Below are positions 1-64,000 of a stretch of DNA of 64,000 nucleotides, piece after piece. Below the pieces are notes generated by a model that had not been told where the DNA came from, ran no database searches, and worked only from the letters and a program-made list of their open reading frames with translations. Each line of letters opens with the position of its first letter. Within the stretch, counting starts at the first letter, position 1. A program made the position numbers and the translations under genes. The stretch is from an uncultured bacterium (GTDB taxonomy: Bacteria; Verrucomicrobiota; Kiritimatiellia; RFP12; UBA1067), in NCBI GenBank assembly GCA_902761035.1, contig CACWIW010000001.1:1-64000 (forward strand), written 5' to 3'.

Positions 1-582
1 CTGCGGATAGCCGAAACGGCGGGCGTCGCCCTCGAAGTAGTCGAGCGTCTCGCACGTCTTCAGGTCGCCGATCACGGGCACGCCGTCCCATTCGGCGCGA
101 AACCAGTCCATGCGGATCTGACACGGCTCGTCGCAGTAGTGCATGCGCACCGTCTGCTCCGATATGCCCGCGTCCAGCAGCTCGCTGGCGACGGGATGCG
201 CCCACACGCTCTCCCTCAACTTCGACATGAACGCGAAGTCCGGCCCACTCACGACGGGCTTGTCGAGCGACGCGGCCCATTCCCTGTACGCCTTGGTGAG
301 CTTTCCGAACGGCTCGCCTGTCTTGGGGTTCACGGGTCCGTCGCTGACCATAAACTCCGCGTCGAACTTCGCGCGCCCCTCAAGGACGAGCACATGCACG
401 GCGCGTCCGACGGCGAGCGCGGTCGTTTCGCTCGGATCGATCTCCCCGCAGATCTTCCTGCGGTAGAGTCTCGGCGACTTCCTGAAATCGCCGAGGAGGT
501 GGCTCGACAGGAACTTCCCATCTCTCGCCGCCTGATGGTATTCGTCTGCGGGCACGTCCGCAAAAAACTTCAGCTTGTGCAT
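1..582 (-). CDS. PD-(D/E)xK exonuclease-like protein (DUF3799 / RecE-like), 3' end outside window
   Basis: An open frame of 194 codons runs off the left edge. The start ATG at 582 follows GAAAGGAAA on the minus strand. The protein has GRAVHVLVLEG (residues 59-69, the G...H motif of the family), RMDWF (Asp159) and GDLKT (Asp173-x-Lys175), which together fit a PD-(D/E)xK nuclease core. Proteins of this type (DUF3799, related to exonuclease VIII/RecE) are usually encoded by phages beside single-strand annealing proteins; a RecT-like partner would lie left of this window. It reads in the same direction as the two genes upstream (671-1432 and 1444-1809), so one phage-like operon is likely. The family is fairly sure; the substrate is inferred. 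Confidence 0.78.
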   Translation of the reverse strand, partial: MHKLKFFADVPADEYHQAARDGKFLSSHLLGDFRKSPRLYRRKICGEIDPSETTALAVGRAVHVLVLEGRAKFDAEFMVSDGPVNPKTGEPFGKLTKAYREWAASLDKPVVSGPDFAFMSKLRESVWAHPVASELLDAGISEQTVRMHYCDEPCQIRMDWFRAEWDGVPVIGDLKTCETLDYFEGDARRFGYPQ

Positions 583-670
583 GACTGTGTTTCCTTTCTC
601 GTTTGCTGTTGCGATGGTCCCCCAATGACTATCTATTCAGATGAGGGGGGCGAAAAGCGAAAAAGTTTTT

Positions 671-1432
671 TCAGATTTTTTCGTGCCCCCTTGCCTCGCT
701 GGGCGGGAAGAAGCCGCATTTCCTGGCCTTTTCCTGTATGTGTACGGCATGGACTTTCTGCACGCGGTGGCGGTCCGTCGCACGGTGGAACGCCAGCGTC
801 AGCGCCTCCGCGATCTCGATGTCCGTGTAGCCCTCGTACCGCATCGCCAGCGTCATACGCTCCTCCTCGGTGAGCATCGAGATCAGCGTCACGACGTCCA
901 TCCGGAACACGAGCTGCCTCACGCCACGGCATTCGTCGCTCAGGCACTTGCCGTTGCTGCACACGAACGCCCCCTCGTCGCCCTCCGCCTCGTCCTCGTC
1001 GTCGGTTATCGAGAGGAACTTCAGCGCCCAGCGCCTGTAGGCGAGGTAGTCCATCGTGTTCGAGAGCTTCGCGTCAACGCGCATCGTCATGTAGTGCAGG
1101 GGACTCGACGTCTTGCCCGACTTCGCTCCCTTGCGGTTGGGATCGTAGTCCGTCCCCGCCTGGCACACCTCTGCGGTGAAGATCGCAAGGTATTCCTCGC
1201 GCTCGTCCTCCACGATGAGCTGTTTCTTCACAAGCGAATCGACCACGAAGGATACATGCTCCTGCATCCGCTCGACGGCCCACGAGAGATCCACTATCTC
1301 CGGCGGCTGTTCCTGCTGCGGCTGGCTTCCGCGCCTCTTCCCGCCTTTGCGCTTCCTGCGCACTTCGGCGGAAGCGTCACTCCCGCCGCGCTCCGGCTCC
1401 TCGTCGGGGTTGTAGCGATAGGTCTTTCCCAC
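671..1432 (-). CDS. Sigma-70 region 4-like DNA-binding protein
   Basis: A protein of 253 residues. I start it at the GTG at 1432 (GKTYRYNPDEEPERG...), because GGTAAGGGGG lies just upstream and the open frame above it only shadows the next gene. The N-terminal third is basic and low in complexity (RRKRKGGKRRGSQPQQEQ). The C-terminal part, LTEEERMTLAMRYEGYTD followed by IEIAEALTLAFHRATDRHRV, reads as a sigma-70 region 4 or LuxR-like helix-turn-helix. Two Cys residues (CSNGKCLSDEC) lie in the middle. Phages often carry such small sigma-like late regulators. No region 2 is recognisable, so it may be a transcription regulator rather than a complete sigma factor. Confidence 0.6.
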   Translation of the reverse strand: MGKTYRYNPDEEPERGGSDASAEVRRKRKGGKRRGSQPQQEQPPEIVDLSWAVERMQEHVSFVVDSLVKKQLIVEDEREEYLAIFTAEVCQAGTDYDPNRKGAKSGKTSSPLHYMTMRVDAKLSNTMDYLAYRRWALKFLSITDDEDEAEGDEGAFVCSNGKCLSDECRGVRQLVFRMDVVTLISMLTEEERMTLAMRYEGYTDIEIAEALTLAFHRATDRHRVQKVHAVHIQEKARKCGFFPPSEARGHEKI

Positions 1433-1443
1433 GTCGCACCCCC

Positions 1444-1809
1444 TTACCAATGCCTGCGGTGCTTGATGGCGTAACGCTGGAGCGAGGACGCGCACGGATA
1501 CCCGCCGCGCCCCTGGAGCTCGCCGAGAACCGCCTGCGCAGCCCTGAATGGTGCCTCGGTCGGCTTCGCCTTCATGATCTCGCAGAACCTCTCGAACTGC
1601 CGCAGCCTCAATCCCGTGAGGTTGCAAGCTTCCCTCGTGCGGTACGCCCTGAAGGCCCCGTCGGATGCCCCAGCCCGTTCCAGCGCGGGCTTCAGCGCCT
1701 CCACCACGAGCGTCGCGGTCGCCGCCGCAATGTCGCGGATGAACGCCGCCCTGCGTTCCCCTCTGGACGCTCCCCGTGCGCCCGTTTCAATCGATGTGTC
1801 AATGTTCAT
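1444..1809 (-). CDS. Small hypothetical protein, probably phage-related
   Basis: A protein of 121 residues starting at the ATG at 1809 (MNIDTSIETGARGASRGERR), with AAAAGGAAACGG upstream. The frame continues further up, but there it crosses the operator-rich intergenic region, so the shorter start is preferred. The C-terminal half (TREACNLTGLRLRQFERF, then RGGYPCASSLQRYAIKHRR) is basic and helical and could bind DNA. It lies 11 bp upstream of the sigma-like gene and probably begins this minus-strand operon. I do not recognise a family. Confidence 0.55.
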   Translation of the reverse strand: MNIDTSIETGARGASRGERRAAFIRDIAAATATLVVEALKPALERAGASDGAFRAYRTREACNLTGLRLRQFERFCEIMKAKPTEAPFRAAQAVLGELQGRGGYPCASSLQRYAIKHRRHW

Positions 1810-1870
1810 TCTGCCGTTTCCTTTTCTGCGGCTTCGCACCATGCGAAAGCCACAAAAACTCCCCGGCCGA

Positions 1871-2010
1871 ACCTTGACAACCTTGACATTTCCAATGTCA
1901 AACCACGCCGTCCCGCGCCGTGGTATTGTCATTGGCTTGCCTGCGCCGCGCACAGGAAAAAACCTTGACATTCCTGACATTGACAACCCGCCGTCCGAGT
2001 TTGTCAAAAT
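1871..2010. promoter_or_regulatory. Operator cluster with repeated TTGACATT palindromes
   Basis: The 419-bp gap between the divergent genes at 1809 and 2229 has no gene. It contains a perfect inverted repeat TTGACATT-tcc-AATGTCAA at 1883-1901, a related pair TTGACATTCC/TGACATTGACAA at 1965-1985, and single TTGACA (1874-1879) and TTGTCAA (2001-2007) half sites. Such clustering between divergent operons is typical of repressor operators; the regulator itself is not identified. Confidence 0.6.
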
Positions 2011-2161
2011 CCTTAATCCCGGTTCAATCCAGCCGCAGCGATTTCCCGCAATTCATCACGCCACCTCCTTTTGCGCTTTCCGCAACGCCCAAACACGGCG
2101 AAATACAGATAATACACTTCTTACCACTTCACACGAAACGAAATTTTTAATACTTTCCACC

Positions 2162-2191
2162 TTTACAACCTACGCCGCATTATGATATACT
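2162..2191 (+). promoter_or_regulatory. Promoter for the 2229 operon
   Basis: TTTACA at 2162-2167 and TATACT at 2186-2191 with an 18-bp spacer, 37 bp before the start codon at 2229. The same TATACT -10 box recurs elsewhere in the window. Confidence 0.6.
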
Positions 2192-2228
2192 GCGACCTCG
2201 TTCAACGCAAAAAAGGAAAAAAGGATAA

Positions 2229-2777
2229 ATGAACTTCGGAGCTACTCTGACCCGACTAGACGCCGCCCGCCTACAGCAGACGGCACGGGCCACGATCCAG
2301 AGCAACGGCCGCTTGTCGCTCAGCGTCGAAGCAGGTCGCTTAATGGACCTGACGGAAAACGCCAGCCTCATCGTTTTCTCAGCTGAAAACGGCGACCTCG
2401 GCGCGACTGTCAGCGCAAAGGGCGACCCCCAGGCGTTTGAGCTGAAGAAGGCCGGTGCTTATTTTTACATAAGCTTCAAGAACTACCTTCAGGAAATGGG
2501 AATAAACTACAAAACGCAGCGTATCCTCTACGATATCACGCAGCTCGACGAGAAACTCGACGGACGCACCCTGTTCCGCTTCGCACGCCGCGTCCTCCCA
2601 AGGGAGGCGAGCGAACTTCCCCTCTCGAACGGCACCGCCACCGGCGAGCCGAACTTCGACGATGAGGAAACGCCCGCACCGTGCGACGAAGCCCCCGCAG
2701 AAGGCCAGTCCGTCCAAAACGACGGCAACGATGCCGCCGTCTCCACCCCCTCAAACGGGAACGAAAATGAACGCTAA
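2229..2777 (+). CDS. Hypothetical protein with acidic C-terminal tail
   Basis: 182 residues; start ATG preceded by AAAAAAGGAAAAAAGGATAA. The first ~140 residues look folded (LSLSVEAGRLMDLTENASLI..., YFYISFKNYLQEMGINYKTQ), and the tail after residue 140 is acidic and disordered (NFDDEETPAPCDEAPAEGQ). No family is recognised. It precedes the zinc-ribbon gene at 2798 by 20 bp, so the two probably form one unit controlled from the operator region to the left. The length and a short beta-rich core with a disordered acidic tail would suit a small DNA-mimic or chaperone-like phage protein, but nothing proves that. Confidence 0.6.
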   Translation: MNFGATLTRLDAARLQQTARATIQSNGRLSLSVEAGRLMDLTENASLIVFSAENGDLGATVSAKGDPQAFELKKAGAYFYISFKNYLQEMGINYKTQRILYDITQLDEKLDGRTLFRFARRVLPREASELPLSNGTATGEPNFDDEETPAPCDEAPAEGQSVQNDGNDAAVSTPSNGNENER

Positions 2778-2797
2778 ACTTTCAAGAGGAATCTCGT

Positions 2798-3838
2798 ATG
2801 TTCAACTGGATAGGCAATTACTTTGCCAGAAGGATAGAAAGCCCCCAGACTTCTGACCTTTCCTACAGCTTCCCCGCCCGCAGCCCGCTCATCAAGGAGG
2901 GGATATTCGTCGTGGACGCCAGCCGCCCCGCCACTTTCGCAGAGTGCCCCCGGTGCGGCAGTGTTGTTTCCATAGGCGACGCCTCGTGCAAGGGCTGCCG
3001 CGCGCCCATCCCGCCAACCGCCTCGCCGATTGAGAACACGCTCTTCTCGCCGCCCGGACTGGAACTCTTCATCGGTCGCTTCTTCGGATGCGGCACGGGC
3101 ATCGTCCACTCCGGCAACGTGTGCTGCTACGGAACCGTGCGCCACCGCAGGTTCTACTATTGCGACAACCCCCGCCCCAACTTCTACCCCCTGCACGATT
3201 CCGACACCTCGATCATCCTGGGCAGCAACGAGGCGTCGCCGCCGCCGGACTGGCCCGGCAGAGCCGTCCTCCTGAGCGAGCTGTTCTCCCTGGATGAATC
3301 CGGCCGCAAGATCGTCGCCCACAGGGCACCGATCCGCTACCTCTTCCCTGATAACTACTCGCGCCCGCGCTTTGGCCGCAACCGCACGAACAAGCGCCGC
3401 AACGACTGGCTCCAGTTCTTCCTGGACTACATCGCGACCATCCGCACGACCGACAAGGGAAAACGCAAGAGCAAGTACAAGCGCCCCGGCTTCAAGAAGA
3501 TACGCGACTGGTTCGTCGCCAACATCGCCGGCGCGTCTAAGTGCCCCCGCACCTACCGCCGCGACATCGAGGAGATGACCGCGCCATCGCCCGACAAGTC
3601 GAACGGCACCTATGACAAACGTGACCACCTCGTGAAGTTCATCTGGGATCACATCGAAGATCCCAATTTCCTCTTCGCCCCGAAGGCACCCGAGGTGATC
3701 CTCCGCGAGCTTGCCAAGATCAAGGCCGAGGGCACCGTTGATTCGGCGTCGTTCCTCTCTGACCGCACCGCCGCGTGGGAAAACGGCTCCCGCACCGTGA
3801 GCGTCAACCCCAACCTCGATCTCGATCCCGACCGCTAA
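2798..3838 (+). CDS. Zinc-ribbon protein of unknown function
   Basis: 346 residues; ATG preceded by TCAAGAGGAATCTCGT. A zinc ribbon CPRCGSVVSIGDASCKGC lies near residues 51-68. Downstream are YGTVRHRRFYYCDNPRPN and a basic stretch around residues 200-240 (RFGRNRTNKRRN..., KGKRKSKYKRPGFKKIRDW) that may contact nucleic acid. The C-terminus is mostly helical. I see no catalytic motif. It is the second gene after the operator cluster and is followed directly by the first 23-bp palindrome, which suggests that the unit ends here. Confidence 0.6.
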   Translation: MFNWIGNYFARRIESPQTSDLSYSFPARSPLIKEGIFVVDASRPATFAECPRCGSVVSIGDASCKGCRAPIPPTASPIENTLFSPPGLELFIGRFFGCGTGIVHSGNVCCYGTVRHRRFYYCDNPRPNFYPLHDSDTSIILGSNEASPPPDWPGRAVLLSELFSLDESGRKIVAHRAPIRYLFPDNYSRPRFGRNRTNKRRNDWLQFFLDYIATIRTTDKGKRKSKYKRPGFKKIRDWFVANIAGASKCPRTYRRDIEEMTAPSPDKSNGTYDKRDHLVKFIWDHIEDPNFLFAPKAPEVILRELAKIKAEGTVDSASFLSDRTAAWENGSRTVSVNPNLDLDPDR

Positions 3839-3874
3839 CCAGAAAGGAAATCACTCCCCACAATCGCCCCGCCC

Positions 3875-3897
3875 CTAAGAGTCTTGCTCTTAAGAGT
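3875..3897 (+). repeat. 23-bp imperfect palindrome, copy 1
   Basis: Contains TAAGAG-TCTTG-CTCTTA, a 6-bp stem with a 5-nt loop, followed by AGAGT. It lies between the genes ending at 3838 and starting at 3922. Related copies are at 5265, 7927, 8768, 8803 and 11228. Confidence 0.75.
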
Positions 3898-3921
3898 TTA
3901 ACCCCATAAGAAAGGAATCCC

Positions 3922-5268
3922 ATGAAATACCCCACTCACCTCAAATCCACCCTCGCGGCTCTCGCCACCGCAATCGCGGCCATGGCTATTGCAATAGAGA
4001 GCGGCAACGTAGTCGGTTACCATTCGCATCAAATCGTGAAGGGCAAGAATGTTCTTTCAACGCCGTTCACAAGCGAACCGGGCAGCGTTTCGCTGGCACA
4101 GTCGCTCGGCTCGCTCTTGGAATCGGCCAGCGAGGGCGACGTCATCGAGTTCAACGGTTTCAAAGCCGAGGCCGTTGTCATAGACGGTTCTCTCCATTGG
4201 AGTTCAAACGACCTCGTCGTTGACGATTATCTCCTCCCCTCCAGCGACATGCCCATCACCTATACGCGCAAGTCTGATGAAACCACAACGGTTACCTTCG
4301 CTGGAGAGGTCAACGAGGCGGTGTTTGCCGCCCCACTTACCGAAAGGCCGTCCCAGCCCATTGATGTTAAGGAAGCTCCCGTAAAACCACGCTTCTTCCT
4401 TACGGACATTCTCTCGTATTCAACGATTCGAGTTGTATGTGCTTTGACAAACGGTTGTTATAGAAGTGGCACGGGCTTTTTCTATCTCTTTTCGATTGGC
4501 CAAGGCCGTCACATCCCCGCGATCATAACGAACCGGCATGTAGTTGACGGATCGTTCTCAACGTTTTTGATATTCTCAATAAAAAAGGATGGCGTACCTC
4601 GGAAGGAGCAGGTATTGATTAACGTCCCCTCGAACATGAGCAGATGGTATTCTCATCACGATGCAAATGTCGACTTGAGTTATCTGCCGATCCTTCCTGT
4701 TATCGAATACCTCAAGAGAAACGGCAAGGAGATATACTTCATCCCGTATGCAAAGGACTTCATTCCGACTCCCGAAGAACTCACCAGCGTCACGCAACTC
4801 GACGATGTGGCAATGATCGGTTATCCAAATGGACTATGGGATGAAGTGAACAACCAGCCAATATTCCGTAAGGGATCACTCGCTACGCGCCCAAACAAGA
4901 ACTACATGGGCAAGCGCGAGTTCCTCATCGACATGCCAGTTTATAGTGGGTCAAGCGGCTCCCCTATATTGCTGATAAATGACACTCCGTATTTCGACCG
5001 GGCAACGCAAAAACTTGACCCACACAACCGAATCAAGTTACTTGGCGTGAACTATGCAACGCACGTCCATTCTGCAACAGGCACGGTGGAGGTCGTTCCG
5101 ATAGCACTGCTCAACACCCAATCCACGAACTACATGACAAGGGTTCAAGTCCCCAACAACCTCGGCATCGTCATCAACTCCTCACGCATTCTTGAGATCG
5201 AAGATTCCCTCCGCCGCGTATATGCGCCCACAGCACAAAACCCTACTCCTCCCCATTCCGCCCCATAA
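3922..5268 (+). CDS. Secreted trypsin-like serine protease fused to an NVVGY leader
   Basis: 448 residues. A signal peptide (residues 1-24, LAALATAIAAMAIA) leads into IESGNVVGYH, the same mature N-terminus as the VVGY proteins of the module array. The second half has a trypsin/DegP-type catalytic set: TNRHVVDG (His206), HDANVDLSYL (Asp251 or Asp247) and YSGSSGSPIL (Ser345), with GTGFFY before the His loop. It should be an exported protease acting in the periplasm or at the surface. The middle ~130 residues resemble one VVGY repeat domain only loosely. The stop codon TAA lies inside the next 23-bp palindrome, so that repeat forms the 3' end of the gene. Base composition is lower in GC than the flanking genes. 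Fold and triad are well supported; the target is unknown. Confidence 0.8.
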   Translation: MKYPTHLKSTLAALATAIAAMAIAIESGNVVGYHSHQIVKGKNVLSTPFTSEPGSVSLAQSLGSLLESASEGDVIEFNGFKAEAVVIDGSLHWSSNDLVVDDYLLPSSDMPITYTRKSDETTTVTFAGEVNEAVFAAPLTERPSQPIDVKEAPVKPRFFLTDILSYSTIRVVCALTNGCYRSGTGFFYLFSIGQGRHIPAIITNRHVVDGSFSTFLIFSIKKDGVPRKEQVLINVPSNMSRWYSHHDANVDLSYLPILPVIEYLKRNGKEIYFIPYAKDFIPTPEELTSVTQLDDVAMIGYPNGLWDEVNNQPIFRKGSLATRPNKNYMGKREFLIDMPVYSGSSGSPILLINDTPYFDRATQKLDPHNRIKLLGVNYATHVHSATGTVEVVPIALLNTQSTNYMTRVQVPNNLGIVINSSRILEIEDSLRRVYAPTAQNPTPPHSAP

Positions 5269-5287
5269 GAGTCTTGCTCGTAAGCGT
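5265..5287 (+). repeat. 23-bp imperfect palindrome, copy 2
   Basis: ATAAGAGTCTTGCTCGTAAG-type copy overlapping the stop codon of the protease gene at 5266-5268. Confidence 0.75.
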
Positions 5288-5357
5288 CCTATCTGTCCGC
5301 CGTCGCCCGTACTCACCTGCCCCATCCACTCACTCGCATAATTTTTTCAATACCCCC

Positions 5358-5386
5358 TTGCGCTCGGAAATCATGTATGATATACT
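5358..5386 (+). promoter_or_regulatory. Promoter TTGCGC-N17-TATACT
   Basis: -35 TTGCGC at 5358-5363, 17-bp spacer, -10 TATACT at 5381-5386, with a T-rich stretch upstream. It is closely similar to the promoters of the minus-strand hairpin-leader units at 35-47 kb. It precedes the small ORF at 5417 and the gene at 5528. Confidence 0.75.
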
Positions 5387-5416
5387 TCGCGCCGTTCCGC
5401 CCACAGGAGGTTGACG

Positions 5417-5503
5417 ATGCGGTTTCTTTCGAGTGAAGGAGATTGGCAATCAACTGAATGGAAAGCGATTCTCGATACTAGTGTGTTGAGGATGTTGAAC
5501 TAG
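5417..5503 (+). CDS. Short ORF, possible leader peptide
   Basis: 28 codons (MRFLSSEGDW...VLRMLN) after a near-perfect AGGAGG Shine-Dalgarno 6 nt from the ATG, located directly downstream of the promoter and 24 nt upstream of the next gene. The strong ribosome binding site argues that it is translated. It could be a leader peptide or a tiny protein; it has no recognisable homology. Confidence 0.45.
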   Translation: MRFLSSEGDWQSTEWKAILDTSVLRMLN

Positions 5504-5527
5504 GTAAAAGAACAGGAGAGTCATGCT

Positions 5528-6532
5528 ATGGCTAATGTGATGGACATCGCGGCGAAGCCCGTGAGAACCCCGGTGGAGGCCGAGGCGGTTGCCCGTGAGT
5601 GGGTGATCAAGAATCCCGTTGTGGCCCAAGAGGCTCACGACGATTTGTTTCGTATCTTGTCGGAAGCGCCGATTCACGCTGCTTTGCTCGGCGAGTTTGG
5701 CACGAAGTACAACATACCCAAGCCTGTTTCTGCCTTCGTGAGGCTTTACCGAAACGATTTTCACTTCATCCCGGCAATGAAGAGTCGCACAGGCAGCCCT
5801 GCTATTTGCCTCGTCGGTAAAGAGTATGACTATGTTTACTGGACGATGTTTCGGCGCAAGGGGCTTGAGGCCTCAGCCGAACAATCCCTCTTCAATCCAT
5901 GGGCCGTCCTCGGAATCAAGAACGCAACTGCACCATTCGGCGAAAACCGTGTCCGCATTTTCGAGGCTTTCATGTGGGCGCACTACGGCACCTCTACGCT
6001 GAAGGACATGGCGACTGTTTGCGCCGATTTCAAGCGTGAAAGTGGCGTGTCGTTCTCCTCGTTCTTTAACGGCCTTCGCCCCGCAGAGTTTCTGGAAACT
6101 CCTCTCGCATCCGCTCGTTTCATGTGGTCGTGGTCAACAGATACTCCCCCTTGCCTATCGTGTGCGGTTAAGTCGCGCTATGTTCTTGAGAACAAGACGG
6201 CATCTGTCGTCCCCAACGCCTTGCACGTTGCTGCCCTCACTAGGGAAGCCGCCAAAAGGCTTCCGGAGGACATAGATTTTTCGAGCATCGCCACAGAGTT
6301 CAATATCACAGAAACTGCAGCGTTGGCGACCTATATTCCCGCGCTAAAATCTGCTGTTCATTTCGCTTTGCTCGACAAACCAACCGGTAATACTGCCGAG
6401 CAGCTCTCATTCACCCCAACACAGAAAGGAGGCGTATCGCTTGCGCAACTTTACGCAAAAGCGCAAACCGTAGCCAGCGCGGTAGAGTCACTGTTGGCAG
6501 AGATCAAAAGACTTGATCCTACCATCGCATAA
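5528..6532 (+). CDS. Hypothetical protein
   Basis: 334 residues; start ATG after AGGAGAG. It is soluble and helical, with no signal peptide and no transmembrane segment. Features seen: AVAREWVIKNPVVAQEAHDD near the N-terminus, a Phe/Trp-rich centre (FEAFMWAHYGTSTLKD, FMWSWSTDTPPCLSC) and a coiled C-terminus (AQTVASAVESLLAEIKRL). No known family is evident. It shares a unit with the NYN RNase at 6630 and the zinc-ribbon gene at 7591, bounded by palindromes at 5265 and 7927, so the three are likely a transferred cassette. Confidence 0.55.
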   Translation: MANVMDIAAKPVRTPVEAEAVAREWVIKNPVVAQEAHDDLFRILSEAPIHAALLGEFGTKYNIPKPVSAFVRLYRNDFHFIPAMKSRTGSPAICLVGKEYDYVYWTMFRRKGLEASAEQSLFNPWAVLGIKNATAPFGENRVRIFEAFMWAHYGTSTLKDMATVCADFKRESGVSFSSFFNGLRPAEFLETPLASARFMWSWSTDTPPCLSCAVKSRYVLENKTASVVPNALHVAALTREAAKRLPEDIDFSSIATEFNITETAALATYIPALKSAVHFALLDKPTGNTAEQLSFTPTQKGGVSLAQLYAKAQTVASAVESLLAEIKRLDPTIA

Positions 6533-6629
6533 CAACAACAAACATCCATCGTTTCGGTCGGGCGAGTCCTTCAGATGAAGGTCGCCTACCAATTCATTAG
6601 GTGTTAGAAAATGACACCAAGGAGGTAAA

Positions 6630-7535
6630 TTGAAAAACGACGTTGCTGACACGGAGATGCATAATCTCCGGCACATTGATCCCCAGACTGGTCGCCTATC
6701 AAACGTGGTGGTGCAACCGGTCAAGAAGACTGCGGACAGCAAAGCTTATCGCTTCCTGTTCCTCAGTCGGTACGACAGATGGCACGAGGACATCGTTGCC
6801 AAGATTCAGATTCAGACCCCAGATGGCCGCATGTTCTGCGAGCGCGATTATCACCAGCGTGACCACCGCTTCGCCGAACCCGTAGCCAGGGTCTTGGCAG
6901 GTACACAGGCAATAATGAGGACGTGCGGGGCGCAAAACCTCGACCGCCTCATGTTCGGAAAGGAGGCGTTCACCCGAATCAAGGAGCTGCCCATCCGGCA
7001 GTTGCGAGAGATCGGTTGGACGTTCGACCAGCTCCCAGAACCCGGCATAGAATTCGACCGCGAAGACGTCGCCCGCAAGGCTCGCCTCGCCGGTCTGTTG
7101 ATCGACGGGTCAAATATAGTCCGCAACGGTCACCTCGGTGCTAATGGCGTTCGCGCGCTAGAAGCGTTGCTCGACAAACTCGACAACGACGGCACGTGGT
7201 GGCACTTGTACTTCGACAACTCGATTCGCTGGTGGTTCCATGCGACGCAGAACGCCGAAGGGCTGTCTCTGCTCAACTGGCTCTACAGCGAACGACGCAG
7301 GTCTGTAACGACTGCCCGGAAGGGACGTTCGGCAGATGAGATGATGCTCCGCTGGGCATACAAGCAGGGTCGCCACATTATCAGCCGCGATGGCTTTCAG
7401 GACGACCCCGCATACACCTGGCTCCAGGAATCGGCAAAGGCGCACTACCCGCGCCTCCACAAGTACTACACCCACGACGGGGTGATTGAGATTCCGAATC
7501 TCGGAATCGAAGTCCCGTTCAACAAGGTGGCATGA
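6630..7535 (+). CDS. Zc3h12a/Regnase-like NYN-domain ribonuclease
   Basis: 301 residues. The start is the TTG at 6630, placed by an AAGGAGG site 4 nt upstream; no suitable ATG exists. The N-terminal ~40 residues contain HIDPQTGRLSN, a motif echoed in the small gene at 8507 (HVDPSTGKFTD). The C-terminal half is a PIN-like NYN fold: GLLIDGSNIVRNG (Asp159), WHLYFDNSIRWW (Asp196), KGRSADEMMLRWA (Asp236) and IISRDGFQDDP (Asp254). These are the acidic metal-binding positions expected of Regnase-type endoribonucleases. The target is probably RNA, in the cytoplasm. Such nucleases occur in toxin-antitoxin and defence settings. Domain call fairly sure; biological role unknown. Confidence 0.72.
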   Translation: MKNDVADTEMHNLRHIDPQTGRLSNVVVQPVKKTADSKAYRFLFLSRYDRWHEDIVAKIQIQTPDGRMFCERDYHQRDHRFAEPVARVLAGTQAIMRTCGAQNLDRLMFGKEAFTRIKELPIRQLREIGWTFDQLPEPGIEFDREDVARKARLAGLLIDGSNIVRNGHLGANGVRALEALLDKLDNDGTWWHLYFDNSIRWWFHATQNAEGLSLLNWLYSERRRSVTTARKGRSADEMMLRWAYKQGRHIISRDGFQDDPAYTWLQESAKAHYPRLHKYYTHDGVIEIPNLGIEVPFNKVA

Positions 7536-7542
7536 ATAACCC

Positions 7543-7575
7543 GCCCGGCCACGGATGTCTTATTCGTGGCCGGGC
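7543..7575 (+). promoter_or_regulatory. Perfect 11-bp inverted repeat in the leader of the zinc-ribbon gene
   Basis: GCCCGGCCACG at 7543-7553 and CGTGGCCGGGC at 7565-7575 around an 11-nt loop, between the RNase gene and the RBS (AAAAGGAAA) of the next gene. No T-run follows, so it is more likely a processing or attenuation hairpin than a terminator. Confidence 0.55.
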
Positions 7576-7590
7576 AACAAGAAAAGGAAA

Positions 7591-7743
7591 ATGAAGATGT
7601 CTTACTATTGTCCCGATTGCGATATCTACTTCGAGGAGGACGATCCTCGACTTGAAGAAAGAACCCACGAAGGTCTCTTCCGCTGTCCTGAATGTTCTCG
7701 CCCGCTCGACTTTGGCGACGATGACGATCTTGAGGAAAACTAA
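7591..7743 (+). CDS. Small two-CxxC zinc-ribbon protein
   Basis: 50 residues (MKMSYYCPDCDIYFEEDDPR...), start chosen at 7591 after AAAAGGAAA; the extension to 7555 crosses the hairpin. Two knuckles, CPDC (residues 7-10) and CPEC (near residue 34), should bind one zinc. The C-terminus is acidic (DFGDDDDLEEN). It follows the NYN RNase by 55 bp and ends the unit, which is closed by a strong terminator at 7812. It may act as a partner or regulator of the RNase. Confidence 0.6.
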   Translation: MKMSYYCPDCDIYFEEDDPRLEERTHEGLFRCPECSRPLDFGDDDDLEEN

Positions 7744-7811
7744 CATCTAGCCGCCGGTTATACGTGGCGAGGTGACGGCCCCCGTCGATAATCGCTACAT
7801 CAAAAATGCAG

Positions 7812-7850
7812 AGAGCGAGTCTCGGTAGGATAATCCGAGCTCGCTCTTTG
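7812..7850 (+). terminator. Rho-independent terminator
   Basis: Long stem AGAGCGAG.CTCGG / CCGAG.CTCGCTCT followed by TTTG, 69 bp after the stop codon at 7743. Confidence 0.7.
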
Positions 7851-7926
7851 TATGTACCTCGCCGTCCTTATACCTCACCTGATATCATCTTGCACGAATA
7901 ATCCAACGTCCCCTACGCACACCCGC

Positions 7927-7949
7927 ATAAGAGTCTTGCTCTTAATCGT
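7927..7949 (+). repeat. 23-bp imperfect palindrome, copy 3
   Basis: ATAAGAG-TCTTG-CTCTTAAT copy with the full 6-bp stem, between the terminator and the next promoter. Confidence 0.75.
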
Positions 7950-8021
7950 CCGCTCTCTCGCAAGCCCCCTCGCCACCCACCACTCGCCCTCTCCCCCCAC
8001 ATAATTTTTTTCATTTCCTTC

Positions 8022-8050
8022 TTTCGTGTAAACGGCTGAAGTGATATACT
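8022..8050 (+). promoter_or_regulatory. Promoter for the 8.3-8.7 kb unit
   Basis: -10 TATACT at 8045-8050; a weak -35 (TTTCGT, 8022-8027) with 17-bp spacing and a T-rich upstream tract. A ~300-nt leader follows with no long gene. It contains the inverted pair CACCTCGCGTGTTTTCACCATG / GGAGGCATCC-type hairpins and two micro-ORFs. Confidence 0.5.
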
Positions 8051-8274
8051 TCCCACCCGTCGTTCCGAAAGGGGCGGCGTTGGTCTTTGATAGATCAGAT
8101 GTGCAAGCGAAACGCAGTCAGGTCACTGGGTTGATTCGGTGATTCGAGCGATACTTTACCTCACGATGAAAACACCTCGCGTGTTTTCACCATGACACCC
8201 CATTTCTGGAGGCATCCGCGTGGATGCCCAGTTACCCAACCGCTCCACGGAGCATAAAGAAAGGAAAACTGCCT

Positions 8275-8295
8275 ATGGTTAGATTGAAACCATGA
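8275..8295 (+). CDS. Micro-ORF MVRLKP in the leader
   Basis: Six codons after AAAGGAAAACTGCCT. The context GCCTATGG.TA..TTRAAACC is repeated at the next micro-ORF (8347). Possible translated leader; weak evidence. Confidence 0.25.
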   Translation: MVRLKP

Positions 8296-8346
8296 TCACC
8301 ACCCGCCCGCCGCACCGCGACGAGGCGAAATAGCCGACAGGAGCCT

Positions 8347-8406
8347 ATGGCTATTAAAACCGGCTCTGCTCAAAATGTACAACGATCCCCTCGTTCAAAA
8401 ATCTAA
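8347..8406 (+). CDS. Micro-ORF, possible leader peptide
   Basis: 19 codons (MAIKTGSAQNVQRSPRSKI) after ACAGGAGCCT. Its context resembles the micro-ORF at 8275. It lies upstream of the gene at 8507 and may couple leader translation to that gene. Confidence 0.3.
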   Translation: MAIKTGSAQNVQRSPRSKI

Positions 8407-8506
8407 AGTTTCAATCGCCCACTCCGACAACGACCCGACTGCCATCACGAACCCGATTGGACACCCGCACCTAGAGGATGCCAATCGACATCTCAAAGGA
8501 GATGCA

Positions 8507-8686
8507 ATGCAGACGGAAAACATGGTCGGCGATACGAAGATCGCCTCTTTACTGTTCGCCCATGTCGATCCATCGACGGGCAAGTTCACGGACTGGACCT
8601 TCGCCTTAAGTGAATCCAGCCTTTCTGTACCTCGTCCCCTGCACAAGGGAGGAGGCCGTGAAAACGTGGTTACGCTAGAATCCTAA
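8507..8686 (+). CDS. Small protein with DPxTG motif
   Basis: 59 residues. The start at 8507 is placed by CAAAGGAGATGCA; an upstream in-frame ATG at 8375 lacks a ribosome site. The core LLFAHVDPSTGKFTDWTF matches the N-terminal HIDPQTGRLSNVVV of the NYN RNase at 6630, so this may be the detached N-terminal domain of that family or a cognate partner. It is followed by a good terminator and ends the unit. Confidence 0.5.
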   Translation: MQTENMVGDTKIASLLFAHVDPSTGKFTDWTFALSESSLSVPRPLHKGGGRENVVTLES

Positions 8687-8708
8687 AAATACGCACACGC
8701 AAACAAGC

Positions 8709-8750
8709 GGCGCTGATGCCCTCGATGGCATCGGTGTCGTTTTTTGTTTT
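8709..8750 (+). terminator. Rho-independent terminator
   Basis: Stem CGCTGATGCC / GGCATCGGTG with a 6-nt loop, then TCGTTTTTTGTTTT. It closes the 8507 unit. Confidence 0.8.
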
Positions 8751-8767
8751 CCCATCCCGCCATCACT

Positions 8768-8790
8768 CTAAGAGTCCCGCTCCTAAGAGT
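8768..8790 (+). repeat. 23-bp imperfect palindrome, copy 4
   Basis: CTAAGAGTCCCGCTCCTAAG-type variant; loop TCCCG instead of TCTTG. Confidence 0.7.
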
Positions 8791-8802
8791 TCCACCATCC
8801 CT

Positions 8803-8825
8803 ATAAGCGTTCCGCTCCTAAGAGT
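8803..8825 (+). repeat. 23-bp imperfect palindrome, copy 5
   Basis: ATAAGCGTTCCGCTCCTAAG variant. AGCG pairs with CGCT, a compensatory change relative to the AGAG/CTCT stem of the other copies, which argues that the hairpin is selected. Confidence 0.7.
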
Positions 8826-8828
8826 GGC

Positions 8829-8858
8829 TTGACTTGCTAACGGTCAGAAGAGTATAAT
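8829..8858 (+). promoter_or_regulatory. Promoter TTGACT-N18-TATAAT
   Basis: -35 at 8829-8834 and -10 at 8853-8858, starting right after palindrome copy 5 and 36 bp before the gene at 8894. Confidence 0.7.
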
Positions 8859-8893
8859 TCCTACCGCAACGAGAAAAAGCGGAGGCAACAACA

Positions 8894-9229
8894 ATGATGG
8901 AAAACGTTGATACGATGGCGCGGATCGAGCGCGAGGTCGAGAAGCGCATGGAAACCGCCTGCGAGAAGGACGGCTGGGTGGTGTCGGTCGCGATGTACCC
9001 GATCACGGCGGCGTCGCTCTTCATCGAGAAGTTCGCCGAGCAGCCGGTCACGGCGGAGGATGCCGAGGCGGCGATGCAGGGCGCGTTGCAGTTTGCGAAG
9101 GACGAGTTCGGAACCGAGGCATCGGTCGAGCGCGACGACGAGAAAATCCCCCACACCCGCGCCCCGTACCACGTCCGCTTCCACCTGAAGGTTGACGTCA
9201 CCCGCCGCGTCGCAGAACTCGCTGCATGA
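8894..9229 (+). CDS. Hypothetical protein, small soluble
   Basis: 111 residues; start ATG after GCGGAGGCAACAACA. The protein is alpha/beta and charged (IEREVEKRMETACEKDGW, FHLKVDVTRRVAELAA) with no recognised family. It begins a three-gene run with the coiled-coil peptide at 9245 and the surface protein at 9410. Confidence 0.55.
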   Translation: MMENVDTMARIEREVEKRMETACEKDGWVVSVAMYPITAASLFIEKFAEQPVTAEDAEAAMQGALQFAKDEFGTEASVERDDEKIPHTRAPYHVRFHLKVDVTRRVAELAA

Positions 9230-9244
9230 TTTGTGAGGTGGCTT

Positions 9245-9385
9245 ATGGCAATGCCGCAGAGAGACAACTACATCGAGCAGATACACAGGCTGGAAGGCCT
9301 GATCGCCTACGCCGAGGAGCAGAAGGACTGGGAGGAGCTTGAGCGCCTGAAGGATCAGCTCCGAAAGCTGATGGAGAAGATGTGA
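9245..9385 (+). CDS. Small coiled-coil protein
   Basis: 46 residues (MAMPQRDNYIEQIHRLEGLI...LRKLMEKM), after GTGAGGTGGCTT, 15 bp downstream of the previous stop. Heptad-like Leu/Ile spacing across the whole length predicts one amphipathic helix, probably a dimer. Function unknown; codon use matches the neighbouring genes, which supports translation. Confidence 0.5.
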   Translation: MAMPQRDNYIEQIHRLEGLIAYAEEQKDWEELERLKDQLRKLMEKM

Positions 9386-9409
9386 GGGCTGGGGAAGGCA
9401 GCAGTCGAA

Positions 9410-11071
9410 GTGAAGTGCGCCGTCCATAACTGTGTCATGGCGATCCTCATTGCCGCGCTCGTCGCGGCGGGGGCGGGGTTGTCTGCTTCGGCGGACGCGA
9501 CGATCTACCGCGATTGCTTCACGACAGTTGACTACGGAGAGTTCAAGCACGTCGCCTGCTCCGCACCAGGACTTGGCGACATTGACTTCGCCATAGACAG
9601 CTACAAGACCAACCTCTGGCAGGTGACGCTCCATTTCGGAGGCGGGAACGACTCGCGGATAGTCGTCGCGCCGTCCGGCGAACATCGTCTGTCCGACAAC
9701 GTGTTCACGAACACGCTTCCGTATGTCACGGGCACGGCGCAGCCGTTCGTGTTCGAGTTCTACAACTGGTACAAGATTGGGACTTCCGGAAAGACGTGGT
9801 ATGGCTACGTTTCGCTTGGCCTCGATGAAAACGCGCAGTTGCAGATTCTCGAAAGCGCCGTGACGGACTCCCAGGGCGCACTTGTCGTGACCGGCAATGC
9901 GTTCGTGTCAGTTGACTTAAAGGTAGTGGACCACGGCGACTGGCTTGAACTTGCAAAGTCGTGCATCGATTCCAGGACGGCGGGGTGGATCAGAATCCCG
10001 TCCGCGATTGACGGCAAGCCCGTCAAGGCGATAAGCCGGTACGCATTCGCGAACTGCGAGCTGCTCACAAAGATAGTCATCCCCGACGGCATAGAAAGCA
10101 TTGGCGAGTGCGCCTTCATCAACTGCAACGCCATAAACGAGCTTGCCATCCCCGATTCCGTTACGAACGTGGGACGTCAAGCAGTCTGCTATTGTACCGC
10201 TTTGCGCGACCTGACCATAGGGAGCGGACTTGAATCCATCGGCTACACGTCATTCGTTGGAACGGGCATGGAAAACCTGACGATCTCCGTCGGCACGACG
10301 AACATCGAGAGCTATGCATTCGCCGACAACACAAGCCTCCAATCCGTCTCGATTCCCGTGAGCATGAAGCGCATCAAGAACCATGCGTTCGACAGATGCA
10401 CGTCCCTGTCCACCATAGCCGTCCCCTACGCGACCATCGTCGAGGACGGCGCATTCCCGCAGGGCTGCACCATAACGCGCTACGGGCCGTTCTTCTCGAT
10501 GTTCGGCAACATGCCAGATCCCGACGAGGACACAAAGGCCGCGTTCATGCGCACGCTCGACTGGCACGACTATTCCGGCAAATGCGAACTGAGAATCGCG
10601 GACGCGAAGGAGTACGATTCAGGCGATACGTCCGAATCTACATCCCCCCTAGCCTGTGCGCATCTCGGCATCTCGCCAATCGGGATCGACTACAGGGACG
10701 GGACGGACGTCATGACCGCCTACTACCGGATGCCGACCGTCGAGTTCGTCGGGATCGACCCCGCAAACCGCACCATCACGGGACGCGTCATCCCCGCCGA
10801 GGGGACGCAGATCATCTCCGCGCCGCTCAAACGCGCATTCGGCTTCTACAGGATCTGGCAGGACTATGACGGGGTGATGCGCAACGGCGACGACTGGGGA
10901 ACTTGGCTTGAGCAGGGCATAAACGGCTTCTCGTTCGATTCGTCGAACTACATCACCTCCAATGGGCTCTTCCGCATTACTTACTCCGTTGACGTGCTGG
11001 AGGAGAAGGCTCCGCAGCCAGCGCATCTGTTCCGCATCCAGTTGAAAGACCGCAAGGCCGGATTGTGGTAA
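9410..11071 (+). CDS. Exported BspA-type leucine-rich repeat surface protein
   Basis: 553 residues from a GTG start (GGGGAAGG upstream). Signal peptide MAILIAALVAAGAGLSASA at about residues 10-28. Residues ~180-350 contain at least six LRR_5 (BspA/TpLRR) repeats of the pattern AFANCELLTKIVIPDGIESI, with conserved I..YAF and L..V.IP positions. The remainder is beta-rich with several Cys and acidic stretches (GNMPDPDEDTK). BspA-like proteins sit at the cell surface and bind host or microbial ligands. This one has no PEP-CTERM or other anchor at its C-terminus, so it may be released or held by its N-terminus. Domain call sure; ligand unknown. Confidence 0.8.
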   Translation: MKCAVHNCVMAILIAALVAAGAGLSASADATIYRDCFTTVDYGEFKHVACSAPGLGDIDFAIDSYKTNLWQVTLHFGGGNDSRIVVAPSGEHRLSDNVFTNTLPYVTGTAQPFVFEFYNWYKIGTSGKTWYGYVSLGLDENAQLQILESAVTDSQGALVVTGNAFVSVDLKVVDHGDWLELAKSCIDSRTAGWIRIPSAIDGKPVKAISRYAFANCELLTKIVIPDGIESIGECAFINCNAINELAIPDSVTNVGRQAVCYCTALRDLTIGSGLESIGYTSFVGTGMENLTISVGTTNIESYAFADNTSLQSVSIPVSMKRIKNHAFDRCTSLSTIAVPYATIVEDGAFPQGCTITRYGPFFSMFGNMPDPDEDTKAAFMRTLDWHDYSGKCELRIADAKEYDSGDTSESTSPLACAHLGISPIGIDYRDGTDVMTAYYRMPTVEFVGIDPANRTITGRVIPAEGTQIISAPLKRAFGFYRIWQDYDGVMRNGDDWGTWLEQGINGFSFDSSNYITSNGLFRITYSVDVLEEKAPQPAHLFRIQLKDRKAGLW

Positions 11072-11227
11072 AGTTGCCCTTGCCCGTAAAAGCCCGATTC
11101 CCGCCCGCGTGGCGCGTTCTGTGCCTCCGTGCGGCCACCCGCCGCCCTGCGGCGTGAAAGCCCGCACAGGGGCGAATTTCGCGGGCTGTGGCAATGCCCC
11201 GCGCCAGCCCCTCCTACCCACACCCAC

Positions 11228-11250
11228 CTACGAGTCTTGCTCATAAGCAC
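11228..11250 (+). repeat. 23-bp imperfect palindrome, copy 6
   Basis: CTACGAGTCTTGCTCATAAG variant just upstream of the integrase promoter. It is the last copy seen in the window. Confidence 0.65.
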
Positions 11251-11269
11251 CCCACCCCATTTCTACCCC

Positions 11270-11297
11270 TTGCCAATCTTGCCACATGGGGTATGCT
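11270..11297 (+). promoter_or_regulatory. Promoter of the tyrosine recombinase gene
   Basis: TTGCCA at 11270-11275, 16-bp spacer, TATGCT at 11292-11297, 35 bp before the start codon. Confidence 0.5.
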
Positions 11298-11332
11298 TTC
11301 CTTTCCACAAATCAAAGGAAAGGAGGCCTTAA

Positions 11333-12718
11333 ATGGCACGAGAAAAAGGCAGGGGCAACCTGCAAAAAGAGAAAAGCGGACGCTACACGCTCCGCGTAGG
11401 TATCAACGGACGGCGCTTGAGCCGATCCACGGGCACAACCGACCGCGAACGCGCCGAGAAGGTACTGGAGCGGTTCCTTGCCCCCCTGGGGCTGGGCGCG
11501 ACGCGCCTCCCGTTGGCGGAAGCCTGGCACCACTACGAGATGTCGCCGAACCGGCGCGACATCGCCCAGGTGACGCTCGACTCGAAGCGCAACGTGTGGA
11601 TGGCGTTCGCAAGGTGGATGGAGAAATACCACATCGAGATCGGCCACCTCGCCGAAGTGACCGAAGAGGCCGTATCGGAATACCTCGCGCAGCTCCGATG
11701 CCGCCACGCCGCCACCACATACAATAACCACGTCTGCGCACTCCGCGAGGTGTTCCGCCTCCTTGCCGATAAGGCAGGCGTAGCGCACGACCCCTGGGCG
11801 GGTGTGTGCCTTCGCGCCGACGATTCGGTAAGCCGACGCGAACTCGCCATCGATGAGGTGGAGCGCCTGTACGCCGCCGCGTCGAAGGCCGGCGCGGAGT
11901 GGAAGCTCCTCTTCATGACCGGCATCTACACGGGACTCCGCCTCGGCGACTGCTGCCGCCTCACATGGGAGAACGTCAACCTCGAACGTCAGGTGATTCA
12001 GGTCATCCCTGAAAAGACGAAGAAACACGCCCACGGCCGCCCCGTGACCATCCCAATCCATCCACAGCTCCTTGCAGTGTTGCTGGAGGCAAAAGGGAAA
12101 GGTGAAGATTCGGTAGGGCGAGCGTCCACGCGAGCCGAAACGGAATGCCCGTGCTCCGACGTGGCCTTAACTGGGAACGCCGCCGTCCCGGCGGCGACCT
12201 CCTACATCAACCCCACCATCGCCAACCTCTACCTGAACGAAAACTGGCGACTCGACGCCGGCCTCACGCGCATCTTCAAGGCCGCGAACATCACGATGAG
12301 CGTCCGCATGGACGGACGCTCCCGCAAAAGCGTGGTCGCGTCGTTCCACAGCCTGCGGCACACCTTCGTGTCGTTGTCGGCCAACGCCGGCGTGCCGCTG
12401 CCCGTCGTGCAGTCCATCGTCGGCCATTGCTCAACTGCCATGACCCGCCACTACTACCACGAGAACGAGGATGTACTTCGCAAGGCCGTATCGGCGATCC
12501 CCGTGATCGGTAGGGCGGTCGCCCCGCGACCGCCATCCCCCGATGCGGCCTTGGTGGGGCGAGCCGTCCCCGGCGAGCCGCGAGCCGCAACGGAATCGCC
12601 CACGCCACCCACTCCCATCCCCACCCGCCTCCGCCGGTTGTCCAACCTCCTCAAACAAGGCTTAATCTCCAACGAGGAATTCACCGCCCAGCGCACACGC
12701 ATCCTGAACGAACTCTAG
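11333..12718 (+). CDS. Tyrosine recombinase (phage-type integrase) 1
   Basis: 461 residues; ATG after AAAGGAAAGGAGG. An N-terminal AP2/SAM-like arm domain is followed by the catalytic domain: TGLRLGDCC (Arg203), EKTKK (Lys228), HSLRHTF (His339, Arg342), GHCSTAMTRHYYH (His365; nucleophile Tyr374 or Tyr375). The C-terminus (~residues 430-461, RLRRLSNLLKQGLISNEEF) is SHOCT-like. Residues ~258-290 and ~392-425 are encoded by dispersed palindromic repeats inserted in frame (RAVPGEPRAAT, LTGNAAVPAATS); the first lies between catalytic residues and the second in a linker. It is a paralogue of the recombinase at 32760. It sits between the palindrome-bounded cassettes and the first VVGY module, so it may act on either. 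Enzyme class sure; target site unknown. Confidence 0.88.
   Translation: MAREKGRGNLQKEKSGRYTLRVGINGRRLSRSTGTTDRERAEKVLERFLAPLGLGATRLPLAEAWHHYEMSPNRRDIAQVTLDSKRNVWMAFARWMEKYHIEIGHLAEVTEEAVSEYLAQLRCRHAATTYNNHVCALREVFRLLADKAGVAHDPWAGVCLRADDSVSRRELAIDEVERLYAAASKAGAEWKLLFMTGIYTGLRLGDCCRLTWENVNLERQVIQVIPEKTKKHAHGRPVTIPIHPQLLAVLLEAKGKGEDSVGRASTRAETECPCSDVALTGNAAVPAATSYINPTIANLYLNENWRLDAGLTRIFKAANITMSVRMDGRSRKSVVASFHSLRHTFVSLSANAGVPLPVVQSIVGHCSTAMTRHYYHENEDVLRKAVSAIPVIGRAVAPRPPSPDAALVGRAVPGEPRAATESPTPPTPIPTRLRRLSNLLKQGLISNEEFTAQRTRILNEL
12112..12199 (+). repeat. In-frame palindromic repeats inside recombinase 1
   Basis: 12112-12138 holds GGTAGGGCGAGCGTCCACG, also seen at 17881 inside the module-2 membrane protein. 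12168-12199 holds AACTGGGAACGCCGCCGTCC, also seen near 26265 in module 4. Both keep the reading frame open. Confidence 0.7.
12509..12592 (+). repeat. In-frame palindromic repeats in the recombinase 1 tail
   Basis: 12509-12535 is a GGGCGGTCGC/GCGACCGCC palindrome (also at 18082). 12544-12592 matches the intergenic repeat with the nonamer CGGCTCGCC found five times at 46.1-47.6 kb. Confidence 0.7.
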
Positions 12719-12780
12719 CCACGAAAACACATAGCTGATCCGCCACAGCCATTCCTGCGAGAGGCGCACTCCCGCTTCAC

Positions 12781-13650
12781 ATGACTGCACGGCTTCTGCA
12801 CCGTCCCGATGCAGACCGTCGCGGTTTTGCAGCGTGTTTTCACACCTCTTCCGTTGTGGGCTATCAGGAGATTGAAACTGACTATGATGTGGCGGGGACG
12901 CCGACTCATGCCAAGAACCCGATGCGTGGTTTTACGTTTGTGCCGGTGAGCGGCGCGGCGGTGTACGCGCTCGGCGATGTCAAGCCCACAAACTTCAACG
13001 CTGTTGACGGTGAGTACCTCTATCAGCTCGCCCCTGCTTCGGCGCGTCCGGCTGATGGTCAGTACATCTACCTCGACCTTGCCAACGCCAAGATTGCCTT
13101 GGATACGGAAGATGACGAAGAGGCTGGCGCACTCGTCGGTTGGTGGCTGAATGCTGTTACCGGCGATGACGAGGATCGTTGCGACACGGCGACGTTCGCC
13201 GTTGGTTCAGCATTCCTTGGCGACTTCTCTCAGGCAGCCAATGTCAGTTTCACCTGCGCAGGTGCCGTTCCCTCCACCAACATCAACGTCAACATCTCCG
13301 GCAAGGTCTATCCGATGTTTGCTAACCCCATCCCGAAGCAGATCACCTTCGGCGATGTGACGATTGGAAACATGATGGCTGTTGATGGTGAGTTCTTCTA
13401 CCAGCTCCAGCCAACAAACGCTCGTCCGGCTGATGGTCAGTATATCTATCTTGACCTTGCGAATGCCAAGATTGCCTTGGATACGGAAGATGACGAAGAG
13501 GCTGGCGCACTCGTTGGCTGGTGGCTGAATGCCGTTACTGGCGATGACGAGGATCGTTGCGACACGCTCCCGATCAAGGCTGGCGAGGCGTTCATCGGCA
13601 GCATGGGTGGTAACGCCAATGTCGTGGTGAGCTTCCCCAGGGGAATATGA
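12781..13650 (+). CDS. Module 1 gene 1: VVGY two-domain protein lacking a signal peptide
   Basis: 289 residues as an open frame. From TSSVVGYQEI (residue ~24) it consists of two near-identical domains of about 115 residues; ARPADGQYIYLDLANAKIAL and WWLNAVTGDDEDRCDT occur in both. In the complete homologue at 20986 the VVGY motif follows a cleaved signal peptide, but here it follows MTARLLHRPDADRRGF, which is not hydrophobic, and the ATG has no Shine-Dalgarno. The stretch before VVGY closely matches the stretch before module 4 at nucleotide level. As it stands the product would stay in the cytoplasm or not be made; I read it as a silent or broken copy. Function of the family unknown; presumably an envelope or surface protein. 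Confidence 0.6.
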   Translation: MTARLLHRPDADRRGFAACFHTSSVVGYQEIETDYDVAGTPTHAKNPMRGFTFVPVSGAAVYALGDVKPTNFNAVDGEYLYQLAPASARPADGQYIYLDLANAKIALDTEDDEEAGALVGWWLNAVTGDDEDRCDTATFAVGSAFLGDFSQAANVSFTCAGAVPSTNINVNISGKVYPMFANPIPKQITFGDVTIGNMMAVDGEFFYQLQPTNARPADGQYIYLDLANAKIALDTEDDEEAGALVGWWLNAVTGDDEDRCDTLPIKAGEAFIGSMGGNANVVVSFPRGI

Positions 13651-13693
13651 TTTCGTGTGTTGGACATTCTGACGCACGATAAAAAAAAGGAAA

Positions 13694-14314
13694 ATGAAAA
13701 TGAAAAAACTCATATTGGTATTAGCCGCTGCCGCTGGCATCGGCATGGCAAATGCAGCAGCCGTCACATGGGCGGCCGGTAAGCTCTACGGGCCGACCGG
13801 TGCCGATGACGGTTCGATGGGTAGTACGTTGATCACCAAGACGGACGGTGCCTGGACGGTGACGCTTCAGGTCTTCGCCGACGCGGCTGGCAACACTCTG
13901 CTCCAGTCCGACTCCTTCTCGTTCAACGTGGCGAGCGGGACGGCTACATACGCCAACAGCAAGAAGAGTGCGCTCAATGGTACTGTCGCGACCGACCTTA
14001 CCTATGGTGCTAAGGCAGCAAACGCAAACTTCTCTGGGCTGGCAGATGAGACGGGCTACTACTACAAGCTGCTCGTTCACGGCGAGACGGACACCTACAC
14101 GGCAGACAAGGAATCCGCGATCACGGCGTTCACTACCGCATCTGCTGGTGGTGTCGCCGCCATCAACTCCAACGCTGGCTCGAAGCTGGGTACGGCTTGG
14201 ACCGGCGGTGCGTGGACAACGACGCCTACGAGCAGCGGCGTTCCTGAGCCGACCTCCGGCCTCCTGCTCCTCGTGGGCGCTGGAATGCTCGCGCTTCGCC
14301 GTAAGCAGAAGTAA
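13694..14314 (+). CDS. Module 1 gene 2: PEP-CTERM secreted protein
   Basis: 206 residues, starting MKMKKLILVLAAAAGIGMANA (signal peptide) after AAAAAGGAAA. The C-terminus is VPEPTSGLLLLVGAG...ALRRKQK, the canonical PEP-CTERM sorting signal: PEP motif, hydrophobic helix and basic tail. It should be exported by Sec, then recognised and processed by an exosortase of the EpsH/XrtA type, which is not in this window. The body (VTWAAGKLYGPTGAD...) has the VxW start common to these proteins and is Ser/Thr/Gly-rich. It lies 43 bp after the VVGY gene and is followed by the conserved hairpin at 14360. Confidence 0.82.
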   Translation: MKMKKLILVLAAAAGIGMANAAAVTWAAGKLYGPTGADDGSMGSTLITKTDGAWTVTLQVFADAAGNTLLQSDSFSFNVASGTATYANSKKSALNGTVATDLTYGAKAANANFSGLADETGYYYKLLVHGETDTYTADKESAITAFTTASAGGVAAINSNAGSKLGTAWTGGAWTTTPTSSGVPEPTSGLLLLVGAGMLALRRKQK

Positions 14315-14359
14315 GGTCAGTGCTTAGTGACTAGTCACGAAGCATGAAACAGAACGAAG

Positions 14360-14390
14360 GCCCGTCCGCGTGTGCGGGCGGGCTTTCAAT
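14360..14390 (+). terminator. Conserved inter-gene hairpin, module 1
   Basis: GCCCGTCCGC-gtgt-GCGGGCGGGC then TTTCAATTTT. The same 24-nt palindrome, with the same G-U pair, lies at the matching place in all four modules. It acts as terminator or attenuator between genes 2 and 3. Confidence 0.75.
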
Positions 14391-14401
14391 TTTCCAATGA
14401 A

Positions 14402-15418
14402 ATGACATTCACGATTACATACCGTGCCAAGGACGGCGCATTGCGCGAGGAGGCCGTTGAGGCGGCGAACCGCGCCGAGTGCGTGGCGGAATGCCGCAAG
14501 CGCGGAATTGCGCCCACGAAGATTGCAGAGGGAGGGCGTGTATCCGCGCGAGCCGCAGGAGCAGGCGGAAACAGCAAGCGTACGACAGCAAGTTGGGCGG
14601 TTGCCGCCGTGGTGGCCGTGGTCGCTGTTGCGGGCGGCGTGTGGTGGTGGATGGGGCGCGAGGAACCGCAGCCTGCGCCTGCCGAGAAACCGGCGAAGGC
14701 AAAGGAGGAGAAGCCCAAGCCGCAGCCGCCCGCCCCGCCACCGGCACCTGCGCCGCCGGTGGCGGAAAAGCCGGCGAAGAAGAAGGATTTTGTGTTCACA
14801 AACAAGGTCGGGCGGATCGTGCGCGACGACAAGGTGACCGAGGACGAGAACGGGAATCTGTGGTTCATGGGTTCGCCCGTGCCGACCGTCTGCGCGGGCG
14901 ACGGATGGCTCAACGGCAGGAAGCTCGGAACGCCGGAGCATTTCAAGCACCCGTCCGAGAACTACTGGGCGCAGATGGTGCTGTCCGACCTCGGCGGCGC
15001 GTCCTCCGCGCCGTCAGAGCTGCCGAAGGGACTTGTCAGGGATATGTACGCGCAGCTGCGCACACCCGTAGAGATCGACAAGGACGACCCGCCGGACGTG
15101 GTGCAGCTCAAGAAGGACATGATCGACCTCAAGGCGGAGCTTGCCGCGCGCGTCGATGCCGGCGAGAAGCTGGAGGACATCATGGTGCAGCTACAGAAGG
15201 ACATCAACTACTACGCGAGCATGAGGGAGGGCTACCGGGACGGCCTCCGCATCCTGCAAAGGGAGGACGCGACCGCGCAGGAGATAAAGGACTACATCGA
15301 CGCCGCCAACAAGATCCTTGAGCAGAACGGCGTCAAGAAGCTCAACGTCCCGATCCGCATCAAGCAGAAGCTGCTCAAGCACAACCTTACGATTGACGAT
15401 GGAGGAGAGAAGAAATGA
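14402..15418 (+). CDS. Module 1 gene 3: single-pass membrane protein with GspF-N-like domain
   Basis: 338 residues from ATG 14402. Residues 1-45 (MTFTITYRAKDGALREEAVE...RGIAPTKIAEGG) resemble the N-terminal repeat of type II secretion GspF proteins: Y.AKD..G, A..A.C...C...GI.P..I. Residues 64-84 form one transmembrane helix ending GGVWWWM. A Pro/Lys/Ala-rich spacer follows (PAEKPAKAKEEKPKPQPP, TonB/TolA-like), then an extracytoplasmic region ending in long helices (QLKKDMIDLKAELAARVD, DATAQEIKDYIDAANKIL). The N-terminus is predicted cytoplasmic. The gene overlaps gene 4 by ATGA. The start has only a weak RBS, so expression may depend on read-through of the hairpin. Role inferred: linking an inner-membrane process to an envelope partner, probably the coupled gene 4 product. 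Confidence 0.65.
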   Translation: MTFTITYRAKDGALREEAVEAANRAECVAECRKRGIAPTKIAEGGRVSARAAGAGGNSKRTTASWAVAAVVAVVAVAGGVWWWMGREEPQPAPAEKPAKAKEEKPKPQPPAPPPAPAPPVAEKPAKKKDFVFTNKVGRIVRDDKVTEDENGNLWFMGSPVPTVCAGDGWLNGRKLGTPEHFKHPSENYWAQMVLSDLGGASSAPSELPKGLVRDMYAQLRTPVEIDKDDPPDVVQLKKDMIDLKAELAARVDAGEKLEDIMVQLQKDINYYASMREGYRDGLRILQREDATAQEIKDYIDAANKILEQNGVKKLNVPIRIKQKLLKHNLTIDDGGEKK

Positions 15419-16230
15419 AGAAAGCAGTAACCGTGTTCGCCATTGCGGCGGCGGCAGTCGCATTTTCCGCCGTGTCCGACCCCACGCAGGGCGGCAAGTA
15501 TTCCACCAACGCGGCGGAGAGGGTGCGGCAGAAGCTCAGGGAGAAGTCCTTTGAGCAGCGCATCTACGAGCACACGGGCGGTAGGGTGGCGAACCTGAAG
15601 AGCGGCAAGGGCCGCATCGTCGTCGTCAACGCCCAGAAGCTGGTGGATCAGAAGAAGGTCGCTGAATTCGTGGGCGGGATGTCGATCTTCCACGGGCTGC
15701 GCATCGAGGCGGTCGAGGGACAGGGCGCGACCCTGGCGACGGCGGACGCGCGGAAGAAGGAGCTTGGCGCGAACGCGGTGATCTTCGTCGTGCAGGACGG
15801 CGATCTCCCGTCCTCGCTCGTCGCGTATGATTCGGGATGGGCGATTGTGAACGCGGGCAAGCTGGGCGACGCCCCGGCGGTGATTCTCGGCATGAGGCTC
15901 CACAAGGCGATATACAGGGCGTTTGCGCTCCTGTGCGGCGGCGCGGACACGCCGTTCGCCGACACGATCATGTCGCCGGCGGATTCGCCGGAGGCGCTGG
16001 ACGCGCTAAAACTGCCCAACAAGCCCGTCCCCATGTGGATTGGGGTGATTCAGGAACACATGAAGCGGCTGGGGATGGAGCCGATGAAGGTAACGACTTA
16101 CCGCAAGGCGTGCGAAGAGGGCTGGGCACCTCCGCCCGCGAACGACGTGCAGAAAGCCGTGTGGGACCAAGTGCGGCAGATGCCCTCCAAACCCCTGAAG
16201 ATCGAGTTCGACCCGAAACAGGGGAAGTAA
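15415..16230 (+). CDS. Module 1 gene 4: secreted protein with GWAPPP...KIEFDP C-terminus
   Basis: 271 residues; signal peptide ~1-21 (AVTVFAIAAAAVAFSAVSD). The start overlaps the gene 3 stop (ATGA). The core IVVVNAQKLVDQKKVAEFV, the line SGWAIVNAGKL and the segment RLHKAIYRAFALLCGG are shared with the other three paralogues. The C-terminus EEGWAPPPANDVQKAVWDQV...KIEFDPKQGK is the most conserved part of the family. The order of strands and the position of R..K....A....GG recall archaemetzincin-like proteases, but no HExxH exists, so a catalytic role is unlikely. Probably a periplasmic partner of the gene 3 membrane protein. Confidence 0.65.
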   Translation: MKKAVTVFAIAAAAVAFSAVSDPTQGGKYSTNAAERVRQKLREKSFEQRIYEHTGGRVANLKSGKGRIVVVNAQKLVDQKKVAEFVGGMSIFHGLRIEAVEGQGATLATADARKKELGANAVIFVVQDGDLPSSLVAYDSGWAIVNAGKLGDAPAVILGMRLHKAIYRAFALLCGGADTPFADTIMSPADSPEALDALKLPNKPVPMWIGVIQEHMKRLGMEPMKVTTYRKACEEGWAPPPANDVQKAVWDQVRQMPSKPLKIEFDPKQGK

Positions 16231-16250
16231 GCACACCCCATAGATGCCAA

Positions 16251-16284
16251 GAAGCCGCGCCCAATCAAGCGCGGCTTCTTTAGC
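16251..16284. terminator. Bidirectional terminator between modules 1 and 2
   Basis: GAAGCCGCGC / GCGCGGCTTC stem with an 8-nt loop, T-rich on the plus side, between the convergent stops at 16230 and 16299. Confidence 0.75.
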
Positions 16285-16298
16285 ATTTATGAATCGGA

Positions 16299-17078
16299 TC
16301 ACTTACCCTTGGCGGGATCGAACTCGATCTTCATGGGTTTCTCCGGAATCTTGTGAACGTCGTTCCAGATCGCCCTTTGGTATTCATTGGTAGGTGGCGG
16401 TGCCCAGCCCTCCTGACAGGCCGCCGCGTATGAGACTCGTTGGACAGGCCTCACGCCAAGCGCGCCGGCGAACACGCCCATGCGCATGAACACGTCAGGG
16501 GGCAGCCCCTCGTCGTCGAAGCGGTCGAGCTGGCGCATCGAGCGAATCGGCCCAGCCAGCGAATCCTTGTACTGTGAACCTCCGCCGCCGCAGGCGTAGG
16601 CAAGCCCGCGCGCCAGCTCCTTACGCGCCCGCAGGGCGAGGACGGCGTCCCCCGGTTTGTCCACGGCAAGCGCCGCCACGTTCACCTGCGCCCAAAACTC
16701 GCCCGGCGACACGAGCAGGGACGCCGGCTGCGCCGCATCGTCCTTCACGTAAACCGTGACCGCCGCCTTGGGATCGGGGGCGTCCTTGAACTCTATCGGC
16801 AGCGACGAGAACCGCTTAATGTAGCGAATGGCCCGCATCAGCTCCTTTTCGGGAACCCGCTTCTGCTGGTTGACCACTGCAATGTGCCCGTTGCCGGGAT
16901 CGGGTTTCGTCACGAACCCGCCGAACACCCTGCGGTTCATTTCCAGCACCTTCTTGCGCTGTTCCGGCGTGAGGTCCGGCGGCGTTTCGGCAAACGCACA
17001 GAACACCGTGGCGGCACAGATTGCCGCGAACAGCGGCCTTGAAAATCTCCTCATATTGGAAACTTTATTCGTAATCAT
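16299..17078 (-). CDS. Module 2 gene 4: secreted protein with GWAPPP...KIEFDP C-terminus
   Basis: 259 residues; signal peptide within MRRFSRPLFAAICAATVFCAFA (an extended MITNKVSN start is used so that the ATGA overlap with gene 3 is kept). Shares with its paralogues HIAVVNQQKRVPEKELMRAI, the segment RKELARGLAYACGGGGS and the C-terminus QEGWAPPPTNEYQRAIWNDV...KIEFDPAKGK. No HExxH. The convergent neighbour is the module 1 copy, 69 bp away across the terminator. Inferred periplasmic partner of the gene 3 protein; no known activity. Confidence 0.65.
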   Translation of the reverse strand: MITNKVSNMRRFSRPLFAAICAATVFCAFAETPPDLTPEQRKKVLEMNRRVFGGFVTKPDPGNGHIAVVNQQKRVPEKELMRAIRYIKRFSSLPIEFKDAPDPKAAVTVYVKDDAAQPASLLVSPGEFWAQVNVAALAVDKPGDAVLALRARKELARGLAYACGGGGSQYKDSLAGPIRSMRQLDRFDDEGLPPDVFMRMGVFAGALGVRPVQRVSYAAACQEGWAPPPTNEYQRAIWNDVHKIPEKPMKIEFDPAKGK

Positions 17079-18070
17079 TTTTCTTGCTCCTTTGGCAGAA
17101 ACGCGGACGCGGGAATGGGCAGCGGGCGAATGCCCTCCTTGCGGAGGTCGGCGTTTACGCGCTTCAGCATCGCCCGCGCGATCTCCGGGTCGTTCTGCTC
17201 TTCCAGCACTTTGTAAATCTCCTCCGTGGCAAGTCTCCTCTTCTTGTACGCCTTGTCAAGGACGCCGTGGTAGTAGGACAGGAACTCTTCTGGCTTGCCG
17301 CCCTCCTTGATGAACTTCAACATCTCCTTCTTGGCTATCTCCAACGTCTCCTTGCTGATTTTCACTTCCTCGGCATCCTTTGCCGTGATGGGGTTGGGCG
17401 ATGTGAGGATGTTCCACATATTGGTGAGGTCGGACTGTGGAAGATCCGTCAGCGGGAGGGGCGGATCGCCGACATTGCATGTAAAGATGTCCAGCAACGC
17501 CTGTTCCGTCGAGTTGCGATGAACCGTGTTCGTGTTCCGCGCCACATACTGCACCTTGTGCAACTTCTTGCGCCCTGAACGCCAAGGCTCGTTCGGTAAC
17601 AGACCGGGCGGCGGCTCATTGGGGTTGAACGGCTTGGGACTGGCCTCCGGCTCCAGCGCGGATTCAGACGCGGGCGTGTTTGTCACGACTTCCGTCTTTT
17701 GCGGACGTGCCGCCTTGGGCTTCTCTGGCTTGGGCTTTTCCACCTTGTGTTTGGCTGGCTTTTCCGCTGGCAAGGCGTTCTTCTCGTGTCCCATCCACCA
17801 CCACACGCCACCTGCAATCGCGGCAAGAACTATCGCCGCCAAGATGGCGGCTTTCCCAGTTAGGCGGCGCGTACTGGGAGGACGAGCGTCCACGCGAGCC
17901 GCGCTACGGGATGGGCCGCGCTTGTCGCGGCCCTTACCGCCCTCCGCAATCTTCGTGGGCGAGATCCCGCGCTTACGACACTCGGCCACACATGCCGCAC
18001 GATCAGCGGCCTCCACCGCCTCCTCGCGCAGCGCACCATCCTTGCCTCGATATGTGATCGTAAAAGTCAT
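17075..18070 (-). CDS. Module 2 gene 3: single-pass membrane protein with GspF-N-like domain
   Basis: 331 residues. N-domain MTFTITYRGKDGALREEAVE...; the linker to the membrane helix (residues ~47-70, SAARVDARPPSTRRLTGKAA) is encoded by two dispersed repeats in frame (17835-17933). Then comes a transmembrane helix AAILAAIVLAAIAGGVWWWM, a Pro/Lys spacer (AEKPAKHKVEKPKPEKPKA) and a helical C-terminal domain with the line EILAR-like DPEIARAMLKRVNADLRKEG. The stop overlaps the gene 4 start by ATGA. Upstream lie a GGGCGGTCGC palindrome (18082) and the conserved hairpin (18127). Confidence 0.65.
   Translation of the reverse strand: MTFTITYRGKDGALREEAVEAADRAACVAECRKRGISPTKIAEGGKGRDKRGPSRSAARVDARPPSTRRLTGKAAILAAIVLAAIAGGVWWWMGHEKNALPAEKPAKHKVEKPKPEKPKAARPQKTEVVTNTPASESALEPEASPKPFNPNEPPPGLLPNEPWRSGRKKLHKVQYVARNTNTVHRNSTEQALLDIFTCNVGDPPLPLTDLPQSDLTNMWNILTSPNPITAKDAEEVKISKETLEIAKKEMLKFIKEGGKPEEFLSYYHGVLDKAYKKRRLATEEIYKVLEEQNDPEIARAMLKRVNADLRKEGIRPLPIPASAFLPKEQEK
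17835..17933 (-). repeat. In-frame palindromic repeats inside the module 2 membrane protein
   Basis: 17835-17880 contains GCCGCCAAGATGGCGGC, also present in module 4 (26200). 17881-17933 contains GACGAGCGTCCACGCGAGCC, related to 12112. The reading frame stays open through both. Confidence 0.7.
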
Positions 18071-18126
18071 CTTTTTCGTTTAGCAGGGCGGTCGCTTGCG
18101 ACCGCCGTCTCAATCAAAAATTGAAA

Positions 18127-18150
18127 GCCCGCCCGCACATGCGGACGGGC
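18127..18150 (-). terminator. Conserved inter-gene hairpin, module 2
   Basis: Same GCCCGTCCGC/GCGGGCGGGC palindrome (loop ATGT) between genes 2 and 3, followed on the minus strand by TTTCAATTTTT. A second GC palindrome at 18082-18104 lies between it and gene 3. Confidence 0.75.
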
Positions 18151-18193
18151 CTTCGTTCGGTATGGTCACGCATCCGGCGTGGCCGTTTCCAAT

Positions 18194-18745
18194 TTACGCC
18201 CTCTTGCGACGGAGCGCAAGACCAGCCATGCCGATGAGCATCAGCAAGCCGCTGGTAGGCTCAGGTACGTCGCTGCTAATCGTCGTCCATGTGCCAGACG
18301 GGGTAACGGAGAATGTCCTTTGAGCAGAAGCATTCGCAAACGTAATCGACTGCACGTCCGTCACCATGTACTTCGTCACACCGTCAAGGTTCTTGTCCGA
18401 CGTGTCGAAGATGATGGCATAACCGGAAACAGTCGTACCCGCACCCCACGAAGCATTATCGGTCGTGTAAGAACCGGTGAAAGTTCCGCCACTCTTCAGC
18501 GTACCGCCTTTTTGGTTGTACTCTTTCAGACCGGCATAGTTGTTAGCCTCGATTAGCGCGATGGCATCGGTCTGCGAGATTGTTTTCGCAGTCGTGCTAG
18601 ACGAATCCGATGAGATAAACGCCCAGATGCGCCATCCGTCAGACGCGCCATCCGCCGCACCTGTCAACGCCCAGTTTACCTGGGATGCCTGTGCAAACCC
18701 CGCAAAAAGCAGAGCTGCAGAAACAATTAGTTTTTTCATTTTCAT
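18194..18745 (-). CDS. Module 2 gene 2: PEP-CTERM secreted protein
   Basis: 183 residues; start MKMKKLIVSAALLFAGFAQA after ACAAGGAAA (the nine extra N-terminal codons in frame lie upstream of this ribosome site). Body begins SQVNWALTGAADGASDGWRI. The C-terminus VPEPTSGLLMLIGMAGLALR plus RKRA is a PEP-CTERM signal. It lies 51 bp after the VVGY body and ends before the conserved hairpin. Same position, leader and sorting signal as its three paralogues, but the body sequence has diverged strongly. Confidence 0.82.
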   Translation of the reverse strand: MKMKKLIVSAALLFAGFAQASQVNWALTGAADGASDGWRIWAFISSDSSSTTAKTISQTDAIALIEANNYAGLKEYNQKGGTLKSGGTFTGSYTTDNASWGAGTTVSGYAIIFDTSDKNLDGVTKYMVTDVQSITFANASAQRTFSVTPSGTWTTISSDVPEPTSGLLMLIGMAGLALRRKRA

Positions 18746-18796
18746 TTTCCTTGTTTTTTGTTTTGTCATCCCACCACCTCACGGCAGCGGAAATCG

Positions 18797-19753
18797 TTAG
18801 AGCTCGTAGGGGGCAAAAATCTTCGCCATCTTACCAGCTCCACAGTCCAACTGGAACGCATCGCCCGCCGCAATCGTGGGGATGGTCTCAATCGGCTTGT
18901 AGAAGACCACGTCCTCTTCCTCTTCGTCATCGTAATACGAATCCATGATGCCCCATGAGCCAGCATCGGTCACGTTCTTGAGGGCGATGGGCGTAGGCTG
19001 CGTAGCGCAATCAGAGGCTTTCACCCAGTGGTAGATGGCCGTCTTGATGCCGTTGCGGTCAAGGAACTGGATGTTCGCCGCACCCGTCGGGACGGTCGTA
19101 TCCATCTGGACGTCGCGAAGCTCAATCGCCGATGAGAACGGATTGCCGATATAGAAGTTACCTGTTGCTGCATTCGTGCAGGCGACATCATCGTCGGAAA
19201 CCGCGCCTGAGAACGTAACCACCTTGCCTGCGGCCGAGTCAAGTTGCACAGCATCACCGGAATCGAATGTAATCGTGCTGCCAATCGGCTTGTAGAACAC
19301 GACGTCCTCTTCCTCTTCGTCATCATAGTACGAATCCATGATGGCCCAAGCACCGTTCGCACCTTCAGCACACGGAACCGGCGTGGGCTGTGTGGCGCAG
19401 TCGGCCGCCTTCACCCAGTGGTAAATGGCGGTCTTGATGCCGTTGCGGTCAAGGAGCTGGATGTTCGCCGCGCCCGTCGGAACGGTCGTATCCATCTGGA
19501 AGTCCTTCTGGAGTTCGATGTCCGTACCATCGATGTGCGCAAAGCACGCCGTCACATAGCGGTTGCCCGTCTCGGCCGCCGCCTTGGCATTATAGCCCAC
19601 AACGGAAGGAGAGGGATTTTGATTCGCATATTCGGCATGAGGGGTTTTGCGGGGGTGCCGTGGTGACGCAGTAAAGTGCAGAAGGCAGTACCCAAACATG
19701 GGTGGGTTTGGTATAATATCCGTCGTTCGCAAGGAACGTATCATGGTGTTCAA
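18797..19753 (-). CDS. Module 2 gene 1: VVGY two-domain protein lacking a signal peptide
   Basis: 318 codons are open. From PSVVGYNAKAAAETGNRY onward there are two tandem domains sharing MDTTVPTGAANIQ, LDRNGIKTAIYHWVKA and SYYDDEEEEDVVFYKPI. The ~50 residues before VVGY (MNTMIRSLRTTDIIPNPPMF...) do not form a signal peptide. They overlap the promoter and 5' end of the divergent DUF2971 gene, so that gene may have replaced the native 5' end. I treat the VVGY part as genuine and the N-terminus as accidental. Probably silent or poorly expressed. Confidence 0.55.
   Translation of the reverse strand: MNTMIRSLRTTDIIPNPPMFGYCLLHFTASPRHPRKTPHAEYANQNPSPSVVGYNAKAAAETGNRYVTACFAHIDGTDIELQKDFQMDTTVPTGAANIQLLDRNGIKTAIYHWVKAADCATQPTPVPCAEGANGAWAIMDSYYDDEEEEDVVFYKPIGSTITFDSGDAVQLDSAAGKVVTFSGAVSDDDVACTNAATGNFYIGNPFSSAIELRDVQMDTTVPTGAANIQFLDRNGIKTAIYHWVKASDCATQPTPIALKNVTDAGSWGIMDSYYDDEEEEDVVFYKPIETIPTIAAGDAFQLDCGAGKMAKIFAPYEL
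19712..19717 (+). promoter_or_regulatory. -10 box TATAAT of the DUF2971 gene
   Basis: TATAAT 25 bp before the ATG at 19743; the -35 is unclear. Confidence 0.5.
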
Positions 19754-20612
19754 CTGCTACAAGTACACAAGCCTGAAATATGGCATCAGATCGCTGATCG
19801 ATGGAGAGTTCAAAGTAACCGCTCCAGCCGAGTTCAACGATCCACTTGATTGCGTCGGCATCGTGACAATGGAGAATCCTCCCCGTGAGGCGCTTGTTGA
19901 CTATGCCGCTACCCTTGCCAGACCATCAGGTCAAAGCGTAGATGACGTCCTCGATTCAATCCTTCAAGGCTTGTCCTTCCCGGCGCACATGAACTCGGAA
20001 TTGCTGTCCCGCAGGGTTGTAAGCAAGACACTACGTGTAATGAGCCTGAGTGACGCGAATCGATGCGACCCGAATTCTGAACAGTTGCTTTGGAGTCACT
20101 ATGCCGACGATGCCAAGGGTGTTCGTATACGCCTTGTGATCGACACGGAGTATCCATTGCCGACCCTAACGGATAAAAAGATGTGGTCGGTAAGAAGAGT
20201 GTCTTATCCGCAAGACGGCAACCTCCCTCTCTTTGACATGAAGAGCCTCAAGACATATCCAATGGATCAAGGCCTCCTCCAGTTTTACCACGTCTGCGTA
20301 TTTACCAAAGGCCACGGATGGGCGTACGAGAACGAGATTCGACTGGTGGTGAGTGCCAATGATGGATGTTGCCGCAAGGCAAAATCTCATCCAGAGGATG
20401 CCAAAGGCACCTCTGCGGATGTCATTGACATTCCTCGGTCGTGGGTCAAGGGAATAGACTTCGGCATTCAAGTAAAAGAAGGATTGGTTCAAGCATGTGT
20501 GCAGCAACTCGTCGCAGCCGGATATGACATCAATTTCAGGTGGGCACGTGTTGCCGCCGGCCAGTACGGATATTCCTATTGGAATCTCGACAAGGACGGA
20601 CTTCCCCAATGA
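19743..20612 (+). CDS. DUF2971 family protein
   Basis: 289 residues from ATG 19743 (RBS AAGGAACG). Family hallmarks: CYKYTSLKYGIRSLIDGEF, APAEFNDPLDC, SDANRCDPNSEQLLWSHYAD and WAYENEIRLV, which match the Y-K-Y, FNDP.D, LWSHY and E.E.R features of DUF2971. The biochemical role is unknown; relatives are often found in mobile and defence islands. Its base composition is lower in GC than the flanking modules, and it sits between two head-to-head copies of the four-gene module, so it is a likely insertion. Confidence 0.75.
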   Translation: MVFNCYKYTSLKYGIRSLIDGEFKVTAPAEFNDPLDCVGIVTMENPPREALVDYAATLARPSGQSVDDVLDSILQGLSFPAHMNSELLSRRVVSKTLRVMSLSDANRCDPNSEQLLWSHYADDAKGVRIRLVIDTEYPLPTLTDKKMWSVRRVSYPQDGNLPLFDMKSLKTYPMDQGLLQFYHVCVFTKGHGWAYENEIRLVVSANDGCCRKAKSHPEDAKGTSADVIDIPRSWVKGIDFGIQVKEGLVQACVQQLVAAGYDINFRWARVAAGQYGYSYWNLDKDGLPQ

Positions 20613-20867
20613 GAAATCTTCAATACAAGAATCGACTCCTCGCGCCCTCTTGCCGCCCCTTGCGCACGGCCCGACGCGGGCGGCTCGGCGCGGTTGAGGC
20701 TCGGGCGAGGGGGTGGGGCGCGGCTGGCGAAAAAAATCATCGGAGGGGTTTTCGGAGAGCGAAAAACCGAGAAAACCCAATAAACACAGGGGTTTGCGCG
20801 TTGTGGCACCCCCGGAACGGACAAAAAAGGGTAATAAAAAATTTTCACGAATTTTTGCTTGCCCCTG

Positions 20868-20896
20868 TTGACAAGCCGAATTATTTGGTTTATACT
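20868..20896 (+). promoter_or_regulatory. Strong promoter of module 3
   Basis: TTGACA at 20868-20873, 17-bp spacer, TATACT at 20891-20896, with an A/T-rich tract immediately upstream (20830-20860). The region 20613-20867 otherwise holds GC-rich sequence with no gene. Modules 1, 2 and 4 lack a comparable promoter before gene 1. Confidence 0.8.
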
Positions 20897-20985
20897 TCTC
20901 ACCGCTAAGGCAAATTGTAGAGTGGTTCTGCACAAGTCAAGGCACCGCGCCCGGCGGTTCTGGGCAAAAACAAAGGAAACGAAAA

Positions 20986-21849
20986 ATGAAAAAGTTAATG
21001 TTTGCAGCGGCCGTTGCCGCAGCGGGTGGCCTGATGGCCATTGAGTCCGCAAATGTTGTGGGCTATAACCAGAATACGCTTACCGATGGTTCGCTCAACT
21101 GGATCTGTAATTCATTCAAGGCGATTGACGGACGTCTCTGGACGCTCGCTGATCTTATCCCAGGCGAGACCTTCTCGGCTAGTACGCTTCAGTTCGCAAC
21201 TGGAACTGGTGCAACAAAGCAGTTCACCCTTGGTAATGGCGATACCGTGGAAGGCTTCTTTGAATACTGGAGAGAGGACGAGATTGACCCCGATACTCTG
21301 CCAGATGGAGCATCTGCCGTAGCTGGATGGTATCTCTGGGATGAGGCTGGCGAAAAGATCTACCTCATGAATTCAATCCAGATTCCTGAAGGCGGCTGCT
21401 TCGCCGTCCAGGGACTCGATGGCGCTGGTACTACCATTGGCGGTGCCGGTCAGGTTGATCCGGAAGATACCGACTGTGAGCTTACCGATGGTGTGCTCAA
21501 TTGGTTTGGCAACTGCTCTCCTGTCGATCTGACGCTGGGGGATCTCGCTGTTAATGCTAATTTCAGCGCAAGCACGCTTCAGTTCGTGACCGGAACCGGC
21601 GCGACGAAGCAGTTTACCCTTACAAACGGCGATACGGTTGAGGGCTTCTTTGAATACTGGAGAGAGGACGAGATCGACCCAGACACCCTGCCCGATGGTG
21701 CGACAGCCGTTGCGGGATGGTATGTCTGGGATGAGGCTGGCGAAAAAATCTACCTCATGAATTCACTCCCTCTTCCTGCCGGTGCTGGATTTGCCGTGCA
21801 GGGTCTTGATGGCGACGGCGCATGCGTCATCGTTCCGAGTGCTCTGTAA
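20986..21849 (+). CDS. Module 3 gene 1: complete VVGY two-domain secreted protein
   Basis: 287 residues; ATG after CAAAGGAAACGAAAA. Signal peptide MKKLMFAAAVAAAGGLMA, then IESANVVGYNQNTLTDGSL. Two tandem domains of about 130 residues share FSASTLQF.TGTGATKQFTL, GDTVEGFFEYWREDEIDPDT and AGWY.WDEAGEKIYLMNS; their DNA is also nearly identical, a sign of recent duplication or conversion. It is the only one of the four gene-1 copies with promoter, RBS and signal peptide. The product should be exported to the periplasm or surface. The function of the family is not known. Confidence 0.75.
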   Translation: MKKLMFAAAVAAAGGLMAIESANVVGYNQNTLTDGSLNWICNSFKAIDGRLWTLADLIPGETFSASTLQFATGTGATKQFTLGNGDTVEGFFEYWREDEIDPDTLPDGASAVAGWYLWDEAGEKIYLMNSIQIPEGGCFAVQGLDGAGTTIGGAGQVDPEDTDCELTDGVLNWFGNCSPVDLTLGDLAVNANFSASTLQFVTGTGATKQFTLTNGDTVEGFFEYWREDEIDPDTLPDGATAVAGWYVWDEAGEKIYLMNSLPLPAGAGFAVQGLDGDGACVIVPSAL

Positions 21850-21951
21850 GGAATTTCAAGGGAACGGTGGCTGCGAACTGTCGCCGCCCGAGAAAAACAA
21901 AAACGGGAACGGCGCGTTGGGGACAACGCGCCCAACCAAAAAACAAGGAAA

Positions 21952-22509
21952 ATGAAAATGAAAAAACTGATAGTTGTTATGGCGGCGGTTGCGATGGCAT
22001 GTGCCTCGCAGGCGGCGACCATCAAGTGGGGTACCGGCACGGTAAAAGTGCCAGGCACCACTACAAACATGACAAAAACGAACATTGGCCTGTACTTCTG
22101 GGCGGAGAACGTTTCCGATCCGTGGACGTCAAAGGCCACGGCATCTGGCGAGGGCGATGCCGTTACCTACGCCATATCGGGCGGAACCGGTGCGAGCGCA
22201 ACGTACAAGAGTGGCGTTGCCACAATTACTGGTGGTAGTTCGTACAGCAACGGCGATACGGCGTATGGTGCTGTGATCCTTACGTATGACGCCAACAGCG
22301 ACGGAAAGATCGGCGTGGGCGACTACTACATGACCGGTACTGGTAGCTACACGCTTGAGTCCGACATGGGTGTGACGCAGAACCTCTCGATGGGTTCGTG
22401 GACGCAGATTACCGCCTCCTCCAGCGGTGGTGATGTGCCTGAGCCGACGAGCGGCCTCCTGCTCCTCGTAGGCGCTGGAATGCTCGCGCTCCGCCGCAAG
22501 CAGAAGTAA
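21952..22509 (+). CDS. Module 3 gene 2: PEP-CTERM secreted protein
   Basis: 185 residues; MKMKKLIVVMAAVAMACASQA signal peptide after CAAGGAAA. Body ATIKWGTGTVKVPGTTTNMT is Ser/Thr/Gly-rich. The C-terminal sorting signal DVPEPTSGLLLLVGAGMLAL plus RRKQK is the same as in module 1, also at nucleotide level. It lies 102 bp after gene 1, with the conserved hairpin downstream. Confidence 0.82.
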   Translation: MKMKKLIVVMAAVAMACASQAATIKWGTGTVKVPGTTTNMTKTNIGLYFWAENVSDPWTSKATASGEGDAVTYAISGGTGASATYKSGVATITGGSSYSNGDTAYGAVILTYDANSDGKIGVGDYYMTGTGSYTLESDMGVTQNLSMGSWTQITASSSGGDVPEPTSGLLLLVGAGMLALRRKQK

Positions 22510-22568
22510 GGGTAGTAGTTAGTGCTTAGCGGCTAGTGATTAGTTGCGAAGCATGAACCAGAACGAAG

Positions 22569-22602
22569 GCCCGTCCGCGTGTGCGGGCGGGCTTTCAATT
22601 TC
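22569..22602 (+). terminator. Conserved inter-gene hairpin, module 3
   Basis: GCCCGTCCGC-gtgt-GCGGGCGGGC then TTTCAATTTC. The ~25 bp before it (GAAGCATGAACCAGAACGAAG) also match module 1. Confidence 0.75.
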
Positions 22603-22610
22603 AGGAAGAT

Positions 22611-23666
22611 ATGACTTTTACCATCACATACCGCGCCAAGGACGGCGCGATGCGCGAGGAGCGCATTGATGCGGCAAGCCGCGCCGAGTGCGTGGCCGAG
22701 TGCCGCAAGTTGGGGATTGCACCCACGAGGATTGCAGAGGGGGGCAGAAGCGGCAAGAGTGCCACTTCCCCGAAGAGCGTACCGTCACGAGCCACCGGTG
22801 CTGGGGAAAACGGCAAGCGTACAACAGCAAGGTGGGTGACCGCCGCCGTGTTGATTGCCGCAGCGGTTGCGGGAGGCGTATGGTGGTGGATGGCGGGGCG
22901 CGAGGTCGCAGCGCCCCGCTTGGAGAAACCCAAGACAGCAAAGCCCGTGCGAACGACCGAGAAGCCCGTCCGCCAAACGGCGGAGAAACCGCAGAAGCCG
23001 CCAGAGCCGCCGAAGGAGGAACCTCGGAAGGTCGTGCCCAAAGGCACGCCCATGTCGGAACGCCAGCCGCCCAAGACCTACCGCGACGAGCGCGGCGTTC
23101 TGCGCTACGAGGGCGGCATGAGAGCGCCCGATCCGTCGCGCCCGCGCCACTCCGCAAAGCGTCTTGGGCCAGACCCGCTCAACGACCCCGTGTTCAAGAC
23201 GCAACCCGAGAACGAGATCGCAATGCTGCTCACGGCGACCCCTGGCGACACGATCCTCACCCTGCGTCGCTACGACGACGCCTTCGAGGCTGAGTTCATG
23301 AAGTCCCTCGAACACGACGTCGAGGTGACGGAGGACGACACCCCCGCCCGCGCGGAACTCAAGCGGGCGATGGCGGAGACGAAGAGGGAACTTGCCGAGC
23401 GCATGAAGAACGGCGAGAAGCTCTCCGACATCCTACAGGAGACGCGAAGCGAGCTGCGCAGGCTCTCCGACTACCGCCGCAACCTTGAAAAGATGGTGTC
23501 CGAGGCGGCGCGGAACCCCGAGCTGGCAGAGCAGGAAGTGTCGGACTACCTGACCGCCGCCAACAAGATGCTGACCGAAAACGGCATGAAGCCGATCAAA
23601 AGCGGAATAGTCCGCAAGAACCTCTTGATGAGGCTGAAGAACCAACAGAAGGAGACCTCGAAATGA
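22611..23666 (+). CDS. Module 3 gene 3: single-pass membrane protein with GspF-N-like domain
   Basis: 351 residues; ATG 22611 after AGGAAGAT. N-domain MTFTITYRAKDGAMREERID...GIAPTRIAEGG, short linker, transmembrane helix WVTAAVLIAAAVAGGVWWWM (residues ~73-92), a Pro/Lys/Glu spacer (TAEKPQKPPEPPKEEPRKVV), and a C-terminal domain with RHSAKRLGPDPLNDPVFKT and long helices (ELKRAMAETKRELAERMKNG). It shares PENEIA.L...PG.TI...RRYD..FEAEF with module 4, so these two are the closest relatives. ATGA overlap with gene 4. Confidence 0.65.
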   Translation: MTFTITYRAKDGAMREERIDAASRAECVAECRKLGIAPTRIAEGGRSGKSATSPKSVPSRATGAGENGKRTTARWVTAAVLIAAAVAGGVWWWMAGREVAAPRLEKPKTAKPVRTTEKPVRQTAEKPQKPPEPPKEEPRKVVPKGTPMSERQPPKTYRDERGVLRYEGGMRAPDPSRPRHSAKRLGPDPLNDPVFKTQPENEIAMLLTATPGDTILTLRRYDDAFEAEFMKSLEHDVEVTEDDTPARAELKRAMAETKRELAERMKNGEKLSDILQETRSELRRLSDYRRNLEKMVSEAARNPELAEQEVSDYLTAANKMLTENGMKPIKSGIVRKNLLMRLKNQQKETSK

Positions 23667-24451
23667 AGAACATCACCTTTGCCGTGGCGGTTGTCGCCGT
23701 CATGGCCCTCGCGGCAGACACGACCGCGCAGGGGGCGGGAGGCGGGCTGTCGGCTCGTGAACGAGCGTACGCCCGCAAGGCGGCGAAGTTCGGCGGGATG
23801 ATCCAGCGCCCGAACGCGCACCCCGGCAAGTTCGCATTCGTTAACGCGCAGGGGCGCGTCGCCGCGTCCAACCTCACGGAGACTGTGGGGTTCCTGAAGA
23901 AGATGCTGCACGCCAACATCGTTCTGGAGGACGGCAAGGCCGTGACGGCGGCCACGGCTGGTTCGGCGCGGAAGGACGCCAAGGCCGACGCGGCTGTGTT
24001 CCTCGTGGAGGACAAGGCGATGCCGGACATGATGCTCGTCTCGCCGGAGGGCAGGTGGGCGATAGTGAACGTGGCCGCCCTGGCCGCTGACGGCGCGGCC
24101 TCGCAGTACGCCGTGGCTCGGCTTAACAAGGAAATGGTGCGGGCGTTCGCCTACTTGGCGGGTGGCTGCGGCTCGGAGTTCGCGGGCAACCTCATGGATC
24201 ATATCACACGCCCCGACCAGCTGGACGCCTACTCCGAGGCGCGTCCGCCCATGGACGTTCTGGCGAAGGTGTCGCGCAGGCTGCCGCAGCTTGGCATAAC
24301 GCCGCAGAGGATGGCCACCTACCAGCAGGCCTGCAAGGAGGGCTGGGCACCGGCACCTACCAACGACGTGCAGCGCACGATCTGGAACGAGGTACATCAA
24401 CTCCCCTCAAAACCGCTGAAGATTGAATTCGACCCTGCCAAGGGGAAGTGA
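23663..24451 (+). CDS. Module 3 gene 4: secreted protein with GWAPAP...KIEFDP C-terminus
   Basis: 262 residues; signal peptide ~1-22 (NITFAVAVVAVMALAADTTA). Core KFAFVNAQGRVAASNLTETV, PEGRWAIVNVAALAADGAA and NKEMVRAFAYLAGGCGSEF. C-terminus KEGWAPAPTNDVQRTIWNEV...KIEFDPAKGK. The segment RWAIVNVAALAADGAA is also present in module 4. Translationally coupled to gene 3. No catalytic motif; presumed envelope partner of gene 3. Confidence 0.65.
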   Translation: MKNITFAVAVVAVMALAADTTAQGAGGGLSARERAYARKAAKFGGMIQRPNAHPGKFAFVNAQGRVAASNLTETVGFLKKMLHANIVLEDGKAVTAATAGSARKDAKADAAVFLVEDKAMPDMMLVSPEGRWAIVNVAALAADGAASQYAVARLNKEMVRAFAYLAGGCGSEFAGNLMDHITRPDQLDAYSEARPPMDVLAKVSRRLPQLGITPQRMATYQQACKEGWAPAPTNDVQRTIWNEVHQLPSKPLKIEFDPAKGK

Positions 24452-24472
24452 CCCTGTGCCACAGAACGCAAG

Positions 24473-24503
24473 AAGCCGCGCTCGGTTGGGCGCGGCTTTT
24501 TGG
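24473..24503. terminator. Bidirectional terminator between modules 3 and 4
   Basis: AAGCCGCGC / GCGCGGCTT stem followed by TTTGG, between the convergent stops at 24451 and 24526. It is closely related to the terminator at 16251. Confidence 0.75.
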
Positions 24504-24525
24504 TTTGGCATCTATGGGGGTGTGC

Positions 24526-25359
24526 TTACTTCCCCTGTTTCGGGTCAAACTCAATCTTTATGGGCTTCTGGGGAAGAGAGCGCACCTCGTTCCATATCGC
24601 CTTCTGGTAGTCGTTCGTCGGGGCTGGTGCCCAGCCTTCCTGGCAGGCGTCGCGGTAGGTGTAACGTTCCCACCGCTGCACGCCGTAGTTCGGCATGGCG
24701 CGAATGGCGCGGTTCAGCACATCGACCGGCGGGCGCGCAGCGGGGAAAAGGTCTAGTTCTTTCGGCGCGGCGATCGGACCCATCAGCGAATTCTCGGACT
24801 GCGAATCGCCCGCGTTGAACGCGAACAGGAACGCCCGCATCGCCTCTTTCTGCGTGCGCGCCACCACGAATGGTTCTGCAGCACCGTCCGCCGCCAACGC
24901 CGCTACGTTCACAATAGCCCAGCGCCCCTCCGGCGCGACGAGTAGCGTGTTGGGGTTCGCCGCATCGTCCACCACGAACACGCCCGCCGCCGCGCCAGAC
25001 TTCTTGAGGCGCGTCCCCGCGTCCGCCGACGTGACCGCGCCCTCAATGCGCTCCACCGCGACCTTGATGCGGAGCGGACGCACCAGCGATGACGCGACCT
25101 TCACGATGTTGGACTCCGCCACCCGTTTCTGGGCGTTGAAGAACATAACCATCCCCCTGCCCACGCCCGGCTTCATCACGTACCCGCCCGTACGCTCCAG
25201 CATCTTCTGGTGCGCCTCGGCGCGGAGGCGGGTCAGTTCCTCTGGCGTGTACTTCACCTTCTGTCGTTCCGGCGGACGTGCCACCGCGCAGAGTGCAAGG
25301 CACAGCACCGCCGACAGAGCGGCGGCTTTACCGGTCATAATTGCGTCAATCGCTTTCAT
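24526..25359 (-). CDS. Module 4 gene 4: secreted protein with GWAPAP...KIEFDP C-terminus
   Basis: 277 residues; signal peptide ~1-28 (TGKAAALSAVLCLALCAVAR), whose first half may derive from the GCCGCC palindromic repeat. Core GMVMFFNAQKRVAESNIVKV, the line PEGRWAIVNVAALAADGAA and TQKEAMRAFLFAFNAGDSQS. C-terminus QEGWAPAPTNDYQKAIWNEV...KIEFDPKQGK. The start overlaps the gene 3 stop by ATGA. Confidence 0.65.
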   Translation of the reverse strand: MKAIDAIMTGKAAALSAVLCLALCAVARPPERQKVKYTPEELTRLRAEAHQKMLERTGGYVMKPGVGRGMVMFFNAQKRVAESNIVKVASSLVRPLRIKVAVERIEGAVTSADAGTRLKKSGAAAGVFVVDDAANPNTLLVAPEGRWAIVNVAALAADGAAEPFVVARTQKEAMRAFLFAFNAGDSQSENSLMGPIAAPKELDLFPAARPPVDVLNRAIRAMPNYGVQRWERYTYRDACQEGWAPAPTNDYQKAIWNEVRSLPQKPIKIEFDPKQGK

Positions 25360-26438
25360 TTGCTTTCTCCTTCGTTCTGCACGGGCGCGTCGCCCGCCGT
25401 CTCTCTCTTCTCCGCCCGCTCGATCTGGAGCGCGCTGCGTATGAAACTCGATACGTGGATGGGCGCGATGCCGCGCTCCTTCAGCATGACGTTCGCCGCG
25501 TCCACGTAGTCCTTCATTTCCTGCGCGGTCAACTCTGGCGTGTCGGATATCTCAAGAAGCTTTTTCTGGAGTTCGCGGCGATACGTCGCCTCGCGGCGCA
25601 GCTCGTCCCGCGCCCCCTTGAGGATGTCCGCCAGCTTCTCGCCCTTGGCCATCTTGTCGACAATCTCCCTCTTGACCTCGATCATGCCCTGCTTGAGTGC
25701 CTTTTCACGTGGAGTGTCCGTGTCGAGGATTTCGATGGGCGTCTTCAGCGACTCCAGGAACTCCGCCTCGAACTGCGCGTCATAGCGGCGCATCCCGAAG
25801 ATCGTCGTGCCGGGCTTGACGGCGATGAGCGAGGCGATCTCGTTTTCGGCGCGGTTGCCGAATATGGCGAAGCTCGACTTGTGGCGGAGGTTGCCGTCCT
25901 TGTCGTAGCGGACGTTCATGCTGCGGCGCGGGCGGTCGGGGTCGAACACGCGCCCGTTACCCACCTTGTACCGCTTCACGCCCCTGGCATCGACGTAAAT
26001 CTCCTCGTTTGGGTTGACGGGTTTGGGAGACGGCGCGTTCGTGACTGCGGGTTGATCCCGCCTCTCCAAGGGCTTCATCGGCTTCTCCGCCTTGGGCTTC
26101 TCAACTTTGGGCTTGGCGGGCTTTTCCGCTTGGTAGGGCGCGGCCTCTGGACGCGCCACCCACCACCACACGCCCCCTGCAACTGCGACAAGCACTACCG
26201 CCGCCAAGATGGCGGCTTTCCCAGTTAGGCGGCGCTGACTGGGGGTGCCGCCATCTTGGCGGCGTTGACCGGGAACGCCTCCGTCCCGGCGGCGACTTGC
26301 CCCCTTGCCCTCCACGATCTTCGTGGGCGCAATCCCCCGCCTGCGGCACTCGGCCATGCAAGCAGCACGATCCGCAGCTTCGACGGCCTCTTCGCGCAGC
26401 GCGCCGTCCTTGGCGCGGTATGTAACTGTAAAAGTCAT
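25356..26438 (-). CDS. Module 4 gene 3: single-pass membrane protein with GspF-N-like domain
   Basis: 360 residues from ATG 26438 (AGGAAGAATGAAACG upstream). The open frame continues to 26561, but there it only reads through the hairpin. N-domain MTFTVTYRAKDGALREEAVE...; linker SRRRDGGVPGQRRQDGGTPS and RRLTGKAA encoded by repeats (26200-26296); transmembrane helix AAILAAVVLVAVAGGVWWWV; Pro/Lys spacer; C-terminal helical domain with EALKQGMIEVKREIVDKMAK-type helices. Coupled to gene 4 by ATGA. Confidence 0.65.
   Translation of the reverse strand: MTFTVTYRAKDGALREEAVEAADRAACMAECRRRGIAPTKIVEGKGASRRRDGGVPGQRRQDGGTPSQRRLTGKAAILAAVVLVAVAGGVWWWVARPEAAPYQAEKPAKPKVEKPKAEKPMKPLERRDQPAVTNAPSPKPVNPNEEIYVDARGVKRYKVGNGRVFDPDRPRRSMNVRYDKDGNLRHKSSFAIFGNRAENEIASLIAVKPGTTIFGMRRYDAQFEAEFLESLKTPIEILDTDTPREKALKQGMIEVKREIVDKMAKGEKLADILKGARDELRREATYRRELQKKLLEISDTPELTAQEMKDYVDAANVMLKERGIAPIHVSSFIRSALQIERAEKRETAGDAPVQNEGESK
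26200..26296 (-). repeat. In-frame palindromic repeats inside the module 4 membrane protein
   Basis: Contains GCCGCCAAGATGGCGGC, a second GCCGCCATCTTGGCGGC, and GGGAACGCCTCCGTCCCGGC, all read in frame as a basic Gly/Arg linker. The same families are at 17835 and 12168. Confidence 0.7.
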
Positions 26439-26549
26439 CGTTTCATTCTTCCTCTGTCTTCTGTCCTTCGTCTTCAGTCCTTTCCAAATCAGGACTGAGG
26501 GCAAAGGACAAACGCCAAAGGCGTGATTCAGGTCTGGTAAAAATTGAAA

Positions 26550-26573
26550 GCCCGCCCGCACATGCGGACGGGC
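26550..26573 (-). terminator. Conserved inter-gene hairpin, module 4
   Basis: Same palindrome (loop ATGT) between genes 2 and 3, followed on the minus strand by TTTCAATTTTT. Gene 3 starts 112 bp beyond it, further than in the other modules. Confidence 0.75.
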
Positions 26574-26619
26574 CTTCGTTCAGGTTAGATGGTCAAACAG
26601 CGTTAGACCATCAATCCAC

Positions 26620-27216
26620 TTACGCCCTGCGACGACGGAGGCCGAGCAACGCACCGCCGACGAGGAGCAGAAGCCCGCTCGTAGGCTCCGGCACGGAGGC
26701 CGCAGTCCAACCGCTGATGGCTGCGGAAGTACCGCTAGTGCCGCCACCGAGCTGTACTGTTGCCATGTCATACACCGTCTTCGCGGCAGTCTTGGCCGTG
26801 TAGTCACCGATGTTCGCGATGTAGTAATCATCGCCGCCCTGCGTCATCGTATAGAGCAACACCGCGTACACGTCCGTGCCATTCGAGTATGTCTTGCCGT
26901 CTGTCAGGGTAATCGCACCGTCTGAAGATGTTCCACTCTTGCTGGCGGTCCCGGTCTTATCCTTGTAATCGGCATAGATAGTCTTTGACATTTCGGCATA
27001 GCCCTTGTCATCGTATAAATCCTTATACGAATTGAAGGCAGTCTCTGTGATCATCCACAGATAACCGTTCACAGCACCATCTGCTACGTCAGTTGTGGTG
27101 AACGCGCCACCAGTACCCGCAGTGAAGATTTCACCCGAGTTCCATTTGACTTGTCCAGCCTGCACCGCAACGGCAACAGCTGTTGCGAGCATAAACATTA
27201 GTTTCTTCATTTTCAT
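26620..27216 (-). CDS. Module 4 gene 2: PEP-CTERM secreted protein
   Basis: 198 residues; MKMKKLMFMLATAVAVAVQA signal peptide after AAAAAAGGAAA. Body GQVKWNSGEIFTAGTGGAFT; C-terminus SVPEPTSGLLLLVGGALLGL plus RRRRA is a PEP-CTERM signal. Located 70 bp after the VVGY body. The longest of the four gene-2 paralogues. Confidence 0.82.
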   Translation of the reverse strand: MKMKKLMFMLATAVAVAVQAGQVKWNSGEIFTAGTGGAFTTTDVADGAVNGYLWMITETAFNSYKDLYDDKGYAEMSKTIYADYKDKTGTASKSGTSSDGAITLTDGKTYSNGTDVYAVLLYTMTQGGDDYYIANIGDYTAKTAAKTVYDMATVQLGGGTSGTSAAISGWTAASVPEPTSGLLLLVGGALLGLRRRRA

Positions 27217-27286
27217 TTTCCTTTTTTTGTTTTGTTTTTCGCCGAGAGGGTGCCTGTTCCCAGCCACCCAATCCCGTTGAAATTCT

Positions 27287-28084
27287 TTAGAGGGCGCTCG
27301 GAATGATGACAGTCATGTTCTTGTCGCCGCAGTCGATCACGAAGCCCGCGCCAGACTCAAGAACCCAATCGTTCATGTTGTAAGCGTAGTCAGCATCCTG
27401 CGAGAGATACCAGCCAGCGCCGTTCGCACCAGCAGCTGATGCAGACACATGGGTAAACACTGCGATGAGATCTTCATCCTCGCCAAGCGTGATGAGCGGA
27501 TATTCAGCGGGATCAAGGACCATCGTGTTGCCGCCGTCCTCAAGAATCTGAAGTTCGGAGACCTTGAGGTTCGTAAACTGGAGATCGCCAAACGTAATAT
27601 CGACCGGAGTGCAGTTACCGAAATAGTTGAACGTTCCGCGTTCGACATCAAACTCGAGGTCTTCAGATGAAACCTCACCAGAATCTGTTACAGTCATGTT
27701 CTTGTCGCCGCAGTCAACAACATACTGCTGACCAAAAGGCACAATCCAAGAGTTCATGTTGTAGGCGTAGTCACCATCCTGCGAGAGATACCAGCCCGCA
27801 CCATTCGCGCCAGCAGCAGATGCGGACACATAGGTGAACACGGCGATGAGGTCTTCATCCTCGCCGAGTTCGATAAGCGGGTATTCAGCGGGGTCAAGGA
27901 CCATCGTGTTACCGCCGTCCTCAAGGAGCTGGATTTCAGAAACCTTAAGGTTCTCGAACTGAAGATCAGCGAGTGTCATTTCGGACGGATCTTTGCCACA
28001 CGGCAGGAACGTCGCCACGCGGTAATTGAACTCACCACGCGTCAACCCAGTCTGAGTGTAGCCCACAACGGAAGAGGCGCACAA
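27287..28084 (-). CDS. Module 4 gene 1: VVGY two-domain protein lacking a signal peptide
   Basis: 265 codons from a TTG (MCASSVVGYTQTGLTRGEFN). Two tandem domains share MTLADLQFENLKVSEIQ-type lines, EDGGNTMVLDPAEYPLI, GWYLSQD.DYAYNMN and VDCGDKNMTV. Upstream in frame the sequence reads RPDVALRGFAGCLCASSVVG, parallel to RPDADRRGFAACFHTSSVVG of module 1, but there is no ATG, no RBS and no hydrophobic segment. A weak promoter-like pair (TTGTGT-N17-TAGACT) lies further up. I read this as a silent or 5'-truncated copy. The TTG start is only the limit of the open frame. Confidence 0.55.
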   Translation of the reverse strand: MCASSVVGYTQTGLTRGEFNYRVATFLPCGKDPSEMTLADLQFENLKVSEIQLLEDGGNTMVLDPAEYPLIELGEDEDLIAVFTYVSASAAGANGAGWYLSQDGDYAYNMNSWIVPFGQQYVVDCGDKNMTVTDSGEVSSEDLEFDVERGTFNYFGNCTPVDITFGDLQFTNLKVSELQILEDGGNTMVLDPAEYPLITLGEDEDLIAVFTHVSASAAGANGAGWYLSQDADYAYNMNDWVLESGAGFVIDCGDKNMTVIIPSAL

Positions 28085-28224
28085 ACACCCTGCAAAACCG
28101 CGAAGGGCTACATCGGGACGGTGCAGAAACCGTGCAGAAATGTGCCGGGGATGAGTCTATGGACGGTGAAATGGCAACACAATGCGGCAATTGCCGTGGG
28201 GGTGTTGCCGACCCATCTTGCAAT

Positions 28225-29544
28225 TCAGCGACGCTTGTGTAAATTGGCTCTATCTTGCCTCGCCCTGTCGTAGTCCTTTAGAAAATCTGCAGCGACCGCG
28301 CGAAGATAGGGTTTGATGTTCGGATTGGCACTTATACTCTGAAGAATCAATGGCGCGTGATCAACAAATGGATGAACCCAATTACAGAAATAGTCATCAA
28401 GATAACCGTCTTCCCTTGCCATAAGTATTGAGGCAAATGTGGCATCCAAGCCAGTTTGCGCTTTCTCTGATTTAGATTGACTAAAGCAACTGGCAGCATA
28501 AAACAAAAAGGTGAGTTGAGTCATGTGGCTTTTCGCGCCCTTGTCGGTGAGACTCACAGCTGTCAGCCTGTAATGTTCACCCAGCATATAAAAGGGGTCG
28601 GTCAGTTCGGCCGGCATAACCGGAACCAAATTCGTCGCTACCTGCTGCTTTGCTGGTGCAACAGGCTGTTCTTCTGGAACAATTACCGGTGGCAGTTTGG
28701 CTGCATAGCTTTGTATGGACTTCGGCATTTCTGACACCCCCGTCTGATCGTCGAACTCACGCTTTGCTTTCCTCATCGCGTATGATAAACAATTCTCTAC
28801 GCTTGGCTTTGCCTTTACTTGCAAATGCAACTGCTCTGAAGATGTTTCAAGTTTTGACTTGATACTCTTGAATTCATCTTCCGGCATGCTGAACTGATCC
28901 TTAAGGTAAACAATCCTCTCGGAATTGTTGCCCCCTAGCACAGGGACGTATTTTATTACAATGAGGTCGTGAAACTCTGCCTCGCAAGTTCCACCACATG
29001 ATGCGATTTGATTTATTACGTCCGCGCACAACTTACCTTGACTTCTTCTTGGTAGTCGTTCATACAGGAGTCCATGTGTACCCTGCGACTTTTTCCCCTC
29101 GTCGTAATAATCATCCGTCATGTCGAAATAAAACGTGTTCGTCGGGATTGACTTGCCTCCTTCGCCGTTCACCTTGATTTCAAGAATTGCCAATGTTTGA
29201 ATTGACAAAACTTTCTCCAAACCATACTTCTCACAAGAAATTGCGAGCCCTTTGAGGCGTGTTTCTCCTTCCCCTGAATCTGTCTTGATTTCATGCTCTG
29301 GATGTTTGATCGTGAATATCGGCGGATTCTGCAAGGCAAACAAATGCTCTTGAAGATCGTTTGTGCGTTTTGTCTGTTCTGCGCTCCTGTAGTTGGAAAT
29401 TGCAATAACAACGGTACAAACTGTCACCGCGATAGCGTTAATAGTTGAGACGCCACCCCATTTGCCTAATGACGGTGGAGTGGATTGGGGGAAAGCCTCT
29501 TTCATAGAAGAGGGACTCTGCTGTTCGTTCTGCTTCATTTCCAT
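28225..29544 (-). CDS. Membrane protein of unknown function
   Basis: 439 residues; the N-terminal ~30 residues are polar and a single transmembrane helix (INAIAVTVCTVVIAISNY, ~35-52) follows, so the bulk is either outside or held at the inner face. The middle has a beta-rich region (NPPIFTIKHPEHEIKTDSGE, HDLIVIKYVPVLGGNNSER), then a Pro-rich linker (LPPVIVPEEQPVAPAKQQ) and a helical C-terminus with Cys and Trp (YCNWVHPFVDH-like). Promoter TTGAAC-N17-TACAAT at 29569-29597. GC content is clearly lower than in the flanking modules, consistent with separate acquisition. No family recognised. Confidence 0.6.
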   Translation of the reverse strand: MEMKQNEQQSPSSMKEAFPQSTPPSLGKWGGVSTINAIAVTVCTVVIAISNYRSAEQTKRTNDLQEHLFALQNPPIFTIKHPEHEIKTDSGEGETRLKGLAISCEKYGLEKVLSIQTLAILEIKVNGEGGKSIPTNTFYFDMTDDYYDEGKKSQGTHGLLYERLPRRSQGKLCADVINQIASCGGTCEAEFHDLIVIKYVPVLGGNNSERIVYLKDQFSMPEDEFKSIKSKLETSSEQLHLQVKAKPSVENCLSYAMRKAKREFDDQTGVSEMPKSIQSYAAKLPPVIVPEEQPVAPAKQQVATNLVPVMPAELTDPFYMLGEHYRLTAVSLTDKGAKSHMTQLTFLFYAASCFSQSKSEKAQTGLDATFASILMAREDGYLDDYFCNWVHPFVDHAPLILQSISANPNIKPYLRAVAADFLKDYDRARQDRANLHKRR

Positions 29545-29611
29545 AACCTCGGTTGAAAAGATGGTGATATTGTATCAGATACATCACATCCGTTCAATGC
29601 AAAAGCAAAGT

Positions 29612-31603
29612 TCAAGAATTTCCTGATTTCCAGAACAGCGTCGCGTGGTCGGGGTCGAGGTGGAACATCAGGGCGCGGGCGGCGGCAGCGACCGCGCCTT
29701 TGCGGGCGAGCCGCGATCGGCCCATCGCCTGTGCGCCCGCCATGAGGAAGTCGATCCCACCGGTCTCGATGAGACGCGCCGTCACGTCGTCGGCCGACAC
29801 GCCGCTCTCGGCGGCGAGGTGCTTCACGACCTCCCCGACAAGCCACGCGGGCGTGTATCGTTCCTTTGCCTCTTGCCGCGCCTTGAACGCCGCCCACTCT
29901 TCCGCCGTCCAGACCGACTGCCGCTTGGCAAGCGCCTCGGCGCGCTTCCGCCGACGGTACTCGCGGTTGTAGGCCATCAGCTTGTCGTGTCTGCGCTTCT
30001 CCCTCGCCAGCTGTTCTGCGGACGGCTCGGCCTTGCCCTCGGCCACCAGCCGACGGTGTTCGCGCCGCGCCGCCTTTGCCGCCTTGTCGAGATCCCTGCG
30101 CATCCGCCCGACAAGCCATTCGTCGAGCTTCTTGCGGCTTTCGCGGAGGTAGAGGCTCCATTGCCTGTGCTGCTCGGGCGTCCACTTGCGCTTCTTCGTG
30201 GGAAGTCCCATGCTCCGCCGCGCTATTTCCAAGCCATTCTTGTACGCCCTCACCTTGTACGCGAACTTCTCATACGCCTGTTCGAGCAGGGCTTTCCGTT
30301 CGGCGGCCTCCGCCTCCCGCGCCGCCTGTTTGGCCTGTTTCGCCGCCTGACGCTCTGCCTCGCGGGCCTTGCGCGTTGCCTCGCGCTGCGCCTCCGACGC
30401 CACACGCGCGGCCTGTGCCGCCTCCTCGCGCATCCGCCGCTCAAGGTCGTCGTCCTCGCCGCCGCCAAGGCCGACCGTGCCGCTTGGCGGCTCGACGGGC
30501 GGGATGATGAAGGATGGCTGACTGGGCGCGGGTGCGGGTTCGGGTCCGGCGGTTTCCCCGTTCCCCATTTCCCGTTCCCCGTTCCCCATTCCCCGTTCCC
30601 CGCGCTCCGCCTTGGCGGCGAGATACGCCGCCCGGTTCGCCTCGCGTTCGGCGGCGAACGTCTCGCGGGCGTTGCGTACCTCTGCAACGCGGGCGGCCTG
30701 CGCCTCTTCGCGTTCGCGGACGCGCTTTTCGCGGATGGTCCGCGCGGCCTCGCGCTTCCGACGCTCCGCCTCCTCGCGCTTCTTCTTGCGCCTCGCCCTC
30801 TGCTCGGAGCATTTCTCCCGCGCCACTGTGAGCCAGTACAGGTTCTGCGCCCTGCGCTCCTCCGCCGTGCGCGGCTTCGCATCGATGTCGCAGCCGAACC
30901 GTTCGATAGCGTCCCGGCGTCGTCTCTCCCGCTCCAGGCGTTTCGCCTCCTCCCGCAGCTCCCGCTGTCGCTCCCTGGCCTTGGCGAGCGCGGCGAGACA
31001 CCTCTCGCGCCGGGCAGCGGCGGCTTCGCGTTTCCGCTTCGCGGCCTCCTTTGCGCGCTGGTAGCTCTGGCGGCGGAGTTCGCGCACCCTCTCGGCGTGT
31101 GCCTTGCGCCACTCCCTGTTGCATTCGTTTTCGTACCGCTTCCGAGCCTCCGCCTCCTCCAGCGACATCTCCAGCGGCACGGTTCCGAGCGTGAAGCCGT
31201 AGCGCTCCTTCGCGGTAATCCGCCGTTCCTCGTGTCGGACGCGCCTCTCCTCCTTCGCGGCGACCTCTGCGGCGATCTCCGCTTCCGTCGGGACGCGCCC
31301 GAGCCGTTTCTCCAGCCTTTTGCGGAGATGCCATGCGTTCATGTACGCCCGACGCTCCTCCACGGGCTGCTCCGCCCTGTAACGTCGCTGCCAGTCGCTC
31401 ATGTAGCGGCGGCGTCCCTCTTTCTGCTCCGGCGTCCGACAGGGCACGCCGAGGCGGAATCCGTACTTCGCCTCGACCTCTCTCTGCTTCGCCCTGAACG
31501 CCAGGAACCGCGACGGCGTGAGGTCGCTCACCGTGCAGTTCGGAGGGTGCTTCCGCTCTCGCCGTCCGCCGGCTTTTCCGTTCCATGAGATCTCACCCGT
31601 CAT
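29612..31603 (-). CDS. Arg/Glu/Ala-rich coiled-coil protein, third gene of the recombinase 2 operon
   Basis: 663 residues from ATG 31603, which overlaps the previous stop (ATGA). The same frame stays open to 32368 but there only shadows the preceding gene. Most of the protein is highly charged helix (RKREAAAARRERCLAALAKA, EREEAQAARVAEVRNARETF), with short insertions such as ERGMGNGEREMGNGE that come from a GGGAA-type simple repeat. Recurrent motifs of the form AKYGFRLGV.CRTPEQKE.RR and RYGFTLGT/RFGCDIDA suggest several related small units. The C-terminus VKHLAAESGVSADDVTARLI and GGIDFLMAGA resembles that of the preceding gene. Possibly nucleic-acid binding; function unknown. Confidence 0.55.
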   Translation of the reverse strand: MTGEISWNGKAGGRRERKHPPNCTVSDLTPSRFLAFRAKQREVEAKYGFRLGVPCRTPEQKEGRRRYMSDWQRRYRAEQPVEERRAYMNAWHLRKRLEKRLGRVPTEAEIAAEVAAKEERRVRHEERRITAKERYGFTLGTVPLEMSLEEAEARKRYENECNREWRKAHAERVRELRRQSYQRAKEAAKRKREAAAARRERCLAALAKARERQRELREEAKRLERERRRRDAIERFGCDIDAKPRTAEERRAQNLYWLTVAREKCSEQRARRKKKREEAERRKREAARTIREKRVREREEAQAARVAEVRNARETFAAEREANRAAYLAAKAERGERGMGNGEREMGNGETAGPEPAPAPSQPSFIIPPVEPPSGTVGLGGGEDDDLERRMREEAAQAARVASEAQREATRKAREAERQAAKQAKQAAREAEAAERKALLEQAYEKFAYKVRAYKNGLEIARRSMGLPTKKRKWTPEQHRQWSLYLRESRKKLDEWLVGRMRRDLDKAAKAARREHRRLVAEGKAEPSAEQLAREKRRHDKLMAYNREYRRRKRAEALAKRQSVWTAEEWAAFKARQEAKERYTPAWLVGEVVKHLAAESGVSADDVTARLIETGGIDFLMAGAQAMGRSRLARKGAVAAAARALMFHLDPDHATLFWKSGNS

Positions 31604-32706
31604 GCCAAGTCCCTCCCTCCAGCATTGATGGCCGAACTGCGTTCGGCCATTCCCTCCACGGCCCGGTAGTAGAATTCCAGCGCCTCGACGGCGTCTCCTA
31701 CCCGCCCACGGAGGAGCGAATCCGCGTCCCTGCGCGGCACGGGTGGAATCGCCTCCACGCTCCGCATGAGCCAATCGACAACGCCGTCGTCGAGGAACCG
31801 CGCCATCACGCGCTGGCGGCTCATCCCGACGCGCTCGGCAAAGCGGTTCACCGTGTTTTCGAGGAAGTACGACCGCCGGGTGGCGCGTCCCTGCTCGCGC
31901 ACCGTCTCGTGCATCAGGCGCATCCGCGCGGCGACAGCCTCCTCGCGGTTCTCCCCGCCCGCGCAAGGATGCCAGCGCACGATCCTGTCCGGGAACTGGT
32001 AGCCGCGCAGCGCCCCGCCATCCTCCCACGGCCTGCGCCCCGGCATGGTCCAGAACCTCGCCCGCCGGACGAGCCGCTTGCCGGTCTCCGTCGTTACCCC
32101 CACGCCGCCGGGATGATCCGGCTGCCGGTTCAGCACGATCATCGCGTCGTGTTCGACGATCTCGCGGCAGATTACGTCCTCGTCGATGTCCTCGTCGCGC
32201 TCGAAGAACACGATCCTCCCGCAGGGCGCGCCCGCCAGCCCGAGCGCGTCCTCCGGCGTCGTGCCGACGACCTCGTGCGGGCCGGCGAACCGCCAGCCGC
32301 GCCCCCACAGCGTGACCATCGTATCGGGTGCGTCGGCGTAGGCGCACACCGGCACCTCCAGCCAGCACTCCTTCTTGACGCGGCTATCCGCCGTGCCGGG
32401 CGCGTGGATCGTCATCTCGCCCTTGCGCAGCGGTATCCTCGCGCCCGCCTTCGGAACCGCCGTCAGCACGTCGAAGTCGTCCTCGGACATCTCAAAGGCG
32501 CATCCCCAGCTCCCGTGCGCGTTCGTGTGCCAGACCTCCGGCATCCCGTCCTCGTTGATGCGCATCCCGTTGACGGCGATTCTCTTCATCGAGGCGATGG
32601 CCTCGTGCGCCTCCTTCCATTTTGGCCAGACGCGGAAGTGCAGCTTCAGCCGGTGCATCCACCGGCCGATGTACTTGCACGTCTCTGGTTGGAGGGAGTT
32701 TTCCAT
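31600..32706 (-). CDS. Hypothetical protein, second gene of the recombinase 2 operon
   Basis: 368 residues from ATG 32706 (GGGAAAGGAAG upstream). In-frame extension upstream reads only a GGGAACA/GGGAATA repeat. N-terminus KYIGRWMHRLKLHFRVWPKW is basic; the middle holds HTNAHGSWGCAFEMSEDDFD, VTLWGRGWRFAGPHEVVG and VICREIVEHDAMIVLNRQPD. The C-terminus FLENTVNRFAERVGMSRQRV then ARFLDDGVVDWLMRSV parallels the end of the next gene, so both may share a small helical domain. Coupled to it by ATGA. No known family; it could assist the recombinase. Confidence 0.55.
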   Translation of the reverse strand: MENSLQPETCKYIGRWMHRLKLHFRVWPKWKEAHEAIASMKRIAVNGMRINEDGMPEVWHTNAHGSWGCAFEMSEDDFDVLTAVPKAGARIPLRKGEMTIHAPGTADSRVKKECWLEVPVCAYADAPDTMVTLWGRGWRFAGPHEVVGTTPEDALGLAGAPCGRIVFFERDEDIDEDVICREIVEHDAMIVLNRQPDHPGGVGVTTETGKRLVRRARFWTMPGRRPWEDGGALRGYQFPDRIVRWHPCAGGENREEAVAARMRLMHETVREQGRATRRSYFLENTVNRFAERVGMSRQRVMARFLDDGVVDWLMRSVEAIPPVPRRDADSLLRGRVGDAVEALEFYYRAVEGMAERSSAINAGGRDLA

Positions 32707-32760
32707 CTTCCTTTCCCTGTTCCCTATTCCCTGTTCCCTATTCCCTGTTCCCTGTTCCCT
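32707..32760. repeat. Heptamer simple repeat GGGAACA/GGGAATA
   Basis: About six 7-nt units in the 54 bp between the recombinase stop and the next start. Related GGGAA-type tracts are at 30555-30600 and 50425-50525. Confidence 0.7.
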
Positions 32761-34955
32761 CACCCCTGCTTCGCGTTCAGGTAAACATCCAGCGCGTCAA
32801 TCGCGTCCTCCAGGGCGATGGGAACGCCTCGTTCCCACAGTTCCTGCAGGAAGCGGTAGCCGCCGTTCGCGACGAGCTTTGACGTCCCTTCGAGAAGGGA
32901 TGTCTTTTTCTGCTGGCACCACCGGCGGACGCACTTGCCGATCCATTGGTTTCGCTGGCGGCGGTTGAGCGTGGGCAGGTTCGATGCCGCCCCGCCGTCC
33001 TCGCCCCAGCCGCCGAGTCGTACCGCGTCGGCGTTCGCCGCCTCGACTGCGGCGAGCTTGCCCTCGCGCCGGAGGGCGTTCTTCTCCGCGCTCCGCCCCG
33101 TGAGCGGCGCATCGACGTGGGGGTTGGCGCGTTCCACGCCGTCCGCGCCCACGACCGTCGCGGGTTCGACCACCTCGGCGGCGGCCCGGTCCCCGCTCTC
33201 CGCGCCCTGCGCCCCGTTTCCCGCGTTCTGCGGGCTTGGCTGGGCTGGTGCGGGCTGTGGCGGCGGAAGTTGCCGGAACGCGGCAGCGGCCGCCTGCGGG
33301 GCGAAGGAGGGGCGCATCCGGCCGATGTCCGGCGGCGCGACCGCGCCCTCGCTCACGTCGCCCGTCTCGCTGATGGACGGGATTGCCTCGACCGCCTGTT
33401 GGAGGGCGGACACGTTCTCGTGGTAGTAGTGGCGAGTCATCGCCGTCGATTCGTGTCCGACGATGGCCTGGACGATGTGCAGGGGCACGCCTGCGTTGGC
33501 CGACATCGAGACGAACGTGTGGCGGAGGCTGTGGAACGTCGCCTCCGGGGCCTTGTGGGAGCGTCCCTCGACTTCCACGGACATCACGATGCCCGCGTTC
33601 TTGAATATCTTTCCGATGCGGTGGTGGACGCGCCCCATCCCTTTCGCCCCGACCGCCGCCCACGCCCCGACGGTCGGAAGCACGTAGCCCGTCCGCTTAT
33701 CGACTGGCGTCTGCATCAGGAGGTCGGCCAGCACCTTGTGGATCGGGATCGTAACGGGACGCCCCTTGCGGTACTTCTTGGTCTTCTCCGGGATCTTCTG
33801 GATGATCGAGCGGACGATGTCCACCTCCGACCACGTGAGCTTGCAGCAGTCGCCGAGGCGCATCCCGGTGTACATCGCGATGCCGAAGAGGGTGCGCCAT
33901 TCAGGCCCCTCGCGGGTGGCCACGTCAACGAGCCGCGCCAGCTCCTCCACGGTCAGCTCACGCCTCGTGTGCGAGTCGTCAGCGCGGAGGGGGAATCCCT
34001 CCCAGGGGTTCGACTTCGCCGCCGCCTTCTCCATGATTGTCCTGTGTACTTCGCGGAGGACGCACAGGCGGTTGTTGTACGTGGATGCGGACGTGTCCTT
34101 GCGGAGGTAGTTCAGGTAGTTCTCGGTGTGGTACCGCGTGATGTGCCTCACCTCCGTCACCTCCGGGAACACCCGCGCCATGTAATCGACGAACATCCGG
34201 CACACCTGGCTCTTGCCGTCCATCGTCGAAGAGGCGAGGTCGCGCCGCATGGGCGACCTCTCGTACTCGCCCCATGCGTCCGCCAGCTTCATCTGCGGCC
34301 CCTCGGCCTCCCGCATCTCGGCAAGCTGCCGCTCGGTCATCACGGCGGCCTGAATGTTCTCGAAAGTCCTCGCGGCGTCGTCCTTCACGTAAGGGGCGAG
34401 GAACCGCTTCGCGAACTGCTCCGCCTCCTCCCGGTCCCGCGTCCCGGTCGATTTGCTGACCCGCTTCCCGTTGATCAGACACCGCACCGTCCAAATGCCC
34501 GTCTTCTCCAACTGGAGACCACCCAGCCCCTTGCTGCGCCTCCGCCTCGTCTCCTTTGCCCGCTCCTTCCGCCCAGCCGGTTCCGAACTCCCGCCCGCCC
34601 CCGAACTCCCGCCAGCCGATCCCGAACTCTCACCAGCCCCCAAACTCCCGCCAGCCGGTTCAGTTCCACCGCCCCGACTTGAAAGGGCGGAATCTTCACC
34701 CCCGCCGTTGGCAGGGAAAATCATAGAGTGTGTTTCGCCAGACTGGTTTGTCGCCACCATCGAACCTTCCACAACTGGTCTAACGTCACAATTTACGTCC
34801 TGCCCACCCTGGGCGGACTGGTTTACCGCCACAGCTCCGTCATCACCATACTGGTTTATCGTCACCGATGGCGTTTTCGGCGACTGGTTTATCGTCACCG
34901 AACCGCTTTCTCCCGCCGCTTCCACACGGGCTATCTGCGTACTGTCCGTTTTCAT
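32760..34955 (-). CDS. Tyrosine recombinase (phage-type integrase) 2 with long terminal extensions
   Basis: 731 residues; RBS GAGGAAG, promoter TTGACT-N17-TACTAT. Residues 1-130 are an extension with repeated (V/A)T(I/V)NQS units (GSVTINQS, PSVTINQYG, AVAVNQSA, MVATNQSG) and a Ser/Gly-rich stretch. The catalytic domain has TGMRLGDCC (Arg366), EKTKK (Lys391), HSLRHTF (His475, Arg478) and GHESTAMTRHYYHEN (His501; Tyr510 or Tyr511). About 200 further residues follow, Pro/Ala-rich and then folded (LNRRQRNQWIGKCVRRWCQQ). The core is a clear paralogue of recombinase 1. It heads an operon with the two unknown genes downstream and lies next to the orphan signal-peptide minigene. Enzyme class sure; targets unknown. 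Confidence 0.88.
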   Translation of the reverse strand: MKTDSTQIARVEAAGESGSVTINQSPKTPSVTINQYGDDGAVAVNQSAQGGQDVNCDVRPVVEGSMVATNQSGETHSMIFPANGGGEDSALSSRGGGTEPAGGSLGAGESSGSAGGSSGAGGSSEPAGRKERAKETRRRRSKGLGGLQLEKTGIWTVRCLINGKRVSKSTGTRDREEAEQFAKRFLAPYVKDDAARTFENIQAAVMTERQLAEMREAEGPQMKLADAWGEYERSPMRRDLASSTMDGKSQVCRMFVDYMARVFPEVTEVRHITRYHTENYLNYLRKDTSASTYNNRLCVLREVHRTIMEKAAAKSNPWEGFPLRADDSHTRRELTVEELARLVDVATREGPEWRTLFGIAMYTGMRLGDCCKLTWSEVDIVRSIIQKIPEKTKKYRKGRPVTIPIHKVLADLLMQTPVDKRTGYVLPTVGAWAAVGAKGMGRVHHRIGKIFKNAGIVMSVEVEGRSHKAPEATFHSLRHTFVSMSANAGVPLHIVQAIVGHESTAMTRHYYHENVSALQQAVEAIPSISETGDVSEGAVAPPDIGRMRPSFAPQAAAAAFRQLPPPQPAPAQPSPQNAGNGAQGAESGDRAAAEVVEPATVVGADGVERANPHVDAPLTGRSAEKNALRREGKLAAVEAANADAVRLGGWGEDGGAASNLPTLNRRQRNQWIGKCVRRWCQQKKTSLLEGTSKLVANGGYRFLQELWERGVPIALEDAIDALDVYLNAKQG

Positions 34956-35036
34956 GTTGCTTCCTCAAACCTAATTTCGCGCCGAGAGGCACAAAAAAAG
35001 ACGTCCGAAGGCCCGATTGCCCTCAAAACGCCGCAC

Positions 35037-35065
35037 ATAGTACAGTATAAACCAGTATGAGTCAA
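35037..35065 (-). promoter_or_regulatory. Promoter of recombinase 2
   Basis: Minus strand -35 TTGACT (35060-35065), 17-bp spacer, -10 TACTAT (35037-35042). An ACTGGTTTAT element inside the spacer is also repeated within the coding region (34738-34895), a possible protein-binding repeat. Confidence 0.6.
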
Positions 35066-35120
35066 GGGGTCACATTCAAATTCCTTTGATTTTATTGGGG
35101 TTTCTGCGTCTCGTCTAGTT

Positions 35121-35204
35121 TTAGCCGACCGTGTTGGCGGACTCAATCGCGCCTACTGCGCCGCAGAACGCCGCGAGCGCTGTTGCAATCATAAGTTTCT
35201 TCAT
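35121..35204 (-). CDS. Orphan VVGY signal-peptide minigene
   Basis: 27 codons: a perfect Sec signal peptide, MKKLMIATALAAFCGAVGA, then IESANTVG and TAA where the Tyr of VGY should be; a second stop (TAG) follows one codon later. The RBS and start region (AAAGGAAACGAAAAATGAA) are almost identical to those of the complete VVGY gene at 20986. It has its own promoter at 35453-35481. No VVGY body follows. It looks like an expression site without its cassette, or a remnant from which the body was lost. Compare the bodies at 12781, 18797 and 27287, which lack this part. Confidence 0.7.
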   Translation of the reverse strand: MKKLMIATALAAFCGAVGAIESANTVG

Positions 35205-35481
35205 TTTTCGTTTCCTTTTCATTCCCCAGATTGCTCTGGGTCGTAGAGTTGGGAATTGCATCAGTTGATCCTTGGGTCGTGGGCGTGATCCGATCCCTGT
35301 CGGATGACGTTGGTCACGAATGTCCGAATCGCCTTCTGTCGTTCCTTTCCTCTACTTGTTTTTGCTTTCCCTTAGCCGCACACGCGGTTTATCGGGCGTT
35401 CTCGAACCGTCGGAGGCTTTGCATGTGCCTAGTCTGGTCTTTGAATGGCGCAAGTGTATCATATTGTCGGGCGGAGCGCAA
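35205..35481 (-). promoter_or_regulatory. Promoter and ~250-nt leader of the orphan signal-peptide gene
   Basis: -35 TTGCGC (35476-35481), 17-bp spacer, -10 TACACT (35453-35458). The leader contains a small hairpin CCCAGA-gcaa-TCTGGG (35225-35240) just before the RBS and a short ORF without RBS. No other gene is seen in this stretch; upstream lies a run of A/T (AAAAACTTTTTTC type) as in the other promoters of this class. Confidence 0.65.
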
Positions 35482-35689
35482 GGGGGTTTTTGAAAAAAGT
35501 TGAAAAAAGTTTTTGGGGGGAGCGGGCACCTTTTGCCTGGCCTTTTTCGAACCGAAAGGCTTTTGCGGGGCGCTTGGCCTTGTGCGAAGCGTGTGCGGGC
35601 CGTTGGTGCGCGACGGGGCGCGCACTGCAAAACTGCTCCGCGCGCAGCCGATGGCGAAGCAATTGCCTTGTCTTTCACCCGCAGGGCCT

Positions 35690-35784
35690 GGCCGCGACGG
35701 AGCGCGGCCCTCCCATGTTGCGGGCGCGGAGGCCCGCTGGGGATTTGCGGGCGTGGAAGCCCGCCACCCCGAATGTGGGCGGCC
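35690..35784. repeat. Dispersed GC-rich repeats
   Basis: CGGAGCGCGGCCCTCCCATG, GCGGAGGCCCGCTGGGGA and GCGTGGAAGCCCGCCACCCC, all present again at 47.46-47.58 kb and partly at 46.34 kb. From 35485 to 35690 I see only promoter-upstream sequence and no gene. Confidence 0.7.
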
Positions 35785-36439
35785 CTACCGCCATGCGGGC
35801 GGGCAGTGGATGAAGCGGTCGCCGCGCTTTCCGTAGGGGATTGTGTCGGGCAGTTGGCATTGCGCCGGAAGGTCGCGGGGTGTTTTGATAGTACGAGGCC
35901 GTCATCTTCAAGTTGACACTGAAACTTTCATGCGGGTTAAAAACACAAACTCGTTTCCCGAGCTTGTCACGAACGGCTTCTATTGTGCCAACCTGATCTG
36001 TGTCTCCAGTGAAAAGGAAGAAACTGTCGGCCATATTCTGGAAAGCATCAAGCATTACGGCGACGGAAAAATTGACATCCGAACGTTTCTCTTCAAGCTT
36101 GACAACGGGGACGTAGCCATTGATAACGACATCGCATGTGCGGCACCGATGTTCAACAACCGGAGCAAGCGTCTTGTTCTTCGCGTAGAATCCCTGTACA
36201 ATCGTTATCAGTGGCATTGCCGATAAGGCCTGCAAGTAAACCTTCTGGCGATCTACAGCGTCAGCATCGTGAGGATACGTCTTGATTGGGGCCGTAAAGT
36301 ACTTGATGCCGACAACCTTCTGGTCAGGACGAAGGAACCATTTGACAAAAGCAACAAGATCGAGCCACTTATACGGCGTTCCCTTAAGAAGGCCGTAATA
36401 CAGATTGTAACCATCAATATAGGCAATGACGCGTTTCAT
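35785..36439 (-). pseudogene. NYN-domain protein (LabA-like), probable C-terminal frameshift
   Basis: The in-frame product begins MKRVIAYIDGYNLYYGLLKG and carries the NYN/PIN-like markers YIDGYNLYYG (Asp9), KRSDVNFSVAVMLDA and LFTGDTDQ. It is a paralogue of the gene at 45351. Near 35880-35895 (CAAAACACCCC) the frame seems to shift: in the +1 frame the sequence continues DLPAQCQLPDTIPYGKRGD then FIHCPPAWR and stops at 35785, matching the end of the paralogue (QFPDEL...GIFHKPQEW). Without the shift the frame runs on through dispersed repeats to 35675. Either a mutation or a sequencing error. Expressed from a hairpin-leader promoter. Probably an RNase-like enzyme; role unknown. Confidence 0.65.
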
Positions 36440-36458
36440 GTCTCTCCTTGAAAATGCG

Positions 36459-36552
36459 ATGACCTCAACCTTGCGATTGAGGTCATGCTCCGCTTAGACC
36501 GAGTCTGGCGGGTTGATGGCAGTAGCTTATCAAATCTCGGCGTGTGGCACAA
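36459..36552 (-). promoter_or_regulatory. Hairpin-leader promoter unit A (NYN gene 1)
   Basis: -35 TTGTGC (36547-36552), 17-bp spacer, -10 TAAGCT (36524-36529). The leader hairpin ATGACCTCAA / TTGAGGTCAT (36459-36486) is followed by CGCATTTTC, then AAGGAGAG and the ATG at 36439. Confidence 0.7.
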
Positions 36553-36585
36553 GGCCGCGCGCGGAAAAGTTTTTGGCAAGTAGTG

Positions 36586-36810
36586 AAAATGTTGCCAATG
36601 TGGAAATGTTGCCAATGTGGAAATGTGAAAGTGTGGAAATATGCAAGTATGGAAATGTGGAAATGGAATGGGGGACGGAGTGGAAATGTCATTGCCGCGC
36701 TTGGTTTTTGCGTGCGGTGATGATGCTTGCAGAAAAGATGTGAGATTTTCACTCTCATTTCCACACTTTCATATTTCCATATTTTCACACTTCCACAATT
36801 TCACATTCAA
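36586..36810. repeat. AATGTTGCC / GTGGAAATG dispersed and inverted repeats
   Basis: Tandem AATGTTGCCAATGTGGA units and a set of GTGGAAATGTGAAAGTGTGG, mirrored at 36740-36805 by CATTTCCACACTTTCATATT, giving a long imperfect inverted repeat. No gene is seen here. The AATGTTGCC units recur at 38165, 46200 and 47392. Confidence 0.7.
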
Positions 36811-36826
36811 ATCGGCCGAGCTGGCG

Positions 36827-37876
36827 TTAATCTTTACGGACATAGGCCGTTCCTCGGCCATTCCCGACTTTACGAATAAAACCATCGTCCAACAATTTCT
36901 TCAAGGTCATTTCAACCATCGCAGTGCTGATGTCAGGGCATTTGGAGAGGATGTCGCGCTTCGTCACCTTGCCAAGCGTTGCTTTCACAACGGCGCGTAT
37001 GCGATCCGCCTTGCTCATGCGGGCGGTGACAAGTCCTTCGACACGTGATTCCAGCTCACGATATGCTTTTAGGATGACGCCAAGCGTGTATTCCACATAC
37101 GGTTTCATGTCGCATCCGTTCTCGTGCCAATGCGCCGAACTCGCCTGCAATGCCTCGTAGTAGTCGGCCTTTGACTCCTCGATGAGCATTTCAAGACTGA
37201 TGTACTTACCGACCATGAAGCCGGAGCGGTAAAGGAGCAGAAGTGTCAGCAGCCGACTCATGCGGCCATTGCCGTCATGGAACGGATGGACACACAGGAA
37301 GTCGAAAATGAACATCGGGATAAGCATGAGCGGGTCGAACCGCGCATCGTCTACAGCCCTACGATATGCTGCACAGAGGGAATCCATCGCAGCCGGGGTT
37401 TCGACAGCGCTTGCCGGGCGAAAGCGAATGGACTTGTTGCCGGATGCATCCGTCTCTTCAATGACGTTGTCGTTCAGTTTCCAATGTCCGCCAATGCCCT
37501 GCGGCAGTTTGGAATAAAGGTCTCGGTGAAGTTGGAGCAGGATGTTTGGGGTGATGGAGATGAAGTCGTGGCTTTCATGGATGGTCTTGAGGACGTCCCG
37601 ATAGCCGGCGATTTCCTGTTCGTTCCTGTTTCTCGGAATCGTCTTTCGCGACATAAGTTCCCTCATTCGCACATCGGTCGTTGAAATGCCCTCAATGCGG
37701 TTTGACGAGGTCGTTGACTGTACCTTCGCGACTTCCATTAATGCATTCAGCACGTCTGGCTTGGCATTTAAATAGAGTTCCTGCTTGCCCTTAAACTCAT
37801 GGATCACGGACAGCAAGGCCGTGATTTCTGGCGTTAGCAGTTTCACAGGAGCGTTCTGGTAGTCGAAAATGTGCAT
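36827..37876 (-). CDS. Fic/DOC family AMPylator-like protein
   Basis: 349 residues. The Fic motif HPFHDGNGR is at residues 197-205; an N-terminal inhibitory-helix motif SNRIEG (Ser58-x3-Glu62-Gly63) precedes the core, so it is a self-inhibited Fic of the N-terminal class. GIGGHWKLND (~128-137) forms the flap. The C-terminus (KVTKRDILSKCPDISTAMVE, LLDDGFIRKVGNGRGTAYVR) is a winged helix. Such proteins transfer AMP or related groups to target hydroxyls in the cytoplasm; the target here is unknown. Promoter TTGCCT-N17-TATACT with a palindrome over its -35. Intact and full length. Confidence 0.88.
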   Translation of the reverse strand: MHIFDYQNAPVKLLTPEITALLSVIHEFKGKQELYLNAKPDVLNALMEVAKVQSTTSSNRIEGISTTDVRMRELMSRKTIPRNRNEQEIAGYRDVLKTIHESHDFISITPNILLQLHRDLYSKLPQGIGGHWKLNDNVIEETDASGNKSIRFRPASAVETPAAMDSLCAAYRRAVDDARFDPLMLIPMFIFDFLCVHPFHDGNGRMSRLLTLLLLYRSGFMVGKYISLEMLIEESKADYYEALQASSAHWHENGCDMKPYVEYTLGVILKAYRELESRVEGLVTARMSKADRIRAVVKATLGKVTKRDILSKCPDISTAMVEMTLKKLLDDGFIRKVGNGRGTAYVRKD

Positions 37877-37901
37877 AAAGTGTCCTTTTTGATTTGCCCA
37901 T

Positions 37902-37930
37902 AGTATAGCACAATCTGCCTAGTCAGGCAA
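37902..37930 (-). promoter_or_regulatory. Fic promoter with overlapping palindrome
   Basis: -35 TTGCCT (37925-37930), 17-bp spacer, -10 TATACT (37902-37907). The inverted repeat TGCCT-gact-AGGCA (37916-37929) covers the -35 and could be an operator, perhaps for the winged helix of the Fic protein itself. Confidence 0.6.
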
Positions 37931-37935
37931 TGCTA

Positions 37936-38001
37936 TTATGCAGATTCCTCGGTGATTAGGTCGTTGTTTCTTTGCGAGAATAAGCTATCGTCCGTCTTCA
38001 T
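37936..38001 (-). CDS. Short ORF behind hairpin-leader unit B
   Basis: 21 codons (MKTDDSLFSQRNNDLITEE...), with AGGAACAAGG just upstream, placed where the other units carry their gene. It ends before the Fic promoter. It may be a genuine small protein or the stump of a gene lost from this unit. Confidence 0.4.
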   Translation of the reverse strand: MKTDDSLFSQRNNDLITEESA

Positions 38002-38022
38002 CCTTGTTCCTAAAATTGCTAA

Positions 38023-38137
38023 GGCCCCGGTCCTTTCGGACCGGAGCCCCGCTCCGCGTTGGCAGAACCGTGCGGCTGGATAAGAGTCCATCAAGGGGTT
38101 CGGCAGGTAGTTTAGCACATCTTGGGTAGCGGCGCAA
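38023..38137 (-). promoter_or_regulatory. Hairpin-leader promoter unit B
   Basis: -35 TTGCGC (38132-38137), 17-bp spacer, -10 TAAACT (38109-38114). Leader hairpin CCGGTCC-gaaa-GGACCGG (38023-38048), then CAATTTTAGGAACAAGG and the short ORF at 38001. Confidence 0.7.
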
Positions 38138-38149
38138 GGTCGCGCGCGG

Positions 38150-38235
38150 AAAAGTTTTTGGGGGTGTGGAAAATGTTGCCAATGTGGAAATGTTGCCAGT
38201 TCCAATGTTGCCAATGGCCAATGGGACGGGCACGG
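38150..38235. repeat. AATGTTGCC dispersed repeat
   Basis: AATGTTGCCAATGTGGAAAT and CAGTTCCAATGTTGCCAAT, then GGCACGGAGGCCCGCTGGG. Same order as at 46200 and 47392. The stretch 38236-38313 shows nothing. Confidence 0.7.
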
Positions 38236-38313
38236 AGGCCCGCTGGGAAGTGAGCATGAAGGCATGGTTTCCACGGTTATACTTCCTTACGTCTAGCGCA
38301 ACTGTGAATGATT

Positions 38314-38997
38314 TTATTGTCGCCACTCCGTTCCCATGAGGGACTTGAGCCATTTCTTACGGAAGTTGCCGATGTTTCCGAAGAAGCGGGTCTCCGATTT
38401 CGACAGGCAACCGTCGTGCCTCAATTTGAACGCGAGGCGGTTCATTGTGCAAACGTAGTCCGCCATCTGGAAAATTCGGGAGATCACGGGCATCTTTATG
38501 ATCCTCACATCATGAAAGCGTTCGGCGAATATCTCCGTGATCAACTGCAAGAGTGGACGTTGTCCCTTGTCGTATGATACGGACATCTGCGAATAACGCA
38601 TGAGGCGTTCCTCGTTCGCGGATAGGAATGGCTCTATCGTGCCGCGAAGCCTTGCGACCGTATCGCTCTCGGTGTCGCTCGGCCGCTTCTCTACAAAGAA
38701 GCACTTGTGAGAAAGTCCGCTCTTCCTTACGAAGGCGGAGAAGCACGACATCATCTTTCGCCGTGTCGCGAGATCTATTCCGTGGTACTCGCGTTCGCCG
38801 CGCACCGCCGGACTTGAATGGATGCAGTGCTCTTCGAGTCCGATGAGCGAAAGGCGGTATTCCAGTTCGCTTATGTGCGAAAAGAGCAGGCAGGTCGTTT
38901 CGTGGAACACCATGGTGACGATGTAGTATGGGCATCGGGCGTCGAACTGTCCGAAGTCTCCCGATTCGTCAATGAATATCTCGATTCCGCTTGCCAT
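38314..38997 (-). CDS. DUF3800 family protein, copy 1
   Basis: 227 residues. Signature IEIFIDESGDFGQFDAR at the N-terminus, YYIVTMVFH, VSYDKGQRPLLQLITEIF, and the C-terminal block RIFQMADYVCTMNRLAFKL and SKSETRFFGN. These are features of the DUF3800 family (IDESG motif, D..Q.AD.V). The Asp residues suggest a metal-dependent nuclease-like fold, but no activity is established. RBS TATGGAGAC directly after the leader hairpin of unit C. The paralogue at 46467 is frameshifted; this copy is intact. Confidence 0.8.
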   Translation of the reverse strand: MASGIEIFIDESGDFGQFDARCPYYIVTMVFHETTCLLFSHISELEYRLSLIGLEEHCIHSSPAVRGEREYHGIDLATRRKMMSCFSAFVRKSGLSHKCFFVEKRPSDTESDTVARLRGTIEPFLSANEERLMRYSQMSVSYDKGQRPLLQLITEIFAERFHDVRIIKMPVISRIFQMADYVCTMNRLAFKLRHDGCLSKSETRFFGNIGNFRKKWLKSLMGTEWRQ

Positions 38998-39012
38998 GTC
39001 TCCATAAAAAAC

Positions 39013-39120
39013 GGCGGGAACTTTCCCGCCTTAGGGTGGACCTTATACGCCAGCCCACGGGGCGGTTCCTCCAACCAGGGGAACGGAAGACAGTTTACCA
39101 AATTCCAGAGCGTGGTGCAA
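39013..39120 (-). promoter_or_regulatory. Hairpin-leader promoter unit C (DUF3800 copy 1)
   Basis: -35 TTGCAC (39115-39120), 17-bp spacer, -10 TAAACT (39092-39097). Leader hairpin GGCGGGAA-ag-TTCCCGCC (39013-39030), followed at once by GTTTTTTAT, a classical terminator that ends 8 nt before the start codon at 38997. Confidence 0.75.
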
Positions 39121-39167
39121 AGGGCACGTGCGAAAAAGTTTTTTTTGGGGGGTGGGCGGGATGAGTT

Positions 39168-39200
39168 TTAGCCACAAAGAACGCAAAGGTCGCAAAGGTG
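39168..39200. repeat. CACAAAGAACGCAAAG repeat
   Basis: TTAGCCACAAAGAACGCAAA followed by GGTCGCAAAGG. Related copy at 39877-39940; shorter echoes at 45068 and 46438. Confidence 0.6.
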
Positions 39201-39230
39201 GGTGGGGGAACGGGGAATGGGGTGGATTTT

Positions 39231-39292
39231 AACACAGAGGCACAGAGACACGGAGTCACAGAGGTGCGGTAACTTCTCTGTGCCTCTGTGTT
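39231..39292. repeat. 18-bp inverted repeat ACACAGAGGCACAGAG
   Basis: AACACAGAGGCACAGAGA at 39231-39248 and its exact complement at 39275-39292, with CACGGAGTCACAGAGG in the loop. A MITE-like or ERIC-like element; no gene. Confidence 0.65.
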
Positions 39293-39383
39293 TATTTTCC
39301 ACCTCGCGGCCGGGGTTAGTGATTCGTGGTTAAAGGTAGCTTTGGCTTGCTTGGCATGTCGTCGAATCCTCAAAAAAAGAATC

Positions 39384-39467
39384 CTCACCGATAGAATGAC
39401 CCGCCGAAGCAGGTTCACCCGGTGAGGCGCATGGAAGTAGTGTACCAAATCCTAGAGCGCGGCGCAA
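39384..39467 (-). promoter_or_regulatory. Hairpin-leader promoter unit D without a gene
   Basis: -35 TTGCGC (39462-39467), 17-bp spacer, -10 TACACT (39439-39444). Hairpin CTCACCG / CGGTGAG (39384-39426), then GATTCTTTTTTT. Only a 13-codon ORF (MPSKPKLPLTTNH) follows, so the unit has lost its gene or makes only an RNA. Confidence 0.65.
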
Positions 39468-39524
39468 GGCTGCGCGCGAAAAAAGTTTTTACTGCGGCGA
39501 GTTTTTACTGCGGAAGAACCTCTC

Positions 39525-39665
39525 CAATGCATAGGCAAGCAATCCCTTATGTATAAGCATTCAGTTCCTTATGCATAAGCGTTTGATTCCTTATGCATAA
39601 GCGTTTGATTCCCTATGCATAAGGAATTGATTCTCTATGCATAAGCGTTTGTTCGGCTATACATG
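39525..39665. repeat. 22-bp tandem repeat centred on TTATGCATAAG
   Basis: Six units of 22 bp. The 11-bp palindrome TTATGCATAAG (variants TTATGTATAAG, CTATGCATAAG) alternates with an 11-bp spacer CGTTTGATTCC. The first unit is degenerate. From 39666 to 40024 I see no gene, only a further CAAAGAACGCAAAG repeat. Confidence 0.8.
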
Positions 39666-39876
39666 GCCGTCAGTGTAGCTCTGACGGTGAAAGAACGTCG
39701 TTGGTGATACCCACACTTCAACCGTTCCACGCCGTAATATTAAGGATACGGATCACTATTCCACCCGTGTTACCTTACCAACCACTTATCCGTCACAAAG
39801 GACAGTGACCGACCCCAAATCGGGACACGTCTTTTTAACCTAAAAAACGCAGTTGAAACGCTTGCACGTACTTGAT

Positions 39877-39940
39877 TTAGCCGCAAAGAACGCAAAGGGG
39901 GATTAGTGTTAGCAGCAAAGATCACAAAGGGCACAAAGCT
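39877..39940. repeat. GCAAAGAACGCAAAG repeat, second copy
   Basis: TAGCCGCAAAGAACGCAAAG then AGCAGCAAAGATCACAAAG; related to 39168. Confidence 0.55.
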
Positions 39941-40024
39941 CTTTTCCCAATGCATTGCGGTCGAAACACGCGCTGATCGTACAAGCGCGCGTGATGTGAG
40001 ACAAAAGGGTTTGGAAACAGGATT

Positions 40025-41137
40025 TTATGTGTAGCGAGTCCTTTGGCGTCTGCAACGACGCAGGGCGAGAGAGGCTAGGCCGATCAAGAGCAACATGCCA
40101 GATGATGGCTCCGGGGCTTGCATACGCTTGTTTTTAGCAAGCTTGATAGCCTGTGGCCGCTCACGCATGATTGTGCCAGAGACGTGTATAGGTTTTCGCG
40201 GAGCTTCAGACTCTGACAGGCCCATAGCCCGTGCGGCTTCTGTGTTGATATCGATAAGCTCGTATTTGCCAAGGCCAACCCATTGACCATAGAGGTGGTT
40301 ACTCGTGAACACTTCTCCATCTTTCTCTTTTGTCCTGGTGCGGAAGACATCAAGGTAAGGTAGTGCGTGGCCAAGGCCAAAGAACGTTCCCCACTCCATC
40401 GGTTCGGCATTCTTCGTTCGGTAGTTGAGTGAGTATGGCGCGAGATAGCCGCGCGAGGTCAGTAACGTAAGGTATTGTTCAAGATCGTGCTTTGGCATCT
40501 TCCGCAGTTTGCAAACCCTTTCTGGCGAGAAGAAGAACAGGCGACCGCCGGTCTTGCGCAAATTGGCAATGTCCTTCATCGCTTGCGGGTACGCCCAGTA
40601 AGCCGGAGAAGATGCTATTAGCAAGTCGGCCATTTCGGACATCCTTTCGTAATCCTCATTTGACATGGCATCGTCTATCAGGACAGGATAGATTCGGTGT
40701 GCGTTCAACCATACGTTGCTTTCGATATATATTTGAGTTACGCTGCCGTCCTTGGGGAAATAGCTCGCGATAAGTTTGTTGGCGCACCGTGCGTTCATTA
40801 CTGCATTCGAGAAGTCCATTCTCTTCCACGCTTGAAAGGCATTATAGGCAAGGAAGTCGAGTTCGAATGAGTTCAGAAGTTGCGGAATCGGCTTCGCCGG
40901 CTTGCTTTCACAACTTTCGACGACATCCGTGACAGTTGTTTTGCCCATGACAGCGGTTATGGTCTTCTCGATGTCTTGCGCCAAATTTACTCCATGCAGT
41001 ACTTTGTCGTTGTTGCCATCAGAGTTCGATGAATTTCCGAGTGACGAATTGCTACATACTACACCAATAATGAGACCTGCGATGGTGACTGCTAGAGTTG
41101 TTAACGACACCCAATTACCGAATAGGCGATGTCCCAC
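40025..41137 (-). CDS. PEP-CTERM protein with N-terminal membrane anchor
   Basis: 370 residues. An N-terminal hydrophobic helix (WVSLTTLAVTIAGLIIGVVC, residues 9-28) acts as signal anchor or long signal peptide. The C-terminus APEPSSGMLLLIGLASLALR plus RCRRQRTRYT is a PEP-CTERM signal. The body is alpha/beta with no repeats (ELDFLAYNAFQAWKRMDFSN, DLLIASSPAYWAYPQAMKDI) and does not resemble the module PEP-CTERM proteins. It follows the alpha/beta hydrolase gene by 88 bp. Function unknown; envelope location likely. Confidence 0.65.
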   Translation of the reverse strand: MGHRLFGNWVSLTTLAVTIAGLIIGVVCSNSSLGNSSNSDGNNDKVLHGVNLAQDIEKTITAVMGKTTVTDVVESCESKPAKPIPQLLNSFELDFLAYNAFQAWKRMDFSNAVMNARCANKLIASYFPKDGSVTQIYIESNVWLNAHRIYPVLIDDAMSNEDYERMSEMADLLIASSPAYWAYPQAMKDIANLRKTGGRLFFFSPERVCKLRKMPKHDLEQYLTLLTSRGYLAPYSLNYRTKNAEPMEWGTFFGLGHALPYLDVFRTRTKEKDGEVFTSNHLYGQWVGLGKYELIDINTEAARAMGLSESEAPRKPIHVSGTIMRERPQAIKLAKNKRMQAPEPSSGMLLLIGLASLALRRCRRQRTRYT

Positions 41138-41225
41138 TATGTTGAGGGTTATAGTCTTAATGCAAGTCTAGACGCCGTTCCGCTCTGGCTTTTTATGACT
41201 GCGGATTTTCTATGTCGTTTTCTAC

Positions 41226-42095
41226 TCATTTCACCGACTCTGCAAACATGGCATTACGAATAATTGCGGCCACCTCGTTTTGTGTCCAGTAACTAGTGTG
41301 TGCATCAATGAATGAACTTCCAGATTCAACGGAAATGTTCTCGACATCATGGAACATAGTGTCGGGCAACTCACCCTTCAAAGCAACTGGATCCCCTTTG
41401 TCGTATATGTTAATCCATTTAATTCCGGGCAAAGATAACGTAGTGGGATCTGCTGGCCCAACCTCGCCTTCTTCTGCCAAACGGACGTTCGTAACCCATT
41501 TCAGGGGCGAGCCCATTGTTATCAACGTCTTAATATTGAGAGGGGAATTGGCCTTCAGATTTTCTCTGGCGACGTCATAGGCGATCACCGAACCAAGACT
41601 GTGGCCTATTAGCACCACGCCATCGGTTTTCTCCATCGCCTCTTTGATTTTGTCCGTTACGACTTTTCTGATTTTCGTACCTAGTGGCTCGCCGAGGTAC
41701 AGCGGCAGATCGAGACTAAGGTCAAGGAGCCTAGTAGCGGTGTCATGTATGATAATGCGAGACATCTGGCCGAGCATATAACCAAGGCGTGGCCAGAGCC
41801 TCTGCCACCAATGTGTTGCCTCTGCCAATTTCGAGTCGCGCCAATAGCTTGTCCTGTCATACAAATCCATCACTTGCAGAACGACATCCTGTATCTTGTC
41901 ATCGGCGGCGTTAGTGACGTGTTCCCAAACGGCCTCTTTCCAGAACCTCTCTCGTTCCGCTTGTGACTCCACGGGATAAACCAACTTCGACAAAGGCGTT
42001 GAGAACCCTTGTTGTTGTGAACCTCGGTTTGCGCAAATGCCGTGTACAACTACGGCGGCATATTGAGGTCGCTTGATGTTTTCGGCATCGCCCAT
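41226..42095 (-). CDS. Alpha/beta hydrolase, lipase-like
   Basis: 289 residues. AAVVVHGICAN at the oxyanion-hole strand, nucleophile elbow VLIGHSLGSVIAYD (Ser ~169), MGSPLKWVTN, IYDKGDPVAL (acid Asp) and FIDAHTSYW (His) complete a lipase/esterase-type triad. No signal peptide, so it acts in the cytoplasm. Starts 2 bp after the stop of the 42098 gene; the two are very likely co-transcribed with the XRE-ImmA/PIN pair upstream. Substrate unknown; a phospholipid or acylated target would be usual for this fold. Confidence 0.75.
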   Translation of the reverse strand: MGDAENIKRPQYAAVVVHGICANRGSQQQGFSTPLSKLVYPVESQAERERFWKEAVWEHVTNAADDKIQDVVLQVMDLYDRTSYWRDSKLAEATHWWQRLWPRLGYMLGQMSRIIIHDTATRLLDLSLDLPLYLGEPLGTKIRKVVTDKIKEAMEKTDGVVLIGHSLGSVIAYDVARENLKANSPLNIKTLITMGSPLKWVTNVRLAEEGEVGPADPTTLSLPGIKWINIYDKGDPVALKGELPDTMFHDVENISVESGSSFIDAHTSYWTQNEVAAIIRNAMFAESVK

Positions 42096-42097
42096 GC

Positions 42098-43183
42098 CTA
42101 CTCCTCTCCTATGGTGAGCCGTCTTTCAGGTACAACTGTGGCGACATACTTGAAAACGGTTTTCGTCTTACGCTTGATACCATTTGCACGGAGTCTGTTC
42201 TCCACCATGAAAGCGGACGGCATAATAGAGCACTGGTCGGGGCTTACGCCTTTGACGAACATTAACTCCCTGACGGCATCTTGGGGAATCTGATCGCGAA
42301 TCAACTGTTTGTCCGAAGGGAAATATAGGTCTAACGTGTTATCGATCACCTCATCAAGAGTGTAGAAGGGAATCGGAAGTTCTTCAAGCCCCGTCAGTTT
42401 CTCGTCATCGGCGAGTCCAAGCAAATCTCTCCAGTTGCGTGCGTAATCTGTAGCCCATCCTTTGGTGGCAAGTGTTGTGCTTGAAAGAGGGAAACATACG
42501 GCGAGAGAGAACACAAGCGTTGACCATTGGACGCAGTTCAGTTTGAAGTCGAACAAGGTTGACCGATCATCAGGAGAGTGTTTAATGCATTCCGTTCCGA
42601 TTTCGGCTAGCGCCTCGACCGTGGTGAAGTCAACGGGATCGGTATCCATTTCTTTGCACGGGAAAATGACAGGTTGCACAATCCTTTTCCACCTCTTCAC
42701 CTCCGCCTTGAGTGCGGTTTCCTTTTTGGGGGGTATTTCGTAATTGGCCAACGAGGCGCGGTAAATGCCAAGGGCGGCGTTGTCGTAATCCTCGTAAATT
42801 GGTCTGTCGCGTGGCACTCTCGGACCCGTTTCATTGAATATTGACGTTTGCATGGGGCAACCGCGATTACCCGCATAACCAAGCTCAGTGTGAGACACGC
42901 GGCCTTTGAGAATCCCCAAGGCTATTTCCGGTGTCATTGCACATGGCCATGTAATGTGCATTGGTTCCCTAATGTACCCAATCAAATCGCCATCCTGCAC
43001 GAGATTGACAAGCTCGGCGTTACTCGCGTCATTTGGCATGAGTCGTGCAATATTGCGTCCGTCGTCTGTCGCCCCTACAGCGTCTGGAACACGATACGAC
43101 ACCCCATTCACCGTTATGGACGAATACAGAAAGGAATCCTGTTTCATTCTGTATGGCCCGATGTAGTCTATTTGATCTTTCAT
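42098..43183 (-). CDS. Hypothetical protein with NC motif, possible Cys hydrolase
   Basis: 361 residues; RBS GAAAGGAAAAAGC. The N-terminal part (DSFLYSSITVNGVSYRVPDA, NLVQDGDLIGYIREPMHITW) and the line FDFKLNCVQWSTLVFSLAVC could be a papain-like or NlpC/LRAT-type Asn-Cys site, with GDLIGYIREPMHITW supplying a His; this is speculative. The C-terminus carries RRLTIGEE. No signal peptide. It lies 29 bp after the PIN gene and 2 bp before the hydrolase gene. I do not recognise the family. Confidence 0.55.
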   Translation of the reverse strand: MKDQIDYIGPYRMKQDSFLYSSITVNGVSYRVPDAVGATDDGRNIARLMPNDASNAELVNLVQDGDLIGYIREPMHITWPCAMTPEIALGILKGRVSHTELGYAGNRGCPMQTSIFNETGPRVPRDRPIYEDYDNAALGIYRASLANYEIPPKKETALKAEVKRWKRIVQPVIFPCKEMDTDPVDFTTVEALAEIGTECIKHSPDDRSTLFDFKLNCVQWSTLVFSLAVCFPLSSTTLATKGWATDYARNWRDLLGLADDEKLTGLEELPIPFYTLDEVIDNTLDLYFPSDKQLIRDQIPQDAVRELMFVKGVSPDQCSIMPSAFMVENRLRANGIKRKTKTVFKYVATVVPERRLTIGEE

Positions 43184-43212
43184 TGCTTTTTCCTTTCACG
43201 TTTCGGATGATT

Positions 43213-43734
43213 TCACATCCCCAAGAGACCACGCAGCCGCTCGGTGATGCCTGAAAGATACGGATTCGTCTCCTCCACGCGCGCGGCGACGGCGACGAGA
43301 TCGGCGGCGGACATGAAGTCGCGCTCGACGAGTCGGCGCAGCGCCTCGAACTCCCACAAGACGCGGACGCCGTTCGCGTCGCAGTTCTCGCGAAGGCGCT
43401 TGTCATTCGACCACACGGTGTAGCCGTTGTCTTTGGCCATGAGGAGAAGCGAGCGGTCGGGATATGACAGCCGCTTGTCGTGGTACGCGGTGACGCGCTC
43501 CATGAGCGCGATCTCCACGGGGAGAATCGTGATTCCGAGGTCGGCGATCTGGCTTTCGGTGATGACGGCGCTCACCTCGTCATAGACGATGCGCGGCAGA
43601 TATACGGCGGCGAGGTCGTGTCGGATGAGGTCGCCGACAAGCCCCAGCGCGTTCGCGCTGAGCAGGTCGATGAGGACGTTCGCGTCCGCAAGGAGGATTT
43701 CGAGCCTCCCGCTGTCGGGCGGGGCGGCGCTCAT
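43213..43734 (-). CDS. PIN-domain protein (putative toxin) paired with XRE-ImmA
   Basis: 173 residues from ATG 43734, overlapping the previous stop by ATGA. PIN markers: LLADANVLIDLLSA (first Asp), YLPRIVYDEVSAV (Glu), RLSYPDRSLLLMAKDNGYTV (Asp) and WSNDKRLRENCDANGV (last Asp). A cytoplasmic Mg-dependent RNase of toxin type is expected. The partner upstream combines XRE and COG2856 (ImmA/IrrE) domains, a combination known from predicted toxin-antitoxin pairs. Longer in-frame extension only shadows that gene. Confidence 0.78.
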   Translation of the reverse strand: MSAAPPDSGRLEILLADANVLIDLLSANALGLVGDLIRHDLAAVYLPRIVYDEVSAVITESQIADLGITILPVEIALMERVTAYHDKRLSYPDRSLLLMAKDNGYTVWSNDKRLRENCDANGVRVLWEFEALRRLVERDFMSAADLVAVAARVEETNPYLSGITERLRGLLGM

Positions 43735-44861
43735 TCGGCGGCCTCCCTCGCCCACTCGTTGACGAGCGTTCGCGTTTCGAGGAGCGATTTGCCGATGAGT
43801 TCGGCGAGACGCGGCATCGTGATGTCGCCCGCGACGAACGCCTTGCGGGCGAGGCGGACGAAGCGGGCGGACTCGATGCGGAAGTCCGCCGGACACGCCT
43901 CCTCGTGTGCGGGGAGCGTGCGGCCGAAACGGCGGATGTAGTTCTCCTTGAACCAGTTGCGATACGGCGGCACGGTCTTTTTGCCGGAGGTCGCTCGGTA
44001 GCGTTCCTCCAGGCAGTAGATGACGGTTAGGTAGCTCACGGTGAAGATGCGCTTCACTGCGAGAATGCGGTCGAACCATAGACGCCCTTCGGTGTTGTCC
44101 CATGCGGAGTTGAACTCCGCCGTGGGAATCAGCATCCCGGCGGCAAAGGCGTTTGCCTCCTTCTCGCGTCGCTTCCTCGCCTCTGGGGAATCGTCTGCGT
44201 CACCCTCCTGGTGGTGCATCAGCAGATGGCCGGTCTCGTGGCAAAGCGTGAAGAGCTGGCGTTCGCCGGGGACGGCCTCGCCGTTGTTGACCGCGATCCC
44301 GCACGAGCCGTTGGGGAGCTTCAGTGAGAAGCCGAATTCGCTGGAAAGAGAAAACGCGAAGGACAGGAACTTGACGCCGTTCGCCTCCAGCGCCTCGCCG
44401 AAGCGGCGGACATTGTCGTACCCTTGCCGAAACAGACAGTTGCGGACTTCAGTTCCGAATGTACGGGCCTCTTCAACCGAGGCGACGTGCTTTTGCATGG
44501 AGAGGAGTTCGGAACTTTCGATCTTCTCGCCAGTGAAAGATTCAAGTTCCGCATAGTCTTCGAACTTCCTTTCCGCATCGAGGATCATCTGGTCGAGGCT
44601 GGCGCGTTCCTGTTGTGAATAGACCTTCTTATGGCGGAAGAGCGGTGCGGACTGGCGGTCGGGGCTCTCCAGCAAGGCGGCGGGGGTAATGCCGAATATG
44701 CGGGACAGGCGGTAGAACACGTCGTCGGTTATCGTCGCCTTGCCGTTCTCATACTTGCTGAAGGTAATGCGGCTCACGCCGATACGATCAGCCATCTGGC
44801 CTTGGTCAAGGCCGAGAATCTGCCTTCTGCGGCGGATATTTCTGGCAAGTATGTCTTTCAT
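43731..44861 (-). CDS. XRE helix-turn-helix / ImmA-IrrE metallopeptidase regulator
   Basis: 376 residues. N-terminal XRE helix-turn-helix (residues ~5-60, RRRQILGLDQGQMADRIGVS and SRITFSKYENGKATITDD). The ImmA/IrrE (COG2856) peptidase domain has HETGH at 208-212 and the third ligand region KEANAFAAGMLIP (Glu235). Family members cleave repressors or antitoxins in the cytoplasm. It precedes and overlaps the PIN gene and probably autoregulates the operon. Promoter TTGCGA-N17-TATAAT at 44894-44922. Confidence 0.85.
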   Translation of the reverse strand: MKDILARNIRRRRQILGLDQGQMADRIGVSRITFSKYENGKATITDDVFYRLSRIFGITPAALLESPDRQSAPLFRHKKVYSQQERASLDQMILDAERKFEDYAELESFTGEKIESSELLSMQKHVASVEEARTFGTEVRNCLFRQGYDNVRRFGEALEANGVKFLSFAFSLSSEFGFSLKLPNGSCGIAVNNGEAVPGERQLFTLCHETGHLLMHHQEGDADDSPEARKRREKEANAFAAGMLIPTAEFNSAWDNTEGRLWFDRILAVKRIFTVSYLTVIYCLEERYRATSGKKTVPPYRNWFKENYIRRFGRTLPAHEEACPADFRIESARFVRLARKAFVAGDITMPRLAELIGKSLLETRTLVNEWAREAAE

Positions 44862-44893
44862 TTTGTAAAGTCCTTTTTCTCTGATGTGGGTGT

Positions 44894-44922
44894 ATTATAC
44901 ATAAAACCCATGACATTCGCAA
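44894..44922 (-). promoter_or_regulatory. Promoter of the XRE-ImmA operon
   Basis: -35 TTGCGA (44917-44922), 17-bp spacer, -10 TATAAT (44894-44899), about 30 bp before the start codon. Confidence 0.7.
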
Positions 44923-45007
44923 GTGGTATTTTGAAATATTTTTATCAATTCAAAATGTGCTTTACAAATAATTAAAAAATAATAGCGATTTCTTTTTGTG
45001 CGTCAGT

Positions 45008-45059
45008 GTGGCAAAACTGGTCAGCAACTGTTTTGACTGGTCAGCAACTGTTTTGCCAC
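45008..45059. repeat. Nested direct and inverted repeat
   Basis: Two tandem copies of ACTGGTCAGCAACTGTTTTG (45016-45055), framed by GTGGCAAAAC and GTTTTGCCAC (45008-45017 and 45050-45059). It lies ~90 bp upstream of the XRE-ImmA promoter and might bind its regulator. Confidence 0.6.
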
Positions 45060-45113
45060 TTCTCAAACGGCGCAAAGGTGGTTCGTAGTTAGTGGTTGGT
45101 GGTTCGTGATTCG

Positions 45114-45342
45114 TGGTTGGTGGCAAATGGGCGCGGGCGAGTTAGCCCGCGCGCATAAGCAAGTTGTTTTCAAATGGTTGTTTCCATTCAAAAAGCGGCA
45201 GTGGGCGCAATTGGGACGCCGCCAAGCGCTTTGGGATTTGGAAACAACCATGACAACTTTCAACAACAACTTTATCCTTCGGGCACACCTTGAACAGTCC
45301 GATGGCAAAACTTGTGGTTGGTGGCAAATGGGCGCGGGCGAG
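45114..45342. repeat. MITE-like element with flanking direct repeats
   Basis: TTGGTGGCAAATGGGCGCGG occurs at 45118 and again near 45318. Between them an inverted repeat, ATGGTTGTTTCC (45174-45185) / GGAAACAACCAT (45240-45251), extends with AAGTTGT / ACAACTT (45161-45259). No coding capacity. The stretch 44923-45350 has no gene. Confidence 0.55.
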
Positions 45343-45350
45343 TATGAAGT

Positions 45351-45974
45351 TTACCATTCCTGCGGTTTGTGGAATATGCCGTGTGCGTCTGAAAGCTCAT
45401 CGGGGAATTGACTTGCGGCAAGATCAGATTCACGAATCCGCTTGTAGAACGACGCGGCATCGCGTAGAGCCCTACAGTCGACTTTCTGCGGATTCACCAC
45501 GCCTACGGTCTTTGAGAAATCGGCGCGAATCATCTCCACGGGAGTTTTCAAGTCGGAATCGCCAGACACGAGAACGGCGCAATCGTATTTGTTTTTGAAT
45601 GCATCAAGCAACATGTGTGCGGCTATGTTGACATCAGAGCCTTTTTCCTCGGTCTTTATTACGCGAACAAACGGGTTTTGTCCGGGTTGTGGGCTGGCGA
45701 GGCGCATCGTTATCTCATGCGAGAGGTATCGTCCGTAGATGCATTGGGCGTTCAAGGTTGCAAGGGCGCGCAAATAGATGTTCTGGCGGATCGGCTGGCC
45801 TACGTTTCCGGGGCGAGGGAATACACGAGCAGTGAAATACTTGATTCCGATTATGTCATTGCGCGGCGAGAGTATCTTCCGCAACAGCGCGCTGACATCA
45901 AGCCACTTGTACGGGGTGCCTTTCAGCGCTCCGTAAAAGAGATTAAAGCCATCGACATATACTATCGTTTTCAT
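45351..45974 (-). CDS. NYN-domain protein (LabA-like), copy 2
   Basis: 207 residues. MKTIVYVDGFNLFYGALKGT (Asp8), EKGSDVNIAAHMLLDAFKN and VLVSGDSDLKTPVEMI are the NYN/PIN-like acidic positions. C-terminus ASQFPDELSDAHGIFHKPQE. It is the intact paralogue of the frameshifted gene at 35785-36439; both share KGTPYKWLD and GIKYFTA. Probably a small Mg-dependent RNase in the cytoplasm; substrate unknown. Driven by hairpin-leader unit E. Confidence 0.78.
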   Translation of the reverse strand: MKTIVYVDGFNLFYGALKGTPYKWLDVSALLRKILSPRNDIIGIKYFTARVFPRPGNVGQPIRQNIYLRALATLNAQCIYGRYLSHEITMRLASPQPGQNPFVRVIKTEEKGSDVNIAAHMLLDAFKNKYDCAVLVSGDSDLKTPVEMIRADFSKTVGVVNPQKVDCRALRDAASFYKRIRESDLAASQFPDELSDAHGIFHKPQEW

Positions 45975-45996
45975 TTGAGCCCTTCATAAAAAGCGA

Positions 45997-46091
45997 GGGC
46001 CGTTCCCTGCGGAGCGGCCCTGCACCCGTTCGCCGAAGCTATCCGGGGGTTAGACGGGGAACAGTGTAACAAATCCCTGAGAGTGGCGCAA
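45997..46091 (-). promoter_or_regulatory. Hairpin-leader promoter unit E (NYN gene 2)
   Basis: -35 TTGCGC (46086-46091), 17-bp spacer, -10 TACACT (46063-46068). Hairpin GGGCCG / CGGCCC (45997-46020), then TCGCTTTTTAT and the gene start at 45974. Upstream on the minus strand lies a C8-A8-CTTTTCAAT tract. Confidence 0.72.
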
Positions 46092-46129
46092 GGGGTAAAA
46101 TAAAATAAAAATTATTGAAAAGTTTTTTT

Positions 46130-46430
46130 TGGGGGGGCGGTGGGGGCGGTGGGGGCGGCTCGCCGGGACGGCTCGCCCCACCGAGGCCGCGACGGAGCGC
46201 GTGGAAATGTTGCCAATGTGGAAATGTTGCCAGTTCCAATGTTGCCAATGGCCAATGGGGCGGGCGTGGGACGTGCGAAGCAGTTCCCTTTCCCGTGTGT
46301 GGGACGGGCGCGGCTCGCCGGGACGGCTCGCCCCACCGACGGAGCGCGGCCCTCCCATGTTGGGGGCGCGGCTCGCCGGGACGGCTCGCCCCACCTGGGG
46401 CGGTGGATGGTGCAGTCTTTGGCATAGTCC
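46130..46430. repeat. Cluster of dispersed repeats
   Basis: Three copies of the CGGCTCGCC-GGGA-CGGCTCGCC element (46157, 46310, 46366), one AATGTTGCC repeat (46200-46262) and two CGGAGCGCGG/CCCTCCCATG pieces. Open frames here are GC-driven and not genes. Confidence 0.75.
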
Positions 46431-46466
46431 TTGGCGTGTGCAAAGGGCGCAAAGAGGGATGGGGAT

Positions 46467-47157
46467 TCAGATTTCCTTTGCCATGATTTTTCTTAAGACG
46501 TTACGCTTGAAGTCACGCGGTCCGCCAAAGAAACGCATTTCTGACTTGCTGAACGAAATCCCCATTTGTAGTTTAGTCTCAAGAAGTTTCAACGTGCAGA
46601 CAAGGTCGGCAATCTGAAACAGTTTGTATCTGCGAGGTTCCACCGCCTCTGCGAATTCAACTGGGACAACTTTCCAGCCAGCGAAAAAAATCGTGAAGGA
46701 GGTTTGTTATCGGCTTTTGTCCGCAATCATAGTACACCTTGACCGAATCGAAAGTTGCGAACATATCCTTCCGTACCGACACAAAGGCGTCCAGCTGCCC
46801 GTACAGGCGAGAAACGACTTGCTCTGGACTGTTTGCGTACTTTTTGTCTACGACGATGCAATGGTATCTGAATTCTATGCGCCTTGCAAATCCAAGCATC
46901 CTTGTGAATATCTTGCGGCGAAGATCCCACGTCAGGAACTCGAACTGATCGTTTGCCTGGATGACTGGACCAGCATGAAAACAGAGGTTGGCGATGCCAA
47001 TACTTGCCATGTCGCTATCTAGAGCCTCGGCAAATGCATTGACATCAAATGACTGGTCATGGCAGAGGAGTGTAAGTATGTAGAAACGAGAACGGGCAGC
47101 CGGTTCCGTCAGGATGCCCGATTCGTCCACAAATATGCTTAACCTACGATTGCTCAT
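46467..47157 (-). pseudogene. DUF3800 family protein, copy 2, with a frameshift at a homopolymer
   Basis: The first frame encodes 166 residues (MSNRRLSIFVDESGILTEPA... to DFFRWLESCPS). At a run of seven T on the minus strand (46684-46690) the +1 frame continues IFFAGWKVVPVEFAEAVEPR, then YKLFQIADLVCTLKLLETKL and SKSEMRFFGG, and stops at 46467. This second part aligns with the C-terminus of copy 1 (RIFQMADYVCTMNRLAFKL, SKSETRFFGN). So the gene is whole except for one shift. It may be a pseudogene, a slippage-dependent gene or an assembly error. Driven by hairpin-leader unit F. Confidence 0.7.
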
Positions 47158-47179
47158 TGAATCTACCTATACAAAAGCA

Positions 47180-47291
47180 GCGGGAATTGCTTCCCGCCAC
47201 TTAAGGCGAAGGACATCCTCCGCATCACGAAGACCCCGATCAGAAAATCGACGTCGGCAAGCAGTATATCAAATCATCGGAGTGTGCGCAA
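47180..47291 (-). promoter_or_regulatory. Hairpin-leader promoter unit F (DUF3800 copy 2)
   Basis: -35 TTGCGC (47286-47291), 17-bp spacer, -10 TATACT (47263-47268). Hairpin GCGGGAA-gcaa-TTCCCGC (47180-47197), then TGCTTTTGTAT and the start codon at 47157. The hairpin arms resemble those of unit C. Confidence 0.75.
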
Positions 47292-47341
47292 GGACACGCG
47301 CGAAAAAGTTTTTTTGGGTGGGGGCGGTGGGCGCGGTGGGG

Positions 47342-47590
47342 GGCGGCTCGCCGGGACGGCTCGCCCCACCGAGGCCGCGACGGAGCGTGTGAAAATGTTG
47401 CCAATGTGGAAATGTTGCCAATGTGGAAATGTTGCCAGTTCCAATGTTGCCAATGGCCAATGGGGCGGGCGCGGAGGCCCGCTGGGGATTTGCGGGCGTG
47501 GAAGCCCGCCACCCCGAATGAGGGCGGCCGCGGCTCGCCGGGACGGCTCGCCCCACCGAGGCCGCGACGGAGCGCGGCCCTCCCAGATTA
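47342..47590. repeat. Cluster of dispersed repeats
   Basis: Two CGGCTCGCC elements (47342 and 47528), an AATGTTGCC repeat (47392-47464), and GCGGAGGCCCGCTGGGGA plus GCGTGGAAGCCCGCCACCCC (47468-47516), the same order as at 35.7 kb. Confidence 0.75.
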
Positions 47591-47709
47591 ATTTTGTAAA
47601 AACCATATTGAAATCCACCACAGGATTTTGTAAACTTTTCGCAAAACAATCGGCAATGAAAGACCTCAATTTCATCAAATAAACGAAGAGATAGGAAGGA
47701 GAATTCGAC

Positions 47710-48735
47710 ATGACCATCCCATCGGAATATCTGCCGCAAAGCGTGCCGGACGAAATCATGCCGCCCGATGATGAAATTGAAGCAATGATGAAAGACGTTG
47801 CGAAACTCATAGAGGACAACTTTCACATGAGTTTCGAGATGTTCGCAACCGGAATCCTCATCCAGCAAATCAAAGAAGCGGACGAAGCCGCAGAACGACG
47901 CTTCAAGGAATTCCTCCCCAAGATCAATTGGTTTGGTGAGATCACGCCGAGGAAGGCGATTTTGCAAGACGTGATTTCAGATTACGCTTCTGCCTCCGTC
48001 GAAGTTCGCGGCAGATGGAGGGATTACAAATCGTCGTTGGATCTTACAGAAACACCGGCTATACCGAATAGTCCGTCATTTGGCGGAAGGATGCGTCCAC
48101 AAGAAAATGATAGTCCCTCCGCAATCATATCAGAAGACAAGGCCAATACGATTAGGAGTTTCAGGGCAAAGACGAAGGTCAAACTTCTTGGCGGAATCTG
48201 CCGTTTAGATTTCACCATAAACACGTTAAATCTTATTATGCCGGATGGCAAAAAGATTGATTCACCCCTGAACGGTGTGGCGAATCAAATAGCGGAGGCG
48301 CTGCCGCCGTTGTTTTTCGCCAAGCTCAAAGAGGTATTCAAGTCCATGTTGAGCGCCAGCGTCAGGGAAGTGTATGATGAGATTATGCAAGACAACGCAG
48401 AACAGCTCAATCGCATTGAAACCAAAGTCGGCGAACTGCACAAGGCGGCGCACATTCGTGGCGGTCGCCCACGCAAAGGGCGGGCAAAGTACACTCAAAG
48501 AGATATTGCGGAGATGATAGGCCGTAACGAGGACACCATTCGCCGTTGGGAGAACGGCGAAAGCAAGGCTCCGCCCGGCTATTCCCGTGAATTACGCGAA
48601 AGCGGGACTTTCGAGGAATTAGTGGCATTCGTCAGCGACTACAAGGCCATGCAGCGCGTCAAGGACGCCTTGAACACCAAGCACGTTGTTCGCAACATGA
48701 GCGAAGAGCAGATGTACCGCGAATCCTTGAAATAA
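47710..48735 (+). CDS. Hypothetical protein with C-terminal helix-turn-helix
   Basis: 341 residues; RBS GGAAGGAG. The N-terminal two thirds are helical and charged (MKDVAKLIEDNFHMSFEMFA, QQIKEADEAAERRFKEFL); the middle is FRAKTKVKLLGGICRLDFTI. Residues ~255-300 (RGGRPRKGRAKYTQRDIAEM then IGRNEDTIRRWENGES) form a clear helix-turn-helix with a basic arm. It may be a transcription regulator or a DNA-binding accessory factor. It stands alone and is closed by a strong terminator. Confidence 0.6.
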   Translation: MTIPSEYLPQSVPDEIMPPDDEIEAMMKDVAKLIEDNFHMSFEMFATGILIQQIKEADEAAERRFKEFLPKINWFGEITPRKAILQDVISDYASASVEVRGRWRDYKSSLDLTETPAIPNSPSFGGRMRPQENDSPSAIISEDKANTIRSFRAKTKVKLLGGICRLDFTINTLNLIMPDGKKIDSPLNGVANQIAEALPPLFFAKLKEVFKSMLSASVREVYDEIMQDNAEQLNRIETKVGELHKAAHIRGGRPRKGRAKYTQRDIAEMIGRNEDTIRRWENGESKAPPGYSRELRESGTFEELVAFVSDYKAMQRVKDALNTKHVVRNMSEEQMYRESLK

Positions 48736-48772
48736 CCCCGCAGCTTCCCCGCACCACAAAGAAACCTCAATA

Positions 48773-48815
48773 AAAACGGCGGACAGTCCATAACGGATTG
48801 TCCGCCGTTTTTTAT
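48773..48815 (+). terminator. Rho-independent terminator
   Basis: AAACGGCGGACA / TGTCCGCCGTTT stem, 12-nt loop, ends TTTTTTATA. Confidence 0.85.
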
Positions 48816-49014
48816 ACCCAATTCCCAATTCCCTCCCATCCCTCATAAACCCCGCAAACATCCCTGCGCCCGACCCCGCTTTTATCCGGCGGAGGTGTCG
48901 GCAAGGCATCGCGAAGCGGCAGTAATTTTTTTGGCGCAGACGTGATTCTCAAGTCCATGTCTCCTCGGAACGCCCAGCCGGTTGTCGGCTTGGCAAAAAC
49001 CAAGGAGGCAAAAA

Positions 49015-49638
49015 ATGAAGAAGCAAAAACCCGAGCCGAGAAGGCTCATCCGGCACGTCAGGAAGACTGTTGCCAACTTTGTATGGAATCACCCCGCGCT
49101 CTGGGGACAATCTAAGGCGGACGTCTTCGCCAAGGCGTTTGAAGCCGTCTGGGAATCCTGCGCGCGGACTCCGTCACAGGCAAACAAGGCGATATTCGCC
49201 GCGCTCAACAAGTGCCGCGACGTCTCGAAGCACAACCGCTCGCGCCTTGAACCGTACCATGTGCGCAAGGCGGAGAGGAAGGCGGCGGATTCGAATCTCA
49301 TACGCGACGTGGAAGCCGTCCGCCAGGCGGCCTTCATGTGGTTCCTGGAGGACTACGCCAGCGATTCGCAGCGCACGGCCGTCCGCGAATTCGACCGTAT
49401 CCGCGTGAGGGTGACGCTCGCCGCAATGAGTCCCGCAGACCGCGAAATCGCGCGCCGGTACATGCGCCTCGGCTCGATTAAGGCAGTCGCACTGTCTTTC
49501 AACGTAGCGCCGCGCACCTACCTTCGCCGCGAGTGGGCCGACTTCAGGAAACGCTTCATCGCCGCGTGGAATGCGCTCGATGAAATAAAGTTGGCGCAGG
49601 CCGTCTCGTCAAATCCATACGTTCTTGCCGGGCGGTGA
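49015..49638 (+). CDS. Sigma-like helix-turn-helix protein
   Basis: 207 residues; ATG after CAAGGAGGCAAAA. Basic N-terminus (KKQKPEPRRLIRHVRKTVAN). The C-terminal part SPADREIARRYMRLGSIKAV then ALSFNVAPRTYLRREWADF resembles a sigma-70 region 4 helix-turn-helix, and residues 60-140 could form a region 2-like helical part (DVEAVRQAAFMWFLEDYASD). It starts a three-gene run with the HU-like and the PKD proteins and may control them. Class uncertain. Confidence 0.55.
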   Translation: MKKQKPEPRRLIRHVRKTVANFVWNHPALWGQSKADVFAKAFEAVWESCARTPSQANKAIFAALNKCRDVSKHNRSRLEPYHVRKAERKAADSNLIRDVEAVRQAAFMWFLEDYASDSQRTAVREFDRIRVRVTLAAMSPADREIARRYMRLGSIKAVALSFNVAPRTYLRREWADFRKRFIAAWNALDEIKLAQAVSSNPYVLAGR

Positions 49639-49690
49639 GCGCGTGCTCGCCACGGCGGATAAAACAACAACAACAACAAGGAGAAAACCA

Positions 49691-50413
49691 ATGAACATCA
49701 AACCATCCATGAAATATCGCGTCGTGCAGGGCCGCAACCCCCGTACGGGCGATGCAATCCAGCGTCCGCTGATCGTTGACCGCGAGACGTACTACATCGA
49801 CCAGGTCGTAGAGTACGCGCTCAACGCGGGATACGTTCGCGGACAGTTCCACGACATGCGCGGCGCGCTGAACGGCTTCATCGAGGCCATACAGCAGCTG
49901 GGCAAGGACGGCAAGGCCGTGAACCTCAGCAACTGGCTCCGCGTCCACGCCGAGCTCACGGGGCAGGTTGACGAGACCCGTCAGCTCACCGCCGCGAACG
50001 AGCTGCACGTGGTCATCACCGCGCTTCAGGACCTGAAGAGCGACTTGGCGAAGTTCAGCTGGACGAACGTGGACGACTCTGGCGTGATTCCGAAGATCGA
50101 CACCATCCTCTCGCCGGGCGGCAAGCCCTGGGAGGTCGTGAAGACCAATGGCATCCTCGTCACGGGGCGCAACCTCTACTTCGACGCGGCCAAGGGCGAC
50201 ACCGCCACCATCACCTACGGCGAGGGCGATGCGAAGACGACCTTCAGCATCGTCCCGACCGAGAGCGACTACTCGCACATGCTCTTCGGCTGGCCGACGG
50301 AGCTTGCGGACGTTGATCCCGGAACGAAGCTGACCTTCTCCTTTCGCACCCACGCGGGGATTGAGGGCGGCGCCGTTTACCCGATGACCAAGACGGTTAC
50401 GCTTGTGGCGTAG
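49691..50413 (+). CDS. HU/IHF-like DNA-binding protein with C-terminal DUF4469-like domain
   Basis: 240 residues; ATG after CAACAAGGAGAAAACC. The N-terminal ~120 residues (KYRVVQGRNPRTGDAIQRPL, INL-like VNLSNWLRVHAELTGQVDE) match the HU-like Bvu_2165 type known from Bacteroidetes and Verrucomicrobia. The C-terminal ~90 residues (NGILVTGRNLYFDAAKGDTA...) form a beta-sandwich of DUF4469 type. Such proteins are thought to bind DNA or act as structural proteins. The last residues MTKTVTLVA recur as the first residues of the next protein (MTITKTLTLVA), a sign of local duplication. Confidence 0.65.
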   Translation: MNIKPSMKYRVVQGRNPRTGDAIQRPLIVDRETYYIDQVVEYALNAGYVRGQFHDMRGALNGFIEAIQQLGKDGKAVNLSNWLRVHAELTGQVDETRQLTAANELHVVITALQDLKSDLAKFSWTNVDDSGVIPKIDTILSPGGKPWEVVKTNGILVTGRNLYFDAAKGDTATITYGEGDAKTTFSIVPTESDYSHMLFGWPTELADVDPGTKLTFSFRTHAGIEGGAVYPMTKTVTLVA

Positions 50414-50424
50414 TCTCTTGATAA

Positions 50425-50527
50425 GGGAATTGGGAAGTGGGAAGTGGGAAGTGCCATTCCCAATTCCCAACTACCAATTCCCAATTCCCACAATTCCCAA
50501 CTACCAATTCCCAACTACCACAACCAG
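50425..50527 (+). repeat. CCAATTCCCAACTA simple repeat
   Basis: GGGAAGT units followed by many ATTCCCAA/CTACCAATTCCC units in the gap between two genes. Similar tract near 48819. Confidence 0.7.
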
Positions 50528-50536
50528 GAGAACATC

Positions 50537-51187
50537 ATGACTATCACAAAAACACTAACCCTTGTCGCCGCGCCAAAGCCGGTGTTCGTCGGCACGAGGA
50601 TCGAGATTGCCGTGCCCGATGACGGCGCCGTGTTCGGAATCGCCACCGCCGATCTTGCGGCGGGGGCTGAGTCCGTGACGGTTGACTGGGGCGACGGAAC
50701 GACGGACGCGTTCAGCGGCGGGATCGACCATGCCGTACACGCATACGCGAAGGCCGGGCGCTACGCCGTGTCGATTTCGGACGACGTGTCGAGCTTGGGC
50801 GTTAACGGCGAGGAGGAGCCTGCGCCGTTCGCGGAGTGCGTGGCGTGGATCGCGTCGGTGGAGTCGAACGCGGAAAAGCTCGAGGCGTTCAAGCGGTATG
50901 CGTTCAGCGGCGCGGCGAACCTGACGCGGATCGAACTCGACGAAAGCGGCATGACGCAGCTCGTGGCGGGGCAGTTCAAGGACTGCACGTCGCTCGCCGG
51001 CGCGCTGCACTTCCGAAACGTGACATGGGTCGGCAGCCGCAAGGGCGTTTTCGTCTTCACGGGATGTCCCGGCATAACGGAGATTCACTTCGCCGCGGAA
51101 AACGAGGAGGCGATCACGAATCTTGCGCAGTACCAGAACGATCCCACGCTTGGGACGGGAACGGCGGTGTGCCTTTTCGACCTGTGA
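50537..51187 (+). CDS. PKD-like and LRR-like protein
   Basis: 216 residues; ATG after ACCAGGAGAACATC. Residues ~40-85 (SVTVDWGDGTTDAFSGGIDH, HAYAKAGRYAVSISDD) match a PKD domain: the WGDG motif and the Y...G.Y.V pattern. Residues ~115-200 carry BspA-like units (KRYAFSGAANLTRIELDESG, QFKDCTSLAGALHFRNVTWV). No signal peptide. It could be a phage-tail or surface-like adhesive protein in one unit with the HU-like gene. Converges with the recombinase gene. Confidence 0.6.
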   Translation: MTITKTLTLVAAPKPVFVGTRIEIAVPDDGAVFGIATADLAAGAESVTVDWGDGTTDAFSGGIDHAVHAYAKAGRYAVSISDDVSSLGVNGEEEPAPFAECVAWIASVESNAEKLEAFKRYAFSGAANLTRIELDESGMTQLVAGQFKDCTSLAGALHFRNVTWVGSRKGVFVFTGCPGITEIHFAAENEEAITNLAQYQNDPTLGTGTAVCLFDL

Positions 51188-51194
51188 CGGTTCC

Positions 51195-52109
51195 CTAGAG
51201 CAGGTCCGTCACGCGGATGTTGTCGATGTTGGGCTGCGCGGGATCGGCGTAGTAGTGCATGATGGTGCGGATGTCGTCGCCGGAGATCGACACGGCCATT
51301 TCCGCCCCGAACTTCTGATAGACGTGGTCCACGCATATCTTGCGCAGCTCGTACGCGCCTTTAGCACCGGTGAAGCCCAGGCCGCGCATTTTCGCGTTCA
51401 GCTCGTCGAACACTGCGTCGTCGAGTTCTGGCAGTTCGTCGCCGTTGAAGACCGCGTGCATCTGTTCCCAAATCGACGGGTGTACCGGCCACTTGACGAC
51501 GCGCCCGGAGGAGTGTTCGGTCTTGTGCGGCGTGTAGTTCAGGAACACGCGCCCGTCGCGCTCGACGAAATTGCCGCGCCTGAGGCGCATGATGTCGCCG
51601 TTGCGCATGGCGAACTCCAGCATCATCGTGGCGGCGAACCATGTCTCTCCCGGCGGCAGCGCAACGTACCACTCCTTGACCTTCGCGAGCGTTGCGGCGT
51701 CCGGGCGGCGGTAGCGCGGGGCTTTCGGGCGGTGTCCGAAGGACGGGAACGCAGGGATTTTCCAGCCGTGGTCCTCATAGTACGGGAGCGCCCATTTGGC
51801 GAAGAGCTGCCGTAGCTGGTAGAGGCTGGAAATCGCCGTAATCGGGCGGGTGCCGTCCTTCAGCATGTCGGCGAGGTACTTGTGGATGAGCGTCGGCTTG
51901 ATGATCGAGACGAGCGGGAAGTCCTCGTCGAGGGGCATCCGCTCTTGTCCGTTGCGTTCGCGCCGGTCGTTCAGCCAGCGCATGAATGCGCGATAACCGA
52001 CGAGGGTGTTCTTGACGGTGTTTTCGTTGGGGCGTCCGCATTTCAGCCTTTCGACCATTGCGGCTTCGAGATACGCCTTTACCATCTTGTTCAGAGTTGG
52101 AACTGTCAT
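51195..52109 (-). CDS. Tyrosine recombinase-like protein 3
   Basis: 304 residues from ATG 52109 (AAAGGATCAACCAAA upstream). An N-terminal SAM-like domain (NTVKNTLVGYRAFMRWLNDR) and a catalytic domain: EFAMRNGDIMRLRRGNF (Arg I), TPHKTEHSSGR (Lys), ELRKICVDHVYQKF (Arg II region, with His replaced by Glu-Leu) and DIRTIMHYYADP (His III, Tyr). The second Arg motif is ELRK, not HxLR. It is unrelated in sequence to recombinases 1 and 2. It faces the module genes by convergence and could mark the edge of the accessory region. Confidence 0.75.
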   Translation of the reverse strand: MTVPTLNKMVKAYLEAAMVERLKCGRPNENTVKNTLVGYRAFMRWLNDRRERNGQERMPLDEDFPLVSIIKPTLIHKYLADMLKDGTRPITAISSLYQLRQLFAKWALPYYEDHGWKIPAFPSFGHRPKAPRYRRPDAATLAKVKEWYVALPPGETWFAATMMLEFAMRNGDIMRLRRGNFVERDGRVFLNYTPHKTEHSSGRVVKWPVHPSIWEQMHAVFNGDELPELDDAVFDELNAKMRGLGFTGAKGAYELRKICVDHVYQKFGAEMAVSISGDDIRTIMHYYADPAQPNIDNIRVTDLL

Positions 52110-52184
52110 TTTGGTTGATCCTTTCATCCCTTGAGGGGATGAAGATTCTACCAATATGCGCAATTCCACGGGTGGAGGGAAGGC

Positions 52185-53621
52185 CTACTCATGAAACACT
52201 TCGGCCTGGAAGGTCTCGAACCTAGCGCCGCTGCGCCAGGCGTCTGTCGGCAATCCCGCCTTTCTCGAAAGATACGAAAGCGTTGTCTCGAGATCCCAGC
52301 CCTGTTCGGGCACGACCTGCGGCAAAAACACGGCAAACGCGCCGCCCTTCTCAAGCGTCATTCCGTCGCGTCCAAGCACGATGTCGCGCCACGACGCCAC
52401 AGGTTTCGGCGGCGTAAGGGCCGACACCTCCACGCGGATCCCGCTCAATTCGCGTTCCGTGACGGGCATGAAGCGCGGGTCATGGAGCGCAGAATCAACC
52501 GCCCGCTTGACAACCGCCTCCACCAACGGACGCATCGGCATGATTTCCCCGATGCAGCCGCGCAGAGCGCCGGTAGTCCTGTCGTTCAGCGTCACGAACG
52601 CACCCATCTTCATGGTGATGGGGGATTGTGGCACGGGGAACGGGGGGCGCGAATAGGGAACGCCCTTGACCGCGCTTTCCATTGATCCGCGGGCGACGCG
52701 GAGGAGGTACGCACGCGCTGCGGCATCGAGAACTTGATTCCCCTCGCCGGGCCATTCGACACGCCCCACGGCAGCCGTGTAGCACACGAAGCGAGAGAAG
52801 TCGCGGCCGGCGTCGGACGACGTCGCATACGCAAGGCGTACGAGCGGCGGCTTTCCGGGAAACGCGCGCAAGGCAAGTTCGATCGGGATGTGTCCGCAGA
52901 TCGTCGCGCCGGTCTTCCCGACATACGCGGCAAAGCCATCCGCATCGCATTTGGCCATGAACGAAAACGCCTCGCCGTCAACGGACGCAACTTTCGCACG
53001 GACGTCCTCGCCTCCGGAGGTGCCGTATGGTGCGTAGGAGAAGTCCGTGCCGTAGTGGGTGAAGTCTGAGGAAATTACGAGCAGCGTCTTGTCGTCCATC
53101 AACCGCGCGAGCGCCCGGGCGCACATCGCCATCTGGTCGCGTCCGAAGGCCCCCATCACCAGCGGGACGAGCGTGAATCCATTCCCCAGCGCGAGCTGGA
53201 GAAGAGGATACTCAATCTGCGCGGAATGCTCCGCCTCATGGATGCGGTTGTTGCGGGCGACGGGGGCCATGAGCGCGAGACGGTCGAGCCACTCCCTGTC
53301 GATGGCGATTTTGCCGAGCGGCGTCGATACGGATTCCGCCTCCGGTGCAACGAGGCGGTTCTCGATCCACGCGCGGTGACTTGGCGCGAGGACGACGACC
53401 CGGCTGTATTTTGCGCCGCGCACTAGCCGCGCGGTCCGCCACGCGATCTCTCCGGAGTACGCCCATCCTGCGTGGGGCATGACAAGGACGTTCGGCCTTT
53501 CGGGAATGGCCGGCGCGGATTTCTCGGCGCAGATCCGCATCTCCCACTTTTCGGCAACCGCGCGGATTTCGCGTTCGCTTCCCGGATACCACGATCCTGC
53601 TATTGTACTTTCAATTGTCAC
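52185..53621 (-). CDS. AmmeMemoRadiSam proteins B and A fused (MEMO1-AMMECR1)
   Basis: 478 residues from a GTG start (AGGAGTAGAAC upstream). Residues ~1-290 are a MEMO-like domain (IAGSWYPGSEREIRAVAEKW, VMPHAGWAYSGE, VVVLAPSHRAW, EHSAQIEYPLLQ, ISSDFTHYG) with the His/Asp/Cys positions of the dioxygenase-like fold. Residues ~300-478 are AMMECR1-like (GAFVTLNDRTTGALRGCIGE with the LRGCIG motif; LSYLSRKAGLPTDAW). The two are normally encoded by adjacent genes with a radical SAM protein, which is not next to it here. Activity of the system is still poorly known. Full length. Confidence 0.88.
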   Translation of the reverse strand: MTIESTIAGSWYPGSEREIRAVAEKWEMRICAEKSAPAIPERPNVLVMPHAGWAYSGEIAWRTARLVRGAKYSRVVVLAPSHRAWIENRLVAPEAESVSTPLGKIAIDREWLDRLALMAPVARNNRIHEAEHSAQIEYPLLQLALGNGFTLVPLVMGAFGRDQMAMCARALARLMDDKTLLVISSDFTHYGTDFSYAPYGTSGGEDVRAKVASVDGEAFSFMAKCDADGFAAYVGKTGATICGHIPIELALRAFPGKPPLVRLAYATSSDAGRDFSRFVCYTAAVGRVEWPGEGNQVLDAAARAYLLRVARGSMESAVKGVPYSRPPFPVPQSPITMKMGAFVTLNDRTTGALRGCIGEIMPMRPLVEAVVKRAVDSALHDPRFMPVTERELSGIRVEVSALTPPKPVASWRDIVLGRDGMTLEKGGAFAVFLPQVVPEQGWDLETTLSYLSRKAGLPTDAWRSGARFETFQAEVFHE

Positions 53622-53710
53622 GTTCTACTCCTCTCTCTTTTGCTCCTCACAATCATTCAACAGTCCTGAAATCATGAAGGTCACATTACCCACCTGCGGG
53701 CAATACGCCT

Positions 53711-54265
53711 TCACGGATTCAGGGAAATGCCGAAATCTCGCAGCGGTTCTACGGGGAGGCCCATGATGTTTTCGTAGGAGCCATCGTAGGATGCCACGAT
53801 GAGGTCGCCCGATTCGTCAATGTCGTATGCACCCGCGCGGTCGGTGGGATGGACGCGGGCAACGTAGTCGTCGATCATTTCCTCGGACAGTCCGCGGAAC
53901 GTGACGCGCGATTCAACGCAGGCAGTCCGCTCCGTCCCGTCCTCTGCGCGGAACGCGACGCCCGTGAACACCACGTGCGTCTGGCCGGAGAGCTCGCGCA
54001 GGAACTCCTTAGCCTCGTCGAGGTCGCGCGGCTTGCCGTAGATGCGGTTGTTGAACCACACGATAGTATCGGCGGCGAGGGTCGCCCGTCCCTCCGTTGG
54101 GGCCGCGTGCAGCTTCGCGAGCGCGTTTTCCGTGACCGTTCGCACCGGATCGTGCGGAATCGAGACCTCCGGGGCCTCGGTTTTCACGATCTCGAACTCT
54201 ACGCCCAGGTCACGCAATATTTTGGCCCGCCGTGGCGAGCCGGATGCAAGAATCAACGGCTTCAT
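53711..54265 (-). CDS. maf: Maf-like nucleotide pyrophosphatase
   Basis: 184 residues; RBS CGGAGTTGATAG. ILASGSPRRAKILRDLGVEF is the Maf signature, followed by AADTIVWFNNRIYGKP (Asp69 general acid region), SGQTHVVFTGV and DRAGAYDIDESGDL. Maf proteins hydrolyse nucleoside triphosphates such as dTTP, UTP or modified bases to monophosphates in the cytoplasm, as house-cleaning enzymes and in control of division. The subgroup (YhdE- or YceF-like) cannot be set from sequence alone. Overlaps the hydrolase gene upstream by 56 bp. Confidence 0.9.
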   Translation of the reverse strand: MKPLILASGSPRRAKILRDLGVEFEIVKTEAPEVSIPHDPVRTVTENALAKLHAAPTEGRATLAADTIVWFNNRIYGKPRDLDEAKEFLRELSGQTHVVFTGVAFRAEDGTERTACVESRVTFRGLSEEMIDDYVARVHPTDRAGAYDIDESGDLIVASYDGSYENIMGLPVEPLRDFGISLNP

Positions 54266-55070
54266 CTATCAACTCCGGAATGAAAATGGGCAGGGCGTGC
54301 TCCGTGCCGGGAACCATAGTCACGGACGCCTGCGGGAAAACCTTCTGAAGATAGGCGGCGTTCGCGGGGCGCACGATGCCGTCATGGTCGCTGTGGAAGA
54401 TGTAAACGGGCGGCGACGGACGGCGCGCGCACGTCTTGTTGCTGTACGCCTGCCGTCCCGACTGCTGCTCGAAACTGCCGCCGGCGAAAACCCGTTCGAT
54501 GTCGGAGCGGATATCCGATTCCATCAGGTAGTCCAGCCCACGCTCGAGATTCGCGGGTTCGTCGAGGAGATAAGGATTCGGCTTCCCCTCCGGAACGCCG
54601 AACATCCCCACTCCCTGCGTCATCACGAGACCGTATCGCAACGCCGCAAGCCGACGAGGGGACAACCCCTTCCAGCCAGTCGCCTTGTCCTCCATCATGC
54701 GCGGCGTGACCGCGATCAGCACGAGTCCGGCGATTTTCTCGGGCCAGCGCGCGGCAAGGCGGAGCGCCGAGCTGCCGCCCATCGACCAGCCGACGAGTAT
54801 GCAGCGCTCCACACGCTCCATCGCCTTTTCCGGCTCGCCGTCCAGCTGCTCCACGTAACTGAACAAGCGCGTGCGCATGAACCGGCAAAGATCCCAGGCG
54901 TGCGGGCTCGCCGCCCAGCCGTTGAGAACGAAAACGGGCAGCCGCGACGAAACGCGGTCCTCCCGCTGGTAGGGCGCGCTCGCCGAGCGCGCCGCCGCAA
55001 GCCGCTTCAGTTCGGCGGCAATGGCGCCGATTTCGCGGTCTCGCCCGCGCTCGTAATCTCCGTCAGCCAT
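54210..55070 (-). CDS. Alpha/beta hydrolase, BioH-like
   Basis: 286 residues from ATG 55070 (GGAGCGTCGTAAA upstream). PVFVLNGWAASPHAWDLCRF at the oxyanion hole, nucleophile elbow CILVGWSMGGSSALRLA, acid region IFHSDHDGIVRP and VPGTEHALPIFIPE with the His. This is the order seen in BioH, the pimeloyl-ACP methyl ester carboxylesterase, but biotin genes are not adjacent, so the substrate stays open. The 3' end overlaps maf by 56 bp in another frame, implying co-transcription. Confidence 0.75.
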   Translation of the reverse strand: MADGDYERGRDREIGAIAAELKRLAAARSASAPYQREDRVSSRLPVFVLNGWAASPHAWDLCRFMRTRLFSYVEQLDGEPEKAMERVERCILVGWSMGGSSALRLAARWPEKIAGLVLIAVTPRMMEDKATGWKGLSPRRLAALRYGLVMTQGVGMFGVPEGKPNPYLLDEPANLERGLDYLMESDIRSDIERVFAGGSFEQQSGRQAYSNKTCARRPSPPVYIFHSDHDGIVRPANAAYLQKVFPQASVTMVPGTEHALPIFIPELIDEAVDSCIRLATAGQNIA

Positions 55071-55182
55071 TTTACGACGCTCCTTCACCGCGCGAGACGC
55101 GATGCGTCCCGCTTCTTCGCCAATCTAGTTGTTGCCGTTGCCATTGCCGTTTGACCAATTGTCCTTGTCGCCGCGTATTATA

Positions 55183-55857
55183 TCATATCTTCGCCCCCCC
55201 GCAACCGAAGAGATTTTTGCCGACATTCGAGACCAGCAACTGGATTCTTTTCTCAGGCGACAGCGTGTAGTGGAAGCACGCCTTGTCGCGCCGAACGGCG
55301 CACCAGCGGATTTCCTTTCCGTGGTTAAGCGTTTTGGAGAGCAGCCGCTCAAGTTTCCCAACCGAAGCGACGCCGCCGCCCAGCGACGAGCGGAACCCCC
55401 GTTCGCCGGGCAACACGCCGCGTACGCACGCCGCCGTGAAGAGATGACAGTTGAATTGCGCAACGTCATATCCAAGTCGGGACCCGCCAGCTTCAACCGC
55501 CACATGCGCAGTTTCAAGCACCCGACTGCTTGCGAGCGGACGCCTGGTGCGCGCGTCGCAGGCGGCAAAAATGCGCGTCCCGTTGCGGATTAGACGTGTA
55601 TCGTCCGACGTTCCGTTGATGAACTGCGTCAGCGACACATCCTTCACGTATCCCTCGCCATCGAGCTCGAGCACGCGGTTGCCGCCGAGATATATGCCCG
55701 TGTGTTCAAAGACGAGCGCGAGCGAGACCAGGAGCGGCGTCCCGGCCGGCGGCGGCGCAATCAGGCGATGGGCACCTGCATTTCGCCGTTCGCGCGACCG
55801 GACGCTCTCCGACACGACATCAGGCAGTTCCTTCAGCATCTGGAGAAAATCGACCAT
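55183..55857 (-). CDS. LRAT-like (NlpC/P60 superfamily) domain protein
   Basis: 224 residues; the ATG shares one base with the stop of the acidic gene upstream (TGATG). VFEHTGIYLGGNRVLELDGE has the His of LRAT proteins; YDVAQFNCHLFTAACVRGVL has the Asn-Cys of the active site. Members are acyltransferases or thiol hydrolases acting on lipids or peptides. No signal peptide or transmembrane helix. C-terminus is basic. Probably works with the acidic glycine-zipper protein. Domain call fairly sure; substrate unknown. Confidence 0.72.
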   Translation of the reverse strand: MVDFLQMLKELPDVVSESVRSRERRNAGAHRLIAPPPAGTPLLVSLALVFEHTGIYLGGNRVLELDGEGYVKDVSLTQFINGTSDDTRLIRNGTRIFAACDARTRRPLASSRVLETAHVAVEAGGSRLGYDVAQFNCHLFTAACVRGVLPGERGFRSSLGGGVASVGKLERLLSKTLNHGKEIRWCAVRRDKACFHYTLSPEKRIQLLVSNVGKNLFGCGGAKI

Positions 55858-56342
55858 CAGTCATCGTTCTCCTCTTCGTCGTCTTCGTCATCTTCGTCGT
55901 CTTCGTCTTCCTCGTCTTCTTCGTCTTCTTCGTCTTCTTCCTCTTCTTCTTCGTCGTCATCGGCCTCGTCATCGCCCTCTTCATCTTCATCATCGGCCTC
56001 ATCATCATCGTCATCGTCGGCAGAGCCGACCTCGATGTTGCCGTCCTCGTCAACATCCACCTCGTAGTCGTCGTCGGAAGCCGCAGACTTGAACGACTCC
56101 GCCATGAATCCAAGGACACCTCCCAGAAGCGCACCTGCCACACCGCCTAGGAGCGCACCCGCAATGCCGCCGACGAGCTTGTCACTCCCATCGTCGTCGT
56201 CATCATCGTGGTCAATGAGGGCCTTCAGGTTCACCTTCCGAAGTTTCTTCGCACGCCTGCTCGCGTGATCACCTGCGGGCGTCTCGAAATCGAGAGACAG
56301 ACCTTTCGCCTTCTTCGCTTTTTTCGTCTTGATTGTTGCCAT
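55857..56342 (-). CDS. Glycine-zipper protein with long acidic tail
   Basis: 161 residues. Basic N-terminus (KTKKAKKAKGLSLDFETPAG), acidic DDDDDDG, a glycine zipper GGIAGALLGGVAGALLGGVL (~residues 58-77) that would insert into or associate with membranes, and a C-terminal ~65 residues of almost pure Asp/Glu. The DNA is a TCTTCG-type low-complexity tract (55861-56020), prone to length change. Overlaps the LRAT-like gene by one base. No function can be assigned; the pairing may regulate the hydrolase or localise it. Confidence 0.6.
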   Translation of the reverse strand: MATIKTKKAKKAKGLSLDFETPAGDHASRRAKKLRKVNLKALIDHDDDDDDGSDKLVGGIAGALLGGVAGALLGGVLGFMAESFKSAASDDDYEVDVDEDGNIEVGSADDDDDDEADDEDEEGDDEADDDEEEEEEDEEDEEDEEDEDDEDDEDDEEENDD

Positions 56343-56440
56343 TGCTATCTCACTTTCTGTTTAGTGCGCGGGGAATTCCGCGACGCAATGCATATAGCAC
56401 ATCGCGTGCCAAGACAGCAAACGCCGAAGTTTTGCACGAT

Positions 56441-56461
56441 ACTGGTCATCCGATGACCAGT
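56441..56461. terminator. Perfect palindrome ACTGGTCAT-ccg-ATGACCAGT
   Basis: A 9-bp stem downstream of the sigma54 activator gene (stop at 56486), without a T-run; either a weak terminator or a regulator site. An ACTGGTCA core also occurs at 45016 and 58739. Confidence 0.5.
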
Positions 56462-56485
56462 GCTATGTTCAAACCTTGACAGGCA

Positions 56486-57985
56486 TCACTGCACGTACTT
56501 GCGCAGCGTGTTGCGCGAGATTTTGAGCGCCGAGGCCGTGCGGGAGAGGTTCTGGGCGTACTTGTAGAACACGTTCCTGACGTGGCGCTTGACGACCTCC
56601 TCCAGCTCGTCAGGCACCACGCCGGCCTCGCCCGCCGACGCTTCGCCGTATAGTCCGGCGTTCATCTCGCGGTGCTTGTCGAGGAGGCGCACGAAGTCCT
56701 TCTCGTCCAGCACCGCCGCGCGTTCAAGCAGGTTCAGCAGTTCGCGCACGTTGCCGGGGTAGTCGTAGGACATGAGCGCGGAGACCTGTGCATCCGCGAG
56801 GTGCTTGTGGAATCTCGCGAACCACCAGCCGTCCGCGATGTCGCGGATGTCCTCCTTGTGCTCGCGCAACGAAGGCACGCGCATTTGGATAACGTTGAGG
56901 CGCATGAAGAGGTCTTCGCGGAACTTTCCCTGCCGGACGAGCAATGGCAGGTTCCTGTTCGTGGCCGTCACGAGCCGCACATCGGTCTTGATCTCCTCGC
57001 GCCCGCCCACGCGCATGAAACGCCCGCCCTCGAGCACGCGCAGCAGCACGCCCTGCGCGTCTAGCGGCATCTCGCCGATCTCGTCGAGGAAAAGCGTCCC
57101 GCCGTCCGCCAGCTCGAAGAGTCCCGGCTCCCGGCGGTCGGCGCTCGTGAACGCGCCCTTTTCGTGTCCGAAGAAACGGCTCTCCAGGAGGTTTGGCGAC
57201 ACGCTCGCGCAGTTGAAGGCGTAGAACGGCTCGTTCCGGCGCGGGGACTTCGTGTGTATTTGCAGCGCCACGGTCTCCTTACCCGTACCGCTCTCGCCGA
57301 GGATGAGCACGCGCGCCTCGGGATGCGCGGCCACGCGCGCAATCTCGTCGCGCAGCTCCTTCATCTTCGCGCCCTTCCCCACCAGCTCGCGGCTGCCATA
57401 GCGGCGGTAATGCTCGACGAGGTGCCTCATCTCGCCGCTCCACGCCTCCTCGGCGATCCCATTGGCCAGATAGCGGATGGCGGTGGGATAGGAATCCTTG
57501 TCCTGGTAGTTCCGGTAGGCATGCATCGCCGCCTCGATGAGTTCGTGGTACGGCGGCACGGCCTTGGGGATTTTGTTTCCTTCGAAGGCGAACGGCAGCA
57601 TATCCGCGACATCGGTCTTGAACACGGCCCCCACGGCCTTCACGAGCGAGCCGTTGAACGGTCCGCCGGGAAACACATGCGCCTTCAGGAGCGGGGCGAT
57701 CTCGCGCGTCTGGCTTTCGGACATCGGCAAGCCGCTGATCCACGTGACCTCCGTCCGGTGCCGAAGCGCCTTCAGTGCCGCCGCCAGACGTTCCTCGTTC
57801 CCGGCGAGCGACAGCCCGATCAGGCAGATGCGCTTCCAGTTCGCGCCCTCGGACTCAAGAAACTCCGGCAGACGGCGCTTGCTCATGCCTAACACGTCGG
57901 CCATGCCGTCAAGCGCCCGCAGCGCGGCGGCAGCCGCCACCGCGTATTCCTTCCAGCCCCAACCGGTCAATATAAGTGTGTCCAT
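56486..57985 (-). CDS. Sigma54-dependent transcriptional activator
   Basis: 499 residues from ATG 57985. AAA+ core: Walker A GESGTGKE (230-237), GAFTSA loop (277-282, usual GAFTGA), Walker B GTLFLDEIGEM (296-306). Fis-type helix-turn-helix at the end (TASALKISRNTLRKYVQ). The N-terminal ~200 residues (LILTGWGWKEYAVAAAAALR, KRICLIGLSLAGNEERLAAA) are not a receiver domain and look like a small-molecule or DHH-like sensing domain. The -10 box TATAAT ends about 7 bp before the ATG, so the mRNA is probably leaderless. Target promoters unknown. Confidence 0.85.
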   Translation of the reverse strand: MDTLILTGWGWKEYAVAAAAALRALDGMADVLGMSKRRLPEFLESEGANWKRICLIGLSLAGNEERLAAALKALRHRTEVTWISGLPMSESQTREIAPLLKAHVFPGGPFNGSLVKAVGAVFKTDVADMLPFAFEGNKIPKAVPPYHELIEAAMHAYRNYQDKDSYPTAIRYLANGIAEEAWSGEMRHLVEHYRRYGSRELVGKGAKMKELRDEIARVAAHPEARVLILGESGTGKETVALQIHTKSPRRNEPFYAFNCASVSPNLLESRFFGHEKGAFTSADRREPGLFELADGGTLFLDEIGEMPLDAQGVLLRVLEGGRFMRVGGREEIKTDVRLVTATNRNLPLLVRQGKFREDLFMRLNVIQMRVPSLREHKEDIRDIADGWWFARFHKHLADAQVSALMSYDYPGNVRELLNLLERAAVLDEKDFVRLLDKHREMNAGLYGEASAGEAGVVPDELEEVVKRHVRNVFYKYAQNLSRTASALKISRNTLRKYVQ

Positions 57986-58005
57986 GGGGTATATTATACC
58001 AAAAC

Positions 58006-58248
58006 TCACGGACCCGCGCGCACCAACATGCGCCATGCGTGGCCGCACGCACCGCATTTCATTTCCAGATACATCGGCCCGTCCACCACGCACAACGAAC
58101 GCCGGACACGCGACTTGACCGTCTTGCTCCCGCAAACGGGACAACGCCCCGCAGGTGGCAACTTGCGCCCCAACAGGACGCGCGCCAACCATTTCTTGAA
58201 CCCGCCTGCGGCAAAGTTCCCGATTCCGGCCCCAGCATCGGCCTTCAT
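58006..58248 (-). CDS. Small zinc-ribbon protein
   Basis: 80 residues from ATG 58248 (MKADAGAGIGNFAAGGFKKW). CPVCGSKTVKSRVRRSLCVV and MKCGACGHAW form a CxxC...CxxC zinc site. It starts 2 bp before the stop region of the preceding coiled-coil gene, so co-transcription is likely. Function unknown, nucleic-acid contact possible. Confidence 0.55.
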   Translation of the reverse strand: MKADAGAGIGNFAAGGFKKWLARVLLGRKLPPAGRCPVCGSKTVKSRVRRSLCVVDGPMYLEMKCGACGHAWRMLVRAGP

Positions 58249-58249
58249 T

Positions 58250-58588
58250 TCACTCCTCGCTTTCCCGTTTCTTCGCCTTGCCGCGCTGGGCTTCCAGCGC
58301 ATCGGCCTTGGCAATCAGCTCGTCGCAATGCCTGATGGTCTCCTCCGTTGAATCGTACATCTCGCGCAACCAGTCATCGGCCTCCAGCAACTTCGTGCCG
58401 GATTCACGGATGACCTTTTTCATTTCGGGCGGAAGATCGTCGTTCGCGAGCGCCTCCTCCATGGCAGCCTTCAGCTGGGCGCTGTCGGCCGCCATCTGCG
58501 CCTCAAGTTTCTGGCGTTCCGCCTGCCAGTTTTCGAGCGTAAACTCATTGGATTCTTTTGCATGTACTTTTCTCTTTTTCGTCTTCAT
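58250..58588 (-). CDS. Coiled-coil protein
   Basis: 112 residues from ATG 58588 (AGAAAGGAAATGCCGAA upstream). Almost entirely helical (LENWQAERQKLEAQMAADSA, REMYDSTEETIRHCDELIAK) with charged ends. No family seen. Coupled to the zinc-ribbon gene. Confidence 0.55.
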   Translation of the reverse strand: MKTKKRKVHAKESNEFTLENWQAERQKLEAQMAADSAQLKAAMEEALANDDLPPEMKKVIRESGTKLLEADDWLREMYDSTEETIRHCDELIAKADALEAQRGKAKKRESEE

Positions 58589-58693
58589 TTCGGCATTTCC
58601 TTTCTGGTGGATGTTCTTGCCGCGATCAACTTGCGGCAAGCATCCATAAGCAAATCACGTGCCAAGGCAGGAAATCCACCGAAAATCAAGAGA

Positions 58694-58716
58694 TTCGGGC
58701 AATTCCCTTGCCCGAA
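58694..58716. terminator. Perfect 9-bp inverted repeat TTCGGGCAA
   Basis: TTCGGGCAA-ttccc-TTGCCCGAA in the 215-bp gap after the transposase-like gene; a second hairpin CTTGCCGC/GCGGCAAG lies at 58617-58641. Confidence 0.5.
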
Positions 58717-58803
58717 CCGATCAACCTCTGACCACCCCACTGGTCAATCCCTGCCCCCATGCCACTACCGGAGCGGCGGGCCAAGGGCGCTCCCCCGCAA
58801 AAA

Positions 58804-59907
58804 TCACGGCCCGCGCCCAAGCGCCTTGAGCACGGCGGCGAGCATGCCGTTGGCGGAAAGATCGCCTGCCCATATTTCGTTGGCGTGTCGCAGCACATAT
58901 TCGTTGCACCACGTCGCCACCTTCTTGTTGAGGCGCGAACCCGGAGGTTGTGGGGAAAGAAGCAATGCTCGCCCCTCGCGGCAAGCGGCCTGCAATTCGG
59001 GCGACAAGTCGTTTTCGCGCGGGATGCCCTGCGGGATCACCTGGATGATGCGCCGCCGCTTGGCGAGTGCGCGGCGAAGCGCCTCGCGCTCCTGTGCGCT
59101 CGTGAAGGTGAATATGATGGCGGGCTTGGGGGCCGGTATGGGGGCTAAAGCCCCCCGCTCCGATATTGCTTCGCGCGATCCCTCGCACGATTCTTCGCTC
59201 TCGCCGCCCATATCGGAGCGGCGGGCTTCACCAAAATCGGAGCGGCGGGCTTCACCCCGCACATTCGCCTCCCGCCAAATCAACCGTGGCTTCAATTCGC
59301 TCGCCCAAAAGCCCTGCGAAGCCACAAAGGCGATCCGAGGCCCGCGCAGCAGCTCGAGATTCCCGAAAGAGTACTGCGTCACGGCGCCGAAGCGGTCGCG
59401 GCTCCAGTTCTTGGGATTCTCGCGAATGTACTTGCGGAAAGCCGCAAGCTGGCGCTCGTCAGTCACGATCTTGTCCCAGTAGTCGAATTGCCACAGGTGA
59501 TCGCCTATATCCTCCAATGCGCCTGCGCGGCGCAACTTGCCGTAGATGTAGCCGGTTCCGCCCTTGAACCGGCTCATGAGAAAGCCGAGGTGCTGCTCCT
59601 TGTTCGTCGGGAGGTGGTGTATTCGCACGATTGCATGGAAATGGTTGGGCATCAGCACGAATTCATCCAGCTCGAGCTCCGGGTATTTCGCGGGCAGTTC
59701 GCGCCAATACGCCTCGACCTTCCGCCCGAAATCGTTCAGCACGCATTGCTCGCCAACGATCACGCCGAAGATGGATTTGTTGCGCGCCACCTGGCACGTC
59801 ACGAAGAACCACCCGTTGCGGTAGTTGATCGCGGCGTTTCGGAGCGACTTGCGAAAGGATTTGTCGCCGTTTTTCCCGCACCCGTCTTTTCGCGGCTTCA
59901 TGCACAT
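58804..59907 (-). CDS. REP-associated (RAYT-like) Y1 transposase
   Basis: 367 residues. The HUH motif lies in VLMPNHFHAIVRIHH; a conserved Tyr is in DYWDKIVTDERQLAAFRKYI; N-terminal GWFFVTCQVARNKSIFG; domain WQFDYWDKIV. These are marks of TnpA_REP/RAYT-type Y1 transposases of the IS200 group, which act on REP-like palindromes. The C-terminal ~150 residues are an unusual addition with short in-frame repeats (GEARRSDFGEARRSDMG, encoded by two GAAGCCCGCCGCTCCGAT copies at 59212-59256) and a domain with AIIFTFTSAQEREALRRALA. -10 TAAAAT lies ~6 bp before the ATG, so leaderless expression is possible. Confidence 0.78.
   Translation of the reverse strand: MCMKPRKDGCGKNGDKSFRKSLRNAAINYRNGWFFVTCQVARNKSIFGVIVGEQCVLNDFGRKVEAYWRELPAKYPELELDEFVLMPNHFHAIVRIHHLPTNKEQHLGFLMSRFKGGTGYIYGKLRRAGALEDIGDHLWQFDYWDKIVTDERQLAAFRKYIRENPKNWSRDRFGAVTQYSFGNLELLRGPRIAFVASQGFWASELKPRLIWREANVRGEARRSDFGEARRSDMGGESEESCEGSREAISERGALAPIPAPKPAIIFTFTSAQEREALRRALAKRRRIIQVIPQGIPRENDLSPELQAACREGRALLLSPQPPGSRLNKKVATWCNEYVLRHANEIWAGDLSANGMLAAVLKALGRGP
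59212..59256 (-). repeat. In-frame direct repeat GAAGCCCGCCGCTCCGAT in the RAYT gene
   Basis: Two tandem 27-bp units carrying the same core, each read in frame. Related pieces at 58766 and 59150. Confidence 0.7.
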
Positions 59908-59978
59908 GCCCGCATTTTACCAAAATATCCATGCGCTGTGTAGTGGGAATCGCGCCGGGAATCGGGAAAGTAGGCGCC

Positions 59979-61706
59979 TTAAACTTTAAGTTTTGACGCC
60001 ACTGCAACCAATTCCTTTTGGGCACCTTCAATCAAACGCAGATCACCCGCGATTTGAGCCGCCTCAGCATTTCCCATGTTGATGGCTTCCTGCACACGAA
60101 CGTACTGAGGCTCAAAGATCCTCTCTACCTGATCCGTAAAGAAATCCCCCAATTTCATCTCAATCTGCTGTGCGACATTTAAGGAGTTTTCAACAATCTC
60201 TTGCTTGCGCCGAGCCATTTCTTCCTGTTGCGCATTCCGCGCCGCCAGTTGGGCCTCATACTGTTCGCGCTTCGCCTCAAGCGCCTTTTCATCATCGCTC
60301 CCCCCAAATAGGAACTTAAACGCGGCAATAGCCAACAACACCGGAGCCAACACAGGCAGAACTGGAACCAGAACAGGTCCCAGTACGGGTATTTTTGCGA
60401 CCAGCGGCAGTGCGGCTTTGACACCTGCATCAAGCATTGGTTTAGCGACAGCAGCTGCTGCCGTCGTTTCTAGTAACTTCTCTTTTTTACCCGCAGGATT
60501 CAACTGTCCACCCTCACTGGCCATGAGCGCCATCTGAGTATCGTCCCCTGACTCCTTAGAATGCGAGATTGCGGGCACACACGCCGAAGCAATCTGTTCA
60601 AATCCTCCGACGCAATCCTCCACACGTTGCGAAATCTTCTTTGCCTCGTTGACAAGATACTTCTCGACATCGCTGGCAACAACCTTGACCCGCTCCGACA
60701 ACTTGGCCTTTGCATCGTCTTCATCGGTTGCAGAAGTAAGGATACTGCGAATCTCCCCCTTGAGAGAAGCCGTCAGCGCCTCAATACGATCCTTCACCTT
60801 GTTGAGCAGCTTTTCTTGCTGTTTCTGTAACTGTTCAATGGCTTCATACCCTCCCTGCGCCACCTTGTCGCCTTCAAGTTTCTTCAAAAGTCCCTGAACC
60901 AAGTCCAGCTCATGTGAAAGCAGATGCGCAATCTCGTCCAAGACTGTAAAACCAGTGGCACTTGCATAGACATTAACAATTTCAGACTCCAGTGCCAAGA
61001 TGTTGCTGGTATGAAGCATTACTGTCTTGTCAGCTTCAGGAAGCGCAGCGTTTGTACGTGCTTCCAACGCCAACTTGGCATCAACAACGACTATCTTGAA
61101 ATGCCTAGAAAGCTCCTCTGCCGATGTCGAGCCGTAACATTCGGCAAAATCACGATAAATGTTTCCCTTGATTTTCTCTAGTTCCGCCACACCCTCCTGC
61201 GTGTCCATCTCTATGCTGGACTTATTGTTGAGGACTATCAGCAGCTTCTTCTTCCCCTTGACAACATCCACAAGCTCGCGATAGTTTTTCCCAAGGTTGA
61301 ATGCTCCTTCCGTATCCATCACAAATATTATCACGTCGGATTTGTTCAATTGCTCCTTGGAGACCTCCTCGTCCTTCTTCGGCGCATTAATTCCAGGCGT
61401 GTCGAAGATCGTGTACTCCTTCCATCGGTACGGCGTGACCTTCACAGTTGTCGGCACATCGTTCATAGCCGCCTGATTTTCACCAATCAGGGCATTCAGC
61501 AAGGTACTCTTGCCGGCATTGTAGATGCCGTAGATCATTATCCTGGGGTTGAGATCGTCAATTCTGTCCTCGTAAACTTTACGGAATTTCGCCACGGCCT
61601 CCGAAATCGCCGGATCGCGCTCTGCGTACTTCGCGCAGACGCTGGACGTGTTCTCCACAAGTTCGGCAATCGCCTGCTTACACGACATAAGATGCTCGTT
61701 ATTCAT
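59979..61706 (-). CDS. Dynamin-like GTPase 2
   Basis: 575 residues from ATG 61706 (AAAGGAAAAAAGTA upstream). GTPase motifs: GIYNAGKST (residues 60-68, G1), VPTTVKVTPYRW (G2), FDTPGINAPKK (G3) and LIVLNNKSS (G4). Helical middle and C-terminus with coiled coils (AQGGYEAIEQLQKQQEKLLN) and hydrophobic paddle-like segments (ALPLVAKIPVLGPVLVPVLP, ~residues 430-460). Bacterial dynamin-like proteins bind and remodel membranes. It lies 37 bp after the first GTPase gene and is the second of a pair, as in other tandem bacterial dynamins. Confidence 0.8.
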   Translation of the reverse strand: MNNEHLMSCKQAIAELVENTSSVCAKYAERDPAISEAVAKFRKVYEDRIDDLNPRIMIYGIYNAGKSTLLNALIGENQAAMNDVPTTVKVTPYRWKEYTIFDTPGINAPKKDEEVSKEQLNKSDVIIFVMDTEGAFNLGKNYRELVDVVKGKKKLLIVLNNKSSIEMDTQEGVAELEKIKGNIYRDFAECYGSTSAEELSRHFKIVVVDAKLALEARTNAALPEADKTVMLHTSNILALESEIVNVYASATGFTVLDEIAHLLSHELDLVQGLLKKLEGDKVAQGGYEAIEQLQKQQEKLLNKVKDRIEALTASLKGEIRSILTSATDEDDAKAKLSERVKVVASDVEKYLVNEAKKISQRVEDCVGGFEQIASACVPAISHSKESGDDTQMALMASEGGQLNPAGKKEKLLETTAAAAVAKPMLDAGVKAALPLVAKIPVLGPVLVPVLPVLAPVLLAIAAFKFLFGGSDDEKALEAKREQYEAQLAARNAQQEEMARRKQEIVENSLNVAQQIEMKLGDFFTDQVERIFEPQYVRVQEAINMGNAEAAQIAGDLRLIEGAQKELVAVASKLKV

Positions 61707-61742
61707 TACTTTTTTCCTTTTTGAGTTTATGGTGTTCATTGA

Positions 61743-63491
61743 TTAAAATCGGCAAGACAACAACTTCTTCGACAATCTCTCGACATTGTTCTCAAGTTTC
61801 TTGATTTTGGAGAGAGATTCCCCAAAAAACATCTTCCTGAGCTTAGCCAGCTCATCTTTCACATGCACGGCCAATGCCTTCTCCAGTTGAGCAATCAACT
61901 TTTTCTTCGCGGCCGTAGGATCAATTCCAAGGTCAATGTCAAAGGAATGCGTCTCCTCGTTCACCTCAAGCGTATGGTATTTCTTTCCGAAGAAATGGCA
62001 GATTTTTTCAAAAATCCCATCTGGATCGCGCTCAACAATTTCCGGAACCTCTATCGTGTACTCTTGGGTTTCAATGGTACGTTCGGCCTTTGATTTAATA
62101 CCTTGAGGGGAAAACTTCCCAAGAATATCTTTGCGAAAATCACCCACAATCGACCGAACATGGCTTCCGAGGACATCGACGAGTTCACTTTGGATCTCTT
62201 CACTTAGAGCATCCATACTGAATTCGACATCATTTCCGCTCGCCTCACTAACGACACGGTCGATATACTGTCGGATCGGACGACGCACCTGGCCCACGAC
62301 ATCCTCCACGATCTCACCCACAAGGGTACCGCTTGGTGCCAAGGCATCATACTTATCCTGAATCTTTACATGTATCTCGCCCAAATCGGCGGCCAGCCGG
62401 GCCAGGCAATCCGATTTTGTCGCATCGCCTACGATGGTCTCAACGGTACGATTCCACAATTTACGCGGAGCATCTTTCTTCAAATCAAGGATTTGGCGAT
62501 TACCAATCACGGAAACGATCTTTCGGTAGAATTCTCCGAGGTTCCCACCCTCCCACAAAACATCGTCATTGGCTGCCACGGCTTTCTCAGCAAGCTGGGT
62601 AGAAACACTTACAGCGTCGCAACAGCCACTAGGAACACCATTCTTCACCATCGCATCACAGAGCGACTTCTCCTGCAGACGACGGCGATCCTTGTCTTTG
62701 GGAACCTGTACCTTGACAACGCGACCATCCTGTACCTTCGATTCAACCGTATCGGACCGCGTAATGACGACAAGCGCCTTCTTGCCGTTCTCGTAAAGCT
62801 CCCTGTACCCGGCAATGTCCTCCTGGACGCCAGGGTTTGTCGAGTTTGCCAAAAACACCACAAGATCGGCATACTGCACATACCTCTTCGCAATTTGTGC
62901 GAGCGGCTGTATGTCTATCCGCTTCTTTTCAATTGCGCCTATTCCGGGAGTGTCAACCCAGGCCAACCCAGGAAATGTGAAATACTGGGCTGAACACGTT
63001 GATTCGATGCTGTTCTCGTCAAACGCATCTTTTTCCGATGCGTCCTGCCGCCCTTTTTCCTGGACAACGATCTTCGTCTTCGGAAGCAATCCATCCTTGT
63101 AAACATTGTCAAATGGCGCATCACGGAAGGCTCTGCCATGCATGAAATTCCCCAACGTGCTCTTGCCTGCTTTTACTATTCCAAAAACAATCACCAACGG
63201 GACTTTCTCGAATTTGTCCTGGAATTCTCGCCCTTTGACCTGTTTCTCGGCCTCACCCTTGCAAATGTTGATGATTTGCTGCCACTTGTCTATCTCCCCA
63301 TTCACAAGTGCCGCAATTGGCGTGTCCTCTACTACACGAAGACCTGCGGTCAGACTTGAAAGGGAATCAAGTTCCTGTGAGACGTTATCTATTTTCGTTG
63401 AAAACTCTGCGCTGAATTTATCCAGTATCTTCTGCGCGCTCAGCAACCCCTTGTAGAAGTAATCAAGGTCTTGTTGAATCTTCGATGCCAT
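61743..63491 (-). CDS. Dynamin-like GTPase 1
   Basis: 582 residues. G1 GIVKAGKST (104-112), G2 region LLPKTKIVVQEKG, G3 WVDTPGIGAIEKK (~179-191), G4 VVITRSDTV. Long helical regions follow. Unlike GTPase 2 there is no evident hydrophobic paddle. The start is directly after the stop of the small membrane protein gene (TAA ATG). A hetero-pair with GTPase 2 that works at the inner membrane is likely; such pairs have been linked to membrane repair and phage resistance in other bacteria. Confidence 0.8.
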   Translation of the reverse strand: MASKIQQDLDYFYKGLLSAQKILDKFSAEFSTKIDNVSQELDSLSSLTAGLRVVEDTPIAALVNGEIDKWQQIINICKGEAEKQVKGREFQDKFEKVPLVIVFGIVKAGKSTLGNFMHGRAFRDAPFDNVYKDGLLPKTKIVVQEKGRQDASEKDAFDENSIESTCSAQYFTFPGLAWVDTPGIGAIEKKRIDIQPLAQIAKRYVQYADLVVFLANSTNPGVQEDIAGYRELYENGKKALVVITRSDTVESKVQDGRVVKVQVPKDKDRRRLQEKSLCDAMVKNGVPSGCCDAVSVSTQLAEKAVAANDDVLWEGGNLGEFYRKIVSVIGNRQILDLKKDAPRKLWNRTVETIVGDATKSDCLARLAADLGEIHVKIQDKYDALAPSGTLVGEIVEDVVGQVRRPIRQYIDRVVSEASGNDVEFSMDALSEEIQSELVDVLGSHVRSIVGDFRKDILGKFSPQGIKSKAERTIETQEYTIEVPEIVERDPDGIFEKICHFFGKKYHTLEVNEETHSFDIDLGIDPTAAKKKLIAQLEKALAVHVKDELAKLRKMFFGESLSKIKKLENNVERLSKKLLSCRF

Positions 63492-63947
63492 TTAAACAGC
63501 CCTCCTTTTGAGTTCGTTAATCACAATATCCAATTCCTTAATCTGACGATCAAGCTGTAAACATTCAGCACGATCTTCCTTGAATTTATCAGCGATAGCC
63601 GTTTTGGCCTGTTCTGTCACCTCTGCACAGTCCTTTTTGAAATCTCTGAATCCGCAATCGGACGCTGTCATGCGCAAGGAGCCCCCCAGTCTACATTTCA
63701 TCTTGAAAGCGCGAAACTTCGCCGAGGCCATGCCGTCAAACTCTTCACGAACCGCCTTTCTGCGTCGCGCCTCTTTCTGGGCAGCCGCTCGCTTACGCGC
63801 AACCGACTGCAGATGTCGCCGTTTGTTAGCCGCTCGCAGATTCGCAATTCTTTCTCGGCGGAAATCATCACCGTCATCGTCATCATCCCCGCTAGAAAAA
63901 ATTGCTGCTCCTAAAGCAACCGCACCACCAATCAACCATCCAATCAT
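63492..63947 (-). CDS. Small membrane protein with acidic and helical regions
   Basis: 151 residues from ATG 63947; the earlier ATG at 63956 lies directly on the GAAAGG ribosome site, so the later start has better spacing. One transmembrane helix MIGWLIGGAVALGAAIFSSG, then DDDDDGDDF, a basic helical region (RAANKRRHLQSVARKRAAAQ) and a C-terminal coiled coil (DRQIKELDIVINELKRR) with Cys residues. First gene of the dynamin operon; it could recruit the GTPases to the membrane. The 53 bp to its right hold no clear promoter before the window ends. Confidence 0.6.
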   Translation of the reverse strand: MIGWLIGGAVALGAAIFSSGDDDDDGDDFRRERIANLRAANKRRHLQSVARKRAAAQKEARRRKAVREEFDGMASAKFRAFKMKCRLGGSLRMTASDCGFRDFKKDCAEVTEQAKTAIADKFKEDRAECLQLDRQIKELDIVINELKRRAV

Positions 63948-64000
63948 TTTCTGCATCCTTTCGTTTTCTACATTAACGTTTGCATTCTTCCCAGAATGGG

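Follow-up and report, generated by a model that had tools for sequence, protein, structure and literature searches.

The window, the whole 64,000-nt stretch of DNA analysed here, came from a 6.1-Mb MAG and contained an array of four similar four-gene modules arranged as two convergent pairs. Module 1, which adjoined the recombinase gene int1 (12853 onward, + strand), converged with module 2 (19603 downward, − strand), and module 3 (20986 onward, +) converged with module 4 (28069 downward, −). The gene order was the same in each module: a protein whose mature part begins with VVGY was followed by a PEP-CTERM protein, an MTFTITYR protein and a WAPPPTN protein. The VVGY-start part is called the body. 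Body 1 (12853-13650, +) was leaderless, and the downstream genes of its module were located at 13694-14314 (PEP-CTERM), 14372-15418 and 15415-16230. Body 2 (18797-19603, −) was also leaderless, with the genes at 18769-18194 (PEP-CTERM), 18070-17075 and 17078-16299 behind it. Body 3 (21055-21849, +) was joined to a leader and was followed by genes at 21952-22509 (PEP-CTERM), 22581-23666 and 23663-24451. In module 4, leaderless body 4 (27287-28069, −) preceded genes at 27267-26620 (PEP-CTERM), 26561-25356 and 25359-24526. The start of all four bodies was marked by the 11-mer GTTGTGGGCTA. Exact copies in the window were confined to four positions, 12853 (+), 19593 (−), 21055 (+) and 28059 (−), with about 0.03 expected by chance on both strands. 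The sequence-only reading had described this 11-bp sequence as common to modules 1 to 4, and all four positions were found again.

Expression signals were then assigned to the modules. Leader 3 (20675-21065, +) carried a promoter (TTGACA-17-TATACT at 20868-20896), an RBS, an ATG at 20986, a signal peptide and the core GTGGGCTA at 21058-21065. This leader was 83-85% alike to a leader of genome G011 as far as the core. Among the modules, the combination of promoter, RBS and signal peptide was present in module 3 alone, as had been proposed. Modules 1, 2 and 4 began leaderless at VVGY, and neither a promoter nor a start codon with signal peptide was found in front of their bodies. The sequence-only reading had listed one complete VVGY gene. 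A second complete gene with a signal peptide (IESGNVVGYHSH) was located at about 3922-5265, outside the array, with its core at 4012 and without arm repeats. A DUF2971 gene lay at 19647-20612, between RS2 (described below) and leader 3.

In the other genomes compared, a recombination site (RS) preceded the leaderless bodies. It combined CTGCAC arm repeats, set in phase, with the core GTNGGNTA, and the distance between arms and core was fixed. The beginning of the mature protein, V-G-Y, was encoded by this core. The arms comprised two or three copies of CTGCAC spaced by 10-11 bp, and with few exceptions they lay 78-79 or 88-89 bp from the core. In the window, RS1 (12785-12863, +) had CTGCAC at 12785 and 12796 and the core GTGGGCTA at 12856-12863. 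RS4 (28059-28137, −) had arm repeats and a core at 28066-28059. In the case of RS2 (19593-19681, −), the arms were degenerate (CTGCAC, CTGCGT, CGGCAC), the spacing was 89 bp, and the core was at 19600-19593. RS1 and RS4 were 87% identical over the 86 bp upstream of modules 1 and 4, and this identity stopped at the core. The shared 11-mer was real, but the shared DNA was longer than 11 bp, with module 2 keeping the arm spacing although its arms were degenerate. The RS pattern was derived from members of the family and then counted in that same family. There it matched 34 distinct sites, spread over 20 of 115 genomes, and the reversed pattern gave 3. Only one match, probably due to chance, was obtained in 47 further genomes of the order. 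Among the matches listed for viral contigs, the count was at the level estimated for random hits, given the size of that collection, and was thus uninformative. CTGCAC arms plus GTNGGNTA served as the signature for RS.

The recombinase gene next to module 1 was investigated in the same genomes. int1 (11333-12718, +) encoded a tyrosine recombinase of the RS-linked family. Tyrosine recombinases had been reported beside module 1 and beside the leader at 35204, and both were present, as int1 and as int4 (34955-32760, −). Relatives of int1 were found in 27 of the 115 family genomes, usually as a single copy per genome. RS and int1 occurred together in 18 genomes and both were absent from 86 (p=1.6e-12), while 2 RS genomes lacked int1 at the cut-off used and 9 int1 genomes lacked the strict RS pattern. 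In seven genomes int1 and a leaderless body pointed the same way, with int1 about 90-140 bp upstream. In other genomes it was divergent from a leaderless body or located elsewhere. The int1 flanks in G073, G113 and G121 were not syntenic, so that any action of int1 in these genomes would have to be in trans. The core catalytic motifs were invariant among 17 sequences. The structure model of int1 (pLDDT 70.7, moderate) showed an N-terminal beta-beta-beta-alpha segment of the arm-site-binding kind, followed by core-binding and catalytic domains, and lambda integrase was among its best structure matches. The int1-like genes in viral contigs were only about a third identical. Named relatives with the integrase were mostly Kiritimatiellae or Verrucomicrobia MAGs, several of them from ruminants. 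These results supported a tyrosine recombinase as the likely agent of exchange, with an int1-family recombinase probably the catalyst. A 2.36-kb block of int1 and the preceding module gene was 94% identical between G011 and G023 (L058 1474-3782, L064 1577-3931), although the genera differ, which pointed to recent transfer.

The leader at 35204 gave a different picture from that of module 3. It was a cut-off signal peptide (35122-35204, −) broken after TVG. It read MKKLMIATALAAFCGAVGAIESANTVG and then TAA, with the core GTCGGCTA at 35129-35122 followed by AAACTAG inside an integrated element. The element (28067-35129, −) was about 7 kb long and was bounded by two directly oriented cores at 35129-35122 and 28066-28059, so that RS4 doubled as its right end. 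It carried int4 (32760-34955, −), orfB (32763-31600, −), orfC (about 31590-29612, −) and memD (29544-28225, −). The 35204 leader and body 4 were on the same strand, and joining the flanks restored an open frame. Most simply, the two would be halves of one gene that was split by the int4 element. The signal peptide had been read as an orphan followed by a stop where VGY should continue. The stop was confirmed, but the leader appeared to be the upstream half of split gene 4 and not a spare expression site. No intact orthologue of gene 4 was found in the genus, and thus the uninterrupted gene 4 itself was not seen.

Related elements were found in other genomes. The int4 element was also present in G011 (87% identical over 5.6 kb), where it lay behind a leader nearly that of module 3. 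The module-3-type leader thus bore a body, uninterrupted, in the window and the element in G011. The junction of leader, VG, stop and integrase recurred in G011, G094 and G100, which indicated that the core was also an insertion site for mobile elements. The G100 element (contig L189/L423) carried terminase and replication-initiation genes, and AbiE toxin-antitoxin genes were present in the elements of G011 and G094 (recognised by eye in G094). The left end was found in four genomes and the right end, RS4, in the window alone. On this evidence, the int4-type element is a mobile element targeting the leader core. Genes like int4, orfB and orfC travelled together with variable cargo such as AbiE or terminase (window 28067-35129, L057, L420, L189). 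Their C-terminal ends were alike by eye, and the set is possibly an undescribed three-gene integrative element. A VGY gene on another contig, L070 (G000:C170), matched the 35204 signal peptide in its 3' half, with identity over 45 bp (3098-3142). The 5' half in that gene was replaced by unrelated DNA beside a transposase-like gene.

Expressed and silent bodies were compared to determine how the leaderless copies differed. A promoter scoring at least 10/12 was found 198-256 bp before the core in 8 of 9 leader flanks, compared to 0 of 25 RS flanks (p=5e-7). The proposal of one promoter-bearing leader with leaderless cassettes in the array was thus supported. The sequence-only reading had also considered simple decay, in which modules 1, 2 and 4 would be dying genes that had lost their leaders. 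The missing promoter and signal-peptide start codon of bodies 1, 2 and 4 would fit this. However, their frames of 260-268 codons were open and intact, and the frameshifts or relaxed selection of dead genes were not found in them, the omega between their internal repeats being 0.12-0.22. For the two repeats of each window body omega was 0.06-0.22, and it was 0.08-0.28 between expressed and silent bodies, giving 0.06-0.28 overall. In addition, many genomes broke at the same codon and always behind the same site. Decay was rejected on the open frames and omega, and we regard it as barely credible. The silent bodies were thus under purifying selection and kept functional, as would be expected with occasional expression.

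Each window body was an internal duplication (12971-13566, 18889-19504, 21178-21814 and 27309-27967). The halves were 82-84% identical in DNA and resembled one another much more than they resembled other bodies, suggesting that the repeats are homogenised inside each gene. A confident model of the mature protein (pLDDT 89.5) gave no structure match with a TM-score above 0.25, and therefore no function was assigned to it. The best profile match of body 4 (23.1 bits) and of the leader-borne body of G119 (40.3 bits) was the NCBIfam paralog family TIGR02597, both below its curated cut-off of 50 bits. For the majority of bodies there was no match to TIGR02597 at all.

The conserved VVGY codons had been proposed as a crossover point, and comparison between species agreed with this. 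In all pairs examined, leader or RS flanks that were 82-98% alike between species lost their similarity exactly at the core, and the bodies beyond it were unrelated. The RS flanks of G073 and G113 were 97.5% identical over 1,672 bp, and those of G086 and G072 were 91.4% identical over 3,463 bp with int1 within. Both alignments ended at the core with unrelated bodies beyond. G122, set against both, was 83-84% identical over 1.25 kb ending at the core. The leaders of G113 and G121 were 85% identical over 469 bp up to the core, again with unrelated bodies beyond. Between the different genera of G078 and G008, the left flanks were 81.8% identical over 2,197 bp, ending at the core. Apparent partner exchange was clearest when the leader loci of G073 and G113 were compared. 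The DNA in front was 98.3% identical over 1.2 kb and the leaders aligned to the last core base, while the proteins behind them were 24% identical in amino acids. DNA identities to the right of the core covered a few aligned bases and were left aside. The leader-borne body of G073 was instead 84% identical to the body behind the G121 leader. The converse was observed in G113, G121 and G119, where similar bodies stood behind a leader and behind an RS with unrelated upstream DNA. These three genomes also had one leader-body plus leaderless bodies, like the window (1 + 3). All leader-body combinations within the window remained in frame. In the case of G011 (L159 428-560), one RS core was joined to a body without its first residues, and either a secondary recombination site or an assembly error could account for this. 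Taken together, these comparisons of sequence gave good support for cassette exchange at the VGY codons of the core.

Based on these results, we propose that operons for exported proteins are very probably exchanged as cassettes in this array, in a site-specific manner. One leader would supply the promoter, RBS and signal peptide up to the core GTNGGNTA, and the other operons would be silent behind RS. A lambda-type recombinase of the int1 family would most likely bring the core of the leader together with that of an RS and exchange everything downstream. Inverted cores would give inversion, and direct cores would give excision or integration. Since exchange between inverted cores would be an inversion, the whole four-gene operon would move behind the promoter. 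Two invertible segments with inverted cores were predicted in the window. A flip of the 6,993-bp segment at 21066-28058 would join module 4 to leader 3 and leave module 3 behind RS4, with in-frame products. A flip of the 6,729-bp segment at 12864-19592, between RS1 and RS2, would exchange the silent modules 1 and 2. Elements of the int4 type would insert at the same core, and one would now separate the 35204 leader from body 4. Surface variation is a plausible use of such a switch. A more tentative reading, to which we give somewhat less than an even chance, is that the operon switch and the mobile-element family share one site. Insertion of an element would silence a leader and leave a new arm-bearing site before the body. 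In this way, elements could have founded the silent cassettes and supplied the shuffling recombinase.

Two other explanations were weighed against cassette exchange. If mobile-element insertion were the only process, the leaderless bodies would be the downstream halves of interrupted VVGY genes, and no expression switching would occur. The 35204 leader and body 4 fitted this exactly, and the leader-stop-integrase junctions of G011, G094 and G100, the terminase and replication genes on the G100 contig and AbiE in the G011 and G094 elements were also in its favor. However, G121 had tandem leaderless bodies without an element between them, and a search upstream of int1-RS-body loci for cut-off leaders found none. 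Close species showed different bodies on the same leader or RS flank, and an RS was the right end of an int4 element in the window alone. Insertion by itself was thus considered unlikely. The exchange could also be homologous recombination or gene conversion among paralogous VVGY genes, without a dedicated recombinase. Bodies within G113 and G121 were 78-82% identical over 1.2 kb, which is sufficient for such a process, and the internal repeats suggested conversion inside genes. In contrast, swapped bodies were often unrelated in DNA, and to the left of the breakpoint leaders and RS had only about 8-14 bp in common. One breakpoint position was used in many independent cases, and neither the fixed-spacing RS arms nor the link to int1 would be expected. 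This made homologous exchange highly improbable as the explanation, and site-specific exchange at the core was preferred to both.

Some observations gave hints of variation within populations. Of the 34 RS sites, eight were no more than 150 bp away from a contig end, compared to 0.5 expected, although repeated RS copies could also cause such breaks. In G011, two contigs shared exactly 99 bp up to the core and then diverged, as expected if the assembly branched at that point. In G032, an RS was joined to a body start that differed at 1 of 96 bases from the leader-borne body on the same contig. The excess at contig ends, the 99-bp branch and the G032 joint are suggestive only. Switching within living populations is inferred and is more likely than not.

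The proposed system resembles known switches in part. In Mycoplasma pulmonis vsa (HvsR) and M. agalactiae vpma (Xer1), a unique promoter, or a promoter with a 5' coding region, is joined to silent genes by site-specific inversion (PMC2268961). The single promoter-bearing copy, the silent genes and the tyrosine recombinase encoded nearby were similar here. However, phased arm repeats were present on the silent side, and the constant coding part was the signal peptide only. Four-gene operons stood behind the site, mobile elements used the same core, and the host belonged to the Kiritimatiellae and was not a mycoplasma. In the shufflon of IncI plasmids, the tyrosine recombinase Rci joins a constant N-terminal part of pilV to alternative segments via short inverted sites. 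The constant N-terminal part and the exchangeable downstream segments were alike, but here nearly the whole mature protein would change and the cassettes were complete chromosomal operons. Lambda-type integrases (PDB 1Z1B) were comparable in the arm repeats at a fixed core distance and the predicted N-terminal arm-type segment of int1. The int4 element was also lambda-like in its integrase, the direct core copies at its ends and its phage-like relatives. In contrast to such integrases, the target core was located just past the signal peptide in a paralogous gene family, and int1-RS units were present at loci without a visible second element end.

Among the open-licence papers searched, none combined the phylum name with phase variation, and none on such a system in this phylum was found. 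As far as our searches show, this would, if correct, be the first exported-protein cassette-exchange switch described for the Kiritimatiellae, a large group of the rumen and gut of which most members are uncultured. The switch would change nearly the whole mature protein and the operon, and only the promoter and export signal would be retained. The target choice of mobile elements would be tied to the origin of a variation system. The signature of CTGCAC arms plus GTNGGNTA makes switching measurable in existing long-read metagenomes.

Other repeats were observed in the window. Short dispersed repeats, up to 100% identical and some also present in G011, were located at 35712-35802, 36518-36640, 38100-38247, 46118-46395 and 47254-47585 and were unrelated to the cores. 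In addition, a 1.7-kb stretch at 43190-44848 was 92% identical to L160 8880-10570, near an RS site in G011.
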